From NCBI GenBank assembly GCA_037576215.1, contig JBANDB010000004.1, positions 6,820,001 through 6,884,000 on the forward strand: a stretch of 64,000 nucleotides of DNA, read 5' to 3'. Numbering within the stretch: the stretch's first letter is position 1; the number at the start of each line of letters is the position of its first letter. A program made the position numbers and the translations under genes. Of the stretch, positions 1 to 64,000 are shown piece after piece. The DNA comes from Armillaria gallica. Its lineage: Eukaryota; Basidiomycota; Agaricomycetes; Agaricales; Physalacriaceae. The notes below the pieces were generated by a model. The model did no database searches and was not told the origin of the DNA. It saw nothing but the letters and a program-made list of their open reading frames with translations.

Positions 1-2413
1 GTACACTGCATCTTTTGCATGTGAGTATTGTTCTCCTAGGCACAAAGTAATACTGACTCTGTGCTGGTATAATGCACAGGAGAAGTCAACATCTTTCAGC
101 TGCTCAACAACATCTACAAGCAATTGGCAGTGCCACCTCCTTATGAAGCATTTGGGACTCTGGGTAGAGGCTTGTGATAGACTTAAAGTAAAGATTACCA
201 CTGATAATGCTGAGGGTCCTGTCACCATGTACCAGGAGTCAAAGGGGTGGGGCTTGAGACAGAATTCAGCCTTATCTGATGGGATAGATGAGGTGCTAGG
301 CTTCTCCTTAGAAGCCTTCATTGATGTGCTGTTTGCCTTTATTGTTAGCAATGATCAGGTAGGCTTTTTTTATGTTAAACAGGTTGCAGTATTAATGATA
401 ATAATAGTCTTTTTTTGTTGTTGAGTCTCTGGAGCTCCACCGCATATTCTTGATGCTTCATAAGGAACTTACCAATGATGATATTCCCTGTCAAACACAG
501 ATTTAGAAGTGTGTTATGGAAATATGAGAGAATCATTTAAAGTAGCTTTCCATGGAAATGCAGGTGTGTATACACTATTGAAGATTTGGGGGGACCTCTT
601 AACTCAAATACATGCAGAGTGCTTTAGGTAAAATCTCCTTCACATACAACATGTGGTTAAATGCCAACCTTGTGCCCTTTATGGCTGTCATGGCATACTG
701 GTTTGAAACCAAGGAGGTTCATCCTCCAAATGGCAGTGATCCATATTTGGCTCTTTCTCTGCAAGCAGATCTGATTGGTTTTCATTGTGTACCTGGCCAT
801 CATGATGGAGAGCATCTGGCACGAGCATTCCTTTTTATTGTTGATCAACTTCAAATTGCATCCAAGGTATGTTATTATAATGATCATTGCTTAGTGTTTA
901 TATTGTTCACAGACAGGTTGGATAAGCCTGGATAATGCATCAAACAATGATACAATGATGGCTTTCCTAGAGATGCTACTAATGCAATGCAGAATTAAAT
1001 TTGATGCAATCAAATGGCATATATGGTACGACAATCATTTGAGTCCTTGTTCCACCTTTCTAATGATTGTCAGCTGCTTTTCCCACATTGTCAATCTGGC
1101 ATGCAAGGCTGTTTTAACAGCTATCACAAATATTGACTATGCTCAAGATGATGCTGACTTTGTTCTGCAACCAGGACAACCGACAAATTTTATGGCCACA
1201 TGCAGACATGATCCAATTGCTACTGCTCCTTCCATTGTACAGCTTGTGAGTTATAGATCAATTATTACAATTCTGGACAGTCTGATGTTTTCTTTTCAGA
1301 TCCGTGGCTCATCTATAAGGCATCAAATTTTCTCAGAGATTCTTGAATCTCTGCATGATGTTGACAATCTTCAGCTACTGTGGGATGTCATTACATGCTG
1401 GTCATTGACATTACTCATGATTGAACATGTTCTATATCTGTGTCCAGCTAGTGCTATTCATATATCATGTTGGCCTTGCTCTCATCAATTGATTGAAGAC
1501 AATTAATAGCTTTCTTAGCTCTCAAGACTTTCCAGAATTTCACAAGTATCAATTGAGTAGCACAGAGTGGGGCACTCTTTCTGATTTCAAAAATATACTT
1601 GTGGTGCGTTTATTTTCATTCAGGAACCTCCCAGCTGACATTGTCTACCAGTTTCCACATGTATTTCAGCAAATTCTCTCATGTGAAAAGACACCATGCA
1701 TTTCTGATACTATCTCAGCATTTGAAGCAATGCAATTTACATGGGAGGAACTACAGAAGGAAATGCCCCAACATTATTGCAAAGGGTCTTGAGAAACTTG
1801 CTGAGTATCATGGTCAAGTCAATGATGTTCCAATCTATTCCCTGGAAATATATATACCATTCTGTAGTTTTCAATTCTTTGCTCACACCTTTGCAGTCAT
1901 ACATCCCACATACAAGCTTCAGTGATTCCAGAAAAACTTGCCTGGAGAAGTCTTTGATGTCAAGAATCTATTCATAAATACGGTGCGAGGACTTTGCTTC
2001 ATTTATTGTTGATCCTCCCTAACATGTCTTGAAAGCTTTGGAAATACAAAAATACACTAGACCTTCCAACACCAGTGCCACAGACAACCTCAAATTTGGG
2101 AAACCCACTTATTTGTGCTAGAAATATCTTACATCTGGACAAGCATGCGAATGCTTCTAGCTCAGAACCATGGCACAGCCTTGATGTTGAGGTTGAAAGA
2201 TATATCTGGGATCTGGTCAGAGGTGATATATCAACTCTGATATTCTGGCAGGTAAGTGCATAATAATCTCGCTATTTGATCTTTGTTATTGACATGTTAT
2301 TAGGAAAATCAAAAGTGTAACCCAACAATCTTTTCATTTGCACTAGATGTTCTACCCATACAAGGCACTTATGTGCCCTCTGAGTGGGTATTCTCTAGTG
2401 GGAAAGAGACTTA
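1..2413 (+). pseudogene. hAT-family transposase relic, N-terminal and core part
   Basis: Conceptual translation gives a fungal hAT transposase that is already open at the window edge. Readable parts in order are a BED-finger-like tail (about 130-190), a segment ending in IVSNDQ (about 290-358), the LDNASNND block (about 925-950), a CFSHIVNLACKAVL block (about 1075-1110), and the FPEFHKYQLS and PHVFQQ blocks (about 1530-1680). The hAT C-terminal dimerisation region begins near 2180. Plausible introns of fungal size survive: 359-425, 867-912 (GTATGT...CACAG) and 1246-1299 (GTGAGT...TTCAG), with two more near 1450-1490 and 1602-1660. Stop codons near 469 and 490 and local frame slips show that it is no longer functional. 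The reading frame resumes at 3993 after a Fam-X repeat. The hAT assignment is from remembered family motifs; the lineage is not resolved. Confidence 0.75.
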
Positions 2414-3992
2414 TGATGAGCCTAGACTTCCATGGCAACGGCAACACCCAAAACTCTGAGAGAGCTTAGGCAATTAATGTAGCAACACAGGAATCAAGGT
2501 GTCATGTGTGCAAGTGGTTTGGTGCACCTCCATGTGGTCAATTCCTCAATAACACAAGATACACTGCAACTTTTCAGTCAGCGAAGTAGTACTCTTGGTC
2601 AATGAGTACTAATAGACATTGGCTGTAAGCTGGGAGAGATCTCGATAAACGAGATCGGAAGGAATCTGGTACAATGTGAATACCAAGAAACCATAAAAAC
2701 GGTTAAGAAAACATGGGGATGGGTTAAAGAGCACAAAAATAGCTCTAGAAACTGTAGCAATGTGCTAGAAATCGCAGCAATGCTCTAAAAATTATGGGGA
2801 TGGATTAGAAAACATGTCCAGATGGTGTACTGTAATACTGATTCAAAACAATGGAAATAAACATGCAGAAACTGCCTTGAAACTGGAAGAAAATGTAGCA
2901 ACTGTGGTGCTGAGTGGGGTGTTGCAGTAATAGATGCACAGCAACTCTGAACAATGATGATGATGAGGGTGATCCTATGGAGAATGATGCTGAAATAGGC
3001 CTACATGGAGGTAATACTGAACTGGGCGATGAAAATGATAGTGATGTAGAAGATGAAGATGATAAAACAATCCTATGTGGTGAAGGTGAAGCAATGTTGC
3101 AGCATTAAAGACAAAAGCAAGTTACTGATGTGAGATTCCATGTATTGGTGCGATATACAAAGTGAACCAACAACGTTAAAAGTAAAGCAAGCAGTGAGGG
3201 ATAACTTGGAGTAAACCATAGCTGACAGGAAATGCCATAGTCTTGTCAATTGGGTAAGAACTAGAACTAAAAATGCAGCTTCTAACTAGTTTTTATACTA
3301 CAAGTCCAGTTTTTATAAATAGAATATTCATTGGAGCCTTAGTAAGGCTGTAAGTCCTTGGCTTTGTAATAGCCGTAGTAAACATATGGAATCTGTGGTT
3401 CTAAAGTAACAGCAACTCTTTGACATTGCCATGTATAGATGATAAACATGTGGTTTAATTGAGCGATGAGCAGATCATGAGATGCTGTTTGGCTGCAGAT
3501 TATTGAGCTGCAGTTGCTGTGCTGAGGTGTACACTTGTGGCAATGGTAATTCGAGGTCTGGGCACTGTAACAGCCTTAGTAAACGTGGTCTGTAGTTGCC
3601 ATGGCTGTAATTATCATAGCTGGAAGGATATTCATGTCAATCATGTCATTTCATTAAATGATTGATGGGTGCATCAACTAGGTGCTTCTGAGTGATGCAG
3701 CAACTCTATATTGGGATGATTGTTGATCAATGATGCCTTGCTGTGGTAAGGTATGGTAATTATGATGCACAGCAAGCTGGGAAGAATAATGTAGCATTGA
3801 AGGAGTATGAAGGGCACAGTTTTAGGATTGTATCTGTGTGTGGGTGGCATATACTGCGAAAATCCATGGTATTATCAAGTGTTGGCAGTATTATGGGGTA
3901 TGTGGGGATTATAATGGTGTCATTTCGAAGATATTGGGTGATGCATGGGTAAATCTGTGAATTCTGAGTGTACAGAGCCTGGAGGCTTATTA
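2414..3992 (+). mobile_element. Fam-X repeat copy X0 inserted in the hAT gene
   Basis: It starts TGATGAGCCTAGACTTCC and ends CCTGGAGGCTTATTA, a decayed form of the family end GGAGGCTCATCA. It is about 1.58 kb long with no credible coding sequence. Flanking 4-mers are CTTA (2410-2413) and CTGA (3993-3996). Removing the repeat plus one copy restores the transposase frame exactly (codons GAG ACT GAT ACT), so CTGA is the likely original target. A TATAAATA-type box near 3316 is shared with other Fam-X copies. By its opening (CCCAAAACTC after the terminus) it belongs to the same subfamily as the copy at 43123. The element class is unknown; a solo LTR is the simplest reading. Confidence 0.75.
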
Positions 3993-4219
3993 CTGATACT
4001 CTGCAGCAAAATCAGCTAGGTGCCAATTCCATGGAAGCACTACAGATGTTGAAATATTCAATAAGAAAAAGGTGGGGTTTGAATTTTACAGAGGGAACAG
4101 ATGAAATGTCAGAGATTCATGAGCTGGAGTTACTAATTGAGCAACAGACATCAATTCCAGAGAACATGCAGGCATTTATTAAAGGTCTTGTTTTAGAAAA
4201 TAGCAATAATGCATTTTAA
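3993..4219 (+). pseudogene. hAT transposase relic, C-terminal end
   Basis: After the Fam-X insertion the transposase frame continues with a block reading MEALQMLKYSIRK and LNFT, which matches the extreme C-terminus of fungal hAT transposases. It runs about 75 codons to a stop at 4217-4219. It joins the upstream fragment without loss of sequence, so the repeat entered when this part of the gene was still collinear. No hAT terminal inverted repeat was recognised downstream. Confidence 0.7.
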
Positions 4220-4379
4220 TATATCAATTGCCTTATTTATACATTAGTCTGAACTCAAGCCAGCTAAAGCCAAAGTCTAGCCTGAGCTCAGGTAATAATT
4301 GTGGCTAGAGCTGACTTGGCCAAGATGAATTACTTAAGTTGGAATAAGTGCAGCTAAGCTGAGTTTAGCTGAGTTGCAG

Positions 4380-4906
4380 CAACACTATTGCCTAGTATCT
4401 CCTCAGAGTTGTAGTTTATCATGCAACTCATCTTTATGGTAATAATATCTTCTAATGATTTCTATGGTCTTCTAAGACCACCAGCTTCTAGTCTAGGCCT
4501 TGTGTGCATCAGCTAAAGTCAGAGATATCAGTCTTACTTCAATTCTAAACATTCTGAGGTTTAGAGTGCTAGCTACTGGCATGGCAGTGCCTTATGCATC
4601 ATAGATCAAGGTTATGTGAAGTATCAATTATCTCCTAAGCTTCACTGGTTCTATTCTTAGTGCACATCCTCTGTGCATTGTCAGCATACTCAGTGTCAAG
4701 TGTTGGGGCTTTAGACTTAGTGTGACCCTTATGGTATTGCTTTACACTTAAGCCTTGCACTCCATCAAACATCACTCAAGATATTTTATTGTCTGCACCT
4801 AGGACATTGTGCTCTAAAGTATATCTCATTGCCTTGGTATCTATTTTTATAAAATGTATGTATTGATACATTTTGCAAAATTACACATATGAACACTTTT
4901 CAAGTG
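4380..4906 (+). repeat. Old, divergent Fam-Y relic (3' part)
   Basis: This stretch shares an ordered series of words with the 3' half of the Fam-Y copy at 51600-52046: TCTAGGCC, AAAGTCAGA, CATAGATCAA, CAATTATCTC, TCTATTCTTAG, a GCCTTGGTATCT-like word and GCAAAATTACA near the end. The order and spacing agree but the intervening bases differ strongly. It is therefore an old truncated copy without the T-arm array, which lies in the 5' half. The ends are approximate. An alignment of both intervals would settle it. Confidence 0.5.
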
Positions 4907-4910
4907 TATC

Positions 4911-7294
4911 AGTGTATTGAGCTCTTTCTACTCCCTTCTCCTTCTTCGCTTCACCTGTGAATTGGTCTCCCATCAGATCTTCTGATAAGAGTGTCAGAGA
5001 ACTGTTGGACATATAGTAGAGCTTGATAGGTCGCTATGCTGGTGTGATCATAGGTGCTCTTGTAGCTGTTTAGCCAATAAAGGCTTAAACTTGGGTTGAA
5101 GCTAATTGCATTTGGTATCCAGATTGGCTGTAGGTGCCTGATATAGTTGCCATATCAGAGTGAAATAAAAACTTGTTGGACAAATCTTTGAGTGCATGAG
5201 TTTCCCAATGTGTCCACCTTTGTAGACTATCTTACAGTCCTATGAATTGGGAGAGTGTCCCATGAACAAGGGAGTCCAATGAGATGAGCAAAGGTGTGAG
5301 CTGGCACTGTCTAGTATTGTTACAAGTTCTTCAAAGGGAGCTGAGGAAAAGCTGAGAAATATATATTGCTGTGGAGCTTGCCTTAAAGATTCCAATACAC
5401 AAGAGCAGGTAGCTCCAAGCTGTGATGATGTCAAGAAGTGTCCTTTTCATTTCTAAGTATGTATGTATAGGTACTCAAGTCTTACATAGTACTATATATA
5501 TGGGTCTGGCTTCTGTAGAAGTTGAATGCTGGACTTGTGGGAATTGTCCTCTCAAGGTGTGAGATTGTTCAATTATACATATGAAAAAGAAAGGAAAGAG
5601 AAGATAAACTGATCTACCATGATTTTGTACCTTTCATCCTAGTCTATCTTGTGTCTCCTTACAGACAAGGTGTGACAGTTTGACATGGATGTATATCCCA
5701 TGCATCTACACTTGATACTATAGAAGGACAGATAGTCCAATGCAGACAAGTGTGTCATACACTTATTTGATATTGGTTTGACATAGGTCTCCATGACACT
5801 TGTTAGTGGAGAAACACCATGTACATGGGTGTACACACATTCACCAGCATCTATACAGGTCTATATGGTAAACTGGGGGTTTTGTCCAGTATTTCCTGTT
5901 GTAAGAAAAAGATTGTCACCATGCTTGTTGGTCTGGGTGTGGTGTGGTCCAGCTATGTCAGCAAAGGAACATACACTCTGACAGCAATGGGGGCTGATGT
6001 CCATGCCTGTATGCACACTCTGTTGCTATTGTCCATGGAAATGGCTAGATACTTATTTTTGCCATGCCTATGTGGTATTCATCATTTTTTTGTGATGTTT
6101 TTTTCCTACCCAGCTTGTATTTTCACCTTCTATCAATAATATGCCATCTGTCTGTAATGTATATGTATAACTTTAAGTTGGTCCAAGAGCTGAAACAAAA
6201 AAATGTTGAGTCTTAACAGAGAAGAAAACATAGGCATATTAAAAACATCAGAATGTGACAAGTTCTGCTATGAATGTATTCAGCATCATCTGTTCAATGA
6301 TTGTAGATCTATAGGAGAAAAATAGAGTAAAGATATCTAGTAAAAGACACTCAGTAATCAATTTGATTTCAGAAGTCACAGTATTTATAGATAGATAACA
6401 AGATAGGCCTATCATATTTTTAGAACAAAGGAGGCATGCTGTCAGGAGGGCTTGTCTTTAGACAAGGGCAGAGAATTGACATCAAGGAAGCAAGGAATTT
6501 TGGCAGTGGAGGTAGTCATAGGATGCTCATGTGCAGTTGATATATTGACCCATTGACTGTGGGACCAGTGCATTAATATATCATAGCTGTGTATATCTAG
6601 CAGTCTTTGATATATCATTTAGTTAGGTGTCCTCGAAAATGATACATTTCATTAATCTAACTTTTTATATATTAAAAAGAATAGATATTTGCCTAAATTT
6701 GGCCTATCTGTATGGTACCTATACAAATATGGCTGTAAAAATTAGGTTTCAGACCACCAATAGTATAGGTATTGGCCTGTATATAGAGTACCTATATTCA
6801 CTGTATATACAGGTACAGTAGGCATCTGTGCAATATCCTTATTTTGGAAAGTCCCAACTTGATTGTAATATCCATATTTGAAAAATGGAGATTTTTTTTA
6901 GGCTACCAGTAATGCACATCTGTCAGATGGGGCAGTTATCTAATGATTTACTGGTTGTGGTTTGCTTAGTCTTGTTATACTTTGGAAAACACATCTCTGG
7001 ACAATGTGTAGGGCTGCCCAATGGAATTCTTACTACTGCAAATTTGTTATTAAGTCTAAGAATCTCAGAATCCATCTCTTGAACATCAACAAAAATACAT
7101 CAGATCCATCAAACTGCACATCTTCATCTTCCTCCTGTATGGGAGGGGTCTGATATCATTGACATCTCACTCTACATAGCCTCTTGTTAATCTCTAAGGG
7201 ATTTAATGCTTTGATTCCCATCTTCTTGTTGACTTGCTCTTCTTTCACTCCTCCCCTCCACTACCTTCTGAGAGGGTCATATCTAACTCAACAA
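4911..7294. other. No gene recognised (2.4 kb upstream of the GH76-like gene)
   Basis: Only short open frames occur (longest about 106 codons, 5819-6139) and none has a recognisable motif or exon-intron logic. The part at 6600-6840 is AT-rich and repeats short words such as CCTATA, TACCTATA and GTATATA in both orientations, which looks like the subterminal part of a decayed DNA transposon, but no ends or target duplication could be fixed. The last few hundred bases before 7295 presumably contain the promoter of the downstream gene; no clear TATA box stands out. Confidence 0.4.
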
Positions 7295-9667
7295 ATGTGG
7301 CCTCTTCTTCTTGTACACATACTGTTTGCATTATTCATAGTGTCTGCTGCTGTACAAGACCTCACACCATCAATTTTGTGGAAAGCAAGTGCAATGTCTC
7401 TGGTTGACAATAATAAATGTTAATGTAAGAACTAGAACCCAAACATTACATTGTCTAAGAATGAGCGCATTGGTATTGCAAAAGCTGCTCTTGACAAGGT
7501 GGTTACTATGCTTCAGTCTAATGGACAACTCAATGGTGCATTGTATTCTTTCCCATCATTGTGCTTCTATAGTAACTTATTCTCAGATTCTGCATATGAC
7601 TCAGAAACCCCTGGCAGGCTTTATGGGCAAATGGCTGAGTTGGATAGACTGACAAACCAAACAGAGTATATGCAAACACTGAAGCAAATTTTTGCATTAG
7701 CAGAAAAGAGCAGTCCTGAATTTCTAACCACTACGTCAGTACACCTCCAGTATCTTTTTGGATCACTGCTGATTGCTCTTGATTCAGTGTTAGTTCTGTT
7801 TCCTCAGTGCTGAATGTGCTTTCCAAATAACTGACAACATCATTCTGAATGATAGCTAACCCCTGGGCTGTGAGTTAGAGTGTATGCAGATATTCTTCTA
7901 TTGATTATTTGCCACAGGTGTTATGGGTATGCTGCTGCACAGGCTTACACCACCTATCAAGATCCAGACTTCCTTGATTTTGCTGTGGTTTCATGGACTT
8001 CTGCGAGGCAATACACAATATCTAAAGAGGAAGCTGCCTCAGGTGCCATGCATGTCAAGCAATTTGACCTCTCATTATTGTGTCAAGGCTGTGAGTGTCA
8101 ATCATGACTGTGGTAGACATGATCTGATCCCAAGCAACAGCAACTCTGGCTGGTGGCACCTATTGGGTAAACCCTGATGTATATCCATGTTCTGTTCATT
8201 AATCAATTGATTAGAAACCTGATTCTGATCAGCCAAAACTTGTCAGTCTAGCCTCTGGGTTCGTTGTTTTTTCTATTATCTTTGTTGCACAGTTAACTCT
8301 TTAGACAGCCTCTTTCTTACGTGAGATCTGTAATCTTCTGGGATGGTGCTTGGCTGACAGTGATAAGCCTTTCAGCTCTATTAGCAGAAGCAACATCTAA
8401 TCAGACATATCTCGATGCTGCCATTGAGTCAGCAAATTTTATGCAGTCACATCTGCTTAATCCATCTAATATTGTACTGGATTCTGTGTCATCAATGTCA
8501 AATGAATCTTGCTCAGTTGATTCAGCGGTGTACTCTTACAATTCTGGGATCTTCATTGAAGGACTGGTCATTCTAGCTGATATCACTCATAATACATCCA
8601 CTGAAGCATTGTATGTACCTATGATCCTGGGGATCTACATACTGAACCTTGATTTCTACTAGATTGCACAGTATTATTGTTTCTGTTGCAACCAATACAC
8701 TGTGGCAAGGACTGGATGGGATCATTGCTAGTATGTGCTATGCCTGCAGAGTTATGTTACAAGTTCATCATTGTTGTTTGATGAAGCTACAGATAATGGA
8801 GGACATTATATTATACGGGCTCTGGCAGCATTATATGAACGTAATACAATGACCTCTGATCTTCGGGAATATATCAAAGAATACATTGGTGTGCAGGTAA
8901 GTGTTTGCAAATAAGTCCTGCTGGTGTATATAACTTATTTTACTTGACAGTACAATGCTGTCATCAATAAAGCTACTTTAGCCGGTAGTAATGTGTATAC
9001 ACAACCCTGGACAGGACCCCCCAGAACCTCTTTCTCCAGTCATAACCAGACCATAGCTGTGACTGCATTGCTCAGTGCAATACAGCTTATAAATGATGAG
9101 CCAACATCAAAATCAAGTGATAGTCCCACCTTGACTCATGCTCCTACTGCTGATATGACCATATCTCCATTGTCATCAAAGAAGAACCTGACAGGAGCAA
9201 TAGTTGGTGGTGTCATAGGTGGATTGACAGTTCTTGTGCTTACCACTGTGTGCGTCCTTCTCTATTGCAGACAACATCGTCAAGGGAACCACAGTCCCAT
9301 TGTTGTGAATGAGGGCTCCTCACAAATACTTGCTCCTTTCATGGCCACATCAGTTCCAGAGATGTTGAAAGATCACCATATAAATTGGACAAAAAATACT
9401 AGATACCCTGTTGAAGTGAGTAGAGGACAGTCCTCTGCATCTTCAGGGGCTGTAGAGACAGACATGACAAGGGTGGATGTACAGACTGAGTTGACAACTC
9501 CCCTTGAGGCTGCTGTAAGTCCTCCAATTCTGCTTCACACTGAGAGAAGGGAGGATATGCCTACAGAGGAGCTGTTGAGGTTGCTCAATCAACGGCTGCT
9601 GCTGGGCAGATGGAATGGCCTAGATGACGAGCTACCACCTGAGTATTCTGAAGGACAGACTATATGA
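7295..9667 (+). CDS. GH76-like protein with signal peptide and C-terminal membrane anchor
   Basis: Simplest model, ten exons: 7295-7384, 7436-7535, 7587-7734, 7918-8090, 8141-8178, 8233-8258, 8326-8610, 8663-8730, 8793-8896 and 8951-9667. They join in frame to 582 residues. Residues 1-19 form a signal peptide (MWPLLLVHILFALFIVSAA). The lumenal domain carries blocks typical of Agaricomycete GH76-like proteins (GRLYGQMAELDRL, YGYAAAQAYTTYQDPDFL, ALLAEATSNQTYLDAA, GHYIIRALAALYERN). A Ser/Thr-rich linker leads to a membrane segment at about 427-450 and a cytosolic tail of about 130 residues. GH76 enzymes are endo-alpha-1,6-mannanases or wall-protein transglycosidases; a cell-wall role is inferred. 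The consecutive Asp pair of active GH76 enzymes is not visible before YGYAAA. The 7735-7917 intron is long, and GTGAGT at 7870 hints at one or two small extra exons. Intron 1 appears to be GC-AG. Confidence 0.8.
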
Positions 9668-10041
9668 AAGTTTTGTTATGTTTACACAGAGACAATACCT
9701 GAAGGCCTTAGTGCTCCCCTACAAATACTATTTATTTCAATTATGTAATTCTAATACATTATTTATGAGCGACAAATAACTGGACTGTGGGTCAATGATT
9801 AGAGGATTGATTTACTGCATACTTCAGTGATACAAAGTGAACCCCAGGTTTCTAATGTCAACACTGTGTGGTATATAATTGCTGCCTTTTACTCAGTGCA
9901 ACTGGTGATCTGCAATCAATAATCAAACTGATGCTATGCTAGGTGTAGAACAAGGGTTGGATGCACCTTTCCAAAATCATCCATTCCATATAGCCTGACA
10001 AGATTACACTAGCATCTGATTCCCTCCCAAGTCTGCTGATG
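9668..10041. other. 3' flank of the GH76-like gene; nothing else seen
   Basis: No ORF. AT-rich stretches at about 9720-9760 (ACAAATACTATTTATTTC, TACATTATTTATG) could hold the polyadenylation signal of the preceding gene. The interval ends with TGATG (10037-10041), the left target duplication of gypsy A. Confidence 0.4.
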
Positions 10042-10298
10042 TGTAAGCATGCTGCTTACCATGTGCTTATTACTCATACAATCTCTTCAATCATGTTGTA
10101 GTTTGCTAGATGTCATGTACTCACATATATAGCGATATTCATACCTTACTGCTCTCTACCTCTTACCACCACCATCCTCCCTCTTCTTGCTACATAGTCG
10201 ACTACATACTCTCCTCTTTCTGATAATATATGTTGTTTGTTGTACTTGCTTGTGTGCTCGCCTTTAGTGGTCTCGCTCCTACACAGAGTGAGGTTACA
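10042..10298 (+). repeat. 5' LTR of gypsy A
   Basis: Starts TGTAAGCATGCTGCTTACC and ends GTGAGGTTACA, that is TG...CA. The first bases form a short palindrome (GTAAGCATGCTGCTTAC). It pairs with 27070-27326 over its whole length. No convincing primer-binding site follows at 10299, where the sequence is T-rich. Confidence 0.9.
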
Positions 10299-10379
10299 CT
10301 TTTTTATTTTTATGAAAGAACTTCATATCTCCACTTTCCCACCATATTGCCCTGCCCCAAAACTTGGATATAGGTCGAC

Positions 10380-11809
10380 ATGTCAACCATTGTCCCTTGC
10401 CTGTTGCCAGCACATCTTCCAGACTTTGCCAGTCCCCATTACTCACCTACCAGGTCGAGTCTTTATTCCTGTCTAACTGTGATATTGCCCACTGACCATT
10501 GGATAAAACCTCCAGGTCATAACATATCCACATCCTCCTCTCATTCCTGCTGTTCCCGCTCAGTGTCAATTTTTCCTGATGTTCCAGAGACAACATTAGA
10601 AGAAGACATGGTTTTCCAGATGCCTGATGCCATGCCAACAGCCAGCCCTCAAATCGCCAGTGTCATTAATCCTCTGTTACTCAGTTTCCTCTCCACATCC
10701 ACTCTGATGAGTCTTCCATCTTCAGCATCCCTGGATAACCAGACACCAGCACATACCCTTTTGCCTGTTCCCCAGACCCCCATTCCCCAAAGAAACATCA
10801 CACCTGTATCTTCCCCAAGAACTGCCCCTTCCCCCAAGATTCTCATCTCCAATGATTCTTCCTCAGACGTTTTCTCTTCCAGCCTGATATGCATGAATAT
10901 TTCTCTCCCCATGTTGTCTGCAGACCAACCAGCATGAGTTCAGTCACATGGAGGATGAGCTCCACCCACCTTGGGGCATGGACACCTTTGTGATCCAGAG
11001 ATGATGAGCCACTATGTGGATGTAGGCATTGCATATGTACATAGGCAAACCCAGAAGAATGTCGCCCTACTAGATATCCTCTCCAACTTTGTAGATGGAC
11101 TCTTGGACAACTTAGTGGCAGTGATGTGGTTCAAGCAAAATGAGCCACGTCTGATCCAGTTATCTTTCAGAGACAGGTTCCTACCAACAACATGGAAGAA
11201 GGATCTTGTCAATGAGATTTGGCAAGACATGATGACACCAGGCACCATCTTCATTGACTGGATTGAAAATCTTTGGGGCTGAAATGGCTTGCTAGCTGGC
11301 TATACCAAATTCATCACCAATGATGTTTTTCTCTCCAACCTCTGTGATCATATCTTGAAGCTCTTGCAGGACACTATTCACAATATACCTGAAATCCATG
11401 AATGCAATGATCTCAATGTGTGGACGAAGCTTGTCACCATACAGGACGATGAACTTTGTTGTAAACACAAGGAACTGGAAGATGTTGTGGAGGCTGTGAT
11501 GGCAGCGCACAACAAACACCCAAACCTAACCACCATGACATTGACCACAACTCCTGCACAGACCATTCCCACTGCTACCACTACTAAAAATACCCAACCT
11601 GCCTGCAATAATGACTGTTTTCCCCTCGCCACATAAAATCTGCACCCCCCTTTGCCTCTGGTTCTTCGAACACACATTTCACCTACAAGTATCAGAGCCA
11701 TCTTGAAGATGATGAACACATGGTACTCACAGCCAATGATGGCTGTTTCGTTTGCCAAGATATCAATATTCCAAATGAAGAACAAGGCTTTAATAAATGT
11801 AAAGGAAGT
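10380..11809 (+). pseudogene. gag region of gypsy A, 5' part (broken)
   Basis: Open stretches at 10380-10937, 10971-11282, 11289-11636 and 11652-11809 in shifting frames read as a Ser/Pro-rich N-terminus, then a capsid-like helical part (block RDRFLPTTWKKDLVNEIWQ near 11170) and a Thr-rich linker. A Cys-containing segment with GCFVCQD near 11740 is knuckle-like. The part is cut at 11810 by Fam-X copy X1 and resumes at 20006. It would form the nucleocapsid core. At least three stops or shifts make it non-functional. Confidence 0.65.
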
Positions 11810-12284
11810 TGATGAGCCTCTAGGCTCTGTACGCTCAGAATTCGTGGATTTTCCCTGCTAATTAATGTTTCTGTCCCTTCAACAGCCTTTCAGTAAACCA
11901 ATAATTCCACACACAGCAATACCACCTTCACCCTATGGCAATCACTCCTTACATGCTTGGCTATCAATCCCATCTTGTTACACATCATAATTACCATATT
12001 TCATCATGGCAAGGCACCATTGATCGACCATCATCTTAATATGGAATCGTCACATCACTCCGAAGCAACTAGTTGATGCGCACATTGATCACTTAATGAA
12101 ATAATGTGATTGATGCAAGTACCCTCCCAGCTATGGAAATTGCAGCTACAGCAACTACAGACCGAGTTTGCTAAGGCTGTTACAATGCCAAGGCCTCGAG
12201 AAAACGTAGCCCTGCGCATACTCCTCAGCATGACAACTATTGCCCAGAAATCCACAGCTAAACAGCACTTAGTGATCTGCTCAT

Positions 12285-12588
12285 TGTTGTAAAATAGAGG
12301 GTAATAGAGGTAATGAACACAGTGGTAAACTGTGAGACTTGTCCATGTGAGAGAGAATAAGATGAAGAGGATGTAAAACAATTAATTGGTGGGCTGGTCT
12401 GCCTGGTATATATACTACAAGGTATGTACTTCTAGAATATACTATTGTCTACTATTGTACATGTCTGACTCATTGCTGAGTGAGCAGACATACGAACAAC
12501 TCAAGGAGAAGAGAAGAGAAGAATCTCACGTGGCTTCAACTCTAGTCCGATTGCTGGATTGCCATATGCGGATGGTGCATCTTCGACA
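12285..12588 (-). repeat. 3' LTR of the copia element
   Basis: On the plus strand it runs from TGTTGTAAAATAGAG to ATCTTCGACA; on the element's own strand it starts TGTCGAAGATG and ends in AACA, so TG...CA. It matches 18496-18799 in length and sequence apart from scattered transitions, many at CpG sites. Confidence 0.9.
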
Positions 12589-12600
12589 CTCCCCCTCAAG
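12589..12600 (-). promoter_or_regulatory. Copia polypurine tract
   Basis: The minus strand reads CTTGAGGGGGAG directly before the LTR start TGTCGAAG. A purine run touching the 3' LTR is the plus-strand priming site of LTR retroelements. It lies just downstream of the RNase H stop. Confidence 0.75.
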
Positions 12601-14200
12601 ATGGCAATAGGCCTAGTTCACAAATGAACTTCTCGTGCTTGGGTCTTGGCAATGCTTTTGTGAAAATATTGGTGACCATTTCGTCTGTGGGGCAGTACAA
12701 CAGTTCAATTACTCCGGACTCGATTTTTTCGCACACAAAATGATTTTGGACATCAAAATGTTTGGATCTTGCATGATACTGTGGATCTCTCGTGATGGCA
12801 ATGGTAGACTGGTTATCTTCGAATACCAGGGTAGGTTCTTCTTGGCTATAACCCAATTCTGCTAAGAAGTTGCGATTCCAGATTGCTTGATGCATTGCAT
12901 GTGCTAACACGGTGTACTCTGCTTCTGTGGATGACAAAGCCACAGTCAACTGCTTCTTGGATGACCATGCGAATGCTCCACCTCCCAGCAAGTATGTGTA
13001 GCTGGAGATCAACTTCCAGTCATCAGGATTTGATGCATAGTCAGCATCTGTATATCCAGCACTGAGGACCTCATGTTCTTCATTTGCTTGGAAGGTGAGT
13101 TTGAGATGGTTGGTTCCAGATAAGTACCTGAACACTTGCTTTACAGCTGACCAGTGTTCAGGTCCAGGATTATTCGAGTACTGGCTCAGTGACTGCATGG
13201 CATATGCAATATCAGAGCGTGTGCAAATCGCAGCATACATCAAGGAACCAATTGCAGATTGATAACCACTGCAGATAGTGGGGTCAACTTCCTTGTCTAT
13301 GCGCTGCTTGCATAGGATTACATTCGGGTCGAGTGGAGTGGTAACAGGTGATGCGTTATGGAGACCAAAACACATAAGTATCCCATCAATATATTGCTGT
13401 TGGGATAGTGAGATCATGCCGTTGTCATGGTCCCTCTCTATTTCGATCCCAATGATCTTCTTTAGCTTTCCCATGTCCTTGATGTCGAACAGTCCTTCTA
13501 ACTCTCTTTTTATTTCATCTAGATCCTTGACCATTTCTGCAAAAATTAATAAATCATCGACCCACACGGTCAGGAACACTGTCCTGCCATCCCGGATGCA
13601 TTTATAGATGCAGTGGTCGACTTTGAGCTTTGAGAATCCAATGGAGGTGAGTTTTCTATCAAATTCGCGGTTCCACTCACGTCCTGACTGTTTTAGCCTG
13701 TACAGAGTCTTGTACAGTCTGCAAACATGGCCTGATCCATCATTGTACCTGGGAGGTTGGCGCATATAAATTTCCTCTTCAAGTTCTCCATTCAGGTAAG
13801 CACCTTTGATGTCCATCTGACCAATTTCAAGGTCTTTGATGGCAGCTATCCCTAGTGCAGCACATATGGATTCAAGGTGAACAACTGGAGCAAATGTCTC
13901 AGTGTAATCGATACTGGGGATCTGTGAGTAGCCTTGTGCTATGAGTCGAGCTTTATAGTGTGATATGTTCCTATGCTCATCGTACTTCTTCACATACATC
14001 CATCTACATCCTACTGTTTTGTGTCCCTGGGGAAGATCTTCTAGTTGGTATGTCTTCATTTCTGCAATCATTCCCATCTCCTCATCCATGGCCTTCTTCC
14101 ATTCAGGCCATTCAGGCAATGCTTGTGCCTCGGCAAGGCTACATGGGAAGTCATCTCGATCCATGTGTTCACCATTGCCGGCAAGATAACTTTGGATCAC
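12596..14200 (-). CDS. Copia reverse transcriptase-RNase H (open 534-codon frame)
   Basis: One uninterrupted frame of about 534 codons covers the copia RVT_2 and RNase H domains. Visible motifs are the WKKAMDEEM entry block, QMDIKGAYLNGEL (first catalytic Asp), the WVDD catalytic box at plus positions 13553-13564, YTDADYA starting the RNase H domain, SSTEAEY, and EDNQSTI plus SKHFDV near the end. All key acidic residues seem present, so this part could be enzymatically competent. The frame is, however, disconnected from gag-integrase by stops and shifts upstream, so it can only be a fragment of the polyprotein. The stop lies next to the polypurine tract. Confidence 0.85.
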   Translation of the reverse strand: MIQSYLAGNGEHMDRDDFPCSLAEAQALPEWPEWKKAMDEEMGMIAEMKTYQLEDLPQGHKTVGCRWMYVKKYDEHRNISHYKARLIAQGYSQIPSIDYTETFAPVVHLESICAALGIAAIKDLEIGQMDIKGAYLNGELEEEIYMRQPPRYNDGSGHVCRLYKTLYRLKQSGREWNREFDRKLTSIGFSKLKVDHCIYKCIRDGRTVFLTVWVDDLLIFAEMVKDLDEIKRELEGLFDIKDMGKLKKIIGIEIERDHDNGMISLSQQQYIDGILMCFGLHNASPVTTPLDPNVILCKQRIDKEVDPTICSGYQSAIGSLMYAAICTRSDIAYAMQSLSQYSNNPGPEHWSAVKQVFRYLSGTNHLKLTFQANEEHEVLSAGYTDADYASNPDDWKLISSYTYLLGGGAFAWSSKKQLTVALSSTEAEYTVLAHAMHQAIWNRNFLAELGYSQEEPTLVFEDNQSTIAITRDPQYHARSKHFDVQNHFVCEKIESGVIELLYCPTDEMVTNIFTKALPRPKHEKFICELGLLPS

Positions 14201-14266
14201 AGCAATGTTGGCTGATTCTGGGGTATGCTCAGATGGTACTGATGGAGTTCGTGATGGTGCTGCTTT

Positions 14267-15212
14267 TCAAGCATTGGGGTTATTGAGCTTACGGTAGTCA
14301 TGATCACCAGTGATACATGAGGTGCATCGTAGTGCTTCTGGTGCTGACTCCGGAGTTTTTTCGGTTTCGAGCTGTGGTGGTGCAGTTTGCTGATCTTCTT
14401 CTTCAGCTCCCTTGGGCAATGGCAGATTGACCGTCTTCACTACCTCCCCCTCAAGCCGCATATTGTCTGTGGTTTACTCCACAACTTTGGGCTTGACAAA
14501 CTCATAGTTCTGGGACTCCCGGATTTTTCGCAATTCAGGATCATAGTATTTGATGACAACTGGGTCCTCAGTGAATCCCATGAAGGTATATTTCTTTGCC
14601 TTGCTTGAGTTTCCACCGAGTTTTGACAAGCTCTGTCTCTCCCGTTTGATCCAGATGTCACATCCAAACTCCCAGAGGTGGGAAACATCAGGCTTCTTTC
14701 CTGTCCACGCTTCCTCCAGTGTTTTACCATCAAGGGCTCTTGTTGGCACGCGATTTCTGATGTACACCACGTACTTTATGGCTGTTTCTCACAGGAATGA
14801 AGGTAGGCCTTTGGCAATCATCATAGCACGTGTGAGCTCAATGAGTGTGCCATTGAAGTGTTAGCTACACCATTGGATGAGTGTGCATATGGTGCTGGTG
14901 TGAGTAGTCAGATCCCTTTCTTCTTCAGCCATTGTTTGACCTCCCTGCTAGTGAGCTCCTTTGCATTGTCAACATGCAGTGTCTTTGGTGTGAAGCCATA
15001 CTGAGTTTCGATGAAGGTGACATATTCTTTGATCTTCTGGAACGCTTCTGACTTCAATTTCATGAATTTGGGTGTACATCGCTGGGTCACATCATCCGTG
15101 AGTGTGAAGTTGTATTTAAACTTCTGCAGGGACTCAACTCAGGCTGGTCCCCAGATGTCACCATGTGTGGTTTCTCCTGGGTTCTCGCTTTGATGTTTTG
15201 TTTCTTGTGGGA
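14267..15212 (-). pseudogene. Copia integrase, C-terminal half and linker (broken)
   Basis: The minus strand reads the integrase core with THGDIWGPA, the LHVDNAKEL block (second catalytic Asp) and, after a frame change near 14780-14900, the ALDGKTLEEAWTGKKPDVSHL block that follows the core in copia integrases. A Pro/Glu-rich linker leads to the RT. In-frame stops include TGA after WGPA and TGA near 14267; both sit where CGA (Arg) would be one transition away. The Fam-X repeat at 15217 separates this part from the zinc-binding end. Confidence 0.75.
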
Positions 15213-15216
15213 ACGG

Positions 15217-16904
15217 TGATGGGCCTAAGACTTCCATGGCAATGGCAACACCAACTCAGAATGAGATTGGGTAATTAACGTAGGAGCACAGCAATCAAGG
15301 TGATCATGTGTGTGAGTGGTTTGGGGCACCTCCATGCAGTAGAACAATTCCTCTATACACAAGAATACACTGTGACTTTAAGTCTGCGAAGTAGTACTGC
15401 TTGGTAGTCAAGTACTAGATGCTAAGGCTATAAGCCGGTAGGGTTCTCTCGAAGTGAGAGGGAATGAAAATGGGTATGATGTGAATACCACGAATCCATA
15501 TGATAAAATGTGCAGCGAGACTAGAAAACGTCGCTGGAAGGTGACTGGGCAGGGAGAACGATAGAAGGTAGACTAAACGGTCAGCAATAGTCTATGGGTG
15601 AGCGAGGCAATGAGAAAACAGTGTGGGGACTGCAAGTGGCGAAATAAACGTGGAACGAGGTGCTGAGGGTAGACTGACAAGAGAAAATGTGGAACCATGA
15701 GAACTAGTGGTGATACTGGTCCTATACCATGCAAGGGTGCTGAGTCGATGTCGAAACTGGTCTGGTACTGAAACGATCCTATCCTATGTCAAAACTAATC
15801 TTCAAGTCCACTTGAGGGACTGATACTATACAAAAACTTGCTGAACTGATCCTAAGTCTGCTCTGAGACTATCCAAGTGGGCGATGATAACGATGGCAAA
15901 AGAGAAATGGTAAAAACTCCAATGGTGTGAAAGTGAAATGATGACGGCCTATAAAAGATAACGTGGGCAAGGTATGGCACGGCAATCACGTATTGGCACA
16001 GTATGAGCATGCACCAATAGTGTTAAGAGCAAAGAGCACGTAGTGAAGGACTCTTCACAGTTAAAAACTGTGGGATAACTCTGGTGAGCTCAAGAGTCAA
16101 CGTGCAATCGAGAATATGCTGGGGTAAATGGTGTATTGCCATAGAATGGTGAATAGACATGGTTTACTGGCGATAGACTAGTGCATGACGATAATTGACG
16201 TAATCTGGGGTCAACTAGAGATGAACTGCCTTGAACTATGTTTTCTAACTACTTTTTATACTACAAGTACAAATTTATAAATAGAGTAAATATGCAAGAC
16301 TTAGTAAGGCTGTAAGGCCTTGGCTTTGTAAAAATCGGAGGAAACATATGGTACTTTGTCTTCTAAAGTAACAGCAACTCATTGACATTGCCGCATATGG
16401 ATGCAAACCATATGGGGTCATTGAGTGATGCACGGATCATTAGGTGCTGTTTAGCTGCAGATTACTTGAGTGATAGTCATCTTACTGAGGAGTACATATG
16501 GGGCAACGTTTTCTTGAAGCCTTGGTGAAGTAACAGCCTTAGTAAATACGGTCTGTAGTTGCCGTAGCTGCAATTGCCATAGCTGGGAGGGTACTTGCAT
16601 CAATCACGTCATTTTCATTAAGTGATCAATGAGCACATCAACTGGGTGCTTCAGAGTGATGCATCAATTCCATATTGGGATGATTGTTGATCAAAGGTGC
16701 CTTGCCATGATGAAATACAGTAATTATGATGCATGGCAAGATGGGATGGATAACAAAGCACGTAATGAGTGGTTGCCATAGGATGAAAGTGGTATCAGTG
16801 TGTGTGCAATCATTGGTTTGCTGAAAGTCCATTGAAGGGACAGTAGCATTAATTAGCAGGGAAAATCCACAAATTCTGAGTGTACAGAGCCTGGAGGCTC
16901 ATCA
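15217..16904 (+). mobile_element. Fam-X repeat copy in copia integrase
   Basis: 1688 bp, starting TGATGGGCCTAAGACTTCC and ending GGAGGCTCATCA. It has a perfect 4-bp duplication, ACGG at 15213-15216 and 16905-16908. Excision in thought restores the copia integrase frame between the pre-integrase block (KMTLHP) and the core. Together with the copy at 20215 it fixes the family's ends and duplication length. It is the innermost layer of the stack gypsy A, X1, copia, X. No ORF with recognisable content. Confidence 0.85.
16276..16283 (+). promoter_or_regulatory. Conserved TATA-like box of Fam-X
   Basis: TATAAATA sits about 620 bp before the 3' end of the repeat, after the conserved words CTACAAGTACAAATT and before AGAGTAAATATG. 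The same box in the same context is seen in copies at about 3316, 37250 and 45610 and, inverted, near 18950 and 20830. Conservation among diverged copies suggests a promoter core, as expected if Fam-X is an LTR. No transcript evidence is available here. Confidence 0.45.
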
Positions 16905-18410
16905 ACGGATGGAGGGTCATCTTGGCTTGAATACAAGCTTCACATTGACTGAGCGGAGGTGAGTTGTCATCAACCGTAAATCCTTCCACCAATCCTTCTC
17001 TCTTCAACTTCTCTAATCCAGACTGTCTCAGATGTCCCATGCATTTATGCCAGGTATCCCATGTGTTTGTGCTTTCAATGTCAGCGACGTTGGACTTCTC
17101 AGGTATGGCATCGTGTGCTCAGGCATTCATCAAGTACAAGTGATGTGTCTTCTTTCCTTCTGCCAAGATCTTCCCATCCTTGTGGTGAAATTGGGCTATG
17201 CCATTCTTGAATGAAGCCTCCATACCAGTGTCATTGAGTCTACTGATGGATATGAGGTTATTCACAGCATTTGGTGCATAGAGGGTATCTTTAAGTTGAT
17301 GAGTGACTGTCTTCCCATTGACTTTGCAGTCTAACAGGACTGTCCCTCGACCTAGTGCAGGAACTGACACATTTCCAATGCCTGCAATGGTTGTGGCCTC
17401 AAGTGGTTTGAAGTCGACGAAGGTTTCTCGGTGATTGGAGATATGCGAGGTCATTCCAGAGTCGGATAGCCAGCTGTAGGCAGAGAAATGTGAGTCAAAT
17501 TGGGGTTTAGACTCTACATGGTAGGCTGCTTCAATGACATCATCCTTCACATTTCCTGATTCTTTTGCCTGATTAGACCTTTCACGCTTCTTCTTTCCTT
17601 GCTTCCTGCCTGGGCCTTTCCCTTCTTGACTGCCACCCTTGGACCAACACTGTGCTGATGTGTGGCCTCGCTTGTGGCAGTTCCAGCACTCCACATCATT
17701 GGAGACCTTCCCCGATGTGGAGTTCCCTCGACTGCTCCCACTGCCTATCCTTCCGTTATTGCGCCCATACATGGCAGCTTCACTCCCACCCAATTTCTCG
17801 ATTTGTCAATGCTTCTCTTCAAGTATGATGGCGATAAACTTGTGCGATGTGACTGTTGGGTTATTTCCAGTGGATCCGAGGTACGCAGATGTGAATTGAT
17901 CCCAGGATTCGGGTAATGATGAGATTAGCAGCATCAAGAAGTCCTTGTCAGTAATGACACTTCCTAGCATGCCAAGCTCTTCCTGGATCCATCGCATCTC
18001 AGTGGTGTGCTCAACGATGTCAGTGGATTCGTCAGCTACAGTACGGTAAAGATGGCAGCAGTGCGATAGTATTCCCAGTTTTCCTCTAGCTTCCTTTACT
18101 AATTTAAGCTGTGTCCACATTTTGGCCGACGTTTTTGCCCCTGCGATGTGTATCATCTGTGAGTCACTCAATGTGAGCTCAATTTGGGTCTGCGCTCGTC
18201 CATCTCTCTTTTCTCACTTCATAATTTTCTCCAATTCTTCAGCTGTTGGTGCTTTTGCATCTGCTGAATTGGTTTCTTCAATGACCCATCAGCATACTTC
18301 AACAGGGCTCGTTCTCGCAGGATCACAGTGATGCAATGCTTCCACAGAACCAAGTTATGCTCCTGGAGTAGCTCGATGCAGAATAAAGACAAAGGTGTGG
18401 AGTTGGACAT
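16905..18410 (-). pseudogene. Copia gag-protease-integrase N-terminal part (broken)
   Basis: The minus strand begins at about 18410 with MSNSTPLSLF. A UBN2-like gag follows (LPESWDQFTSAYL near 17880), then a CCHC knuckle CWNCHKRGHTSAQCW (about 17660-17700) and a copia protease site WLSDSGMTSHIS (about 17435-17475), where Ala after DSG is usual and Met is present. The pre-integrase zinc domain ends in MGHLRQSGLEKL...CEACIQAKMTLHP. Stops include TGA at about 17810 (after LEEKH) and about 17116 (after LMNA), both consistent with former CGA codons, and one frame change lies near 18200. In a live copia element this is the N-terminal half of one polyprotein. Confidence 0.75.
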
Positions 18411-18475
18411 GATATATGGGGATGGATTGTAATTTGGCGAGGTGATTGATTACGGTGAGTCTTCTGTAGTTTAGT

Positions 18476-18495
18476 TAGGGCCGGGGCCCATAACC
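18476..18495 (-). promoter_or_regulatory. Candidate copia primer-binding site (initiator-tRNA half type)
   Basis: Directly inside the 5' LTR the minus strand reads AGGTTATGGGCCCCGG. This resembles the site of Drosophila copia, which pairs with an internal stretch of initiator tRNA-Met around the anticodon (GGGCUCAUAACCC) rather than with a tRNA 3' end. Pairing was judged by eye and includes at least one mismatch. Confidence 0.55.
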
Positions 18496-18799
18496 TGTTG
18501 TAAAATAGAGTGTAATAGAGGTAATGAATACAGTGGTAAACTGTGAGACTTGTCTGTGTGAGAGAGAATAAGATGAAAAGGATGTAAAACAATTAATTGG
18601 TGGGCTGGTCTGCCCGGTATATATACTACAAGGTATGTACTTCTAGAATATACTATTGTCTACTATTGTATATGTCTGACTCATTGCTGAGTGAGCAGAT
18701 GTATGAACAACTCGAGGAGAAGAGATGAGAAGAATCTCGCGTGGCTTCAACTCTAGTCTGATTGCCGGATTGCCATATGCAGATGGCACATCTTCGACA
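18496..18799 (-). repeat. 5' LTR of the copia element
   Basis: 304 bp, partner of 12285-12588. On the plus strand it starts TGTTGTAAAATAGAGTG and ends ATCTTCGACA. It borders the primer-binding site at its lower-coordinate side and the CTTAT target copy at 18800-18804. Confidence 0.9.
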
Positions 18800-20005
18800 C
18801 TTATCACTCAATAAGACCATATGGTTTCCATCCAAACATGGCAATGTTGATGAGTTGCTGTTACTTTCGAAGACAAAGGACCATACATTCCCTACGATTT
18901 TACTAAGCTACTGCTATAAAGTCTTACTAAGTCGCTCATATTTACACTATTTATAAATTCGTACTTGTAGTATAAAAACTAGCTAGAAAAACGTAGCTAG
19001 TCAGTTATCACCAGTTGATCACAGTCTATCTCAGTTCACCACAAGTCTACATCAATTATCGCCAGTAAACTACGTTTATTCACCATTCTACAACAATACA
19101 CTGTTTACCCCAGCATATTCTCAATTGCACATCAACTCTTAAACTCACCAGAGTTATTCCACACTTGGTCTTTGCTCTTAACACTATTGGTACATGCTCA
19201 TATTGTGCCAATATGTGATCGCTGTGCCATACCTCACCCATGTTATCTTTTATTAGGCCATCATTGTTTCACTTTCACACCATTGGAGTTTTCATCATTT
19301 CACTTTCACCACCATTATTGTCACCCATTTGGGTAGTCTCCGAGTAGACTTAGGATCAGTATCAGCAAGTTTTTGTATCACATCAGTATAGGACAGTCCC
19401 TTGAGTGGACTTGAAGGTTAGTTTTGACATAGGATAGATCACTTCAGTACAAGACCAGTTTCAACATCGACTTCAGCACCATCACACCATATAGGACCAG
19501 TATCTTCGACCAGTTTTTGTAGCCCCATGTTTTCTCTTGCCATTCCACCTTCAGTACCTCTTTCTATGTTATCTCTCATCTCATGCGACTTCAGTACCGC
19601 ATTTTCTCATTGACTCTTTCACTTCTAGGCCAATTGACATCGGTTTAGCCCATTTCCCATCGTTCACCCTGTTTAGATTACCATCTAGTGATGTTTTCTA
19701 GTTTCACAGCACATTTTCTTGTACAGATTCATGGTATTAACATCATACCTGTTTCCATCCCCTCTCCCTTCGAGAGATCCATACCGGCTTATAGCCAAAG
19801 CATCTAGTACTCAACTACCAAGCAGTACTACTTCGCAGACTTAAAGTTGCAGTGTATACTTGCATATAGATGAATTGATTTACTGCATGGAGGTCCCTTG
19901 AACCACTCGCACACATGATCACCTTGATTGCCATGCTACTATGTTAACTCGTCCAATCTCATTCTGAGTTGGTGTTGCCGTTGCCACGGAAGTCTAGGCT
20001 CATCA

Positions 20006-20214
20006 ACATCCACCTCCAGCTGCAGGTTACAAACAGTGCACCCCTAAATGGGTCATTTGCCACCATGGTGACAAGGCTAAGGGTATCCCCCTTTTCACCA
20101 TTGCCATCGTTACCTCCAATGCTTCATCGTTGACACAATCCCAGGCTCCTGCTGCACCTGCTCCTGCTGCTGCCATACAGGTCCTCACCACCACTGCATG
20201 GCCAATTGCTGTGG
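20006..20214 (+). pseudogene. gag fragment of gypsy A between two Fam-X repeats
   Basis: A 209-bp island reads on in frame as a gag C-terminus: a Pro/Ala segment, then WVICHHGDKAKG with Cys and His, then an Ala/Pro-rich run. It continues the gag part that ends at 11809 and precedes the protease beginning after 21892. Fam-X copies flank it on both sides in the same orientation. Confidence 0.6.
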
Positions 20215-21887
20215 TGATGAGCCTCCAGGCTCTGTATGCTCAGAATTTGTGGATGTTCTCTGCTAATTAATGTTGCCATCCCTTCAATGGCCTTTCAGTA
20301 AACCAATAATTCCACACATGGCAATACCACTTTTACCCTATGGCAACCACTCTTCATGTGCTTTGTTATCCATCCCATCTTGCTATGCATCATAATTGCT
20401 GTATCTCATCACAGCAAGGCACCTTTGATTGACAATCATCCTAATATGGAATCGTCGCATCACTCAGAAGCAACTAGTTGACATGCCCATTGATCACTTA
20501 ATGAAATGATATGAATGACACAAGTACCCTCCCAGCTATGATAATTGCAGCTACAGCAACTACAGACCATGTTTACTAAGGCTGTTACAATGCCAAGGCC
20601 TTGAGAAAACATAGTCCCATGTGTACTCCTCAGCACAACGACTATTGCTAAGAGATCCGCAGTTAAACAGCACTTAGTGATCTGCTCGTTGCTCAATAAA
20701 ACCACATGGTTTCCATCCGAACACAGCAACATCGAAGAGTTGCTGTTACTTTCGAAGATAAAGGACCATACATTCCCTATGATTTTACTAAGCTAAGGCC
20801 TTACAGCCTTACTAAGTCACTCATACTTACAATATTTATAAATTTGTACTTGTAGTATAAAAGCTAGCTAGAAAAATGTAACTAGCCAGTTTATCTCAGT
20901 TCACCATGAGTTCATCACTGGTTGATCAGTCTACATCAATTATCACCAGTAAACTATGTTTATTCACCATTCTACAGCAATACACCGTTTACCCCAGCAT
21001 ATTCTCAATTGCACGTCAACTCTTAAACTCACCAGAGTTATTCCACACTCACTCTTTGCTCTTAAAACTATTGGTACATGCTCATATTGTGCCAATACAT
21101 GATCACCACACTATACCTCACCCACATCATCTTTTACTAGGCCATCATCATTTCACTTTCACACCATTGGAGTTTTTACCATTTCACTTTCACCACTGTT
21201 ATCGTTGCCCACTTGGGTAGTCTCTGAGTAGACTTAGGATCAGTATCAGCAAGTTTTCATATTGCATCAGTATAGGACAGTCCCTCAAGTGGACTTGAAG
21301 ATTAGTTTTGACATAGGATAGATTGTTTCAGTACAAGACCAGTTTCAACATCAACTCAGGACCATCACATCACATAGGACCAGTATCATCACCAGTTTTT
21401 GTAGTTCCACATTTTCTCTCACCATTCCACCTTCAGTACCTCTTTCTATGTTATCTCTTGCCTCACTTGACTTCAGCATCACATTTTCTCATCAACTCTC
21501 TCACTTCTAGATCAATTGCCATCAGTTTAGTCCATCCTCCACTGTTTGTCCTACTTAGATTACCATCTAGCAACATTTTCTAGTTTCACAACACATTTTC
21601 TCATACAGATTCATGGTATTAACATCATACCTGTTTCCATCCCCTTTCTCTTCGAGAGATCCCCACCAGCTTATAGCCAAAACATCTAGTACTCAACTAC
21701 CAAGCAGTACTACTTTGCAGACTTAAAGTCGGAGTGTATACTTGCATATAGATGAATTGATTTACTGCATGGAGGTGCCTCAAACCACTCACACACACGA
21801 TCACCTTGATTGCCATGCTACTATGTTAACTCACCCAATCTCATTCTGAGTTGGTGTTGCCATTGCCACAGAAGTCTAGGCTCATCA
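20215..21887 (-). mobile_element. Fam-X repeat copy X2 in gypsy A gag
   Basis: 1673 bp; on the plus strand it starts TGATGAGCCTCCAGGCTCTG and ends GAAGTCTAGGCTCATCA. A perfect 4-bp duplication, GTGG, lies at 20211-20214 and 21888-21891. It is nearly collinear with X1, only 209 bp away and in the same orientation, so it may be an independent hit or part of a local rearrangement; the intact duplication favours an independent insertion. Confidence 0.85.
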
Positions 21888-21891
21888 GTGG

Positions 21892-23894
21892 CTGTACCAG
21901 CAAATGAGTTGGGTATCCTTAACGCTGCCAATATGGATGGAACTGACACTGATACCAACCTGTCAATTGATTCTGACACTGCAAGTAAAGTCTCCACCAT
22001 TCCCTTTGCAGTACTGCATCTCTTGTGAAATTGTGTAGTTGATAATCGTTCCATGGGTGTCATGGAATCTCATACTAATGTTACCACTTTAGTAGATGAT
22101 GGTGCCCACCTTGTGCTCATTCACCCACAACTTGTTGATCGTCTACAATTGAAATGTCGCCCGCTATCTGAACCCTTAGAAATTGGTGTTGCAGTATCAG
22201 ATTTCCTGTCTCCTGCCTGCAAATTAACAGAATGGGTGAAGCTTAAACCCCATGATATTTCCAGTGCCTGGTCATCACATACTGTTCATGCCATAATTGC
22301 CCCTGGACTTTGTTCTGATATTATTCTTGGCCTACCTTTCCTCAAAACCAACCAGATTGTAATTGATCACCATACTCATACTGTCATGGCCAAACAGGCT
22401 AATTATGACCTTTTACATCCTACCATACCACTTCTGTGCATTATTCCTGCCCCTTTTGCCACAATACATACTCAGACTGCAAGGAGTAACTGTACAGATT
22501 CTCATGCACTTCCCTTCTATCATCTTTCAAAAGACGAGATGTCCCTTGCTGTTTTAATCAATCCCTTTTATGGACATCTCTGTAATTCTGATATCATTGT
22601 GGCTCTACACACCAATATAGAGCATTTATCCTTCCTTGATTGCCTGAAATCCTTGCATAATGAGATTAAGGAAGAATACAAGGATGTATTCCAACCCTTA
22701 CCACATGCAGAAACCCTACCTACACATACAACGTGCAAGATCAAATTGAAAAATGCTGATAAAGTTATCACTTCCCATTCCTATTCCTGCCCATGCAAAT
22801 TCAGAGAAGCCTGGCAGACACTATTGAAAAAAACATTGATGCTGGTTGATTTAGGCCATCATCTTCTCCTTACTCATCACCATCCTTCCTGATCCCAAAG
22901 ACAGGCTGAACAATTCTTCTGCACTGAGTCAATGATTTCAGAGCATTAAATGCAAACATGGTCTCTGATAAATACCCCCTGCCACGCATTGATGATATCC
23001 TTGCTGATGCCAGACATGGTAAGATCTGGAGCAAACTAGACATGACAGACAGTTTCTTTCACACACAAATGGACAAAGCGAGTATCCCGTACACCGCTGT
23101 GAATACACCTTTTGGATTATATGAATGGCTTGTGATGCCACAAGGGATGAAGAACGCACCAGTGATACACCAGCACTGAGTGAACCATGCCTTGTGACAT
23201 CTAGTTGAAAAAATATGTAACATATATCTTGGCAATATCATTATATGGTCTGATTCAGTGGAAGAACACATGTTACATGTACATCAAGTTCTGGATGCCC
23301 TCTGTGCAGATGCCCTATACTGCAATCCGAAGAAATCTGAGTTTTTCCTGCTGAAATTAAGTTTCTTGGGACACCACATTTTGTGACGAGGTATCAAGGT
23401 TGATGAAACGAAGGTTAGCTGCATCAAAGAGTGGCCTCATCCTTCAATGGCCTCTCCTGTATGGCAATTCCTCAGTCTGACAAGATACCTTGTGTCTTTC
23501 CTTCCGAACCTGGCAGATCACACTCGGAATCTCTCTCCCTTAACAACAGACATCGCTGAAAAGAAATTCCCTATTTCGATGGCCGAACATGAGACAGCAT
23601 TTGATGGCATTAAGGAACTAGTGTCAAAAAGTGCATGTCTTACAGTGATTGACCATACCAACCCCAGAGATAACAAAATATTCCTGACATGCATTGCCAG
23701 TGACTTCCACACTGGCACAGTATTATCATGGGGACCCACATGGGACACAGCACAACCAGTGGCATATGACTCAATGCAACTCACCAGAGCCCAACTCAAT
23801 TATCCAGTACATGAGAAAGAGCTACTTGCAATCATCCATGGACTCAAGAAATGGTGTTCTGACATACTGGGCTCCCATGTTGAGGTGTATATGG
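21892..23894 (+). pseudogene. pol of gypsy A: protease, RT, start of RNase H (broken)
   Basis: The protease region reads TLVDDGAHLVLIHPQLVD (about 22083-22140), followed by IILGLPFLKTNQIVIDHH. RT blocks include KYPLPRIDDILADARHGK and SKLDMTDSFFHTQMD (about 22970-23070) and GLYEWLVMPQGMKNAP. The catalytic YxDD box is YLGN at 23225-23236, so both Asp are lost. The RNase H/connection part includes FLGHHIL, a stop, and TRAQLNYPVHEKELLAIIHGL (about 23780-23850). Stops and shifts near 22890, 23180 and 23385 separate the pieces. The frame is cut at 23894 by Fam-K and resumes at 25262. Confidence 0.8.
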
Positions 23895-25257
23895 TGATAT
23901 GCCATCGACGTGTTCACATCTAGATTTTGCGATTTTGTAATCATACTAGCACATATCTATCTTATACTAGCCATAACTAAAGGACTATAGTGGAGGCTTC
24001 AAGCTAATAGTCAAGCCAGAAAGCTACTAGTCAAGCCAGGATTTAGGTGCGATACCACTATTGGGTCAAGTCTATCAGCTGGCATGACTAGCACCTCGAA
24101 TACCAAGCAAGTCAGTAAATGATGACCACTAGTAGACAAGGGTAGCTATGAGTGCAGCCAACAAGAAGCAGAACATACAGGTCTCATGAAAGCACAGTCA
24201 CTAGTGGAACAGTCTGCACGCGAGTGCTTAAGACGAGTTGACTAGTGGTGCAGCAGTCTCTAACAGGACTTAGAAATGAATTTAGCAATGAAGTGCAGCT
24301 GTCCAGATTGGGCTAGTATGATACAGATCTATTACAATTAGAACTAGTATAGCTGGGTTGTGCCTTCAATCATGATTGACAGCTGCTACAGGCATGCTTG
24401 TTTGGCTAGCCATTTACCCTTGACACAAGTGGAGCATTGCTGGGCCAAGAACATGGAATACAACCACTAGCAGAGCTCTTAGGCCCACTAGTCAGCAAGC
24501 AACCATTTCTAGACCAACTATTGCATGATTATTCACCATTACTCATGACTAGCTAAGAAATCCTTATCAATAATACCCCTCTAGTCAGTTATTTATATCT
24601 CAATTGTACCTTGATTGTTAGTATATAAGTAGAAGAATAGGCTCATGCATGGCAGGCAAGCCATCCCCACAATTGTGACCTACTAGTCAGTACCTAGAGC
24701 CCCAATTAAAGGCTTTTGTGCTTAACCTCGATGAAGTGGCGACTAGTCGCTAAGTTACCCATAGCATAGAGTGAATTGAAGTGTCTTAGAGCAATCTTTC
24801 ATGTTCTGCAAAGGCCAAGAGTGTTTTGAAGTTAGTTCAAGCAAGTTCTCAAAGTTTAAAGTATTATTCTTAGGCCAAGAGTGCCACTAGTCAGCCCAGA
24901 GTGCGACTAGTCAAGTGCCTATCACTTGTAAGAAGCAGTATAGGGTCAAGAGAGCCACTAGTTTGAAGCAGTCTCAGTCAGAGTGAGCATAGTAGCTCAA
25001 GTCAAGTCACTATTCACCCAATCGTGTCTTACCAACCCTGCTAGTGCGAGTAGTATGCTTGTATAGCTCACTATTGACAAATTAAAAGTTTTTAAACAAC
25101 TTTCCTTGATTATTGAAGTCTGCAGAGTGCTTCTATTGTACTCGAAATGCCCGAATTCAATACATTGGTGATAAATGTAGAGTTAGTGTTAGGTTTAGTG
25201 TTGGTGTTTATTGCCCTTCACTAGTCCTTTTGCCACTTGCTGTTACTGAGCACATCA
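23895..25257 (-). mobile_element. Fam-K repeat copy K1 in gypsy A RNase H
   Basis: 1363 bp, plus-strand start TGATATGCCATCGACG and end GAGCACATCA. Perfect 4-bp duplication ATGG at 23891-23894 and 25258-25261; removal rejoins the RNase H frame. Its reverse complement shares the start (TTGATGTGCT) and inner words (GAGTACAATAGAAGCACTC, TTCAATAATCAA) with the copy at 28654. The interior repeats the word CTAGT many times (ACTAGTCA, CCACTAGT; about 23950-25050). No coding content. Confidence 0.75.
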
Positions 25258-25261
25258 ATGG

Positions 25262-27040
25262 ATCATTGCACCTTGGAGAATTTCCAAGGACAGAAGGATC
25301 TCTCATGCAGACAAGCCAGATGGCTGGAAGTTATGTCTCAATGCGAGATGACTATCATTTACATTAAAGGTGAAGACAATTGTGTAGTGGATGCTTTATC
25401 CCCTGATGATATTTCCTTGTGGAAAGACTGGCTTGCTCAGAATACTAGGAACTCAGTGAATGCAATGCTATCAATTTCTTCTGATCCTAAGATGCTAGAT
25501 ACAATTCGCAAAGGATACACCAATGACAATTTCTGTTCAAAATTCATAACTGGTGAAAATATCCTACCTGAAGTAAAAGAAATAAATAGACTTTGGTACA
25601 TTGGAGACTGACTCTTAATTCCATGCACCAGATCTATATGTGAAGATCTTTTCCACCTTGCACATGAAATATTAGGACATTTCGGAGCCAATAAATTGTA
25701 CACCACCTTACAAGACTCATTCTATTGGCTGAACATGCAATGGGACCTGGAACAATCTTTTATTCCTGGTTGCGCACCTTGCCAACATAATAAATCTAGT
25801 ACCATAAAATCTGCTAGGCCCTTACACCCACTTCCCATACCTGACCATCACAGTGACAGTATTGCTATAGACTTCGTTGGACCCCTACCTGAAGACAAGG
25901 GATTTAATTGTCTCCTCACCATCATAGACCATCTTGGATCCAATGTCAGACTCATCCTGACATGCACAGATATCACTGCAGAAAAATTAGTGGCCATATT
26001 CTTTGATAACTGGTACTGCAAAAATGGTTTACCTAGCAACATCGTCTCAGACCACGATAAACTATTCATCTCAAAATTCTGAATTGCCCTTCACAAACTT
26101 ACCAGCATACACCTCAACCTTTCATCCTCTTACCACCCTGAGACTGATGGCACATCCAAATGATCCAAAAAAACAGTCAACCAGGCAGTGAGATACCACA
26201 TTGAGCACAACCAGAAGGGCTGGGTACGTGCTATGCCCCTTATTTGCTTTAACATCATGAATACAGTAAACACATCAACTTGATTTTCAGGCTTCCAGCT
26301 ATGCATGGGGTGCTCACCCAGGATCTTGCCACTGTTTGTACTGGATCAGTTACTAGATAACTCACAAACAACTTTAGATGTGGCCAGGATCATTGAACGA
26401 CTTACAAATGACACAGCTCAAGCTCATGATAACCTAATCAAGGCAAAGGTCAACCAAGCCCACCATGTGAACAAGCACAACTCACAGGACTGCAAATTTG
26501 AAGTGGGAGACAAGGTCATGCTCAATACCTTCCACCACCATAGGGATTTCAAGGCTGGGAATAAAAACTGTGTCACTAAGTTCATGCCCTGTTTTGATGG
26601 GCCCTACATCGTGATACATGCTAATCCTGCACCTTCATCTTATACCATAGAGATGTTGAACTCCCTGAATATTTTCCCTACTTTCCACTCCTCAGAATGG
26701 AAATGATTTATTAAAAACGACCCTACACTATTCTCTTCATGTGAACACCAACCTCCAGGACCTATTGTCACTACCGATGGCATCAAAGAATTCTACATTG
26801 ACTGGATCATCGACCAATGCTGCAGAGGCTGAGGATATCAATATCTTGTACATTGGTGTGGTGAAGGACCCAAAGCTGATTGATGGCTCACTGGCAGCTC
26901 AATTGATGACTGTGAAGCTCTTGATGTTTGGCAGAAGGACAATGGCACAGAAGAGTTTGCGCAGTACTTTTTTCCCACTGGGTTTTGATGCACCCACTGG
27001 TTGATAATGTTCCACTTTTTTTCTATCTTTTTCTTTTATT
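25262..27040 (+). pseudogene. pol of gypsy A: RNase H end, integrase, chromodomain (broken)
   Basis: It continues RNase H with DLSCRQARWLEVM and a DALSP block. The integrase zinc-binding region ends in PGCAPCQHNKS, the core carries SIAIDFVGPLPED and NIVSDHDKLF (first two catalytic Asp), and PETDGTSK lies before the Glu helix. A capsule-like C-terminal part with FEVGDKVMLNT follows. A chromodomain-like stretch at about 26795-26930 reads YIDWIIDQC, YQYLVHWCGEGP and DVWQKDN. Chromodomains steer chromovirus integration to modified histones. Stops near 25611, 26082, 26280 and 26706 and a few shifts show decay. Confidence 0.8.
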
Positions 27041-27057
27041 ACCAGGCTCTCTTCTTG

Positions 27058-27069
27058 ACTGGGGGAGAG
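27058..27069 (+). promoter_or_regulatory. Gypsy A polypurine tract
   Basis: CTGGGGGAGAG lies directly before the 3' LTR start TGTAAGC. It is the expected plus-strand priming site. Confidence 0.75.
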
Positions 27070-27326
27070 TGTAAGCATGCTGCTTACCATGCACTCATTA
27101 CTCATATAATCTCTCTGATCATGTCATAGTTTGCTAGATGTCATGTACTCACATATATAGCAATGTTCATACCTTACTGCTCTCTATCTCTTACCACCAC
27201 CATCCTCCCTCTTCTTGCTATGTAGTCGACTACATACCCTCTTCTTTCTGACAATATATGTTGTTCATTGTACTTGCTTGTGTGCTTGCCTTTAGTGGTC
27301 TCACTCTCACACAGAGCGAGATTACA
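27070..27326 (+). repeat. 3' LTR of gypsy A
   Basis: 257 bp, TGTAAGCATGCTGCTTACC to GCGAGATTACA, partner of 10042-10298. Followed by the TGATG target copy at 27327-27331. Confidence 0.9.
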
Positions 27327-27331
27327 TGATG

Positions 27332-28089
27332 TTCAATATTACATCCCAGTACAAAAATCTGGAATGAATTGGACATTTAGAGAGATAGGAGGAGATAATG
27401 ATGCTCTTAAATACACTTTGAGAAGAGTTTTGAATGAATGCAAATACAGAGTCACTGACTATCCTCGCTGTAGATTTCCATGAAGATAGCACAATGTGGC
27501 ATGCCTCCCTAATGAAGAAAGAGCTAGACAGCTGGGTCTCCATGTAGAGATTTGAGAGCAAGTCAACAGTGATGGAGTTCTATGTCACAAAAGGTAAAAC
27601 CTTAATTTCACAATTCTTTGGGAAGAGAAGGAAGGCATAGGAAACAGCTCCATGTCATTGTCTTAATTAGGCCATGACCCTTTTCAGACTTGAACATCCA
27701 TGACTCGAGCAGTTCTATGATCTTGCTGATGATGTATTGATGCATACCATCCTCTTTCTCTTCTTTCTTGACATTCTTCTTCTCTGACAGGCAAGAATCT
27801 CTCTCAAGTCCATGATGCTAGTTCCTAAAAACCACAGAAATACAAATGGTTCTGTGTATCACATAGCCAAATTGTGTTGACAAACATATTCTTGCTTGAC
27901 ATTCTTGTTAATGACTATGCTTATCCCCTCAGTGACATATTTCAGATCTCAATACCACACTCATCACACCTACTGCACCCCATTGGCTCACAGGCTCACT
28001 TCTATCCCCAAAAAGCAAGACAACATTTATCAGATTGCTCATTTCCAAAATAAACTTCTTACCAGGATGACAATACAGATGGCTCCTAA
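27332..28089. other. Original flank of gypsy A; no gene recognised
   Basis: About 760 bp between gypsy A and Fam-W copy W1. A minus-strand frame of 79 codons (27322-27561) has no recognisable motif. The interval would have been contiguous with 9668-10041 before gypsy A inserted. Confidence 0.4.
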
Positions 28090-28653
28090 CCATTGATGAG
28101 GCTGGTGACTGGCACTCATGAAACTATGCATGGCCTAGTGTGATCACACACTTAACCTACACTCAATCCCACTAAACACACACACACACAATCTCTATAA
28201 GTGCAGAGGGGAGTAAGGAATTCAATTCTACTTGAGCACCAACAGTATCTCAATATATCTCAGAAAGCTTGCTAGAACAATGCATGAAACCATATATAAT
28301 TATTGAGCTGATCTCAAACTCTCTGTTTCCTCAAAGCTTTTACAAGAGAGCATGGCAATGATGAGCCTAGACTTTCATGGCAATAGCAACACCAACTCAG
28401 AATGAGATTGGGTAATTAATGTAGTAGTATGGGAATCAAGGTGATCATGTGTGCAAGTGGGTTCAGGGCACCTCCATGCAGTAAATCAATTCCTCTATAC
28501 ACAAGTATATACTGTGACTTTAAGTCAGCAAAGTAGTACTGCTTGGTAGTCGAGTACTAGATGCTCTGTCTGTAAGCCAGTAGGGATCTCTTGAAGTGAG
28601 AGGGGATGAAAGCAGGTATGACATTAATACCATGAATCTGTATGAGAAAACAT

Positions 28654-30588
28654 TGATGTGCTTGGTAATGGGCAGTGTGCAAATGAAACAAGTGTCTAAA
28701 TCGTCAATCTAGATACTAAATCACATGCACACACACACACACACAATCACCAATATTAAGTTCGAGGGTGAGTACAATAGAAGCACTCGTGGTGTATGTA
28801 TATTTCAATAATCAATTGGGTTTTGCTTTAAAACAGCTTTGATTCAAGTCTAGAAGTGTTTACATGAGATACACTAATCACAACAGCGAGGTATATGGAT
28901 GTGGGGGTTTTGTAAAGTATAATTTGAGTGGCTTAGACTTGAAACAACTTCATCTAGAAGAGCTGGTAAGGCTTTAACTAAGGAAGCTTTAACAATTGAA
29001 CAATCAAAGACCTAGAGGTCTACAAAGAGTGTAATTGCTCTGGAGTACACAGACTCGATTACAACACAAGCACACACACTTGCAACAAAGAACTGAAGTT
29101 CTACAAAGAGTACACAGACTCTACAAAGAACACACAGGTCCTTGCTTCAAGTATGAGACTTGCAAAGAGTACTCAGACTCTGGAGTACACTAACCCATTA
29201 ACTATTCAAACTTAAAGTGTTCTAGGGCTTATTTCACTTCAACTAGGCAACATCTTTGGTCTGTGGTCAACTTAGCATGTCTAGATCACTTTAGTTGGTG
29301 AGGGCGCATGAGGCCTTTGTATGCAGAGCAGTTCAATTAACTAGCATGGCGCAAATGTGGGAACGAGTCTTCTTCCTACTTAGTTCTTCTAGATTACTTG
29401 TAGCCACCCTTTTGGGGTGGACTTGGTAAACTTAATTCACTTCAGTTGAGGATATGCGATTAAACCAGTGATTGATTAGGTAGCTATAAGGCTACTAGCA
29501 CAAATGTGGGGGAATGCTTTCCTGCCATTATGTGTCTAGTTGCTGCTAATTTATATGATTTCTAGCCTAGGTATACACTGCATGATGGCTTTAATATATA
29601 AGGCTGAAATATTGAAATCGAAAAATATTTATTTTTAGCTAGTTTTTAGCTTAAAATATCAAAGAAATATGTATAATATCTTTTCTATATTTGTGAAAAT
29701 CACCTCAAAACTGAATAAAATCACAAATATAGAAAAGATTTTATACATATCTCTTTAATATTTTGGGCTAAAAACTGGCTAAAAAAAAAAAATCTTTCAA
29801 TTTCAATATTTCAGCCTCGCATATCAAAGCCATCATGCAGTGATAGGAGCTTGTATCTAAAAGTAATTATGGTACAAGCTTTGGGTATCAATACAAATGA
29901 TGAGTAATTAATTTACAAGTATTGCATTATTCTGAGATTTCTATTCAGTAGGGCAGAATGACTAGTAGTCATTCTATTGCTGAGGAGTGCCCTACTGGTC
30001 CATAGGAACCCCTCGCTTCTCCCTCATGCCTTGCTGCATGGATTCCTATTCAATACTACAGCTTGCATAGTATTTCAAGGGTGTAACCACTGATTGCGAT
30101 TGATCATCGGACTGAGATTGTATTGCTTCAATCAGTATGCAATCTTTAATTAGCTATCTCAGTGCCAAGTGTCAGTTATTCAGTTATTCCTAGGTTTAGT
30201 CATGTTCTAGACTAAGTTCATTTCACTGTGTGTATCGTTGTGGACCTAGCAATCCTTTTCTAGGGTCATTCCAGTTGTCGAGATGATGAGTACTCTAGTC
30301 CTTCTGTGTTCTGCTTTATGTTTGTAACTCATCTCAATGTGTCTCTTGGTTCCGACTGTAAATAGTCTTGTTTTGGGCAGGGAATAGCATTCAGTGTTGA
30401 AGGCTTATAGAGTTGACTCGTCGAGATGTCACTTCTAAGTCTGTTCAGATACTGTATTGCTCACTATCTTATGTAGTATACTAGCTATCAGTGTAAAGCC
30501 TTCACTATAGCTCTCTGTACCACTTGTAGACTGCGCTATTTGATAGAAATTCACAAAATCTACAGGTAGTCTGATACCAAGCATATCA
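28654..30588 (+). mobile_element. Fam-K repeat copy K2 inside X5
   Basis: 1935 bp, starting TGATGTGCTTGGTAATGGGC and ending ACCAAGCATATCA. Flanking 4-mers are ACAT (28650-28653) and ATGT (30589-30592). Both derive from ACGT by one CpG transition each, and other Fam-X copies support a CpG-like site here. It contains an (AC)n run near 28730 and a 267-bp hairpin MITE (29576-29842). Without the MITE it is about 1.67 kb. Confidence 0.7.
29576..29842. mobile_element. 267-bp MITE with long terminal inverted repeats
   Basis: The left arm CACTGCATGATGGCTTTA and the right arm AAAGCCATCATGCAGTG are inverted copies. The inverted similarity extends over about 100 bp per arm, including AAGGCTGAAATATTGAAAT and ATTTCAATATTTCAGCC, so the whole unit can fold into one hairpin. 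A TA-rich target (TATA on the left, ATA on the right) fits Tc1/mariner-type insertion. Very AT-rich, non-coding. Confidence 0.8.
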
Positions 30589-31668
30589 ATGTGAGATGAG
30601 ATTAGAAAACATCTCTAGATGGTAATCCTAGTGGGGTGGATGATAAAAGATAGACTAAACCAATGGCAATCAGTCTAGAAGTGAAAGAATCAATGAGAAA
30701 ACATGATGCTGAGGCTGGATGTGGTGAGAGAAAATATAGAAAGAGATACTGAAGGTGGAATGGCGAGAGAAAACATGGAACTATGAAAACTGGTGATGAT
30801 ACTGGTCCTATATAGTGTGATGGTGCTGAAGTCAATGTTGAAACTGGTCTTTTACTGAAGCAATCCTATCCTATGTCAAAACTAACCTTCAAGTCCACTT
30901 AAGGGACTGTCCTATACTGATCCTATACAAAAACCTGCTGAACTGATCCTAAGTCTGCTCTGAGACTACTCAAGTGGGCAACAATAATTATGGTGAAAGA
31001 GAAAAGGTGAAAGCTCCAATAGTGTGAAAGTGAAACAATGTCAGCCTAATAAAAGATAATGGAGGCGAGGTATGGTGCAGCAATCACATATTGGCACAAT
31101 ATGAGCATGTACCAATAGTGTTAAGAGTGAAGAGTAAGTGTGAAAAGACTCTTCACAGTTATAAACCATGGAATAACTCTGGTGAGTTTAAGAGTTGACA
31201 TGCAATCAAGACTATGCTGAGGTAAATGGTGTATTGCCATAGAATGGTAAATAAATATAGAATAAACATAGTTTATTGGCGATAACTAGCATAGACTGTG
31301 GTCAACTGGAGATGAACTGCCCTTACTAAGGCATAGTATGGATGCATCTGTGGATGGATCTGGATCTGTCCTACAGATATTAGGTTACCTCATAGGTGAT
31401 ATCCACATCCGCAGGTGTGGCTGTGCTCAGATATCTGCATCCATGGCATCCACACTGCAGATATCTGTGTATGAGCAGATCTCTGCAGATATCCACAGAT
31501 ACATGTGGAGTTATTCATTGTTTCTGCTATTGCGATAGACATAGTTTATAGTGATACAATTTTGTCTATTCTTTCAGTGCTATGAATATCAATAAATGCA
31601 AAATCCATGCACAAAACTGCCAAAAACTGTACAAAAGGCCAAAACATTAGTCTTAAAGGATCAGAAAT

Positions 31669-32092
31669 TATTAAACCCGAACTCCTATCAAGGGTAAACA
31701 ACGGCTGTCTTGCATTCGGGCAGTCACCGATGTGTCCCTTTAAACAATAGGTGTCAAGGCTAAGTCCTTAGCTGTCTGCGACGAATTAAGTGATAGTTTC
31801 GGTATAGATTAAAGTTAGCTCGAAGCTGGGGTACATACAGTGAGAGCTACTACTTAAGTATGCGAAGTGAGGGTTCTAATAATAGACCGTGTAAGAAAGA
31901 TAAAGTTCATGAACATGCGTCGTTGGAGCGAGAACGTATGGGCACGCAATAGCGAAGCGATATGGTGCAACAATGAAGTGATAACATGGGAATGTCATCT
32001 TGTAGCCCTTGTTACTCCTGTGATCAGCGGCCCGGTCGGTCCAGTTTCCCGTGATAAGATAAGATAAGGCAAAAAACGAATAAATCATAACA
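31669..32092 (-). repeat. 3' LTR of gypsy B
   Basis: On the plus strand it runs from TATTAAACCCGAACTCC to AATAAATCATAACA. In other copies (42494) the start is TGTTAGACC, so the first dinucleotide TA is a mutated TG. On the element strand it begins TGTTATGATTTATTC. Confidence 0.88.
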
Positions 32093-32127
32093 TTACCCCC
32101 TCGTTAAGGCAGGCGTCCCGACTGCTG

Positions 32128-34095
32128 TTAAGCCTTCCCCAGGTGTATTCTTGGGATTTGGACTGGCTCGTCCGGTCCCTTGGTGTTTTGGGAAGGATCG
32201 TCCGGTCCTCCAAGCAAGTCCCAGAGCTCGTTTTGATCGTACCACACCTTTTTGCTGGTCTCCTTGTCTGTGTAAGACTGCCAGTCTGGCTGGTAGGCAT
32301 CTGTGTCAATGTTGTCAACGTGTTCAGCAAGGAACTCTTCAATGAGCTCTTCGGCATCCATGTCGTCCTCCTGTACCCAGCTGTTTGATTCGAGTCCATA
32401 GCCCTTCCATTTAACGAAGTAGTCTGTCATTGTTCTTGGTGGTTCTCCTCTCCTTCCTTGTACTCGTCGATGTCTGATGTCTAAGACTTTTTCGACTTCA
32501 TAGTGTTCTTCACCGTCTATAAGGTCTGGTGGTGGTGGAGGTGGTTGTTCTTGATTGGGGAATGCTGGAGGGGTGTATGGAGTGAGTAGCGACTCGTTGA
32601 AGGTTGAGTGAATCTTCCAGTTTGCCGGTAGCATGAGGGTGTAGGCCGAGGCACCTTTCTTGTCTTTGATTTCGAAAGGGCCTATTCGTTTGTCGTCAAG
32701 TTTTTTCTTTGGCCTGGGAAGATGGAGGTTGGATGTGTCAAGCCAGACTTTGTCGCCTATTCTGTACTCGATGGCTGGGCACTTCGACTTGTCATATTGC
32801 ACCTTCATTTGTAGTGCAGCCTTTTCGAGGGATTGCTTGGCAGCGGCATGGATTTCCTGCATTTTGGATACGAACGTGTTTGAGGCTGGGGTACGGAAAG
32901 GTGCGGTGGCCTTTGCTCCTGGTAGCACGTCTGGGTTATAGCCGTAGTTGATTTTGAACAGTGTTTTACTGCTCGAGGAGTGTACTCGATTGTTGTGAGC
33001 AAATGCAGCGAGCGAAAGCCACTCTGCCCAATCGGTTTGGAGATGATTGATGAACATATGAAGGTATTTTTCAATTTCTTGATTAACTCTTTCTGTTTGT
33101 CCATCCGTTTGGGGGTGATAGGCTGTAGAGGCGTTGCCCTTGATCTGCAAGAGATCGTAGAGGTCCTTCATGAATTTGGATATGAACACCGTCCCCCTTT
33201 CTGAAATGACGACCTGGGGCATCCCGTGCTTGGCGTATACTTCGTCTCATAGAATCCTTGCCCAATCTTCCAACGATAGTTCAGTGGAGCACGTGACTGG
33301 GATGATTTCTTTTGAGAAGCGGTCCACAATTACCAGGATGGCATCATGGCCATTGCTCTTGGGTAAACCCGTTACCATGTCTACTGAAATGTGGGTCCAT
33401 GGGCAAGAAGGTATTTCGTTGGGGTGAAGAGGTGCTGCCTTTGCTTGAGTGCTGCTTTTTGTGCATTGACAAGTTTCGCAGGCTCGCACATAGGCTTCGA
33501 CGTCTTTCTTCAATTTCAGCCACCAGAACTCTCGTAACACGAGTTCTTTGGTTTTCTCGATACCTGGGTGTCCGGCGGTGACATGATCGTGAGATCGGGC
33601 GATAATCTCCCCTCGTAACACGTGGTCCCGTGGAACGTAGATTCTGCCATTGTACCAGATGAGCCTGTCCTTCATCTTCATCCCGCAGTCATGGTTGACT
33701 GAGCCAGCGACAGCGTTGTCCCAGAGGTGGGCTTTCTGGGTGGCAGCCTGTACCTTCTGATGGGTCTCTTCGAGGGTGGGCATGATCATTGCCCGGAAGT
33801 GCTCGAGAGACAGGACAACTACCTGATCGTTGTCGTCTTGTCCTTGGTTGTGGTCTGCCCAGTGAGAGAGGAGGTCAGCTTTTCTGTTGGTGGTCCCCGC
33901 CTTGTGATGAAGGGTGAAATGATACTCTGCCAGCTTGGTGATCCATCGAGCTTGACGGCGGTTCACCTTCTGCAGCTTTCGGAAATACTGGAGGTTTTGG
34001 TGATCTGTCCAGATCTCAAAGTCTTGGTATGCACCCATCAGGTAGTGCCTCCATTCCTCTAGCGCAAGCATGATTGCCAGGAGTTCTTTGTCGTC
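32128..34095 (-). pseudogene. Gypsy B RNase H end, integrase and chromodomain
   Basis: Two open stretches in the same frame (33247-34071 and 32128-33222) are separated by a single TGA after WARIL, where CGA is one transition away. Motifs in order: LALEEWRHYLMGAYQDFEIW (RNase H), the integrase HHCC region with HVTAGHPGIEKTKEL and CETC, core SVDMVTGLP, SERGTVFISKF where the second catalytic Asp is Glu, and NQEIEKYL with the Glu helix. A GPF/Y-type block reads KRIGPFEIKDKKG and the chromodomain reads FVKWKGYGLESNSWV (about 32380-32425). About 70 extra residues follow the chromodomain. The enzyme would be impaired by the stop and the Asp-to-Glu change. Confidence 0.85.
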
Positions 34096-34114
34096 AGCCT
34101 TGGCTGCTAGATTT

Positions 34115-34330
34115 CTACTTAAATAGTGTCAGTTGAAAATATTCAATTTCTCAGGATTATATGGTATATTAGTCAGCAGACCAACTCTTGACATCATGAC
34201 ATCATCAGAAAATCCTGACAGACCTGGGAATTGAACCCAGGATCTTAAAAAGATTTATAATAATGTCACATGACTTTTCCAAGCAGACATGCTAACTGCT
34301 GTACCATACTGGCATTATATATTCATGTAA
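34115..34330 (-). mobile_element. tRNA-derived SINE-like sequence in gypsy B
   Basis: The minus strand has a B-box/T-arm CCTGGGTTCAATTCCCAGG (34223-34241), with a 5-bp stem around a TTCAATT loop. Upstream is an A-box-like stretch GGTACAGCAGTTAGCATG (34294-34311). The spacing between boxes is about 50 nt, longer than in a standard tRNA. The downstream body (34115-34222) has no ORF. A tRNA-like head joined to an unrelated body is the structure of a SINE. The exact ends are uncertain. Confidence 0.55.
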
Positions 34331-34705
34331 TCATCACTCTATATGACCTCCCTCTTTTAGATTTATAATATCCCAATTGGGCCCTCCCTTTGGTGTGCTT
34401 TGTTGCTCTTTTTTTTCCTTATTGGGTTGGTCAAATCGGCCCATCAATTGCACTTAGAATTAGCTCTCCCATGGCATTGATGGCATCAATATCAGGCTAT
34501 TTTCGGACAAAATTCGCATTTTGGCTCATTTTGGGCTTCCTCAGGCTACTGGGTGGGTCAGGGGATGGTACTAGTATATGCCTAAACATAAATAGCATAA
34601 AAGCAAACCCTCTGGTGAGGTATGGGGGCCCTGGGGAGGGGGTAAAAAGGGTAAAATAGTGTAAAATAGCGGAAAATCACCGAAAATTCGCGTTTTAGGG
34701 GTACT
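34331..34705. other. Foreign block in gypsy B, nothing recognised
   Basis: Sequence between the SINE-like unit and the resumed gag-region frame. It contains short A-rich repeats near 34650-34700 (GGTAAAATAGTGTAAAATAGC, then GAAAATCACCGAAAATTCGCG) and no gene. It replaces the gag core, protease and RT present in gypsy C and D. Confidence 0.4.
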
Positions 34706-35404
34706 ACGTGCATCGGATCGCTCCAGGGTCCCGGGTTGTCCGCAGTGAGGACCCATGGTGCTGGCAGGTCTGGAGGTCCAGGTGGCAGTGGGTATCGCAG
34801 GGGAGCCCACCTCTGAGGGATGGTGGGTGGTACCACCGGTGGTCCAGAAGGTGGCTGTGGCTTACTAGGCGGTTGGGGCGCGTTGGAGGGTCCGGTGCCA
34901 TCATCGGCATTTGCGGCGGCGAGGAGTCTAGGCCGCCCTTGTGTGCCTGGTGGTCCGTATCCTCGGGGATATGCGTAGTTCAGCGCCGCGGCAGCATAGC
35001 CCGGTTGCCACCTTGGGTAGTCAGGCACGGTAACCCGTGGCGGAGGTATTGGGGGTTCATCATCCATCGGCTCTGGGGTATACGTTACTGGTGGTAGGTC
35101 GATCTGGGGCTGTTGGTACCTGGTGGGTACCTCGGCCTTGCGATCCTGATGGATCATATTATAAGCGATACAGGCAAAGTGGGCGGCTTCTTCTTTCAAT
35201 ATATAACTGTATCCATAATGCGCATAGTCCCTTCCGGCGGGCATCAGGGCCCAATCTTGATCTGCTAATAACTCCTGTCTGAAGTGTTCAAAGAGCTCCT
35301 CCAGGGACGTGGCGGAGAGGACGGCGGGGACCTGAACCAGTTTGCCTGTCGACAGGAGGTACAGCGCCCGGGCGATGGTTATCGGGGTGGTTGGCTGGGG
35401 GAGT
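34706..35404 (-). pseudogene. Gypsy B gag-region continuation, shifted frame, truncated
   Basis: The open frame reads ALYLLSTGKLVQVPAVL, then SLEELFEHFRQELLADQDW, then a conserved-looking helical part (DYAHYGYSYILKEEAAHFA), then a Pro-rich linker ending PPDLPAPWVLTADNPGPW. The last block matches the start of the gag core in gypsy C (PPDPPMPWVLTTAVPGPW near 57650), which shows that this upstream region is fused to gag in the lineage. It is truncated right after that block. It follows the membrane ORF in a different frame; the switch fits a one-base change in the run of five C near 35393 on the element strand. Confidence 0.65.
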
Positions 35405-36520
35405 GTTCAGGACCTCAGGGGTTGGGATGGGGCTTGGGGAAGGGCTTCCTCCTCTGATGACGCTGTTGACGTGCTCTTCGTCAGGGAGTTCCTCGGTTCT
35501 GGAGCTATTGGCGGTGTGGTATATCGTCTCTCCCCGGTCATCAATGCTGGGGTAGTCACTCGCCTCGATCCTCCCTGCCTCAACATCGATTCTTCTGAAC
35601 TCTGCTGCTCGCTCTGCCTCTGCTCTCCTCCTTTCTCGGTTGTACCAATTGAGTCCCTGCTCGTCGACTTGGTAATGCGGGTTGAGCTCCTGCGCGATGT
35701 TGATTGCTGACCTCGGTGGCTCCCTCTGTCTTCTTGGGATGGCGAGTCTGTTCGAGGCCTCTGGGACTCCCCGAGAGGGGAACTCGGGCGTCGAAGGCTG
35801 TCTGGTGGAGACCGGGGGGGTGGGAGATCGTGTCGTGATTCGTACCGGGGTATCCCAATAGTGAGGGGCAGCATAGGGATTTGGGTGGTAGGGGAAGAAG
35901 GCACTGATGGGGAGATTGAGATTGTCCCAGACGAGATCGAGCTCGGAAGTGGAACTGACGCATATTTTATAGGGGTCAGGGGCAGCTGCTGGTATCCTGC
36001 TACCCCCAGGATGACTGCTGGCAGGTTGCTCGGCGGCTGGGGATGCGCCAGGGCCTGCTCGCCCCAAGCTGAGTCGGACAAGGTATCTTGCCAAGTCTGC
36101 GGCGGTAGGAGCGTCTTGTACTGCTGGATGGGGGGTAACGCCGGCGGACTGGTGAGAGGAAGGTGGGTTGGTAGAAAGCTCGATAAAGGGGAGCCTTGCT
36201 CTGGCAGAACCTCCATCGCTTCCTTCCTGAACGCCGACTTCCACCTCCCCAGGAATGTTTTCTTCGTCTCTCCCATCGAGGCTAGAGTGCTCGTTGACGG
36301 CTGGGGCTCGTGGCGGTAAGGGTGGGTAGAAGTGCGCCAGTGGTGGCTGCTGTGGGAGGACATAGTTTAGCGGTGGTGGGGGGTATTGAATCCTTCTGTT
36401 GCGTCTGCGACGAGTGGTCCTTTGGTAGTGTATAATCACCAATACAAGCGTTGCTGCGAAAAAGGCTAGTCCAACACCGAGGTAGACCGTGGATAGCAGA
36501 ATCTCGAGTGTTGTCAACAT
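35288..36520 (-). CDS. Gypsy B first ORF: N-terminal membrane segment plus Pro/Arg-rich region
   Basis: About 410 codons from the first ATG at 36520, only some 45 bp inside the 5' LTR. Residues 7-30 (ILLSTVYLGVGLAFFAATLV and onward) form one strong membrane helix. A basic stop-transfer cluster RTTRRRRNRR follows, predicting an outside N-terminus and cytosolic remainder. Then come Pro-rich stretches (PPPPLNYVLPQQPPL), a low-complexity region and a charged Arg/Glu-rich helix (NRERRRAEAERAAEFRR). The C-terminal 40 residues overlap the next frame, so the natural product is probably a longer fusion into gag. There are no stops over 1.2 kb despite decay elsewhere, which supports a genuine protein. 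No known family was recognised. Confidence 0.6.
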   Translation of the reverse strand: MLTTLEILLSTVYLGVGLAFFAATLVLVIIHYQRTTRRRRNRRIQYPPPPLNYVLPQQPPLAHFYPPLPPRAPAVNEHSSLDGRDEENIPGEVEVGVQEGSDGGSARARLPFIELSTNPPSSHQSAGVTPHPAVQDAPTAADLARYLVRLSLGRAGPGASPAAEQPASSHPGGSRIPAAAPDPYKICVSSTSELDLVWDNLNLPISAFFPYHPNPYAAPHYWDTPVRITTRSPTPPVSTRQPSTPEFPSRGVPEASNRLAIPRRQREPPRSAINIAQELNPHYQVDEQGLNWYNRERRRAEAERAAEFRRIDVEAGRIEASDYPSIDDRGETIYHTANSSRTEELPDEEHVNSVIRGGSPSPSPIPTPEVLNTPPANHPDNHRPGAVPPVDRQTGSGPRRPLRHVPGGAL

Positions 36521-36564
36521 CTGTAGGCTTTGGTTAAGGAGCAAGGGGTAAGCTTCGAGCTAAT

Positions 36565-36989
36565 TATTAAACCCGAACTCCTATCAAGGGTAAACAACGG
36601 CTGTCTCACGTTCGGGCAGTCACCGATGTGTCCCTTTAAACAATAGGCATCAAGGCTAAGTCCTTAGCTGTCTGCGACGAATTAAGCGATAGTTTCGGTA
36701 TAGATTAAAGTTAGCTCGAAGCTGGGGTACATACAGTGAGAGCTACTACTTAAGTATGCGAAGTGAGGGTTTTAATAATAGACCGTGTAAGAAAGATAAA
36801 GTTCATGAACATGCGTCGTTGGAGCGAGAACGTATGGGCACACAATAGCGAAGCGATATGGTGCAACAACGAAGTGATAACATGGGAATGTCGTCTTGTA
36901 GCCCTTGTTACTCCTGTGATCAGTGGCCCGGTCGGTCCGGTTTCCCGTGATAAGATAAGATAAGGCAAAAAAACAAATAAATCATAACA
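36565..36989 (-). repeat. 5' LTR of gypsy B
   Basis: 425 bp, partner of 31669-32092, with the same TATTAAACCC...CATAACA limits on the plus strand. Followed by the GAAAT target copy at 36990-36994. Confidence 0.88.
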
Positions 36990-39489
36990 GAAATGGACTT
37001 TGTGAGCAAATGGACACCATAATCATATTCTGCAGTTCATAAAACCCCCAAACAATGTCATTGCATAATATTAGAATGGTCAGAAAAAATCTGATCAGCA
37101 GAGACACTTAATAAGGAGGTAAGGGGGGAATCATGAAGACTGGGGCAACAGATAATTCTGATACTTTGGGAATGCTATACATTGATTTGTGAGCATACTT
37201 ACACTATGTTTTCTAGCTATTTTTTATACTACAAGTACAAATTTATAAATAGAGTAAATATGTGAGACTTTGTAAGGCTGTAAGGCTTTAGCTTAGTAAA
37301 AATTGTAGTTGATGTATAGTCCTTTAACTTTCTAAAGTAACAACAACTCCTCAATGTTGCCATGTTTGGATAAAAAATGTATGGTTTTATTGAGTGATGA
37401 ATGGATTATTAAATGCTGTTTAGCTGTGGATTACAGAGCTGCCATTGCTGTGCTGAGGAGTATGTATGGGTTAACATTTTCTCAAGGCTGTGGCATTGTA
37501 ACAGCCTTAGTAAACATGGTCTATAGTTGCCATAGCTGTAATTGTCATAGCTGGAAGGGTACTCACATTAATCACATCATTTCATTAAGTGATCAATGGG
37601 CATGTCAACTAGGTGCTTCTGAGTGATGCAGCAATCCTGTTTTAGAATAATTGTTGATTGGAGGTGCTTTGTCATGATGGAATATGGGAATTATGATGCA
37701 TAATGAGATGGGATGGATATTGGTTGCCATAGGGTGAAAGTGATATTGCCATGTGTGCAATCATTGGTTTACTGAAAGACCATTGAAGGGATGGTGATGT
37801 TAATTAGCAGGGAAAATCCATGAATTCTGAGTGTACAGAGCCTGGAGGCTCATCAGCAAACCACACAACCCTCAAGGCAAAGGATATTTCAATAGACAAT
37901 ACATATGGACATGTAGATCCATAATATAACCAAGTTCAGTTAGTGAGCTTGCTAAGTAGGAACTGCTGCTAGATCCAATCTGCATGTGACCCCATCTTCT
38001 TTTTAGTTGCTAAACCTGATTCCCAAACTTGTCCTGATAGAGGCCCTTGGCACTCCCAATCAATTTACACAATACTCTCAAGGAATGTCTCTGCAAGTCC
38101 TCACACACAGTGTGCTCACTCTAACAACAGTGACATGAGGTCCAACTGTGCACACCTGTCACACTTTATGCAACTGCTAGAACAGCTCAACCTGGCTGAT
38201 TCCCTTGCCAACAACACTTCTAAACCTTTACAGAGGCTGGCACACACAAATTCTCTCTTACACTGAACCAGAAAAGGAACAGAGCTCTCTCAGATGGAAC
38301 CAAGTAAACTCTCAAGATTGGTACAGTGTCACTGCCTCTGAAACTCTTTCTTATCTTAAGTAATCTGAAGCTTTTATTTGTGATGTTTCTCTTATTTTAT
38401 TTCTCTGTGAGCTCACTAACTTGTGTTATAGCAAAGACTTGAAGTTACTAACTCTTACACATCGCAACAAGTTCAGGTCCAAACTGAAATTTCATCACTG
38501 TATGTGGGGGGTAGGTAGCTTGTTTTATTACATGAAATTTTACTTTGCTTATACTATGGGAGATTGATTGTTACAAACAATTTCTTAGTAATTTAATTTG
38601 TTGTCAGCTGATAATTCCTCATCTGAACTGGCACAGCACTCTTGATAGAGTGCTGCTTGCTCCTCTGTTAGTAGTCTCAAAGGGCTAAGTGATGTCTACA
38701 TCACTCACCCAGTAGCAGAGTAGCTCATGGGCCTGTACTCAATAGCTGCTTAATCTTTGATCGCCAATCATACATCATATTTGACTTTTGGGTCTGCTTT
38801 GAAGGCGACAGTGTCATATTCTAAATTCAGTAACCAAGAAAAGCTTTAGACTTTGAGCCCACATGCTACTTCCATCAGCTGAAACCCATTTCTAGGCTAT
38901 GCCTGGGGGTTCTCTTGATTATCTCACATGTGATATAATTTCTCCAGATCTCCAGAGACCATGCATTATAGATTACAGATGCGTAGTTATCTAAATTAGT
39001 CTTGGCCTACATACAAGTGCATCCCACTGAGGTTGAATTCTCTACTGCAAACTGATGATTTAGTAAGTGAGCTTGCTCTTTGGCCTTATTGCTGTGCCTG
39101 CCTGTAAAGTACAGTGCAACAACAAAGTCCTTATGTTTTAATTCTGCTGCTTCTTTTTCTATCATAGAGCTTTCTGCCTTTATGACCCTGCTTCTTCACA
39201 TGCTGCTTGCACTGTCAGCCCACTTGCTATGCTCCTGCATTGCTCAACACAAGGTATGGTATTTCATAAAATTACACCCTTAGACACAATGCAGGTGTGA
39301 CACCATATTCAAGTGGATCTAGCCAGTGCTGACTATTTGAGATATTAATCAGCAGCAGAAATGCTCTAAATGGTTCGCAAAAGGCATGGTATTCACTAAG
39401 AACCTAAACACAGACACAGAATCTAAAACAAGCATTGCAGTGTTGTTGTGAGTGCCCATCACTCTCATCAACTATCTCTGATGCAAATA

Positions 39490-40270
39490 TGTCACAGAGA
39501 ATCATGCTTCTGTGCCTGAATGGTAATGGTCCCAGCATGAATCTGTTCTGTCAATACAGACCTCTGCCCAGTCAGCACCACTGGCGACATTATAGCACTT
39601 GACAATGACACCTCCAAGGTGCTTGTCTACAACTGGAAGATGGACGAGTGCACCTACCTTGACAATATAGGTGATAACTAGCATGATCATTGCTTCCAAA
39701 TTATGTTCACCCCACCCACCATTCTCATTGTTTGCATGTGTTCCATCATCATCATCCTGTACACTACCTCATCCTGTACATTACCTCATCCTGCTCCCCC
39801 CCCCCCTCCCACATATCAACACATTCCTTTGGCTGGATCAATGGTGCCAGTGCAATGCCAAACTCAAGCCTCATCCACTCCTAGAGCCATATGTTACATG
39901 TCAAAGCTAAACTCACTGGAGCTCTACTCTCTCTTATTTCTTCCACTAATCTTTACTAGCAAAATATTATCCTGATGCCAATCCTTGCAATCCACCAACA
40001 TAATCTTTCACAAGTGGGCCACCACCATATGAATCTGCCTACATGACTATGCCATGGTCTCACACTGGGAGGAGTATAGTTGTTGCAAAACACTGATCAC
40101 AGTTGTCTTCCCCAGCTGCCTAACCCTACTGACAAAGTCTATGTTCATGAGGTCTGCATGAACAACCTCAAAAATTGAACTGCATCAGGTTATGACAAAG
40201 ATCTTGGTAGGACCACCTTTGGGTCAGGGTTTGGGAAAGTCGCGATTGTTCAGCTGTAATCCAAATACCT
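39490..40270 (+). pseudogene. Decayed F-box-like protein gene, C-terminal propeller-like part
   Basis: A frame at 39583-39680 reads GDIIALDNDTSKVLVYNWK, which resembles the propeller-like C-terminal region of the large F-box protein family of Agaricomycetes (a GDxIALxND...VxNWK block). Further on, in other frames, follow YQHIPLAGSMV (about 39815), LNSLELYSL (about 39910), NIIFHKWATTI (about 39998) and TLITVVFPSCL (about 40095), in the order expected for that family. Many stops and shifts make it non-functional. The N-terminal F-box itself was not found. The assignment rests on remembered family patterns. Confidence 0.42.
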
Positions 40271-41219
40271 GCTCCTTGCTGGTTTAGGACATCTGCATCT
40301 GCCTCCATGATGCACTGCATAGAATGTCTACTACTTGCATTAGAAAAGTGCCTGCCATTGTATAATTATAGTTTGATCTCACAGTTATAATTCTTGATAC
40401 ATTGGTTTCAATCTCATGACCTTGATCCATTGTGACAAGTACAACTTTCTGATTGTCAGCTGTCCGTGGTCACAAACTCATTCTGACATGGTACTATCAA
40501 CAAGCCAACCACTGTGGCTGCAGCATACTTGTCACTGCTGACTATGTTCCTTAATTCTGATGCATCACACAAATTGTGACTGGTGCTGACCCTTCCCCCT
40601 TCATTCATGAGCACTGTACAAAAAGCCATAGCTTCATGATACACACTGTAAAGTCTGCTATTACCATAGTTTGGGTCTTAGTTGAGGTATAGTGAATGTT
40701 TTGAGGTTTCTTTTCTTCTTGAAGTTCTTTGACATTCAGAAATCTTTTCCTGTCTGGATCCTGAAATAATGTGGCAGATAAGTGCATCAATATCCTAGCT
40801 GTGGTTGTCCTTTGGCACAATCATACCTCTTAGATCAAATAGAAGAAATCTCAGAGTGTGGATACATCTCTCACAAAATGGCTAATGGTGTGCCATCCAT
40901 GAAAAAACACCTGTGAAAATGTCCAATGTGTGGGGAGCAGAGAGGGGGGGATCTATACTCTTAGGAAGTATATAGTGGATGTGAGTGGCAGGGTCTTATA
41001 AATACAGCACAAAAACCCAGAGCTTCAGTTTGAGAGCATAAATCAGCCAAGCATAAGATGGGAGGTGCTTATTTCTGTCTTTCATGAGACTGGATGATCT
41101 GCACATTATGTCAATGCACTCAGATTGAGCATAGGATGATAAGAGTCAAATACATACTATGACTGGAGTACTGAGGTCCAAAAAATGCATCAGGAAGCAA
41201 AAGTAGACAAGTTGACTAT
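40271..41219. other. No gene recognised between the F-box-like relic and W2
   Basis: Short frames on both strands (for example minus 40605-40820, 71 codons) carry no recognisable motif. Part may be the 3' end of the F-box-like relic. It ends in CTAT before the Fam-W start. Confidence 0.35.
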
Positions 41220-42493
41220 TGACGAGGCTGGTAATGGGCACCAGTGAAACTAAGCATGGCCTAGCATGAACACACACTAAACCTATATTAAATCCCACTA
41301 AACACACATATACACAATCTCCTTAAGTGCAGAGAGGAGCAAGGAATTTAATTCCACTTGTGCGTTGACAGTATCTCAATGTATCTCAGCAAGCTCACTA
41401 GAACAGTTCATGAAACAATGTATAATTATTGAGCCAATCTTTAATTCTCTGTTTCCTCAAAGCTTCTTACAAGAGAGCACAGTGAACTATGCAACCCTCA
41501 AGGCAAAGAATATTTCAATAGCTAAAATACATGGATATGCAGATCTGCAAAATGACCAAGTTCAGTTAGTGAGCTCACTAAGTATGACTTGCCACTAGAT
41601 CTAATCTGCATGCAATGCTGCCTTTCTTTTAGTTGCTAAACCTGACTTCTAAACTTGTTATGATAGAGGCCCTCAGCACTCCCAATCAATTCACAATACT
41701 CTCAAAAACTGTCCCCACAAGTCCTCATATACAGTGCACTTGCTCTAACAATGGTGCCATGAGGTCCAACTGTGCACACTTGTCACACTTCATGCAACTG
41801 CTAGAACAGCTCAATCTGGCTGATTCCCTTGCAAAAGTACTCAAGACCTACACAGAGGCTGGCACAATACAAATTCTCTCTTACACTGAACCAGAAAAGG
41901 AACAGAGCTCTCTCTCAGATGGAATCCAGTAAACTCTCAAGATGGGCAAAGCATCACTGCCTCCAAATCTCTTTCTTATCTCAAGTAAACCAAAGTTTTG
42001 ATCCAAAATGTTTCGATTGTTCTATTTCACTGTGAGCTCACTAAACTTGCATTCTAGCTGAGACTCAAAGTTACTAACTCTTATGCATCACAACCAGTCC
42101 AGATCGAAACTGAAACTGTATTACTATACATAGGGGGTAGGTAGCTTTCCTTAATACATGAATTTCTGCTCTACTTATGCTACAGGGGACTGATTATTAC
42201 AAACAGTTCTTTAGTAATTTAATGCATTATTGGCCAGTAATACCTTGTCCAAGCTGGCCCAAGCTGGTATGGTGCTCTGCCAAGAGCACCACTAGTTTCT
42301 CTTTTTATTAGTCTCAAAGAGCTGAGCGATGTCTATGTCACTCACCTTAACAGCAGAGTAGCCCATGGGCTTGCACTAAATAGATACTTAATCCTCAATC
42401 ACTGATCATACTTCATATTCAGTTTTCAAATCTGCTCTAAAGGTGACAGTGTCATATTCTAGACTCAGTAACCAAGGAATGCTTCAGATTTTG
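41220..42493 (+). mobile_element. Fam-W repeat copy W2 (truncated)
   Basis: It starts TGACGAGGCTGGTAATGGGC and matches W1 across both its halves, which fixes the collinearity of W1 around its insertions. It is cut at 42493 by a gypsy LTR relic. The start resembles that of Fam-K (TGATGTGCTTGGTAATGGGC), suggesting that W and K are related families. Confidence 0.65.
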
Positions 42494-42797
42494 TGTTAGA
42501 CCTAAACTCCAATCAAGAGTAAACAATGGCTGTCTCATGTTCAGGCAGTCACTGCTGAGTCTCAAAGAGAAAGGAGAGAAGGCTAATGTTTTAGCATCTT
42601 AGTGAGAATTAGCAAGAGTAATTGGTATAGATAAATGTTAGCTCAAAGCTGGAGAACATACAGCGAGAGCTACACTACCTATATACTAAAAGTGAGGGTC
42701 TAAAAATAAGTCTCTTGTGAGAGAAAGAAGTGATAACTCATGTAAAGTGAACAGAAGGTGAACAACAACTGTGAGGTGTTTGATAGAATCAGCCCGG
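42494..42797 (-). repeat. Gypsy B/D-type LTR relic
   Basis: TGTTAGACCTAAACTCC followed by about 300 bp resembles the first three quarters of the LTRs at 31669 and 57736, for example AGTAAACAATGGCTGTC and the GTTAGCTCAAAGCTGG stretch. It is more diverged, keeps the ancestral TG start, and is cut by Fam-X at 42798. No internal region adjoins, so it is a solo LTR or fragment. Confidence 0.65.
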
Positions 42798-43122
42798 TGA
42801 TGAGCCTAGACTTCCATGGCAATGGCAATACCAACTCAGAATGAGATTGGGTAATTTAACATAGTAGCATGGCTATCAAGGTGATTGTGTGTGCGAGTGG
42901 TTTGAGGCACCTCCATGCAGTAAATCAATTCATCTATATGCAAGTATACACTCCGACTTTAAGTCTGCAAAGTAGTACTGCTTGGTAGTTGAGTACTAGA
43001 TGCTTTGGCTATAAGCCAGTAGGGATCTCTTGAAGGGAGAGGGGACGGAAACAGGTATGATGTTAATACCATGAATCTGTATGAGAAAATGTGCTGTGAA
43101 ACTAGAAAATGTTGCTAGACTG

Positions 43123-44891
43123 TGATGAGCCTTGACTTCCGTGGCAATGGCAACACCCAAAACTCAGTGAGAGCTTAGGCAATTAACATAGCAACACAGC
43201 AATCAAGGCAATGTGTTTGCGAGTGGTTCGGTGCACCTCCGTGCGGTCAATTCCTCAATAACACAAGATACACTGCGACTTTCAGTCAGCAAAGTAGTAC
43301 TCTTGGTCAAGGAGTACTAATAGATGTTGGCTGTAAGCCGGGAAGGATCTCGATAAACGAGATGGGATGGAATCTGGTATGACTTGAATACCAAGAAACC
43401 GCAATAGAAACTGCGAAAATGGTCTAGAGATCACAAAACTGGATCTAGAAATCGTAGCAATGGTCCAGAAATTGTGGGGATGGACTGGAAAACATAGAGA
43501 GGTGCTGGAAAATGTTGTGATGCTCTAGTAATCGTGGGGGAGGATGAGTAATCGTGTGGAAGGACTGGTAATCATAGCAATAAGCTAGAAATCATAGCAA
43601 CATGCTAGAAATCGTAGCAACGGTCAAGAAAACATGGGGAGGGACTGGAAAACGTGGAGAGGGACTAGAAAACGTTGCGATGCTCTAGTAATCGTGGCAA
43701 TAGACTAGAAGACATTGAAATAGCCTAGTAAACATGGCTTGGGGTGTACCTAATATTGTGAGTCAAAACAATAGCAATAAACGTACAGAGACTGCAAGAA
43801 ACTGGTAGAAATCGTAGCAACTGAGGTGCTGAGTGGGGTGCTGTGGCAATAGATGCACAGCAACTCCGAACAATGATAAAGATGAGGGTGATCCTATGGA
43901 GCTGAACTGGGCCTACACGGAGGCAATACTGAACTGGGCGATGAAAATGATGGCGATGTAGAAGGTGAAGGCAATGAAACAATCCTATGTGGTGAAAGTG
44001 AAGTGATGTTGCAGCATTAAAAGACAAAAGCAAGTTATTGATGCAAGATTTGGTGTATTGGTGCAACCAACAACGTTTAAAGAGTAAAGCAAGCAGTGGG
44101 GAATAACTTGGAGTAACCATAGCTGACTGGTAATGCCGTAGCCTCGTCAACTGGGTAAGAACTAGCTCTAAAAATGCGGTTTCTACCTAGTTTTTATACT
44201 ACAAGTACAATTTTATAAATAGAATATTCTTCGGAGCCTTAGTAAGGCTGTAAGTCCTTGGCTTTTGTAATAGCCATAGTAAACATATGGTATCTGTGGT
44301 TCTAAAGTAACAGCAAGTCCTCGATGTTGCTGTGTATGGATGCGAACCATGTGGTTTTATTGAGCGATGAGCAGATCATAAGGTGCTGTGTAGCAGCGGA
44401 TTATTGAGCTGCAGTTGCCATGCTGAGGTGTATGCATGGGACAATGATAATTCGAAGTCTTGGCACTGTAACAGCCTTAGTAAATGCGGTCTATAGTTGC
44501 CGTAGCTGTAATTATCATAGCTGGGAGGGTACTTGCATCAATCACATCATTTCATTAAATGATTGATGGGCACATCAACCAGATGCTTCTGAGTGATGTA
44601 GCAACCCTGTTTTAGAATGATTGTCGATCAAAGGTGCCTTGCCGTGATGAGATACGGTAATTGTGATGCGAGGCGAGCTGGGAAGGATAATGGGGTGTGT
44701 GAGGAGTGGATGTCATGGTGTTAGGACTGGATCTGAATGTTTGTGGCTTATACTGTGAAAATCCACGGTATTATCGAGTGTTGGCAGTGTTATGGAGTGT
44801 GTGAGGGTTATAATGGCGTCGTTTTGAAGGTATTGGGTGATAAATGGATAAATCTGCGAATTCTGAGCGTACAGAGCCTGGAGGCTCATCA
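43123..44891 (+). mobile_element. Fam-X repeat copy inside X6 (subfamily of X0)
   Basis: 1769 bp, starting TGATGAGCCTTGACTTCC and ending GGAGGCTCATCA. Flanking 4-mers ACTG (43119-43122) and ACGG (44892-44895) differ by one base. Its opening (CCCAAAACTCAG) groups it with X0. Region 43385-43740 is a degenerate tandem array (see the separate entry). No coding sequence. Confidence 0.82.
43385..43740 (+). repeat. Degenerate tandem array inside Fam-X
   Basis: About a dozen units of roughly 25-35 bp are built around AGAAATCGTAGCAATGGTC, GGGATGGACTGGAAAACAT and GATGCTCTAGTAATCGTGG. X0 has a shorter version at about 2690-2850. Copy-number differences between copies explain part of the length variation of the family. 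Confidence 0.6.
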
Positions 44892-45900
44892 ACGGTAATC
44901 TAAGCAGGGCAAACAGTGGAGGATGGACTAAACTGATGGCAATCGGTCTAGAAGTGAAAGAGTTGATGAGAAAATGCAATGCTGAAGTCAAGTGAGGCAA
45001 GAGATAACATAGAAAGAGGTACTGAAGGTGGAATGGTGAGAGAAAATGTGGAACTACAAAAACTGGTGATGATACTGGTCCTATGTGATGTGATGGTCCT
45101 GAGTTGATGTTGAAACTGGTCTTGTACTGAAACGATCTATCCTATGTCAAAACTAACCTTCAAGTCCACTTGAGGGACTATCCTATACTGATGCAATATG
45201 AAAACTTGCTGATACTGATCCTAAGTCTACTCAGAGACTACCCAAGTGGGCAATGATAATGGTGGTGAAAGTGAAATGGTAAAAACTCCAATGGTGTGAA
45301 AATGAAACAATGATGGCCTAGTAAAAGATAACGTGGGCAAGGTATGGTGTGGTGATCATGTATTGGCACAATATGAGTGTGTACCAATAGTGTTAAGAGC
45401 AAAGAGCAAGTGTGGAATAACTCTGGTGAGTTTAAGAGTTGACATGCAATCAAGAATATGCTGAGGTAAACAGTGAATAAACATAGTTTACTGGTGATAA
45501 TTGATGTAGACTGGTCAACTGGCGATGAACTCATGGTGAACAGACATAAACTGTGATCTACTCCTAGCTACATTTTTCTAGCTAGCTTTTATACTACAAG
45601 TACAAATTTATAAATAGTGTAAGTATGAGCGACTTAGTAAGACTGTAAGACCTTAGCTTAGTAAAATCGTAGGGAATGTATGGTCCTTTGTCTTCGAAAG
45701 TAACAGCAACTCTTTTACATTGCCATGTTCAGATGGAAACTGTATGGTTTTATTCAGTGACAAGCAGGTCACTAAGTGCTGTTTAGCTGTGGATTTCTGG
45801 GCAATAGTCATCATGCTGAGGAGTATGTGTGAGGCTATGTTTTCTCAAGGCCTTGGCATTGTAAGAGCCTTAGTAAACATGGTCTGTAGTTGCTGTAGCT

Positions 45901-46360
45901 AAACACAAGAAGAATAGCAAAAACAAGATGTACAGCATCAAGACCGGCACAACAGGCCTACAATATCACCTCATTAAGGAACACTTGTGGCTCTGGTTTT
46001 CTGCACAGGCAGATGTATCTCTAGCCCAAATGCTATGGATATGTCCATACAGCTCTAGCCCTACAGCATGGATAATACCCATGGTTAAAATAGCAACACT
46101 TACAGTAGCAATTACTGCTCAAAGACCACCCAATACAGATCATTATGCTTTAAATCTTGATATTCTCTCAGAGGCTCATGAGGATAAAAAATATTGGAAA
46201 TGGCAATGCTTAGTCATCCACTGCCACATCCAAATTCAGCAACATGTTCATTGCAGTACCAAAAACATAGGTGTTGATATTCCAGCTCTGGTGGTCAGTG
46301 TGGAGCCATGTAAAAAAAATGTAGGACAGAATATATTGCTAAATGATATATCACACTGAT
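45901..46360 (+). pseudogene. Possible BED-finger-like fragment of a DNA transposon
   Basis: A 143-codon frame opens with MYSIKTGTTGLQYHLIKEH, which resembles the second half of a BED zinc finger (GT...L..HL...H) at the start of hAT transposases. The upstream Cys pair is absent because the sequence adjoins the truncated X6 at 45900. The rest of the frame is not recognised. Confidence 0.3.
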
Positions 46361-46457
46361 CTCGACGATGTGCCAACAACATGAGATGGATTCAATGCGT
46401 CAGGACAGGATGATGTTAAATGGCTCAACTCAAAAGTGCATTTAAAAATTAATGCAT

Positions 46458-46525
46458 TGACTAGTAATTGAACTCACAACATATAGAACAAACAACAATC
46501 ATAACCATTAAACTAAGAAGATATA
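46458..46525 (-). other. Degenerate tRNA-like unit
   Basis: The minus strand shows CTTAGTTTAATGGTTATG (A-box-like, 46501-46518) and GTGAGTTCAATTACT (B-box-like, 46463-46477). The stems do not pair well, so this is not a functional tRNA gene. It may be a SINE head or a decayed tRNA. Confidence 0.35.
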
Positions 46526-46540
46526 TGTATTATAGAAATT

Positions 46541-49029
46541 AGGATATATATTAGTGCCTATGAATGTGACAATATACCCAAAAAAAAATAACATGCCATT
46601 GTAGGGTGTGCAGTGGGGCATTGATGAGCTTAGAGGGGGCAGATACAGTGCTATCAGAGAGGTGAGGACCCTACTTGACAGGATATGAGGTCGTTGGGCA
46701 GCAGGCAGGGGAATTGTGCTTGTGCAATGCAAAACAAGCAGTAGGTCAGGGTTGACAATGGTTCAATGGTAATTATAGGGTCAGAAGGGGAAATGGTGTG
46801 CACCATTCAAATCCCCATGGTTGAGAACATAGATAGTGGGGTCGTTGTGAACATGGTGACATTCTTGCAGGTGATACGAGACAAAAAGGTTGGCTGTCAG
46901 GATGAGGGGCAGGCAGGCAGTGATGACAGTCTTAGAGGAAGGAATAGACCACATATTCATGTTCCCCCATTCAAAGAATGGGAGATGTGCAACTTTGAGG
47001 TCAATAAGTAGTTTGAGTAGGGCAGGACAGCCCGATGTTGGACTGGGGCAGGTTGGGCAGGAGTGGGCATCCAGGTGGTCATCTAGCCATATTTCTGTGC
47101 ACATTCAGTATGCTGTTTATTCATTCTTCAATGTCCCAAAGGGTGTATCCATTGTTGCTGTCTCTGGGTGTCAGGACCCGACCTTCCTCTCACCATCCAA
47201 CTCAATCTGTCCAGTCCTTCCCCATTCCTCTGCATCTCCAACCATCCCCCGCACTGCACCCCCACTCTCTGCCATGGCTATGTGTTATTTTAGAGGCACC
47301 ACTGCCTATCCCATCATTGTTGTGGCTGCTCAGCTGAATTTCAGTCAATATGCTCCCACCGTCACACATGGTGGTTGATGAGGGATCGTCTGGCATATTC
47401 GTGGTCATTTTTGTGCTGGAATCCCCTGGGCTACAGCAATTGTCCCTGATGTGGATACTTGAGGTGCTCGATGGTCAGGACAGAGTTCAGGCTAGCAGTT
47501 GGTGCCATGGCGGGGGTTGTTGAGGTTGTCGTCATCATCCTCAATGGAGGTGAGTGTCTAGGTGGTCACATGGTGCTGGGCATGGAGCTGGCTTGTGTAG
47601 GACTTTCATGCGAGTGTGGGGTGAGAGAAAGGGTCACTATCTGGGGCTCTTGAGGCCACCGAATGTGTAAAAAGAATCTAAAAAAGAATGATGAGTATTA
47701 AAAAATAATTACATACCTTTTTTTCACCAACAAGAGGGCTGTTGAATGAGTGGAGGATGCATCATCATTTTGAGGTGGTGGTAAAAGACTACAAAAGAAG
47801 CAGCACAGCCACTCAAGCACTGCTTGGTTGGTCGGACCGCAGTGATCGAGTGCACAGAACACACACTCAGGATTCATCCCCTAGTCAAATCACCCACTCC
47901 GAGGGCCCAAAAATGCTCAGAACATTCAATTATTATATATTATATATGTATATACATTGTGGAGTAGCAGAGTACAATGACCCTTAGATAATAGCTATTT
48001 AATGGTAATTTCTTCAATTTTCATGTTTTTTGAATATTCTATCCCCTTCAGACACTACTATGTCATTTCGAACAGTGAAAAGGTAGTTACATCTTCAATG
48101 TTGTATATGAAACAGTTTAAATAACCCTCCTTATTCATCTCGATCCACAATCCATGTGCATAGTAAATATATAGGGTTTCAAATGTACCTAGTGTACATT
48201 TATTAGTAGTTCTTCATGGACCTCGTTTACTGACTGTAATATGACTTTAATTAAATTTGGCTATTATAGCATAGATACTGCACTGTAAGTTATAATAAGT
48301 GGATAGTATTTGAGCTTACTATACATAAACATTTCTAGATAGTTTCTTCTGCTTCCCAACAAGTCATCGACCCAAACTGAAGCTATTTGTATATGGAATT
48401 CGGAATCGGTCCAAGTCTCTGCTTTGCCAGCAAAATCCAAAACTCATCGAAATTGTGTTTCTGTCCCTAAAATACAGATTTACAATACTAAACACACTTG
48501 TGGATGTATTTACTTGATCTGTAACTAAATATTACAGTGAAAGTGAGCCTATCACTGCAAGAAATAAGCTAAATTTCAGTAGCAAGTTTTCAAAAATTTC
48601 CTAGTTGCCAGATTGGGAATGGTATAGTTCTACAATAAGTGCATCCTGGCTTGCCCTGATGCATCCAGCCAAAATAAGTGGCACACATGCAGGGAGAGTC
48701 TGTAGAAGCAATCAAATATCTTTTTTGGGTCTGTATATTTTTTTTCAGGCCAAAATAATCAGCAGGAGGGTGGGAAATGCAGTGCCACCTATGTCAGAGC
48801 CATGTCAGACATTTTGGGCTGTGGCAGTGTCCCAGATGCATTATATAAGCTGACTATCAACAAAAATTATTTGCCCAGCCATGCCCAATTATTGATGCCT
48901 AGATTTAATAGCTATGACTGCCCAAATGAGTACCAAATAGGCCCCAAACACTTCCTGAAAAAGCCATTTTGGCTCCATGGATAATATCCATGCTGTAGAC
49001 TAGAGGCCAATAGATATATCCATGACTTG
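46541..49029. other. No gene recognised (2.5 kb)
   Basis: Several medium frames overlap on both strands at 46770-47640 (longest 162 codons, plus 46890-47378) without recognisable motifs, and higher GC there makes chance ORFs likely. 47925-47960 is an AT dinucleotide-rich run. 48000-49000 is AT-rich and empty. The block abuts the broken left end of gypsy C. Confidence 0.4.
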
Positions 49030-49584
49030 TAGGGTTAAACTTACAGCTATGCCTGGTGTGCTTGACTTGGTTTGTTGGCACATTTCCCAGGCATGAATAT
49101 AGGCTTTGATGTCTTTTTTCATCTTGGGCCACCAGTATTCCTGTAGGATAAGATCCTTGGTCTTTTCAACACCTGGATGCCCCACTGTAATGTGATCATG
49201 GGATCAGGCAATTACTTCTCCTTGTAGTGTATGGTCTCTGGAGATATAAATCCTGTTGTCATACCAGACAAGTCCTTCCTTCAGCTCCATCCCTTGGTTG
49301 TGATTGACGGATCCTACAACATTTTGGTCCCATAGCCACACATCACAAGTGGCTCATTTTATATGTTCATGGGTTTCATCAATGGTGGGCATAATCATTG
49401 CCTTGAAATGCTTGAGTTTAAGAACTACAACCTGATCATTGTTATCTTTTCCCTGTTCATGGTCTACTCATCAACTAAGGAGGTCTGCTTTTTTGTTGGC
49501 AGTGCTGGCTTTGTACTGGAGGGTGAAATAGTATTCTGCTAGTTCAGTAACCCAACAAGCTTGTTGTCAGTTTAGCTTCTGCAG
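49030..49584 (-). pseudogene. Gypsy C integrase zinc region and RNase H tail
   Basis: Reads MGHPGVEKTKDLILQEYWWP and EMCQQTKSST (zinc-binding region). To the right are weak matches to the RNase H tail, including the tract before the Fam-Y insertion, whose other half resumes at 52811 (TTTTCAGAAATACTGG). Several stops. Confidence 0.7.
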
Positions 49585-50437
49585 TGACATGCTCTGCAAG
49601 TGTTTATGTGTGTAATTTTGCAATTTGTACAAGTCAATACAGGCTACAATGTCCAGATACTAAGGCATGGAGAACTACAACAGAGTGCGATAATTATAAT
49701 GCCAGTAATAAGATTACCTGAGTAAAGCTGGGTGAAGTGCATGACTTAACCTAAGAATGGTACTAGAAAGGCTCCACTAGGTATAAAGTCACAGTGCATA
49801 GCACAAGTGTGCTAAGAATAGAGCAGGACACACTTGTGAGATAATTAAGACTTTACACAACATTGATCTATGACACGCAAGGCCCAGCAGATCTGGAACT
49901 TGGAGCTCTAGACTTTGTGATGTTAGAACTCAAGTAAATCCGAAGTTTCTGACTTTGGTGGAAGCATGCAAGGCCTAGACAAGGAGCTTGTCGCCTTCAC
50001 TATGATAGAATTCCCTAAGAGAATATTATGAAGTGAAATAAGAGTCGCACGCTAGGCTGCAACTCCAAGAAGATAGCCACCGGTGTCAGTACAGGTGTAA
50101 TAGCACTGTTAACCGACATTGCAACACTCAGAGACAGGATCTGACCCTGAGCCAGACTCCTGAGTCAGTGCCAAGCAATGGCATGCTAATGGCAACATGT
50201 GCAGGACCCAGGCAAGGGAGCTCAGCAACCTAAATGATACTATATTTGGTGATACTAATTTGTAGAATGTAAAGTAGGTAAATAGTGCAGTGTAATTGGA
50301 GTGTACAAGTTTTGGACCCCCATTGTAGTTGTGCACAAGCCTCCAGCTTGATGCCCTAGCTTCAGAATTAGTTTGTAACTTTGAGAAAGAGAATATACCT
50401 TGGATTGATAGCATATCGAGTGAATTGAGTTGCATGC

Positions 50438-52046
50438 TAAAGAGATTCTGTGTGCACAAGCTAGAAATGCAATAGCGTCGATGACACTGATCACACCCAC
50501 ACCCAATACTACACACACAAACCCTCAAGTTTGTGGGGGATTCTGATGCGATAGAAGCAGATAGAAACATGAGAACCAAACTCTCAAAATATAAGGTACA
50601 CAAGTACAGCAGTAGCACGCGTCAAGTATCTAGATCTCTTTAAGTCCAAAGGCTTTTAATAACAAGAGGAGCAACAGTTGTTGCTGGGCCTCAAGGCAAG
50701 GTGTAGTACAATACATGCAACATTGAGAGACGTACACAAAACCCTCACAAAGTCTAGAGCAACATACAGAATGACCTCAAATGACTTAAAACACACAACA
50801 CATGACTCAAAGCTTCACACTCCAAGCAGAAATACTTCACAAAACCTTCCACTTAAGCCACAGGATCCAAACCTACATACTCAAGCTTCCAAACTGATTG
50901 TAGATCCACAGGGTTCTAACCTATGTGATCCAGAGACACAAAAACCTTATAAAACACCATCCACAAGCCACAGGGTTTGAACCTATGCCACTTGGGAAAT
51001 ATATACCCTCAAGCGAGCACTAATCAAGCCAAAGGGTTTGAACCTCTGCCACCTATAGTGCCTTGTGTCACAAGAAACCCTCAAAGCACAAGAGCACATC
51101 CTCTATGACACTATACTCTTCTTCTCAGGTTAGAGCACAAGTCACCCAACCAATTAACAGTCACATAAGTGCCACATTAGCTTTATATGCCCTATGCACA
51201 ACTCAATTCACTTGATATGATATCAATTCTAGGTATATTCTCTCGCTCAAAGTTACAAACTGATCCTGAAGCTAGGGCATCAAGCTGGAGGCTTGTGCAT
51301 GACTATAATGGGGGTCCAAAACTTGTACACTATGGTTACACTGCACTATTTATCTAGTTTATGTTCTACAAACTAGTACCACCAAATATAGTATCATTTA
51401 GGTTGCTGAGCTCCCTTGCCTGGGTTCTGCACATGTTGCCATTAGCATGCCATTGCTTGGCACTGACTCAGGAGTCTGGCTCAGGGCCAGATCCTGTCTC
51501 TGAGTGTTGCAACGTTGGTTAACCACGCTATTACATGTGTACTGACATCCATTGCTATCTCCTTGGAGTTGCAGCCTAGCATGTGACTCTTATTTCACTT
51601 CCTAATATTCTCTTAGGGAAATCTACTGTAGTGAAGGTGACAAGCTCTGTGTCTAGGCCTCGCATGCTTCTGCCAAAGTCAGAAACTTCGGATTTACTTG
51701 AGTTCTGACATCACAAAGTCTAGAGCTCCAAGTTCCAGATCTGCTGGGCCTTGTGCATTATAGATCAATGTTGTGCGAAGTCTTAATTATCTCACAAGTG
51801 TGTCCTGCTCTATTCTTAGCACACTTGTGCTATGCACTGTGACTTTATATCTAGTGGAGCCTTTCTAGTACCGTTCTTAGGTTAAGTCATGCACTCCACC
51901 CAGCTTTACTCAGGTAATCTTGTTACTGGCATTATAATCACTGTGCTCTGTTGTATTTCTCCATGCCTTAGTATCTGGACATTGTAGCATGTATTCATTG
52001 GTAGCAATTGCAAAATTACATATGTAAATTCTTGCAGAGCATGTCA
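50438..52046 (+). mobile_element. Fam-Y repeat copy (inner), opposite orientation
   Basis: 1609 bp, from TAAAGAGATTCTGTG (family start TGAAGAGACTCTGTG) to AGAGCATGTCA. It splits the outer copy in its middle and in opposite orientation, so 49585-52806 forms two pairs of inverted arms of about 0.8 kb. Flanking 4-mers are ATGC (50434-50437) and GTGT (52047-52050); the uninterrupted site in the copy at 63068 reads GCGC at this place, from which both can arise by CpG transitions. Confidence 0.75.
50858..51048 (-). repeat. Array of four tRNA T-arm-like hairpins in inner Fam-Y
   Basis: Loops at 50864-50870, 50913-50919, 50975-50981 and 51036-51042. The best unit on the minus strand is AGAGGTTCAAACCCTTTGG: a B-box (GGTTCAAACCC) with a 5-bp T-stem. 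Spacing is 49, 62 and 61 bp. The first two units have decayed loops. Confidence 0.65.
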
Positions 52047-52194
52047 GTGTGAGGCATAGAAAGCTAACACAGCACTTGTGCTACTGTTAATTGGTCGGCT
52101 GACTTGCACTCTAACCTGAGAAGAAGAGTTTGGTGTCATTGAGGATGTGCTCTTGTGCTTTGAGGGTTTCTTGTAACATGAGGCACTACAGGTG

Positions 52195-52385
52195 GCAGAG
52201 GTTCAAACCCCTTGGCTTGATTAGTGCTCGCTTGAGGGTATATATTTCCCAAGTGGCATAGGTGCAAACCCTGTGGCTTGCAGATGGTGTTTTATAAGGC
52301 TTGTGTGTCTCTGGATCACATAGGTTAGAACCCTGTGGATCTACAATCAGTTTGGAAGCTTGAGCACATAGGTTTGGATCCTGTG
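52195..52385 (+). repeat. Array of four T-arm-like hairpins in outer Fam-Y
   Basis: Units on the plus strand begin GCAGAGGTTCAAACCCC (loop 52202-52208), ATAGGTGCAAACCCTGTGG (52263-52269), ATAGGTTAGAACCCTGTGG (52325-52331) and ATAGGTTTGGATCCTGTGG (52374-52380). Same order and spacing as in the inner copy, in mirrored orientation. Confidence 0.65.
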
Positions 52386-52810
52386 GCTTTAGTGGAGGGT
52401 TTTGTGAAGTATTTCTGCTTGGAGTGTGAAGCTTTGAGTCATGTGTTGTGTGTTTTAAGTCATTTGAGGTCATTCTGTGTGTTGCTCTAGACTTTGTGAG
52501 GGTTTTGTGTATGTCTCTCAATGTTGCGTGTATTGTACTACACCTTGCCTTGAGGCCCAGCAACAACTGTTGCTCCTCTTGTTATTAAAAGCCTTTGGAC
52601 TTAAAGAGATCTAGATACTTGATGTGCACTATCACTGTACTTGTGTATCTTCTATTTTGAGAGTTTGGTTCTCATGTTTCTATCTGCTTCTATCACATCA
52701 GAATCCCCCACAAACTTGAGGGTTTATGTGTGTAGTGTTGGGTGTGGGTGTGATCAGTGTCTTTGGCACTGTTGCATTTCTAGCTTGCATGCACAGAGTC
52801 TCTTCAGCAG

Positions 52811-53152
52811 TTTTCAGAAATACTGGAGGTTTTGGTGATCTGTCCAGATTTTGAAGTCCTGGAAAGCACCCATAAGGTAATGTCTCCACTTATTGAGCGC
52901 TAGCATGATGGCAAGGAGTTCTTTGTCATAGATTTTGTAGTTGCGCTCCATGACTAATAGTGCCTTGGATAGGAATGAAACTGGTCTCCACTTTCCATCT
53001 TGTTCTTGAGAAAGAACAGTGCCAATTGCCTCCTCCCTGGAATCTGCTTCCACCCAGAATTTGCCTTTCTCCATAGGTATCACTAGGACCATTTCCTCCA
53101 CCAACTGTTTCTTCAGTTGGTCGAACACCTCTTGTTGTTTTGCCCCCCAGTG
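52811..53152 (-). pseudogene. Gypsy C RNase H
   Basis: The open frame reads HWGAKQQEVFDQLKKQL, then FWVEADSREEAIGTVLSQEQ (first RNase H acidic block), KWRPVSFLSKALL, YDKELLAIMLALNKWRHYL and FKIWTDHQNLQYF. It is cut at the right by the hAT-like element and at the left by Fam-Y. The core residues look conserved. Confidence 0.8.
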
Positions 53153-54755
53153 GCAATTAATGTCAGTGCTACAGACTGTAGACCAAAAGATCCTGAAGCA
53201 AATCATCCAAAAGACCTCCCTCTGCCATGCCCGATGACTCGCCATGTGGCGAATGGTATGAGATTTTCTGAGTCTTCCATGTTCCCTTACCTTCCGCTGA
53301 TGTGTCATTCTAGAAGCGTACACCATCTGCAGCACTAGTATCCCTTTGCGATTGTTACCTCACAGTGATCAAGTGGCTGTGCAGCACCTTTTTTTGTTCA
53401 TCTCTACCATTACGACTTCATCTCCATCCTCTTGTCCTTCGACGTCACCCATTTTTATGGTTTCAAGGTATGCTTTATTTGTTTTATATGCTAATATACT
53501 GTTTTTAGTTGTTTTTGGTGCATTTGGGAGCTCCAAGAGCTCTGGATAACAACCATTTCACCCCCGCATGTAACCCCTCACATGAGGCAGTATCGTGTGC
53601 AACCCAAGCAATGACCTCTTATGAGCACCATCGGCTAGGACGACAGCCATATCGATCATCCCCGCCATTGGCCTCAAAACCAGTGCCATCCCCACCTATC
53701 CCTACCCAGCATCCTCCACAGCAACATTGGGGCCAATCGCATGCACATGGACAATTCGCACATGCCAATGACCATGGATGCAGTGGAGTATTGGAGATTG
53801 GGTGCCATCTGCAAGTACGGGATGAGAACACATACCACAACCAGGATGACAACGATGACTAACAGGGCAATGTCGACAACGTTGAGGAGGTCAAAGAGGC
53901 TTTGAAGATGAAGCAGAGTCATTGTAGAAGGTAGGACATTGGAAGGAGGACATACTTGGGAAGGTGCAGGAGGATGGAACACTGTGAGTGGGAGGGTGAG
54001 AGCAAGGTCGGGCCCCCAACAGCGACATCCATCTAGGCATCGACTCTCCTCCTAGTACATGACAGACGAGACCAAGAAGATGATGCAGCGAGCATCAATG
54101 GCCCCACCACTGTCCACATTGTACACCCAACAGCACGGAAAGCGAAACAACCGCACAGGTTGAACGATTCACAAGCATGCAGCAGGTATGATTAATTGCT
54201 TCTTCCTTGATATTTCTCGGTTCTTAATCATTGGTTGTCCCTTTGTAGATATTATTTTTGAATGTTTGTCTGCCCATCATTGGCTTGAACCCACCACCAC
54301 TCATCCCACAACCCCCCACATGCACATCAGCATCAATCGTTGCTGGGTATGCAATCCGGGGATGTAAACAACCTAGAATCCCCAAGGAATTCAATATCGG
54401 CGATCATCTCGCAGGACGATGGCCCACAGAGTCCAAACCCAATGACAGCAATGACGATGACAGTAACAAGGGGCATGGGATGGGACTCAGAGAGCAATGA
54501 AGGGTCATGATAGATGATGGGGCACGGCTGGAGACCAGATCTAGTTTCATTTTTACACCTGTTTTGTTGTAATTTTACTTATTTATATATTCTACAATTT
54601 TTTTACTTGTAAGGACCCATGAAGGACCCACAACCCGTACCCACGGGACCCAGTTCCTGTAGCACCTGGGTGCGGGTGCAGGTTACGGGTGCTATGATCC
54701 AGGTAACAAGACCCGGCAGGACAGGTGTGGGTGCACCGGGTAGGGAACCATGTGA
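53153..54755 (+). mobile_element. hAT-like non-autonomous element in gypsy C
   Basis: It interrupts the RT-RNase H connection. Matching flanks TTTGCCCC (about 53142-53149) and TTTACCCC (about 54757-54764), both followed by CCA, fit an 8-bp hAT duplication with one transition. Near the right end it is rich in GGGTGCGGGTGC, ACCCGTACCC and related words (54625-54740), typical of hAT subterminal repeats. Internal plus-strand frames (53509-53862, Pro/His-rich) are unrecognised and a transposase is not visible. The terminal inverted repeats are unclear, so the exact limits are approximate. Confidence 0.5.
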
Positions 54756-55751
54756 GTCTTTACCCCCCACTTTCATGGTTCATTCCCCATCAGTTGAGTC
54801 ATTGGTTTCACAATTTTGCTGTAGCTTTTTTATGAAGCAACAGTAGAAGTTGGTGAAGCCAAGGAATGATTGTAACTCCTTCTTTGTTGGTGTTGGCCAT
54901 TCTTTGATTCCTTTTACTTTAATGGGGTCCATGTGAATGCTTCCTTCACTTATGATGACTCCTAGATACTCCGTTTCCAAGACTTCGAATTCACACTTCT
55001 CAGCTGTAAGGAACAACTTGTGTTTCCTTAATAATTTGAAGACCTCTCATGTGATGCAGCGATGTTCCTCCTTTGTCTTTCATGATGAGGATGTTATTGA
55101 GATAAATGGTCACTGCTCCCGACGTGATCAGGTCTTTGAAGATATCATTCATCATCCATTGGAAGTGGCAGGTCACTTTGTGAGTCCAAAAGACATGACT
55201 GTTGGCTCATACAGGCCTCAGTCAGTTCAAAAGGCTGCCTTCCACTTGTTGCCAGTTTTGATATGAACATTGTTGTAACCCCATTGAATGTCAAGTTTGG
55301 AGAAGTATTTAGAACCTCGCATTTTGTCCATGAGTTCAGAGATTAATGGAAGCGGGTAGCGATTTTTAATTGTCATTTCATTCAGGTTCCTATATTCCTG
55401 GACAGACCTAAGTTTGCCATCCTTCTTTTTGACAAAGAAAAATGGCACTGCCATAGGGGATTTGGAGGGTTGTATTCTTCTGCTGGAGAGGTTCTTATTG
55501 AGGAACTTGTCAAGTTCTTCTTGTTCAGCACAGTTTAGCGGGTAGACCTTGCAATCAAGATTGGTGTTAGCGTTTGGAATGAGTTTGATAGCATGGTCCC
55601 ATGGTTTTGGCTTGGGCAACTTATCAAAGTTGTCTTTATTGAACAAGTCTTTGAAGTCCCTACACCAGTCAGGAACCATCTCTTCAAATGATTTCATTCT
55701 TTTCTCTGCATTTGCTTTAGCTGCTAGGTTGTTGGCCATGTGCTGCATCAC
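54756..55751 (-). pseudogene. Gypsy C reverse transcriptase
   Basis: From the right: DWCRDFKDLFNKDNFDKLP linker, VYPLNCAEQEELDKFLNKNL, FFVKKKDGKLRSVQEYRNL, YFSKLDIQWGYNNV (first catalytic Asp), then after a stop YLNN at plus positions 55093-55104 where YLDD is expected, then FLTAEKCEFEVLETEYLGV and KELQSFLGFTNFY. Both Asp of the YLDD box are Asn through G-to-A changes on the coding strand. Inactive. Confidence 0.82.
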
Positions 55752-56240
55752 TCAAACTTGAATTGCTTCTTCAAAGCTTATGGCTAAGATTGTGTCTCCC
55801 TCTTCTGGCTCCCCATCCCACTTGTTGTATGGATCCACATCTGGTAGGGCAATTGGAGTGTGATGACAGCTGCATCGGCCAAAGATTATCTTTCTGGTTT
55901 TCCAGTTGATTGATGGATTGTGCCTCACCAACCAATCATGACCAAGAAAGATGTCATGGTCTTTTAAGTTGGTGACCATGAGATTTATTCATTCAGTGTG
56001 ATCCCCAATTTTTATGTGGAGTTCCACAAATGCCATGATTTGTCCTGAATCATTTTTGGTACCATCAGCATTATAGAATGTGATCAGGGTGGCAGTGGCA
56101 TGAGTCAGGATGTTATGTTTTTCAACAAATTCCTGATTGATTGCACTACTGGTGCATCTGCTGTCGACTAAGGAGGAGGTGGAAATTTGGGTTCAATTTT
56201 CCAGCATCTCGATTTGAACATCGGTTACTAGATCCTTTCC
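55752..56240 (-). pseudogene. Gypsy C protease region
   Basis: Reads LVDSRCTS near 56160 (LVDSGCTS-type active site with Gly replaced by Arg), then downstream DHDIFLGHDWLVRHNPSINW, the conserved end of retropepsin in this lineage. A TGA follows the active-site part. Matches gypsy D block by block. Confidence 0.75.
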
Positions 56241-57735
56241 TCCCCCACTTAGTCAGCAAATATACTACCTTGGTTGCTGCAACCCATCCAACCACCACAA
56301 GGCTCTGACTTGGTCTGCCTTTCGCATTCCTTTAATCAACTTGTCAACCACTTCTTCAACTCAAGTCTTATGAATCCAATTCTTCAGAATCACCTTTGCT
56401 TCTGACTCTGTTCATGCCTCTACAATCTCCTGCAACATCCATTCAGCTCCAAAGGGTTTGAGCCACTCATGTGGGACCTTCTCAGTCTTCGCACCAGGAT
56501 CTATAGATCTGGCTACTGTTGACTGGGTCACCTCAGGGGCTACAAAAGGAACATTTAGCTGGTCGTGTTGCTGGGTTTAACCCTACTTTGGCATGCTGTT
56601 TCCATTCTTGCTTAGTTTCTGGTCTGGAAGTCATAATCACAGGTATATTTGAATGTGCATTGATAACTACAGAAGTACTATAAGTCTGACTAGTTGGTGA
56701 TGAGAGTGTATCAGATGAAACTAAGTCCTTAGCCAAGCGAGTTGAATTGTTTACTGCTTGGCACCATCTTTTATCTCCTCAATCTTCGACTCTGTCAGTT
56801 TCTCCTGCGTTGCTTGCCTATCCCAATAATCATTGAGTCATCACATTGCCTCCTCCCTTGTTTTGGGACTGTCAGGGCAGTCACATATGAAGTGACCAAG
56901 CTTGCCGCATTGGAAGCACTTCACCTTGGTGTATATTCTGTTGATATCTGTCAGTGCTCCCTGTCCTCCATAAGTCATACCAGTTCCTCTCTTCTCTGCC
57001 ATTCCTGTCAATTGTTCACTACCCTTCTGGGGCATAGTCATCTTCTGTGCTTGGGGTTTGATGTTCCCCATTTGTCTGGTAATAGAGTTCTCTGCTTTCT
57101 TCAGGTGCCAGTTGTAGTTGATGCAAAGGAGTCAGTCCTTCCACTCTTGGTAAGTGGTGGGTACCATTCCATCATCTGCATATATCGTATTTTTGCTGGT
57201 CTCACAGGCCACCTTCTTTACCTGGGCACACATCATTCACTCATTGCTGAATACTCCAACTTCAAACACAAGGGACTTGAACTTTTAAAAGAACAAGTCG
57301 CCATCTGCAAAGTTCATTTGAAGCTTCTCCCACTGGGTGTACTTGATTTCAATGTCTGAGTCCTTCCAGAACTGCCTTTTGACTTCTGTCTTGAAGTCAG
57401 CATAGGACAGGTACTGCTGTTCTCCATTGGCTCCCCTAGTTCTCTAGCAGCCACTTCCTACCAATTCTGTGCTTCACCTTCAAATCTGGACATGCAGAAG
57501 ACTACTTTGTGGGGATGGTGATGGAAGAATTGATTGAACACAGAGAAATACATTTGGCATTGGGAAAAGAAGCATGTGATGTCATTGGATTCCCCTTTGA
57601 AGGGGTCCGGCTCCTGTACAAGCTTTGGCTTCATCTCTCCCCAAGGACCTGGTACAGCAGTGGTTAGCACCCATGGCATGGGGGGATCAGGTGGCTTTGG
57701 TGGTAAGGGGTGTTGAGGTAGTGTCCATCACTTGG
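56241..57735 (-). pseudogene. Gypsy C gag
   Basis: From the right: Pro-rich PPDPPMPWVLTTAVPGPW, gag core with PDPFKGESNDIT and RFEGEAQNW (about 57460-57650), then a CCHC knuckle CFQCGKLGHFICDC (about 56880-56925), then a Ser/Pro-rich linker to the protease. Frames change several times. Truncated upstream by gypsy D. Confidence 0.75.
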
Positions 57736-58157
57736 TATTAGACCTGAACTCCTATCAAGGGTAAACAACAGCTGTCTCGCATTCAGGCAGTCACTGATGA
57801 GTCCCTTAAAAGATAGGTGATCAAGCTAAGTCTTTAGTCCTTAGCAATGGATTAAGCAATGATTTCGGTATAGATTAATGTTAGCTTGAAGCTGGAGTAC
57901 ATACAACAAGAGCTACTACTTAAATACTTGGAGTGAGGGTCTATGCATAGATCGTCTGTGAGAGGTTGGAGCTAGAGCATGCAACGTTGAAGCGAGAACG
58001 TGCAATATCAAAGAGATAGTATGGGAACAAAGAGATAGTATGGGAACAAAGAGATAATATGGGAATGTTGCATGGTTACCCCCTATAATTGATGGCTCAG
58101 TTGGTCCAGTGTGAGAGATAAGATAAGATAAAGGAAAAAAGTGAATAAATCATAACA
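57736..58157 (-). repeat. 3' LTR of gypsy D
   Basis: 422 bp on the plus strand from TATTAGACCTGAACTCC to GAATAAATCATAACA, homologous to the gypsy B LTRs. It contains a short local triplication of GGGAACAAAGAGATA (about 58010-58065) absent from gypsy B. Confidence 0.85.
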
Positions 58158-58192
58158 TTACCCCCTCATTAAGGCAGGCATCCTGACTGCCA

Positions 58193-59749
58193 TTAAGCTG
58201 CCTCTTCACCATTTGACTCGACGTGTTCATCATACCAGTTGATCTCCCAGTATTCGTCAAAGAGTTTGGCGTATTGTGGCAATTTGTGTTCATAGTACCA
58301 TGTTTCCGCTGGTTGTCTGAATTGTGGGTGTCTCCCTGGTCGTACGAGGTATTGCCATCCTTTTTGAGGTCCCCAATGTTCTCCGTCTGGTCGTTCTGCG
58401 GTGATGATGATGGTTGCATCTGGCTTATCGGTTGCGATGAGATCAATGTGTTCTGTTAGGAATTCTTTGATCAATTTGTTTGTGTCCATGTCATTCTCCC
58501 ACACCCAGCTGTTTGATTCTGGTCCATAGCCCTTCCACTTGACAAAGTAGTCTGTCACTGTCCTTGGCGGTTCCCCTTGTCTTCCTCGAACACGTCGTTG
58601 CCTACTGTTTAGGACTTTTTCGACTTTGTAGTGTTCTTCACCATCTATAAGGTCTGGTGGTGGAGGAGGTGGCTGTTCCTGGTTAGGGAACGCCAGAGGG
58701 ATGTATGGTGTGAGCAATGACTCATTGAAAGTTGGGTGGATCTTCCAGTTGGCTGGTAGAGACAGGGTGTATGCAGAAGCGCCCTTCTTGCCTTTGATCT
58801 CGAAGGGGCCTGTTTGTTTATCATCAAGTTTCTTCTTGGGTCGAGGGAGATGGAGGTTGGTCATGTCGAGCCAGACCTTGTCACCTACTTTGTACTCGAT
58901 GGCTGGATGCTTCTTTTTATTGTACTGTGTCTTCATTTGTAGCACAGCCTTTTCAAGTGACCTTTCGGCGGTTGCATGGATCTCCTGCATTTTGGAAACG
59001 AAGGTATTGGAGGCGGGAGTACAGAATGGTGCGACAGGTTTTGTTCCTGGTAGTACTGCAGGGTTGCAACCATAGTTGACTTCGAATGGGCTTTTGCCAG
59101 TGGAGGAGTGGGTTCGGTTGTTGTGGGCGAATGCGGTGAGAGACAGCCAGTCTGCCCAATCAACTTGGAGATGATTGATGAACATGCGAAGATACTTCTC
59201 GATTTCTTGGTTGACCCTTTCAGTTTGCCCATCCGTTTGAGGATGATAGGTGGTCGAAGCATTGCCTTTGATCTGGAGGAGGTCATAGAGGTCTCTCATG
59301 AACTTTGATACGAATACAGTCCCTCTGTCCAAGATGACAACTTGGGGCATTCCGTGTTTGGCGTATACCTTGTCACGTAGGATCTTTGCCCATCCTTCTG
59401 ACGATAATTCAGTGGAACATGCGACGGGGATAATTTCCTTTGAGAAACGGTCGACAATTATGAGAATAGTGTTGCAACCGTTGCTCTTGGGTAATCCTGC
59501 CACCATGTCCACGGAGATGTGGGTCCATGGACGGGAGGGTACTTCGTTGGGATGGAGGGGTGCCACCTTTGCTTGAGTACTGCTCTTCATCTGTTGACAT
59601 GTCTTGCAGGCCCTCACATAGGCTTCAATGTCTTTCTTCATTTTTGGCCACCAGAACTCTTGGAGTATGAGTTCCTTGGTTTTCTCTATACCTGGGTGTC
59701 CGGCGGTGATATGATCATGGGATCGAGCAATAATCTCTCCTCGAAGCAT
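58193..59749 (-). pseudogene. Gypsy D integrase with chromodomain (518 open codons)
   Basis: Integrase zinc region with HITAGHPGIEKTKEL and CKTC, core SVDMVAGLPKSNG, LDRGTVFVSKF (second Asp intact) and NQEIEKYLRMF (Glu helix), GPF/Y-type block KQTGPFEIKGKKG, then chromodomain FVKWKGYGPESNSWV (about 58505-58550) and a tail of about 90 residues. All three catalytic acidic residues appear present. The frame is severed from the upstream pol only by TGA codons at about 59755 and 59815. Confidence 0.88.
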
Positions 59750-61567
59750 GTGGTCTCAAGGGACATAAATTTTGCCATCATACCAGATGAGTCTGTCCTT
59801 CATCTTCATGCCTCAATCATGATTAACAGAGCTGGTGATGGTATTGTCCCAAAGATGGATGTTTCTGGTGGCGGTCTGTATGCCTCGATGGGTTTCTTTG
59901 ATGGTGGGCATGATCATGGCCCTGAAGTGCTCAGGGGATAGGACTACTACTTGATTGTTGTCATCCTGCCCCTGATTGTGGTCTGCTTGTCGAGAGAGGA
60001 GGTCAGCCTTTTTGTTGGCGGTCCTGGCTTTATGGTGAAGGGTGAAGTGATATTCCGCCAGCTCAGTGATCCATCGAGCTTGTTGTCAATTTACCTTCTG
60101 AGGTTTTTGGAAGTACTGGAGGTTCTGATGATCCGTCCAGATTTCAAAGTCTTGGTACATGCCCATAAGGTAGTGTCTCCATTCCTCGAGGGTGAGCATG
60201 ATTGCCAGAAGTTCCTTGTCATAAATCTCGTAGTTACGTTCAGTAACTGAGAGAGATTTAGACAGAAACAAGACTGGTCTCCACTTGCCGTCTTGTTCTT
60301 GGGAGAGAACCGCACCAATGGCTCCTTCGCTGGCGTCTGCTTCTACTCTGAACTTCCCCTCATTTGTCAGTATAACGAGCACGACGTCCTCAGCTAATTG
60401 CTTCTTTAACTGCTAGAAAGCTTCCTGCTGAGCCTTGCCCCATCTCCACGCATCATTGCCCGTTAGCTGAGTCATGGGCTTTATGATTTTGCTGTAGTTC
60501 TTTATGAAGTGTTGGTAGAAATTGGTGAATCCCAAGAAAGACTGAAGTTCTTTCTTTTTGGTCGGTACTGGCCAGTCGAGAATGCCTTTGATTTTGACTG
60601 GGTCCATACAGATACTGCCTTTGCTAATGATGACACCCAAGTATTCCGTCTCCAACACTTTGAACTCGCATTTTTTGGCTTTGAGGAATAGCTTGTGTTT
60701 TCGCAAGGTCACTAATACTTCTCGTGTAATTCAACGGTGTTCCTCCCTGGTCTTGGACATGATGAGGATATCGTCAAGGTAGATGGTGACTTTCCCAGAT
60801 GCAATGAGGTTTTTGAAAATGTCATTCATCATCCATTGGAAGGTGGCAGGTGAGTTGGTGAGCCCGAAGAACATGACCATGGGCTCGTACAAACTATGGT
60901 TGGTTCAGAAGGCCCCCTTCCATTCATCTCCTATTTTGATACGAACATTATTGTATCCCCATCGAATGTCCAGTTTAGAGAAGTACTTGGCGCTGCATAG
61001 CTTGTCCATGAGTTCTGAGATCAGGGGAAGTGGATATTGATTTTTAATCGTCATCTCATTGAGCTTCCGATAGTCCTGAATGGGCCTTAGCTTCCCATCC
61101 TTCTTTTTGACGAAGAAGAACAGTGATGCCATGGGTGATTTGGAAGGTCGTATCCTTCTGCTGGATAGATTTTCATCAAGGAACTTGTCCAACTCCTCCT
61201 GTTCCGCCCGGTTAAGGGGATAGACATTGCAGTCGAGGTTAGCATTAGTGTTTGGAATAAGCTCGATGGCATGGTCCCATGGTTTCGGTTCTGGGAGTTC
61301 ATCAAAGTTTTCCTTGTTGAATAAATCTCTGAAGTCTTGGCACCATTCGGGGACCATTTCCTCGAACATTTTACTTTTCTTCTCTGTGTTAGCTTTGGCC
61401 GCTAGATCGTTGGCTATGTGTTGCATTGCTCTGACACGAATAGCTTCCTCAAAATTTATTGCGAGGATAGTATCGCCTTCCTCCAGCTCTTTGTCCCATT
61501 TATCGTATGGATCTGCATCCGGTAGTGGGATTGGGATATGACGGCACTGACACCAGGTGAAGGTCAT
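59750..61567 (-). pseudogene. Gypsy D reverse transcriptase and RNase H
   Basis: RT blocks: FDELPEPKPWDHAIEL linker, FFVKKKDGKLRPIQDYRKL, YFSKLDIRWGYNNVRI, GLTNSPATFQWMMND, the catalytic YLDD at plus positions 60770-60781, KKCEFKVLETEYLGVIIS and KELQSFLGFTNFYQHFIK. RNase H: FRVEADASEGAIGAVLSQEQ, YDKELLAIMLTLEEWRHYL, QARWITELAEYHFTLHHKA and the RKADLLS-like end. Stops in the single frame (about 60082, 60415, 60735, 60905 and others) are mostly TGA where CGA is expected. Catalytic residues are intact. Confidence 0.85.
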
Positions 61568-63067
61568 CTTCCTGGTCTGCCAGTTGATTAGCGGATTGTG
61601 CCTTACTAACCAATCATGCCCAAGAAAGACATCACGGTCTTTTAGATCGGTGATAGCTAGGTCGATACATTTAGCATGATCTCCAATAGTGATACGTAAG
61701 TTCGCAAAGGTGGTGATCTGTCCCGAACTATTTTTTGATCTGTCCGCATTATAAACGGTGATGGGCGCTGCTGTCGCCTGGGTGGGAATATTGTGTTTTT
61801 CAATAAAGGCTCAGTTGATGGCACTGCTAGTACAGCTGCTGTCAACTAAAGCCGAGGAAGCAATGTGAGTGTGACTCCCTGGTACCCCAACTTGGATGTT
61901 GGTGGTTAGGGCCTTATCTCCCCTGCTCAATCGGCAAATGTACTGTCTGGGTTGCCAGAGTTCATCCATCCATTCCAACACATTGATGTACATGGCTCCC
62001 TGCAAGCCTTCAATCATCTCATCAACTACTTCCTTGACCTGTGTTTTATGGATCCAGTTTTTTAAGATGGCTTTTGCCTCTGACTCGGTCTTCGCCTCCT
62101 TGATTCCGCGTAGCATCCACTCGGCTTCAAATGGTTTGAGCCATCGATGTGGGACCTTCTCAGTCCTTGTGCCAGAGCCTGATGGCTCAGTTACCATTGA
62201 CTGGGTCTCCTCAGGAGCTAGTGGAGGCTTCTGGCTAGCTTTCTGGTTTAGTCAGAAGCTGGTATCGTCCTCATCATCGGGAATTTCTTTGATCTGCACT
62301 GGATGCCCCCTTTTTACCACCTGGGCGCTAGTGGCTTCCTGTCCGGCAGCTGTCTTGGTCGGGGCTGTTGTGCATCCAACAGTTTTTGCCTCATGAGTTT
62401 TGTTGGGATCGCCTGGGGGGGTGTCTCACCAGACTCTTTTAGGAGAACCAGATTGCAGCAAGTTCATCTGGACCTTGGGGCCATCTCGAGAGACAGCAGA
62501 CTCAACTTGTGCTGAATGAATGGTCTTACCAGCCCGGTCTGCTCCCTTGGGGCTTAGTGAATTGTTCCACCCCCGCTCTTGTTTCCTGGGGCCTGCACCA
62601 ACCTGGCGCCAACCATTGTCTTGCTGTTGGCTAGCACTCCTGGAACTCTTGCTCTGCTGCTGGTCATCAGACCGCACAATTGGTTCGCTGCACATGGTTT
62701 TGATGATCATGGGTGCACTAGTGAGCCCAATCCTCGCGGTTTCCTCCAGTCACAGAGCCACTTTATCAGGGGGGGCATGTCTCTCCAGTGGGGGCACTTG
62801 TTCCCCTGCCCCATCCAGTCGCTCGGCTGGCACTGTTTTGATGGGTGACACTATGGTGGGTGCCTTTTTGTTTGCTGCTTTTGCTCTTAACGAGTTACTT
62901 GCCAAACGTTTAGCTGGTTGCGCAGTCTTGGGGTCAGCGGCCCCATCTGCCTGTTTTGATTCTTCCTTAGTTTCCATCTCGGTAGTGAAGTCACAGTGTG
63001 GTATATTTGAATGTGTTATATCAACTACAGAAGTACAATAAGCCTGACTAGCAGGCAATGAGCGCAT
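61568..63067 (-). pseudogene. Gypsy D protease and C-terminal gag region
   Basis: Protease active site reads ALVDSSCTSSAI with DSS (61835-61843) instead of DSG, a single G-to-A change, then DRDVFLGHDWLVRHNPLINW. Upstream is a helical block (HRWLKPFEAEWMLRGIKEAK) and a long Gln/Ser/Pro-rich linker (62198-63000). A TGA after SSAIN and one near 62255 interrupt the frame. The gag core and knuckle must lie beyond the Fam-Y insertion. Confidence 0.75.
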
Positions 63068-64000
63068 TGAAGAGACTCTGTGCGTGCAGGCTAGAAATGC
63101 AACAGCGTCGAAGACACTGATCACACCCACACCCAACACTACACACACAAACCCTCAAAGTTCTTGAGGGGATATTATGCGATAGAAGCAGATTGAAGCA
63201 ATACAACTAAACTCTCAGAATATATGATACACATGTATAGCAATAGCGCTCGTAGGGTATCTAGATCTCTCTAAGTCCAAAGGCTTTTATAACAAGAGGG
63301 GCGACAGATGTTGCCGGGCCTCAAGGCAAGGTGTACTACAATACACAACTCGTTGCCACACACCAACAAAACCCTCAATAAGCCTTGCGCGACACACACA
63401 GGTGACCACAAGCAACTTAAACACACCCTAAACACGACTCAAAGCTTGTGCTCTAAGCAGAAACCCTTCACAAAACATGTCCACTCAAGCCACAGGATTT
63501 GAACCCACGCACTCAAGCTTCCAAACCGATCGTAGACCCACAGGGTTTGAACCTGTGCCGATCCAGAGAAACAATAACCAAATAAACCCTCTCTGACAAG
63601 CCAAAGGGTTTGAACCTCTGCCACTTGCGGAATGGTATACCCAACTAAGCGTGTGCTAACCAGACCAAAGGGTTTGAACCTCTGCCACCTGTAGCACCGC
63701 GTGTCACAAGAAACCCTCAAAACTCAAGAGTGCGTCCGCAATGACACAATATCTCTTATTCTCAGGGTGGAGCGCAGTCAACCAATCACTCAAACCGTAC
63801 ACAAGTCCCACGCTAGCTTTCTATGCCTCGCGCGCTACTCAAGTCACTCAAATGTTATCAATAAATGGTCTATTCTCTCGCTCGAAGCTACAAACTAATC
63901 CCGAAGCTAGAGCGCTAAGCTGAGGGCTTTCGCGCTCCAACAAGGGGGGTCCGAAACTTGTACACTATTACTATACTATGGTATTTATACTATGTGCTCT
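63068..64000 (+). mobile_element. Fam-Y repeat copy in gypsy D, runs off the window
   Basis: It starts TGAAGAGACTCTGTGCGTG after GCAT (63064-63067). This is the least decayed Fam-Y copy: many CpG that read TpG or CpA in the copies at 49585-52806 are intact here. About 930 of the expected 1609 bp are inside the window. It carries the clearest T-arm array. Confidence 0.78.
63491..63684 (-). repeat. Array of four T-arm hairpins in Fam-Y (best preserved)
   Basis: Loops at 63497-63503, 63545-63551, 63608-63614 and 63672-63678; spacing 48, 63 and 64 bp. On the minus strand the second unit reads CACAGGTTCAAACCCTGTG: a perfect six-pair stem around TTCAAAC, identical in form to a tRNA T-arm and to a polymerase III B-box. 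The other units are AGAGGTTCAAACCCTTTGG (twice) and GTGGGTTCAAATCCTGTGG. No full tRNA fold was found around them. Confidence 0.72.

Follow-up and report, generated by a model that had tools for sequence, protein, structure and literature searches.

The common domain order of Ty3/gypsy (Metaviridae) retrotransposons of mushrooms is protease, reverse transcriptase (RT), RNaseH and H2C2 integrase. A gypsy-type integrase is also present in Ginger1, a DNA transposon with inverted repeats of 40-270 bp and no RT, which generates 4-bp duplications with a central CG (CCGG 75%, CCGT/ACGG 24%); in its description (PMC2836005), no gypsy lineage is reported to cluster with it with support. According to the excerpted text of PMC4422553, the integrase of the foamy virus (PFV) acts with a 4-bp stagger and selects a central pyrimidine-purine (YR) step in general. 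Among plant LTR retrotransposons, Grande, RIRE2 and Retand are described (PMC7264820) as carrying antisense extra ORFs of unknown function between pol and the 3' LTR.

The 1.4-1.8 kb repeats considered here (families X, Y, K1, K2 and W) come from a window, i.e. the whole 64,000-nt stretch of Armillaria gallica DNA analysed, and from matching copies elsewhere in the genome. With Ginger1 they share the gypsy-type integrase and the central-CG 4-bp duplication, but they form LTR pairs with an RT, the terminal inverted repeat of X is only ~10 bp, and the target is N-CG-N with free outer bases rather than specifically CCGG or CCGT. The PFV integrase is the best PDB match to the X integrase (E 8e-8) and shares the 4-bp stagger and the central YR, but the sequence match is remote and the centre is mostly CG here. 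The extra gene of X has the same place and orientation as those of Grande, RIRE2 and Retand (aORF-3R type) and differs in its fungal host, its several pieces, its Cys-rich composition and a hypervariable part, the proteins being compared via Pfam only. The best pol relative is annotated in Armillaria ostoyae (89% identity over 77% of the query), and another is found in Mycena chlorophos (62% identity over 84% of the query); these relatives may have the duplication, LTR and extra-gene features seen here. The excerpts at hand of papers on Laccaria, Marasmius and Armillaria borealis make no mention of 4-bp or CpG duplications.

Identity of the repeats

The copies in the window are given below, with the strand being the coding strand of the parent element (for K2, from the likeness of its ends to K1; for W 28094..39302, from a polypurine tract next to one copy).

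2414..3992, minus: X solo LTR, decayed end AGGCTTATTA; flanks CTTA/CTGA unmatched
11810..20005, plus: X solo LTR in two parts around a copia element (12285 to ~18795); flanks AAGT/ACAT unfitting
15217..16904, minus: X solo LTR inside the copia element, duplication ACGG; query of the genome search
20215..21887, plus: X solo LTR, duplication GTGG
23895..25257, plus: K1 solo LTR, duplication ATGG
28094..39302, minus: W, probable LTR in two pieces (28094-28358, 37860-39302), split by the X copy with GCAA; CCAT on both sides
28359..37855, minus: X solo LTR in pieces (28359-28650, ~30588-31321, 37203-37855), inserted in W, with K2 and a gypsy element inserted into it in turn; duplication GCAA
28654..30588, minus: K2, probable solo LTR; flanks ACAT/ATGT, derived from ACGT by opposite decay; contains a palindromic insertion of 267 bp at 29576-29842
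41220..42489, minus: W, probable LTR, shortened by another LTR at ~42490
42798..45900, minus: X LTR into which the X copy 43123-44891 has inserted; truncated at 45900
43123..44891, minus: X solo LTR nested in X 42798..45900; flanks ACTG/ACGG
49585..52806, plus: Y solo LTR, present as 49585-50432 and 52053-52806; duplication GCAG
50438..52046, minus: Y solo LTR inserted in Y 49585-52806, the reverse-oriented copy; flanks ATGC/GTGT unfitting
63068..64000, minus: Y copy running past the window end

We consider it very probable that X, Y and K1, and by extension K2 and W, are LTRs of related, unusually large Ty3/gypsy-type retrotransposons with no detected chromodomain, which integrate at CG with a 4-bp stagger. 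The first-pass annotation had left a choice between solo LTRs and large non-autonomous elements. For X, Y and K1, which are found across the genome singly as well as in direct pairs around pol, the former option holds: the pol matches between the paired repeats are oriented as expected, with primer-binding site (PBS) and polypurine tract sequences at the inner LTR edges, and the latter fails because pol stands between paired copies. Pairs around pol with one outer duplication were found for X (C3, C5), K1 (C13, C15) and Y (C8), the two K1 pairs and the Y pair having equal outer flanks around their pol matches; the K1 copies C15:104368 and 118110 also enclose a pol match, yet their outer flanks differ (CCAC/GCGA). 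The X element C3:2325685-2342719 is 17.0 kb long, its LTRs are 99.6% identical over 1691 aligned columns and ACGA stands on both sides; the second X pair (C5) has ACGG on both sides.

X, Y and K1 all carry the primer-site complement, which agrees over 18 nt with the 3' end of a tRNA gene; we read this gene by eye as a putative intron-containing Lys(CTT). ARAGORN called no tRNA in the two stretches tried, the second of which (L136) is not readable as a whole tRNA. A pattern search that required perfect pairing of the tRNA acceptor stem had 0 matches; the gene that we read in L135 contains a G-T pair. The assignment of K2 and W as LTRs is less direct: K2 is a candidate by terminal bases that are the same as in K1, with no PBS or polypurine tract seen in 10 copies, and W by a single copy that adjoins a Y-type polypurine tract. 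Neither a full-length element nor a direct pair around gag-pol was found for K2 or W.

The termini are real and sharp, as Y, K1, K2 and W matches begin and end at common points over long series, and with X 15217-16904 as the genome query 36 of the 45 match rows were full-length over 1-1688; the rows stem from 40 candidates scored out of 808 at first look, and the window copy is among them. Several details of the initial description required revision. The single K family consists of K1 (23895-25257) and K2 (28654-30588), which lie in opposite orientation and have ~14 terminal bases in common plus a weak 75-base match. Positions 11810 and 20215, listed under X, mark the other ends of X copies that run in reverse (20005-11810, copia-interrupted, and 21887-20215). 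The TGA...TCA ends hold in part: TG...CA ends are found in the bulk of copies of all five families, but some are decayed (e.g. 2414, and 50438, which reads TAA), and W ends in TGACA rather than TCA. The absence of ORFs is correct for X 15217-16904, which has none of at least 150 aa, but a 169-aa ORF (50109-50618) crosses the joint of the nested Y copies.

The X element encodes a gag-like ORF, a zinc knuckle-protease and RT-RNaseH-integrase, which is the Ty3/gypsy order. In the Pfam search RNaseH and the H2C2 zinc finger of ORF3 scored above cut-off, while RT (E 8e-4), the integrase core (E 0.003) and the protease were below it; against the PDB, X pol gave a sequence match to Ty3 RT-RNaseH (E 1e-18 to 1e-19). 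The gag-like ORF gave nothing above cut-off in Pfam, and in NCBIfam nothing in the gag, protease and pol pieces exceeded a cut-off other than the pol domains already named; the examined 3' ORF pieces, checked for an envelope, matched no Pfam family. A stop, UGA-CUAG, lies between protease and RT, and a start of ORF2 at the ATG overlapping the gag stop was rejected, as that ATG is out of the ORF2 frame. A chromovirus was rejected because no chromodomain was found at the integrase C-terminus in L039:8708-10000 (two window gypsy ORFs have one), and a copia (Ty1) element because the X integrase comes after RNaseH and not before RT.

Target-site duplications and the central CG

The genome copies were taken from best-match lists and are not a random sample, and only fetched matches enter the counts, with the X C3 and C5 pairs each counted as a pair. 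Left out of the resulting 63 insertions were: L009 (the window 15217 copy) and L025 (alignment cut); X LTRs bordering internal sequence (L013, L017, L023, L031, L034, L036, L037); window copies X 2414 (CTTA/CTGA), X 42798 and W 41220 (both truncated) and Y 63068 (off the window end); X C1:2859419, 2866993 and 2882059 (nested or recombined, with one transition between the outer flanks, CCGG/CTGG); X C11:3094142 (ATGC/ACAC, which would fit decay); Y copies L052-L055 (bordering internal sequence); K1 C15:104368 and 118110 (unfitting when paired); K2 L122 (no end found); and W C2:7614569, C3:1384526 and C2:7644489 (end unclear or bordering internal sequence).

In this set of five families the 4-bp duplication is consistent, as proposed initially: it is exact in 33 of the 63, a 5-bp duplication occurs in 0/63 and shifted 4-mers match in 0-1/63. 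The perfect duplications named in the window (ACGG, GTGG, GCAA, ATGG and GCAG) were all confirmed, and the tabulation of 63 copies did not show the variable or absent duplications that had been named as evidence against the group. For the 5-bp duplications ascribed to other window elements, a light check by eye gave CTCAT/CTTAT (one mismatch) for copia, and the gypsy copy had no clear duplication; an exact-duplication search on the window gypsy and copia gave none.

The rule is more specific than first described, namely N-CG-N or its decay products. The centres of the exact duplications are CG (22/33), CA (7/33) and TG (4/33), all 33 being YR, and CG stands on at least one side in 40/63 insertions; 18 of the 30 imperfect pairs differ only by CG versus TG or CA. 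Even allowing for CpG decay, 12/63 pairs are unfitting, six of these in W, as is the window X 2414 copy outside the 63. Our inference is that integration takes place at N-CG-N and that decay of the methylation type follows; where CG is absent from both sides today, it was presumably the original centre.

That only the general YR preference of 4-bp-stagger integrases is at work, with CG not specially chosen, is an unlikely explanation, even though all 33 exact sites are YR and the foamy virus, whose integrase is the best solved-structure match to that of X, makes 4-bp duplications and selects a central YR (PMC4422553, as excerpted): in the sequence at hand CG makes up 1.5-3.1% of dinucleotides and accounts for 22/33 centres, against 11/33 for CA plus TG at 15-17%, while TA (~6%) is found in 0/33, and the 40/63 count of CG on at least one side argues the same way. 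Still less probable is that the CG centring comes from chromatin or sequence context (insertion into repeats that are CG-rich or of a particular kind, or tethering by a factor) and not from the integrase's choice of central bases, as the remaining ten positions of the 12-base sites show no preference of a strength similar to the central two, and CG is that rare in the sequence at hand.

Least credible of all is the reading of the repeats as non-autonomous DNA transposons of large size, Ginger-like for example, whose terminal inverted repeats are short and which are moved in trans. The short inverted repeat of X, the lack of a long ORF and the likeness of the CG-containing 4-bp duplications to those of Ginger1 would suit them, but direct pairs surround RT-RNaseH-integrase, the PBS and polypurine tract lie inside, a single duplication lies outside the pair, and the inverted repeats of Ginger1 are reported as 40-270 bp (PMC2836005). 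For X, Y and K1 this reading is already refuted.

The antisense gene of X

The X element extends 6.3 kb past the integrase and holds, between the integrase and the 3' LTR, a multi-piece antisense gene; in a second family an exon stands beside pol on the opposite strand in 7/8. Its dN/dS values of 0.08-0.37 (13 comparisons), with 1.22 for the opposite-strand frame control, indicate that the gene is under purifying selection. The predicted product is Cys-rich and in part hypervariable. Positive selection behind the hypervariable segment was rejected, as dN/dS there is 0.08-0.32; its dS is 0.45-1.76 versus 0.16-0.43 in the other antisense pieces (values above 1 on such short pieces being unreliable), and older divergence or exchange fits better. 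The antisense pieces matched no Pfam family above cut-off, and our guess is a putative regulatory or nucleic-acid-binding accessory protein.

Proposed cycle and biological meaning

New copies of the LTR retrotransposons would be made by reverse transcription primed by the tRNA read as Lys(CTT), and the integrase would join the LTR ends to the target with a 4-bp stagger centred on CG, giving N-CG-N duplications. LTR-LTR recombination within a copy would then delete the interior and leave a solo LTR, and with age the duplicated CG would turn into TG or CA, as methylated CpG does. The replication steps, the CpG methylation and the integrase itself as the source of the preference are all drawn from such patterns and are to be taken as presumed.

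We speculate, with considerable doubt, that these elements form a fungal Ty3-related lineage whose integrase reads the CpG step itself, perhaps methylated; this lineage would parallel, among retrotransposons, the CG-targeting Ginger1 transposases and may stand near the source lineage of Ginger1, and the antisense, Cys-rich, partly hypervariable gene could be an accessory factor used against host silencing or when related elements compete. A near-obligatory central CG, if true, would define the target more sharply than the pyrimidine-purine preference described in general for retroviral integrases, and would be testable in vitro. Should CpG in repeats be methylated in this fungus, the CG rule would steer new copies into silenced DNA, and each duplication would keep a built-in clock (CG to TG or CA). 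The conserved antisense gene would provide a fungal case for what extra genes do in LTR elements.

LTR families and their parent elements

The window spans C4:6820001-6884000. Searches of the genome (86.0 Mb, 28 contigs) and self-comparison of the window bore out the repeat starts listed in the first-pass annotation; the repeats are real, and the first of its two readings, solo LTRs, was right. The LTRs measure ~1.69 kb (X), 1.36 kb (K1), ~1.66 kb (K2), ~1.6 kb (Y) and ~1.7 kb (W). First-look candidates numbered 808 (X), 239 (K1), 149 (K2), 325 (Y) and 314 (W), figures unconfirmed as copy numbers, and 40 were scored per family. W is the most diverged family, with long genome matches 80-84% identical to the W query.

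Constant sequence A follows the LTR in three of 30 X loci, and a different constant sequence B precedes it in three; a seventh X locus with internal sequence (L037) carries the preceding-type sequence, reversed. Pairs of LTRs with equal flanks were found in three families:

LTR pairs flanked by identical 4-mers
C3:2325685-2342719, 17,035 bp; coding on minus strand; X pair, ACGA both sides
C5:4956270-4974357, 18.1 kb; X pair, ACGG both sides
C13:1480985-1497190; K1 pair, CCGG both sides, pol match inside in expected orientation
C15:1107082-1119644; K1 pair, GTGG both sides, pol match inside in expected orientation
C8:3766702-3791818; Y pair, ACGT both sides, pol match inside in expected orientation

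The K1 copies at C15:104368 and 118110 also have pol between them, with unequal outer flanks. Part of the interior of the C13 K1 pair matches window 34125-34722 at 97% identity, so this pair is enlarged by nesting; the same may hold for the 25-kb Y pair. Inside the latter, L134 (C8:3783000-3785500) encodes a gag-like ORF (Retrotrans_gag, E 2e-5) with a zinc knuckle and no match to the X ORFs, which could be either Y's own gag or that of a nested element.

The LTRs of the C3 X pair (1690 bp) are 99.6% identical and enclose, in coding order, a 497-aa ORF that matches no Pfam family significantly, an ORF of 697 aa that weakly matches zinc knuckle and protease, and an open frame of 1233 aa. In this last frame RNaseH and the H2C2 zinc finger pass the Pfam cut-offs, and RT and the integrase core score under them. 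The PDB match of this pol frame is Ty3 RT-RNaseH (E 1e-18 to 1e-19), and its best protein match is from Armillaria ostoyae (89% across 77% of the query). No chromodomain was found in X pol; one is present in two other gypsy ORFs within the window. Pol identity is 48% across 656 columns between a K1 piece and X, and 60% between the Y pair and K1.

Nesting is also seen in the window, where a copia element (12285-18801, duplication CTCAT/CTTAT) holds an X solo LTR (15217-16904) and itself sits in another X LTR, making three layers. Within K2, a 267-bp near-perfect palindrome (window 29576-29842, 83% self-complementary), with a relative in L002 (2189-2462), is perhaps a small inverted-repeat element.

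Priming and translation

The sequence TGGAGCCCACC is common to X, Y and K1 directly inside the 5' LTR. A genome search for a tRNA T-arm joined to the complement of this primer site gave 13 matches, 11 of them an identical 21-mer (backward control: 0). One of two fetched stretches, L135, can be read by eye as an intron-containing tRNA with CTT anticodon. The other, L136 (C10:304150-304305), has a 3' end identical to that of the primer tRNA, is not readable by eye as a whole tRNA, and may be a fragment of a tRNA or a repeat derived from one. ARAGORN called no tRNA in either stretch. The match between the primer site and this tRNA 3' end is 18 nt long in two X elements and at least 16 nt, up to where the slice ends, in K1 (two copies) and Y (one copy); in one more copy of each of the three families it is 11 nt.

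In X, ORF2 (protease) overlaps the gag-like ORF by 59 nt and is read in the +1 frame with respect to it. A single in-frame stop, a UGA with CUAG directly after it, separates ORF2 from ORF3 (RT) in all four copies covering the site (two further loci looked at do not extend to it):

L040:2607-2609; minus strand; UGA-CUAG stop, in the same place in L042, L045 and L048

Since this stop is kept, and since UGA CUA (G) has been shown to terminate translation weakly in Ustilago maydis, also a fungus (PMC4207609), pol is probably made by readthrough.

Target sites mostly centred on CG

The 4-bp duplications claimed in the first-pass annotation were tabulated for 63 insertions with both outer flanks known (X 30, K2 10, Y 9, W 8, K1 6): the duplication is exact in 33, an exact 5-bp duplication occurs in none, and 4-mers offset by 1-4 bases match in 0-1. 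The centres of the 33 exact duplications are CG (22), CA (7) and TG (4). The share of CG among dinucleotides is 1.5% in the window and 3.1% in the fetched loci; at the latter value the binomial probability of at least 22 of 33 is ~1e-25, taking insertions as independent. CG versus TG or CA is the sole difference in 18 of the 30 imperfect pairs, and CTGA/CCAA and ACAT/ATGT are as expected if the CG of CCGA and of ACGT, respectively, decayed to TG on one side and to CA on the other. Twelve pairs (five X, one Y, six W) remain misfits even with CG decay. The preference at the two central bases has no counterpart of similar strength elsewhere in the 12-base sites. In-frame stops in 68 long pol matches (116 TGA, 8 TAG, 5 TAA, counted by hand) show a TGA excess that would also fit CGA to TGA decay.

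Retroviral integrases with a 4-bp stagger are described in PMC4422553 as bending the target sharply and choosing a flexible pyrimidine-purine step at its centre. Among solved structures, the X integrase is closest to that of foamy virus (E 8e-8), with Ty3 next, and it probably uses the same mechanism in a form restricted to CG. In Ginger1 DNA transposons, whose integrase is gypsy-like, the duplications are CCGG (75%) or CCGT/ACGG (24%) (PMC2836005); the targets of the two are clearly alike, and common descent is a possibility.

An antisense gene in X

From integrase to 3' LTR, X extends for 6.3 kb, in which a gene runs opposite to gag-pol:

L039:2868-8503 (~C3:2327868-2333503); plus strand; antisense gene of the C3 X element, multi-piece, with Cys-rich part
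L039: 2868-3947, 4176-4829, 4862-5224, 6770-7222, 7242-7517, 7516-7830, 7796-8503; opposite gag-pol; open pieces

Differences between copies are in excess at third positions of the antisense frames from L039 6770 onward, and dN/dS of the pieces is 0.08-0.37 (13 comparisons, three elements), against 1.22 when the last piece is read in its opposite-strand frame; judged by these substitution patterns, the gene is under purifying selection. In the database protein P0124, parts of the two final pieces are joined in the way that splicing would join them. The first half is hypervariable, with 68-86% identity over ~2.7 kb (six pairs among four copies, gaps left out), and the same comparisons give 81-94% towards the LTR and 81-98% towards pol.

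A genome search with the Cys-rich piece, in which all 44 first-look candidates were scored, gave eight matches at 38-40% identity. Seven of them have a pol match on the opposite strand whose integrase part is ~1.7 kb away, and therefore a second family has the gene in the same place:

C5:2863343, C16:1108886, C13:1748958, C11:1114178, C3:125804, C13:1457582, C3:5455710; diverged Cys-rich antisense exon

The pol of this family is 57-59% identical to K1 pol.

In the accessible parts of the open-licence literature searched, we found neither a near-obligatory CG target nor a conserved antisense gene reported for fungal elements. The repeats by themselves are ordinary solo LTRs; what is unusual is the near-obligatory CG in the target, together with the antisense gene conserved in the parent elements.
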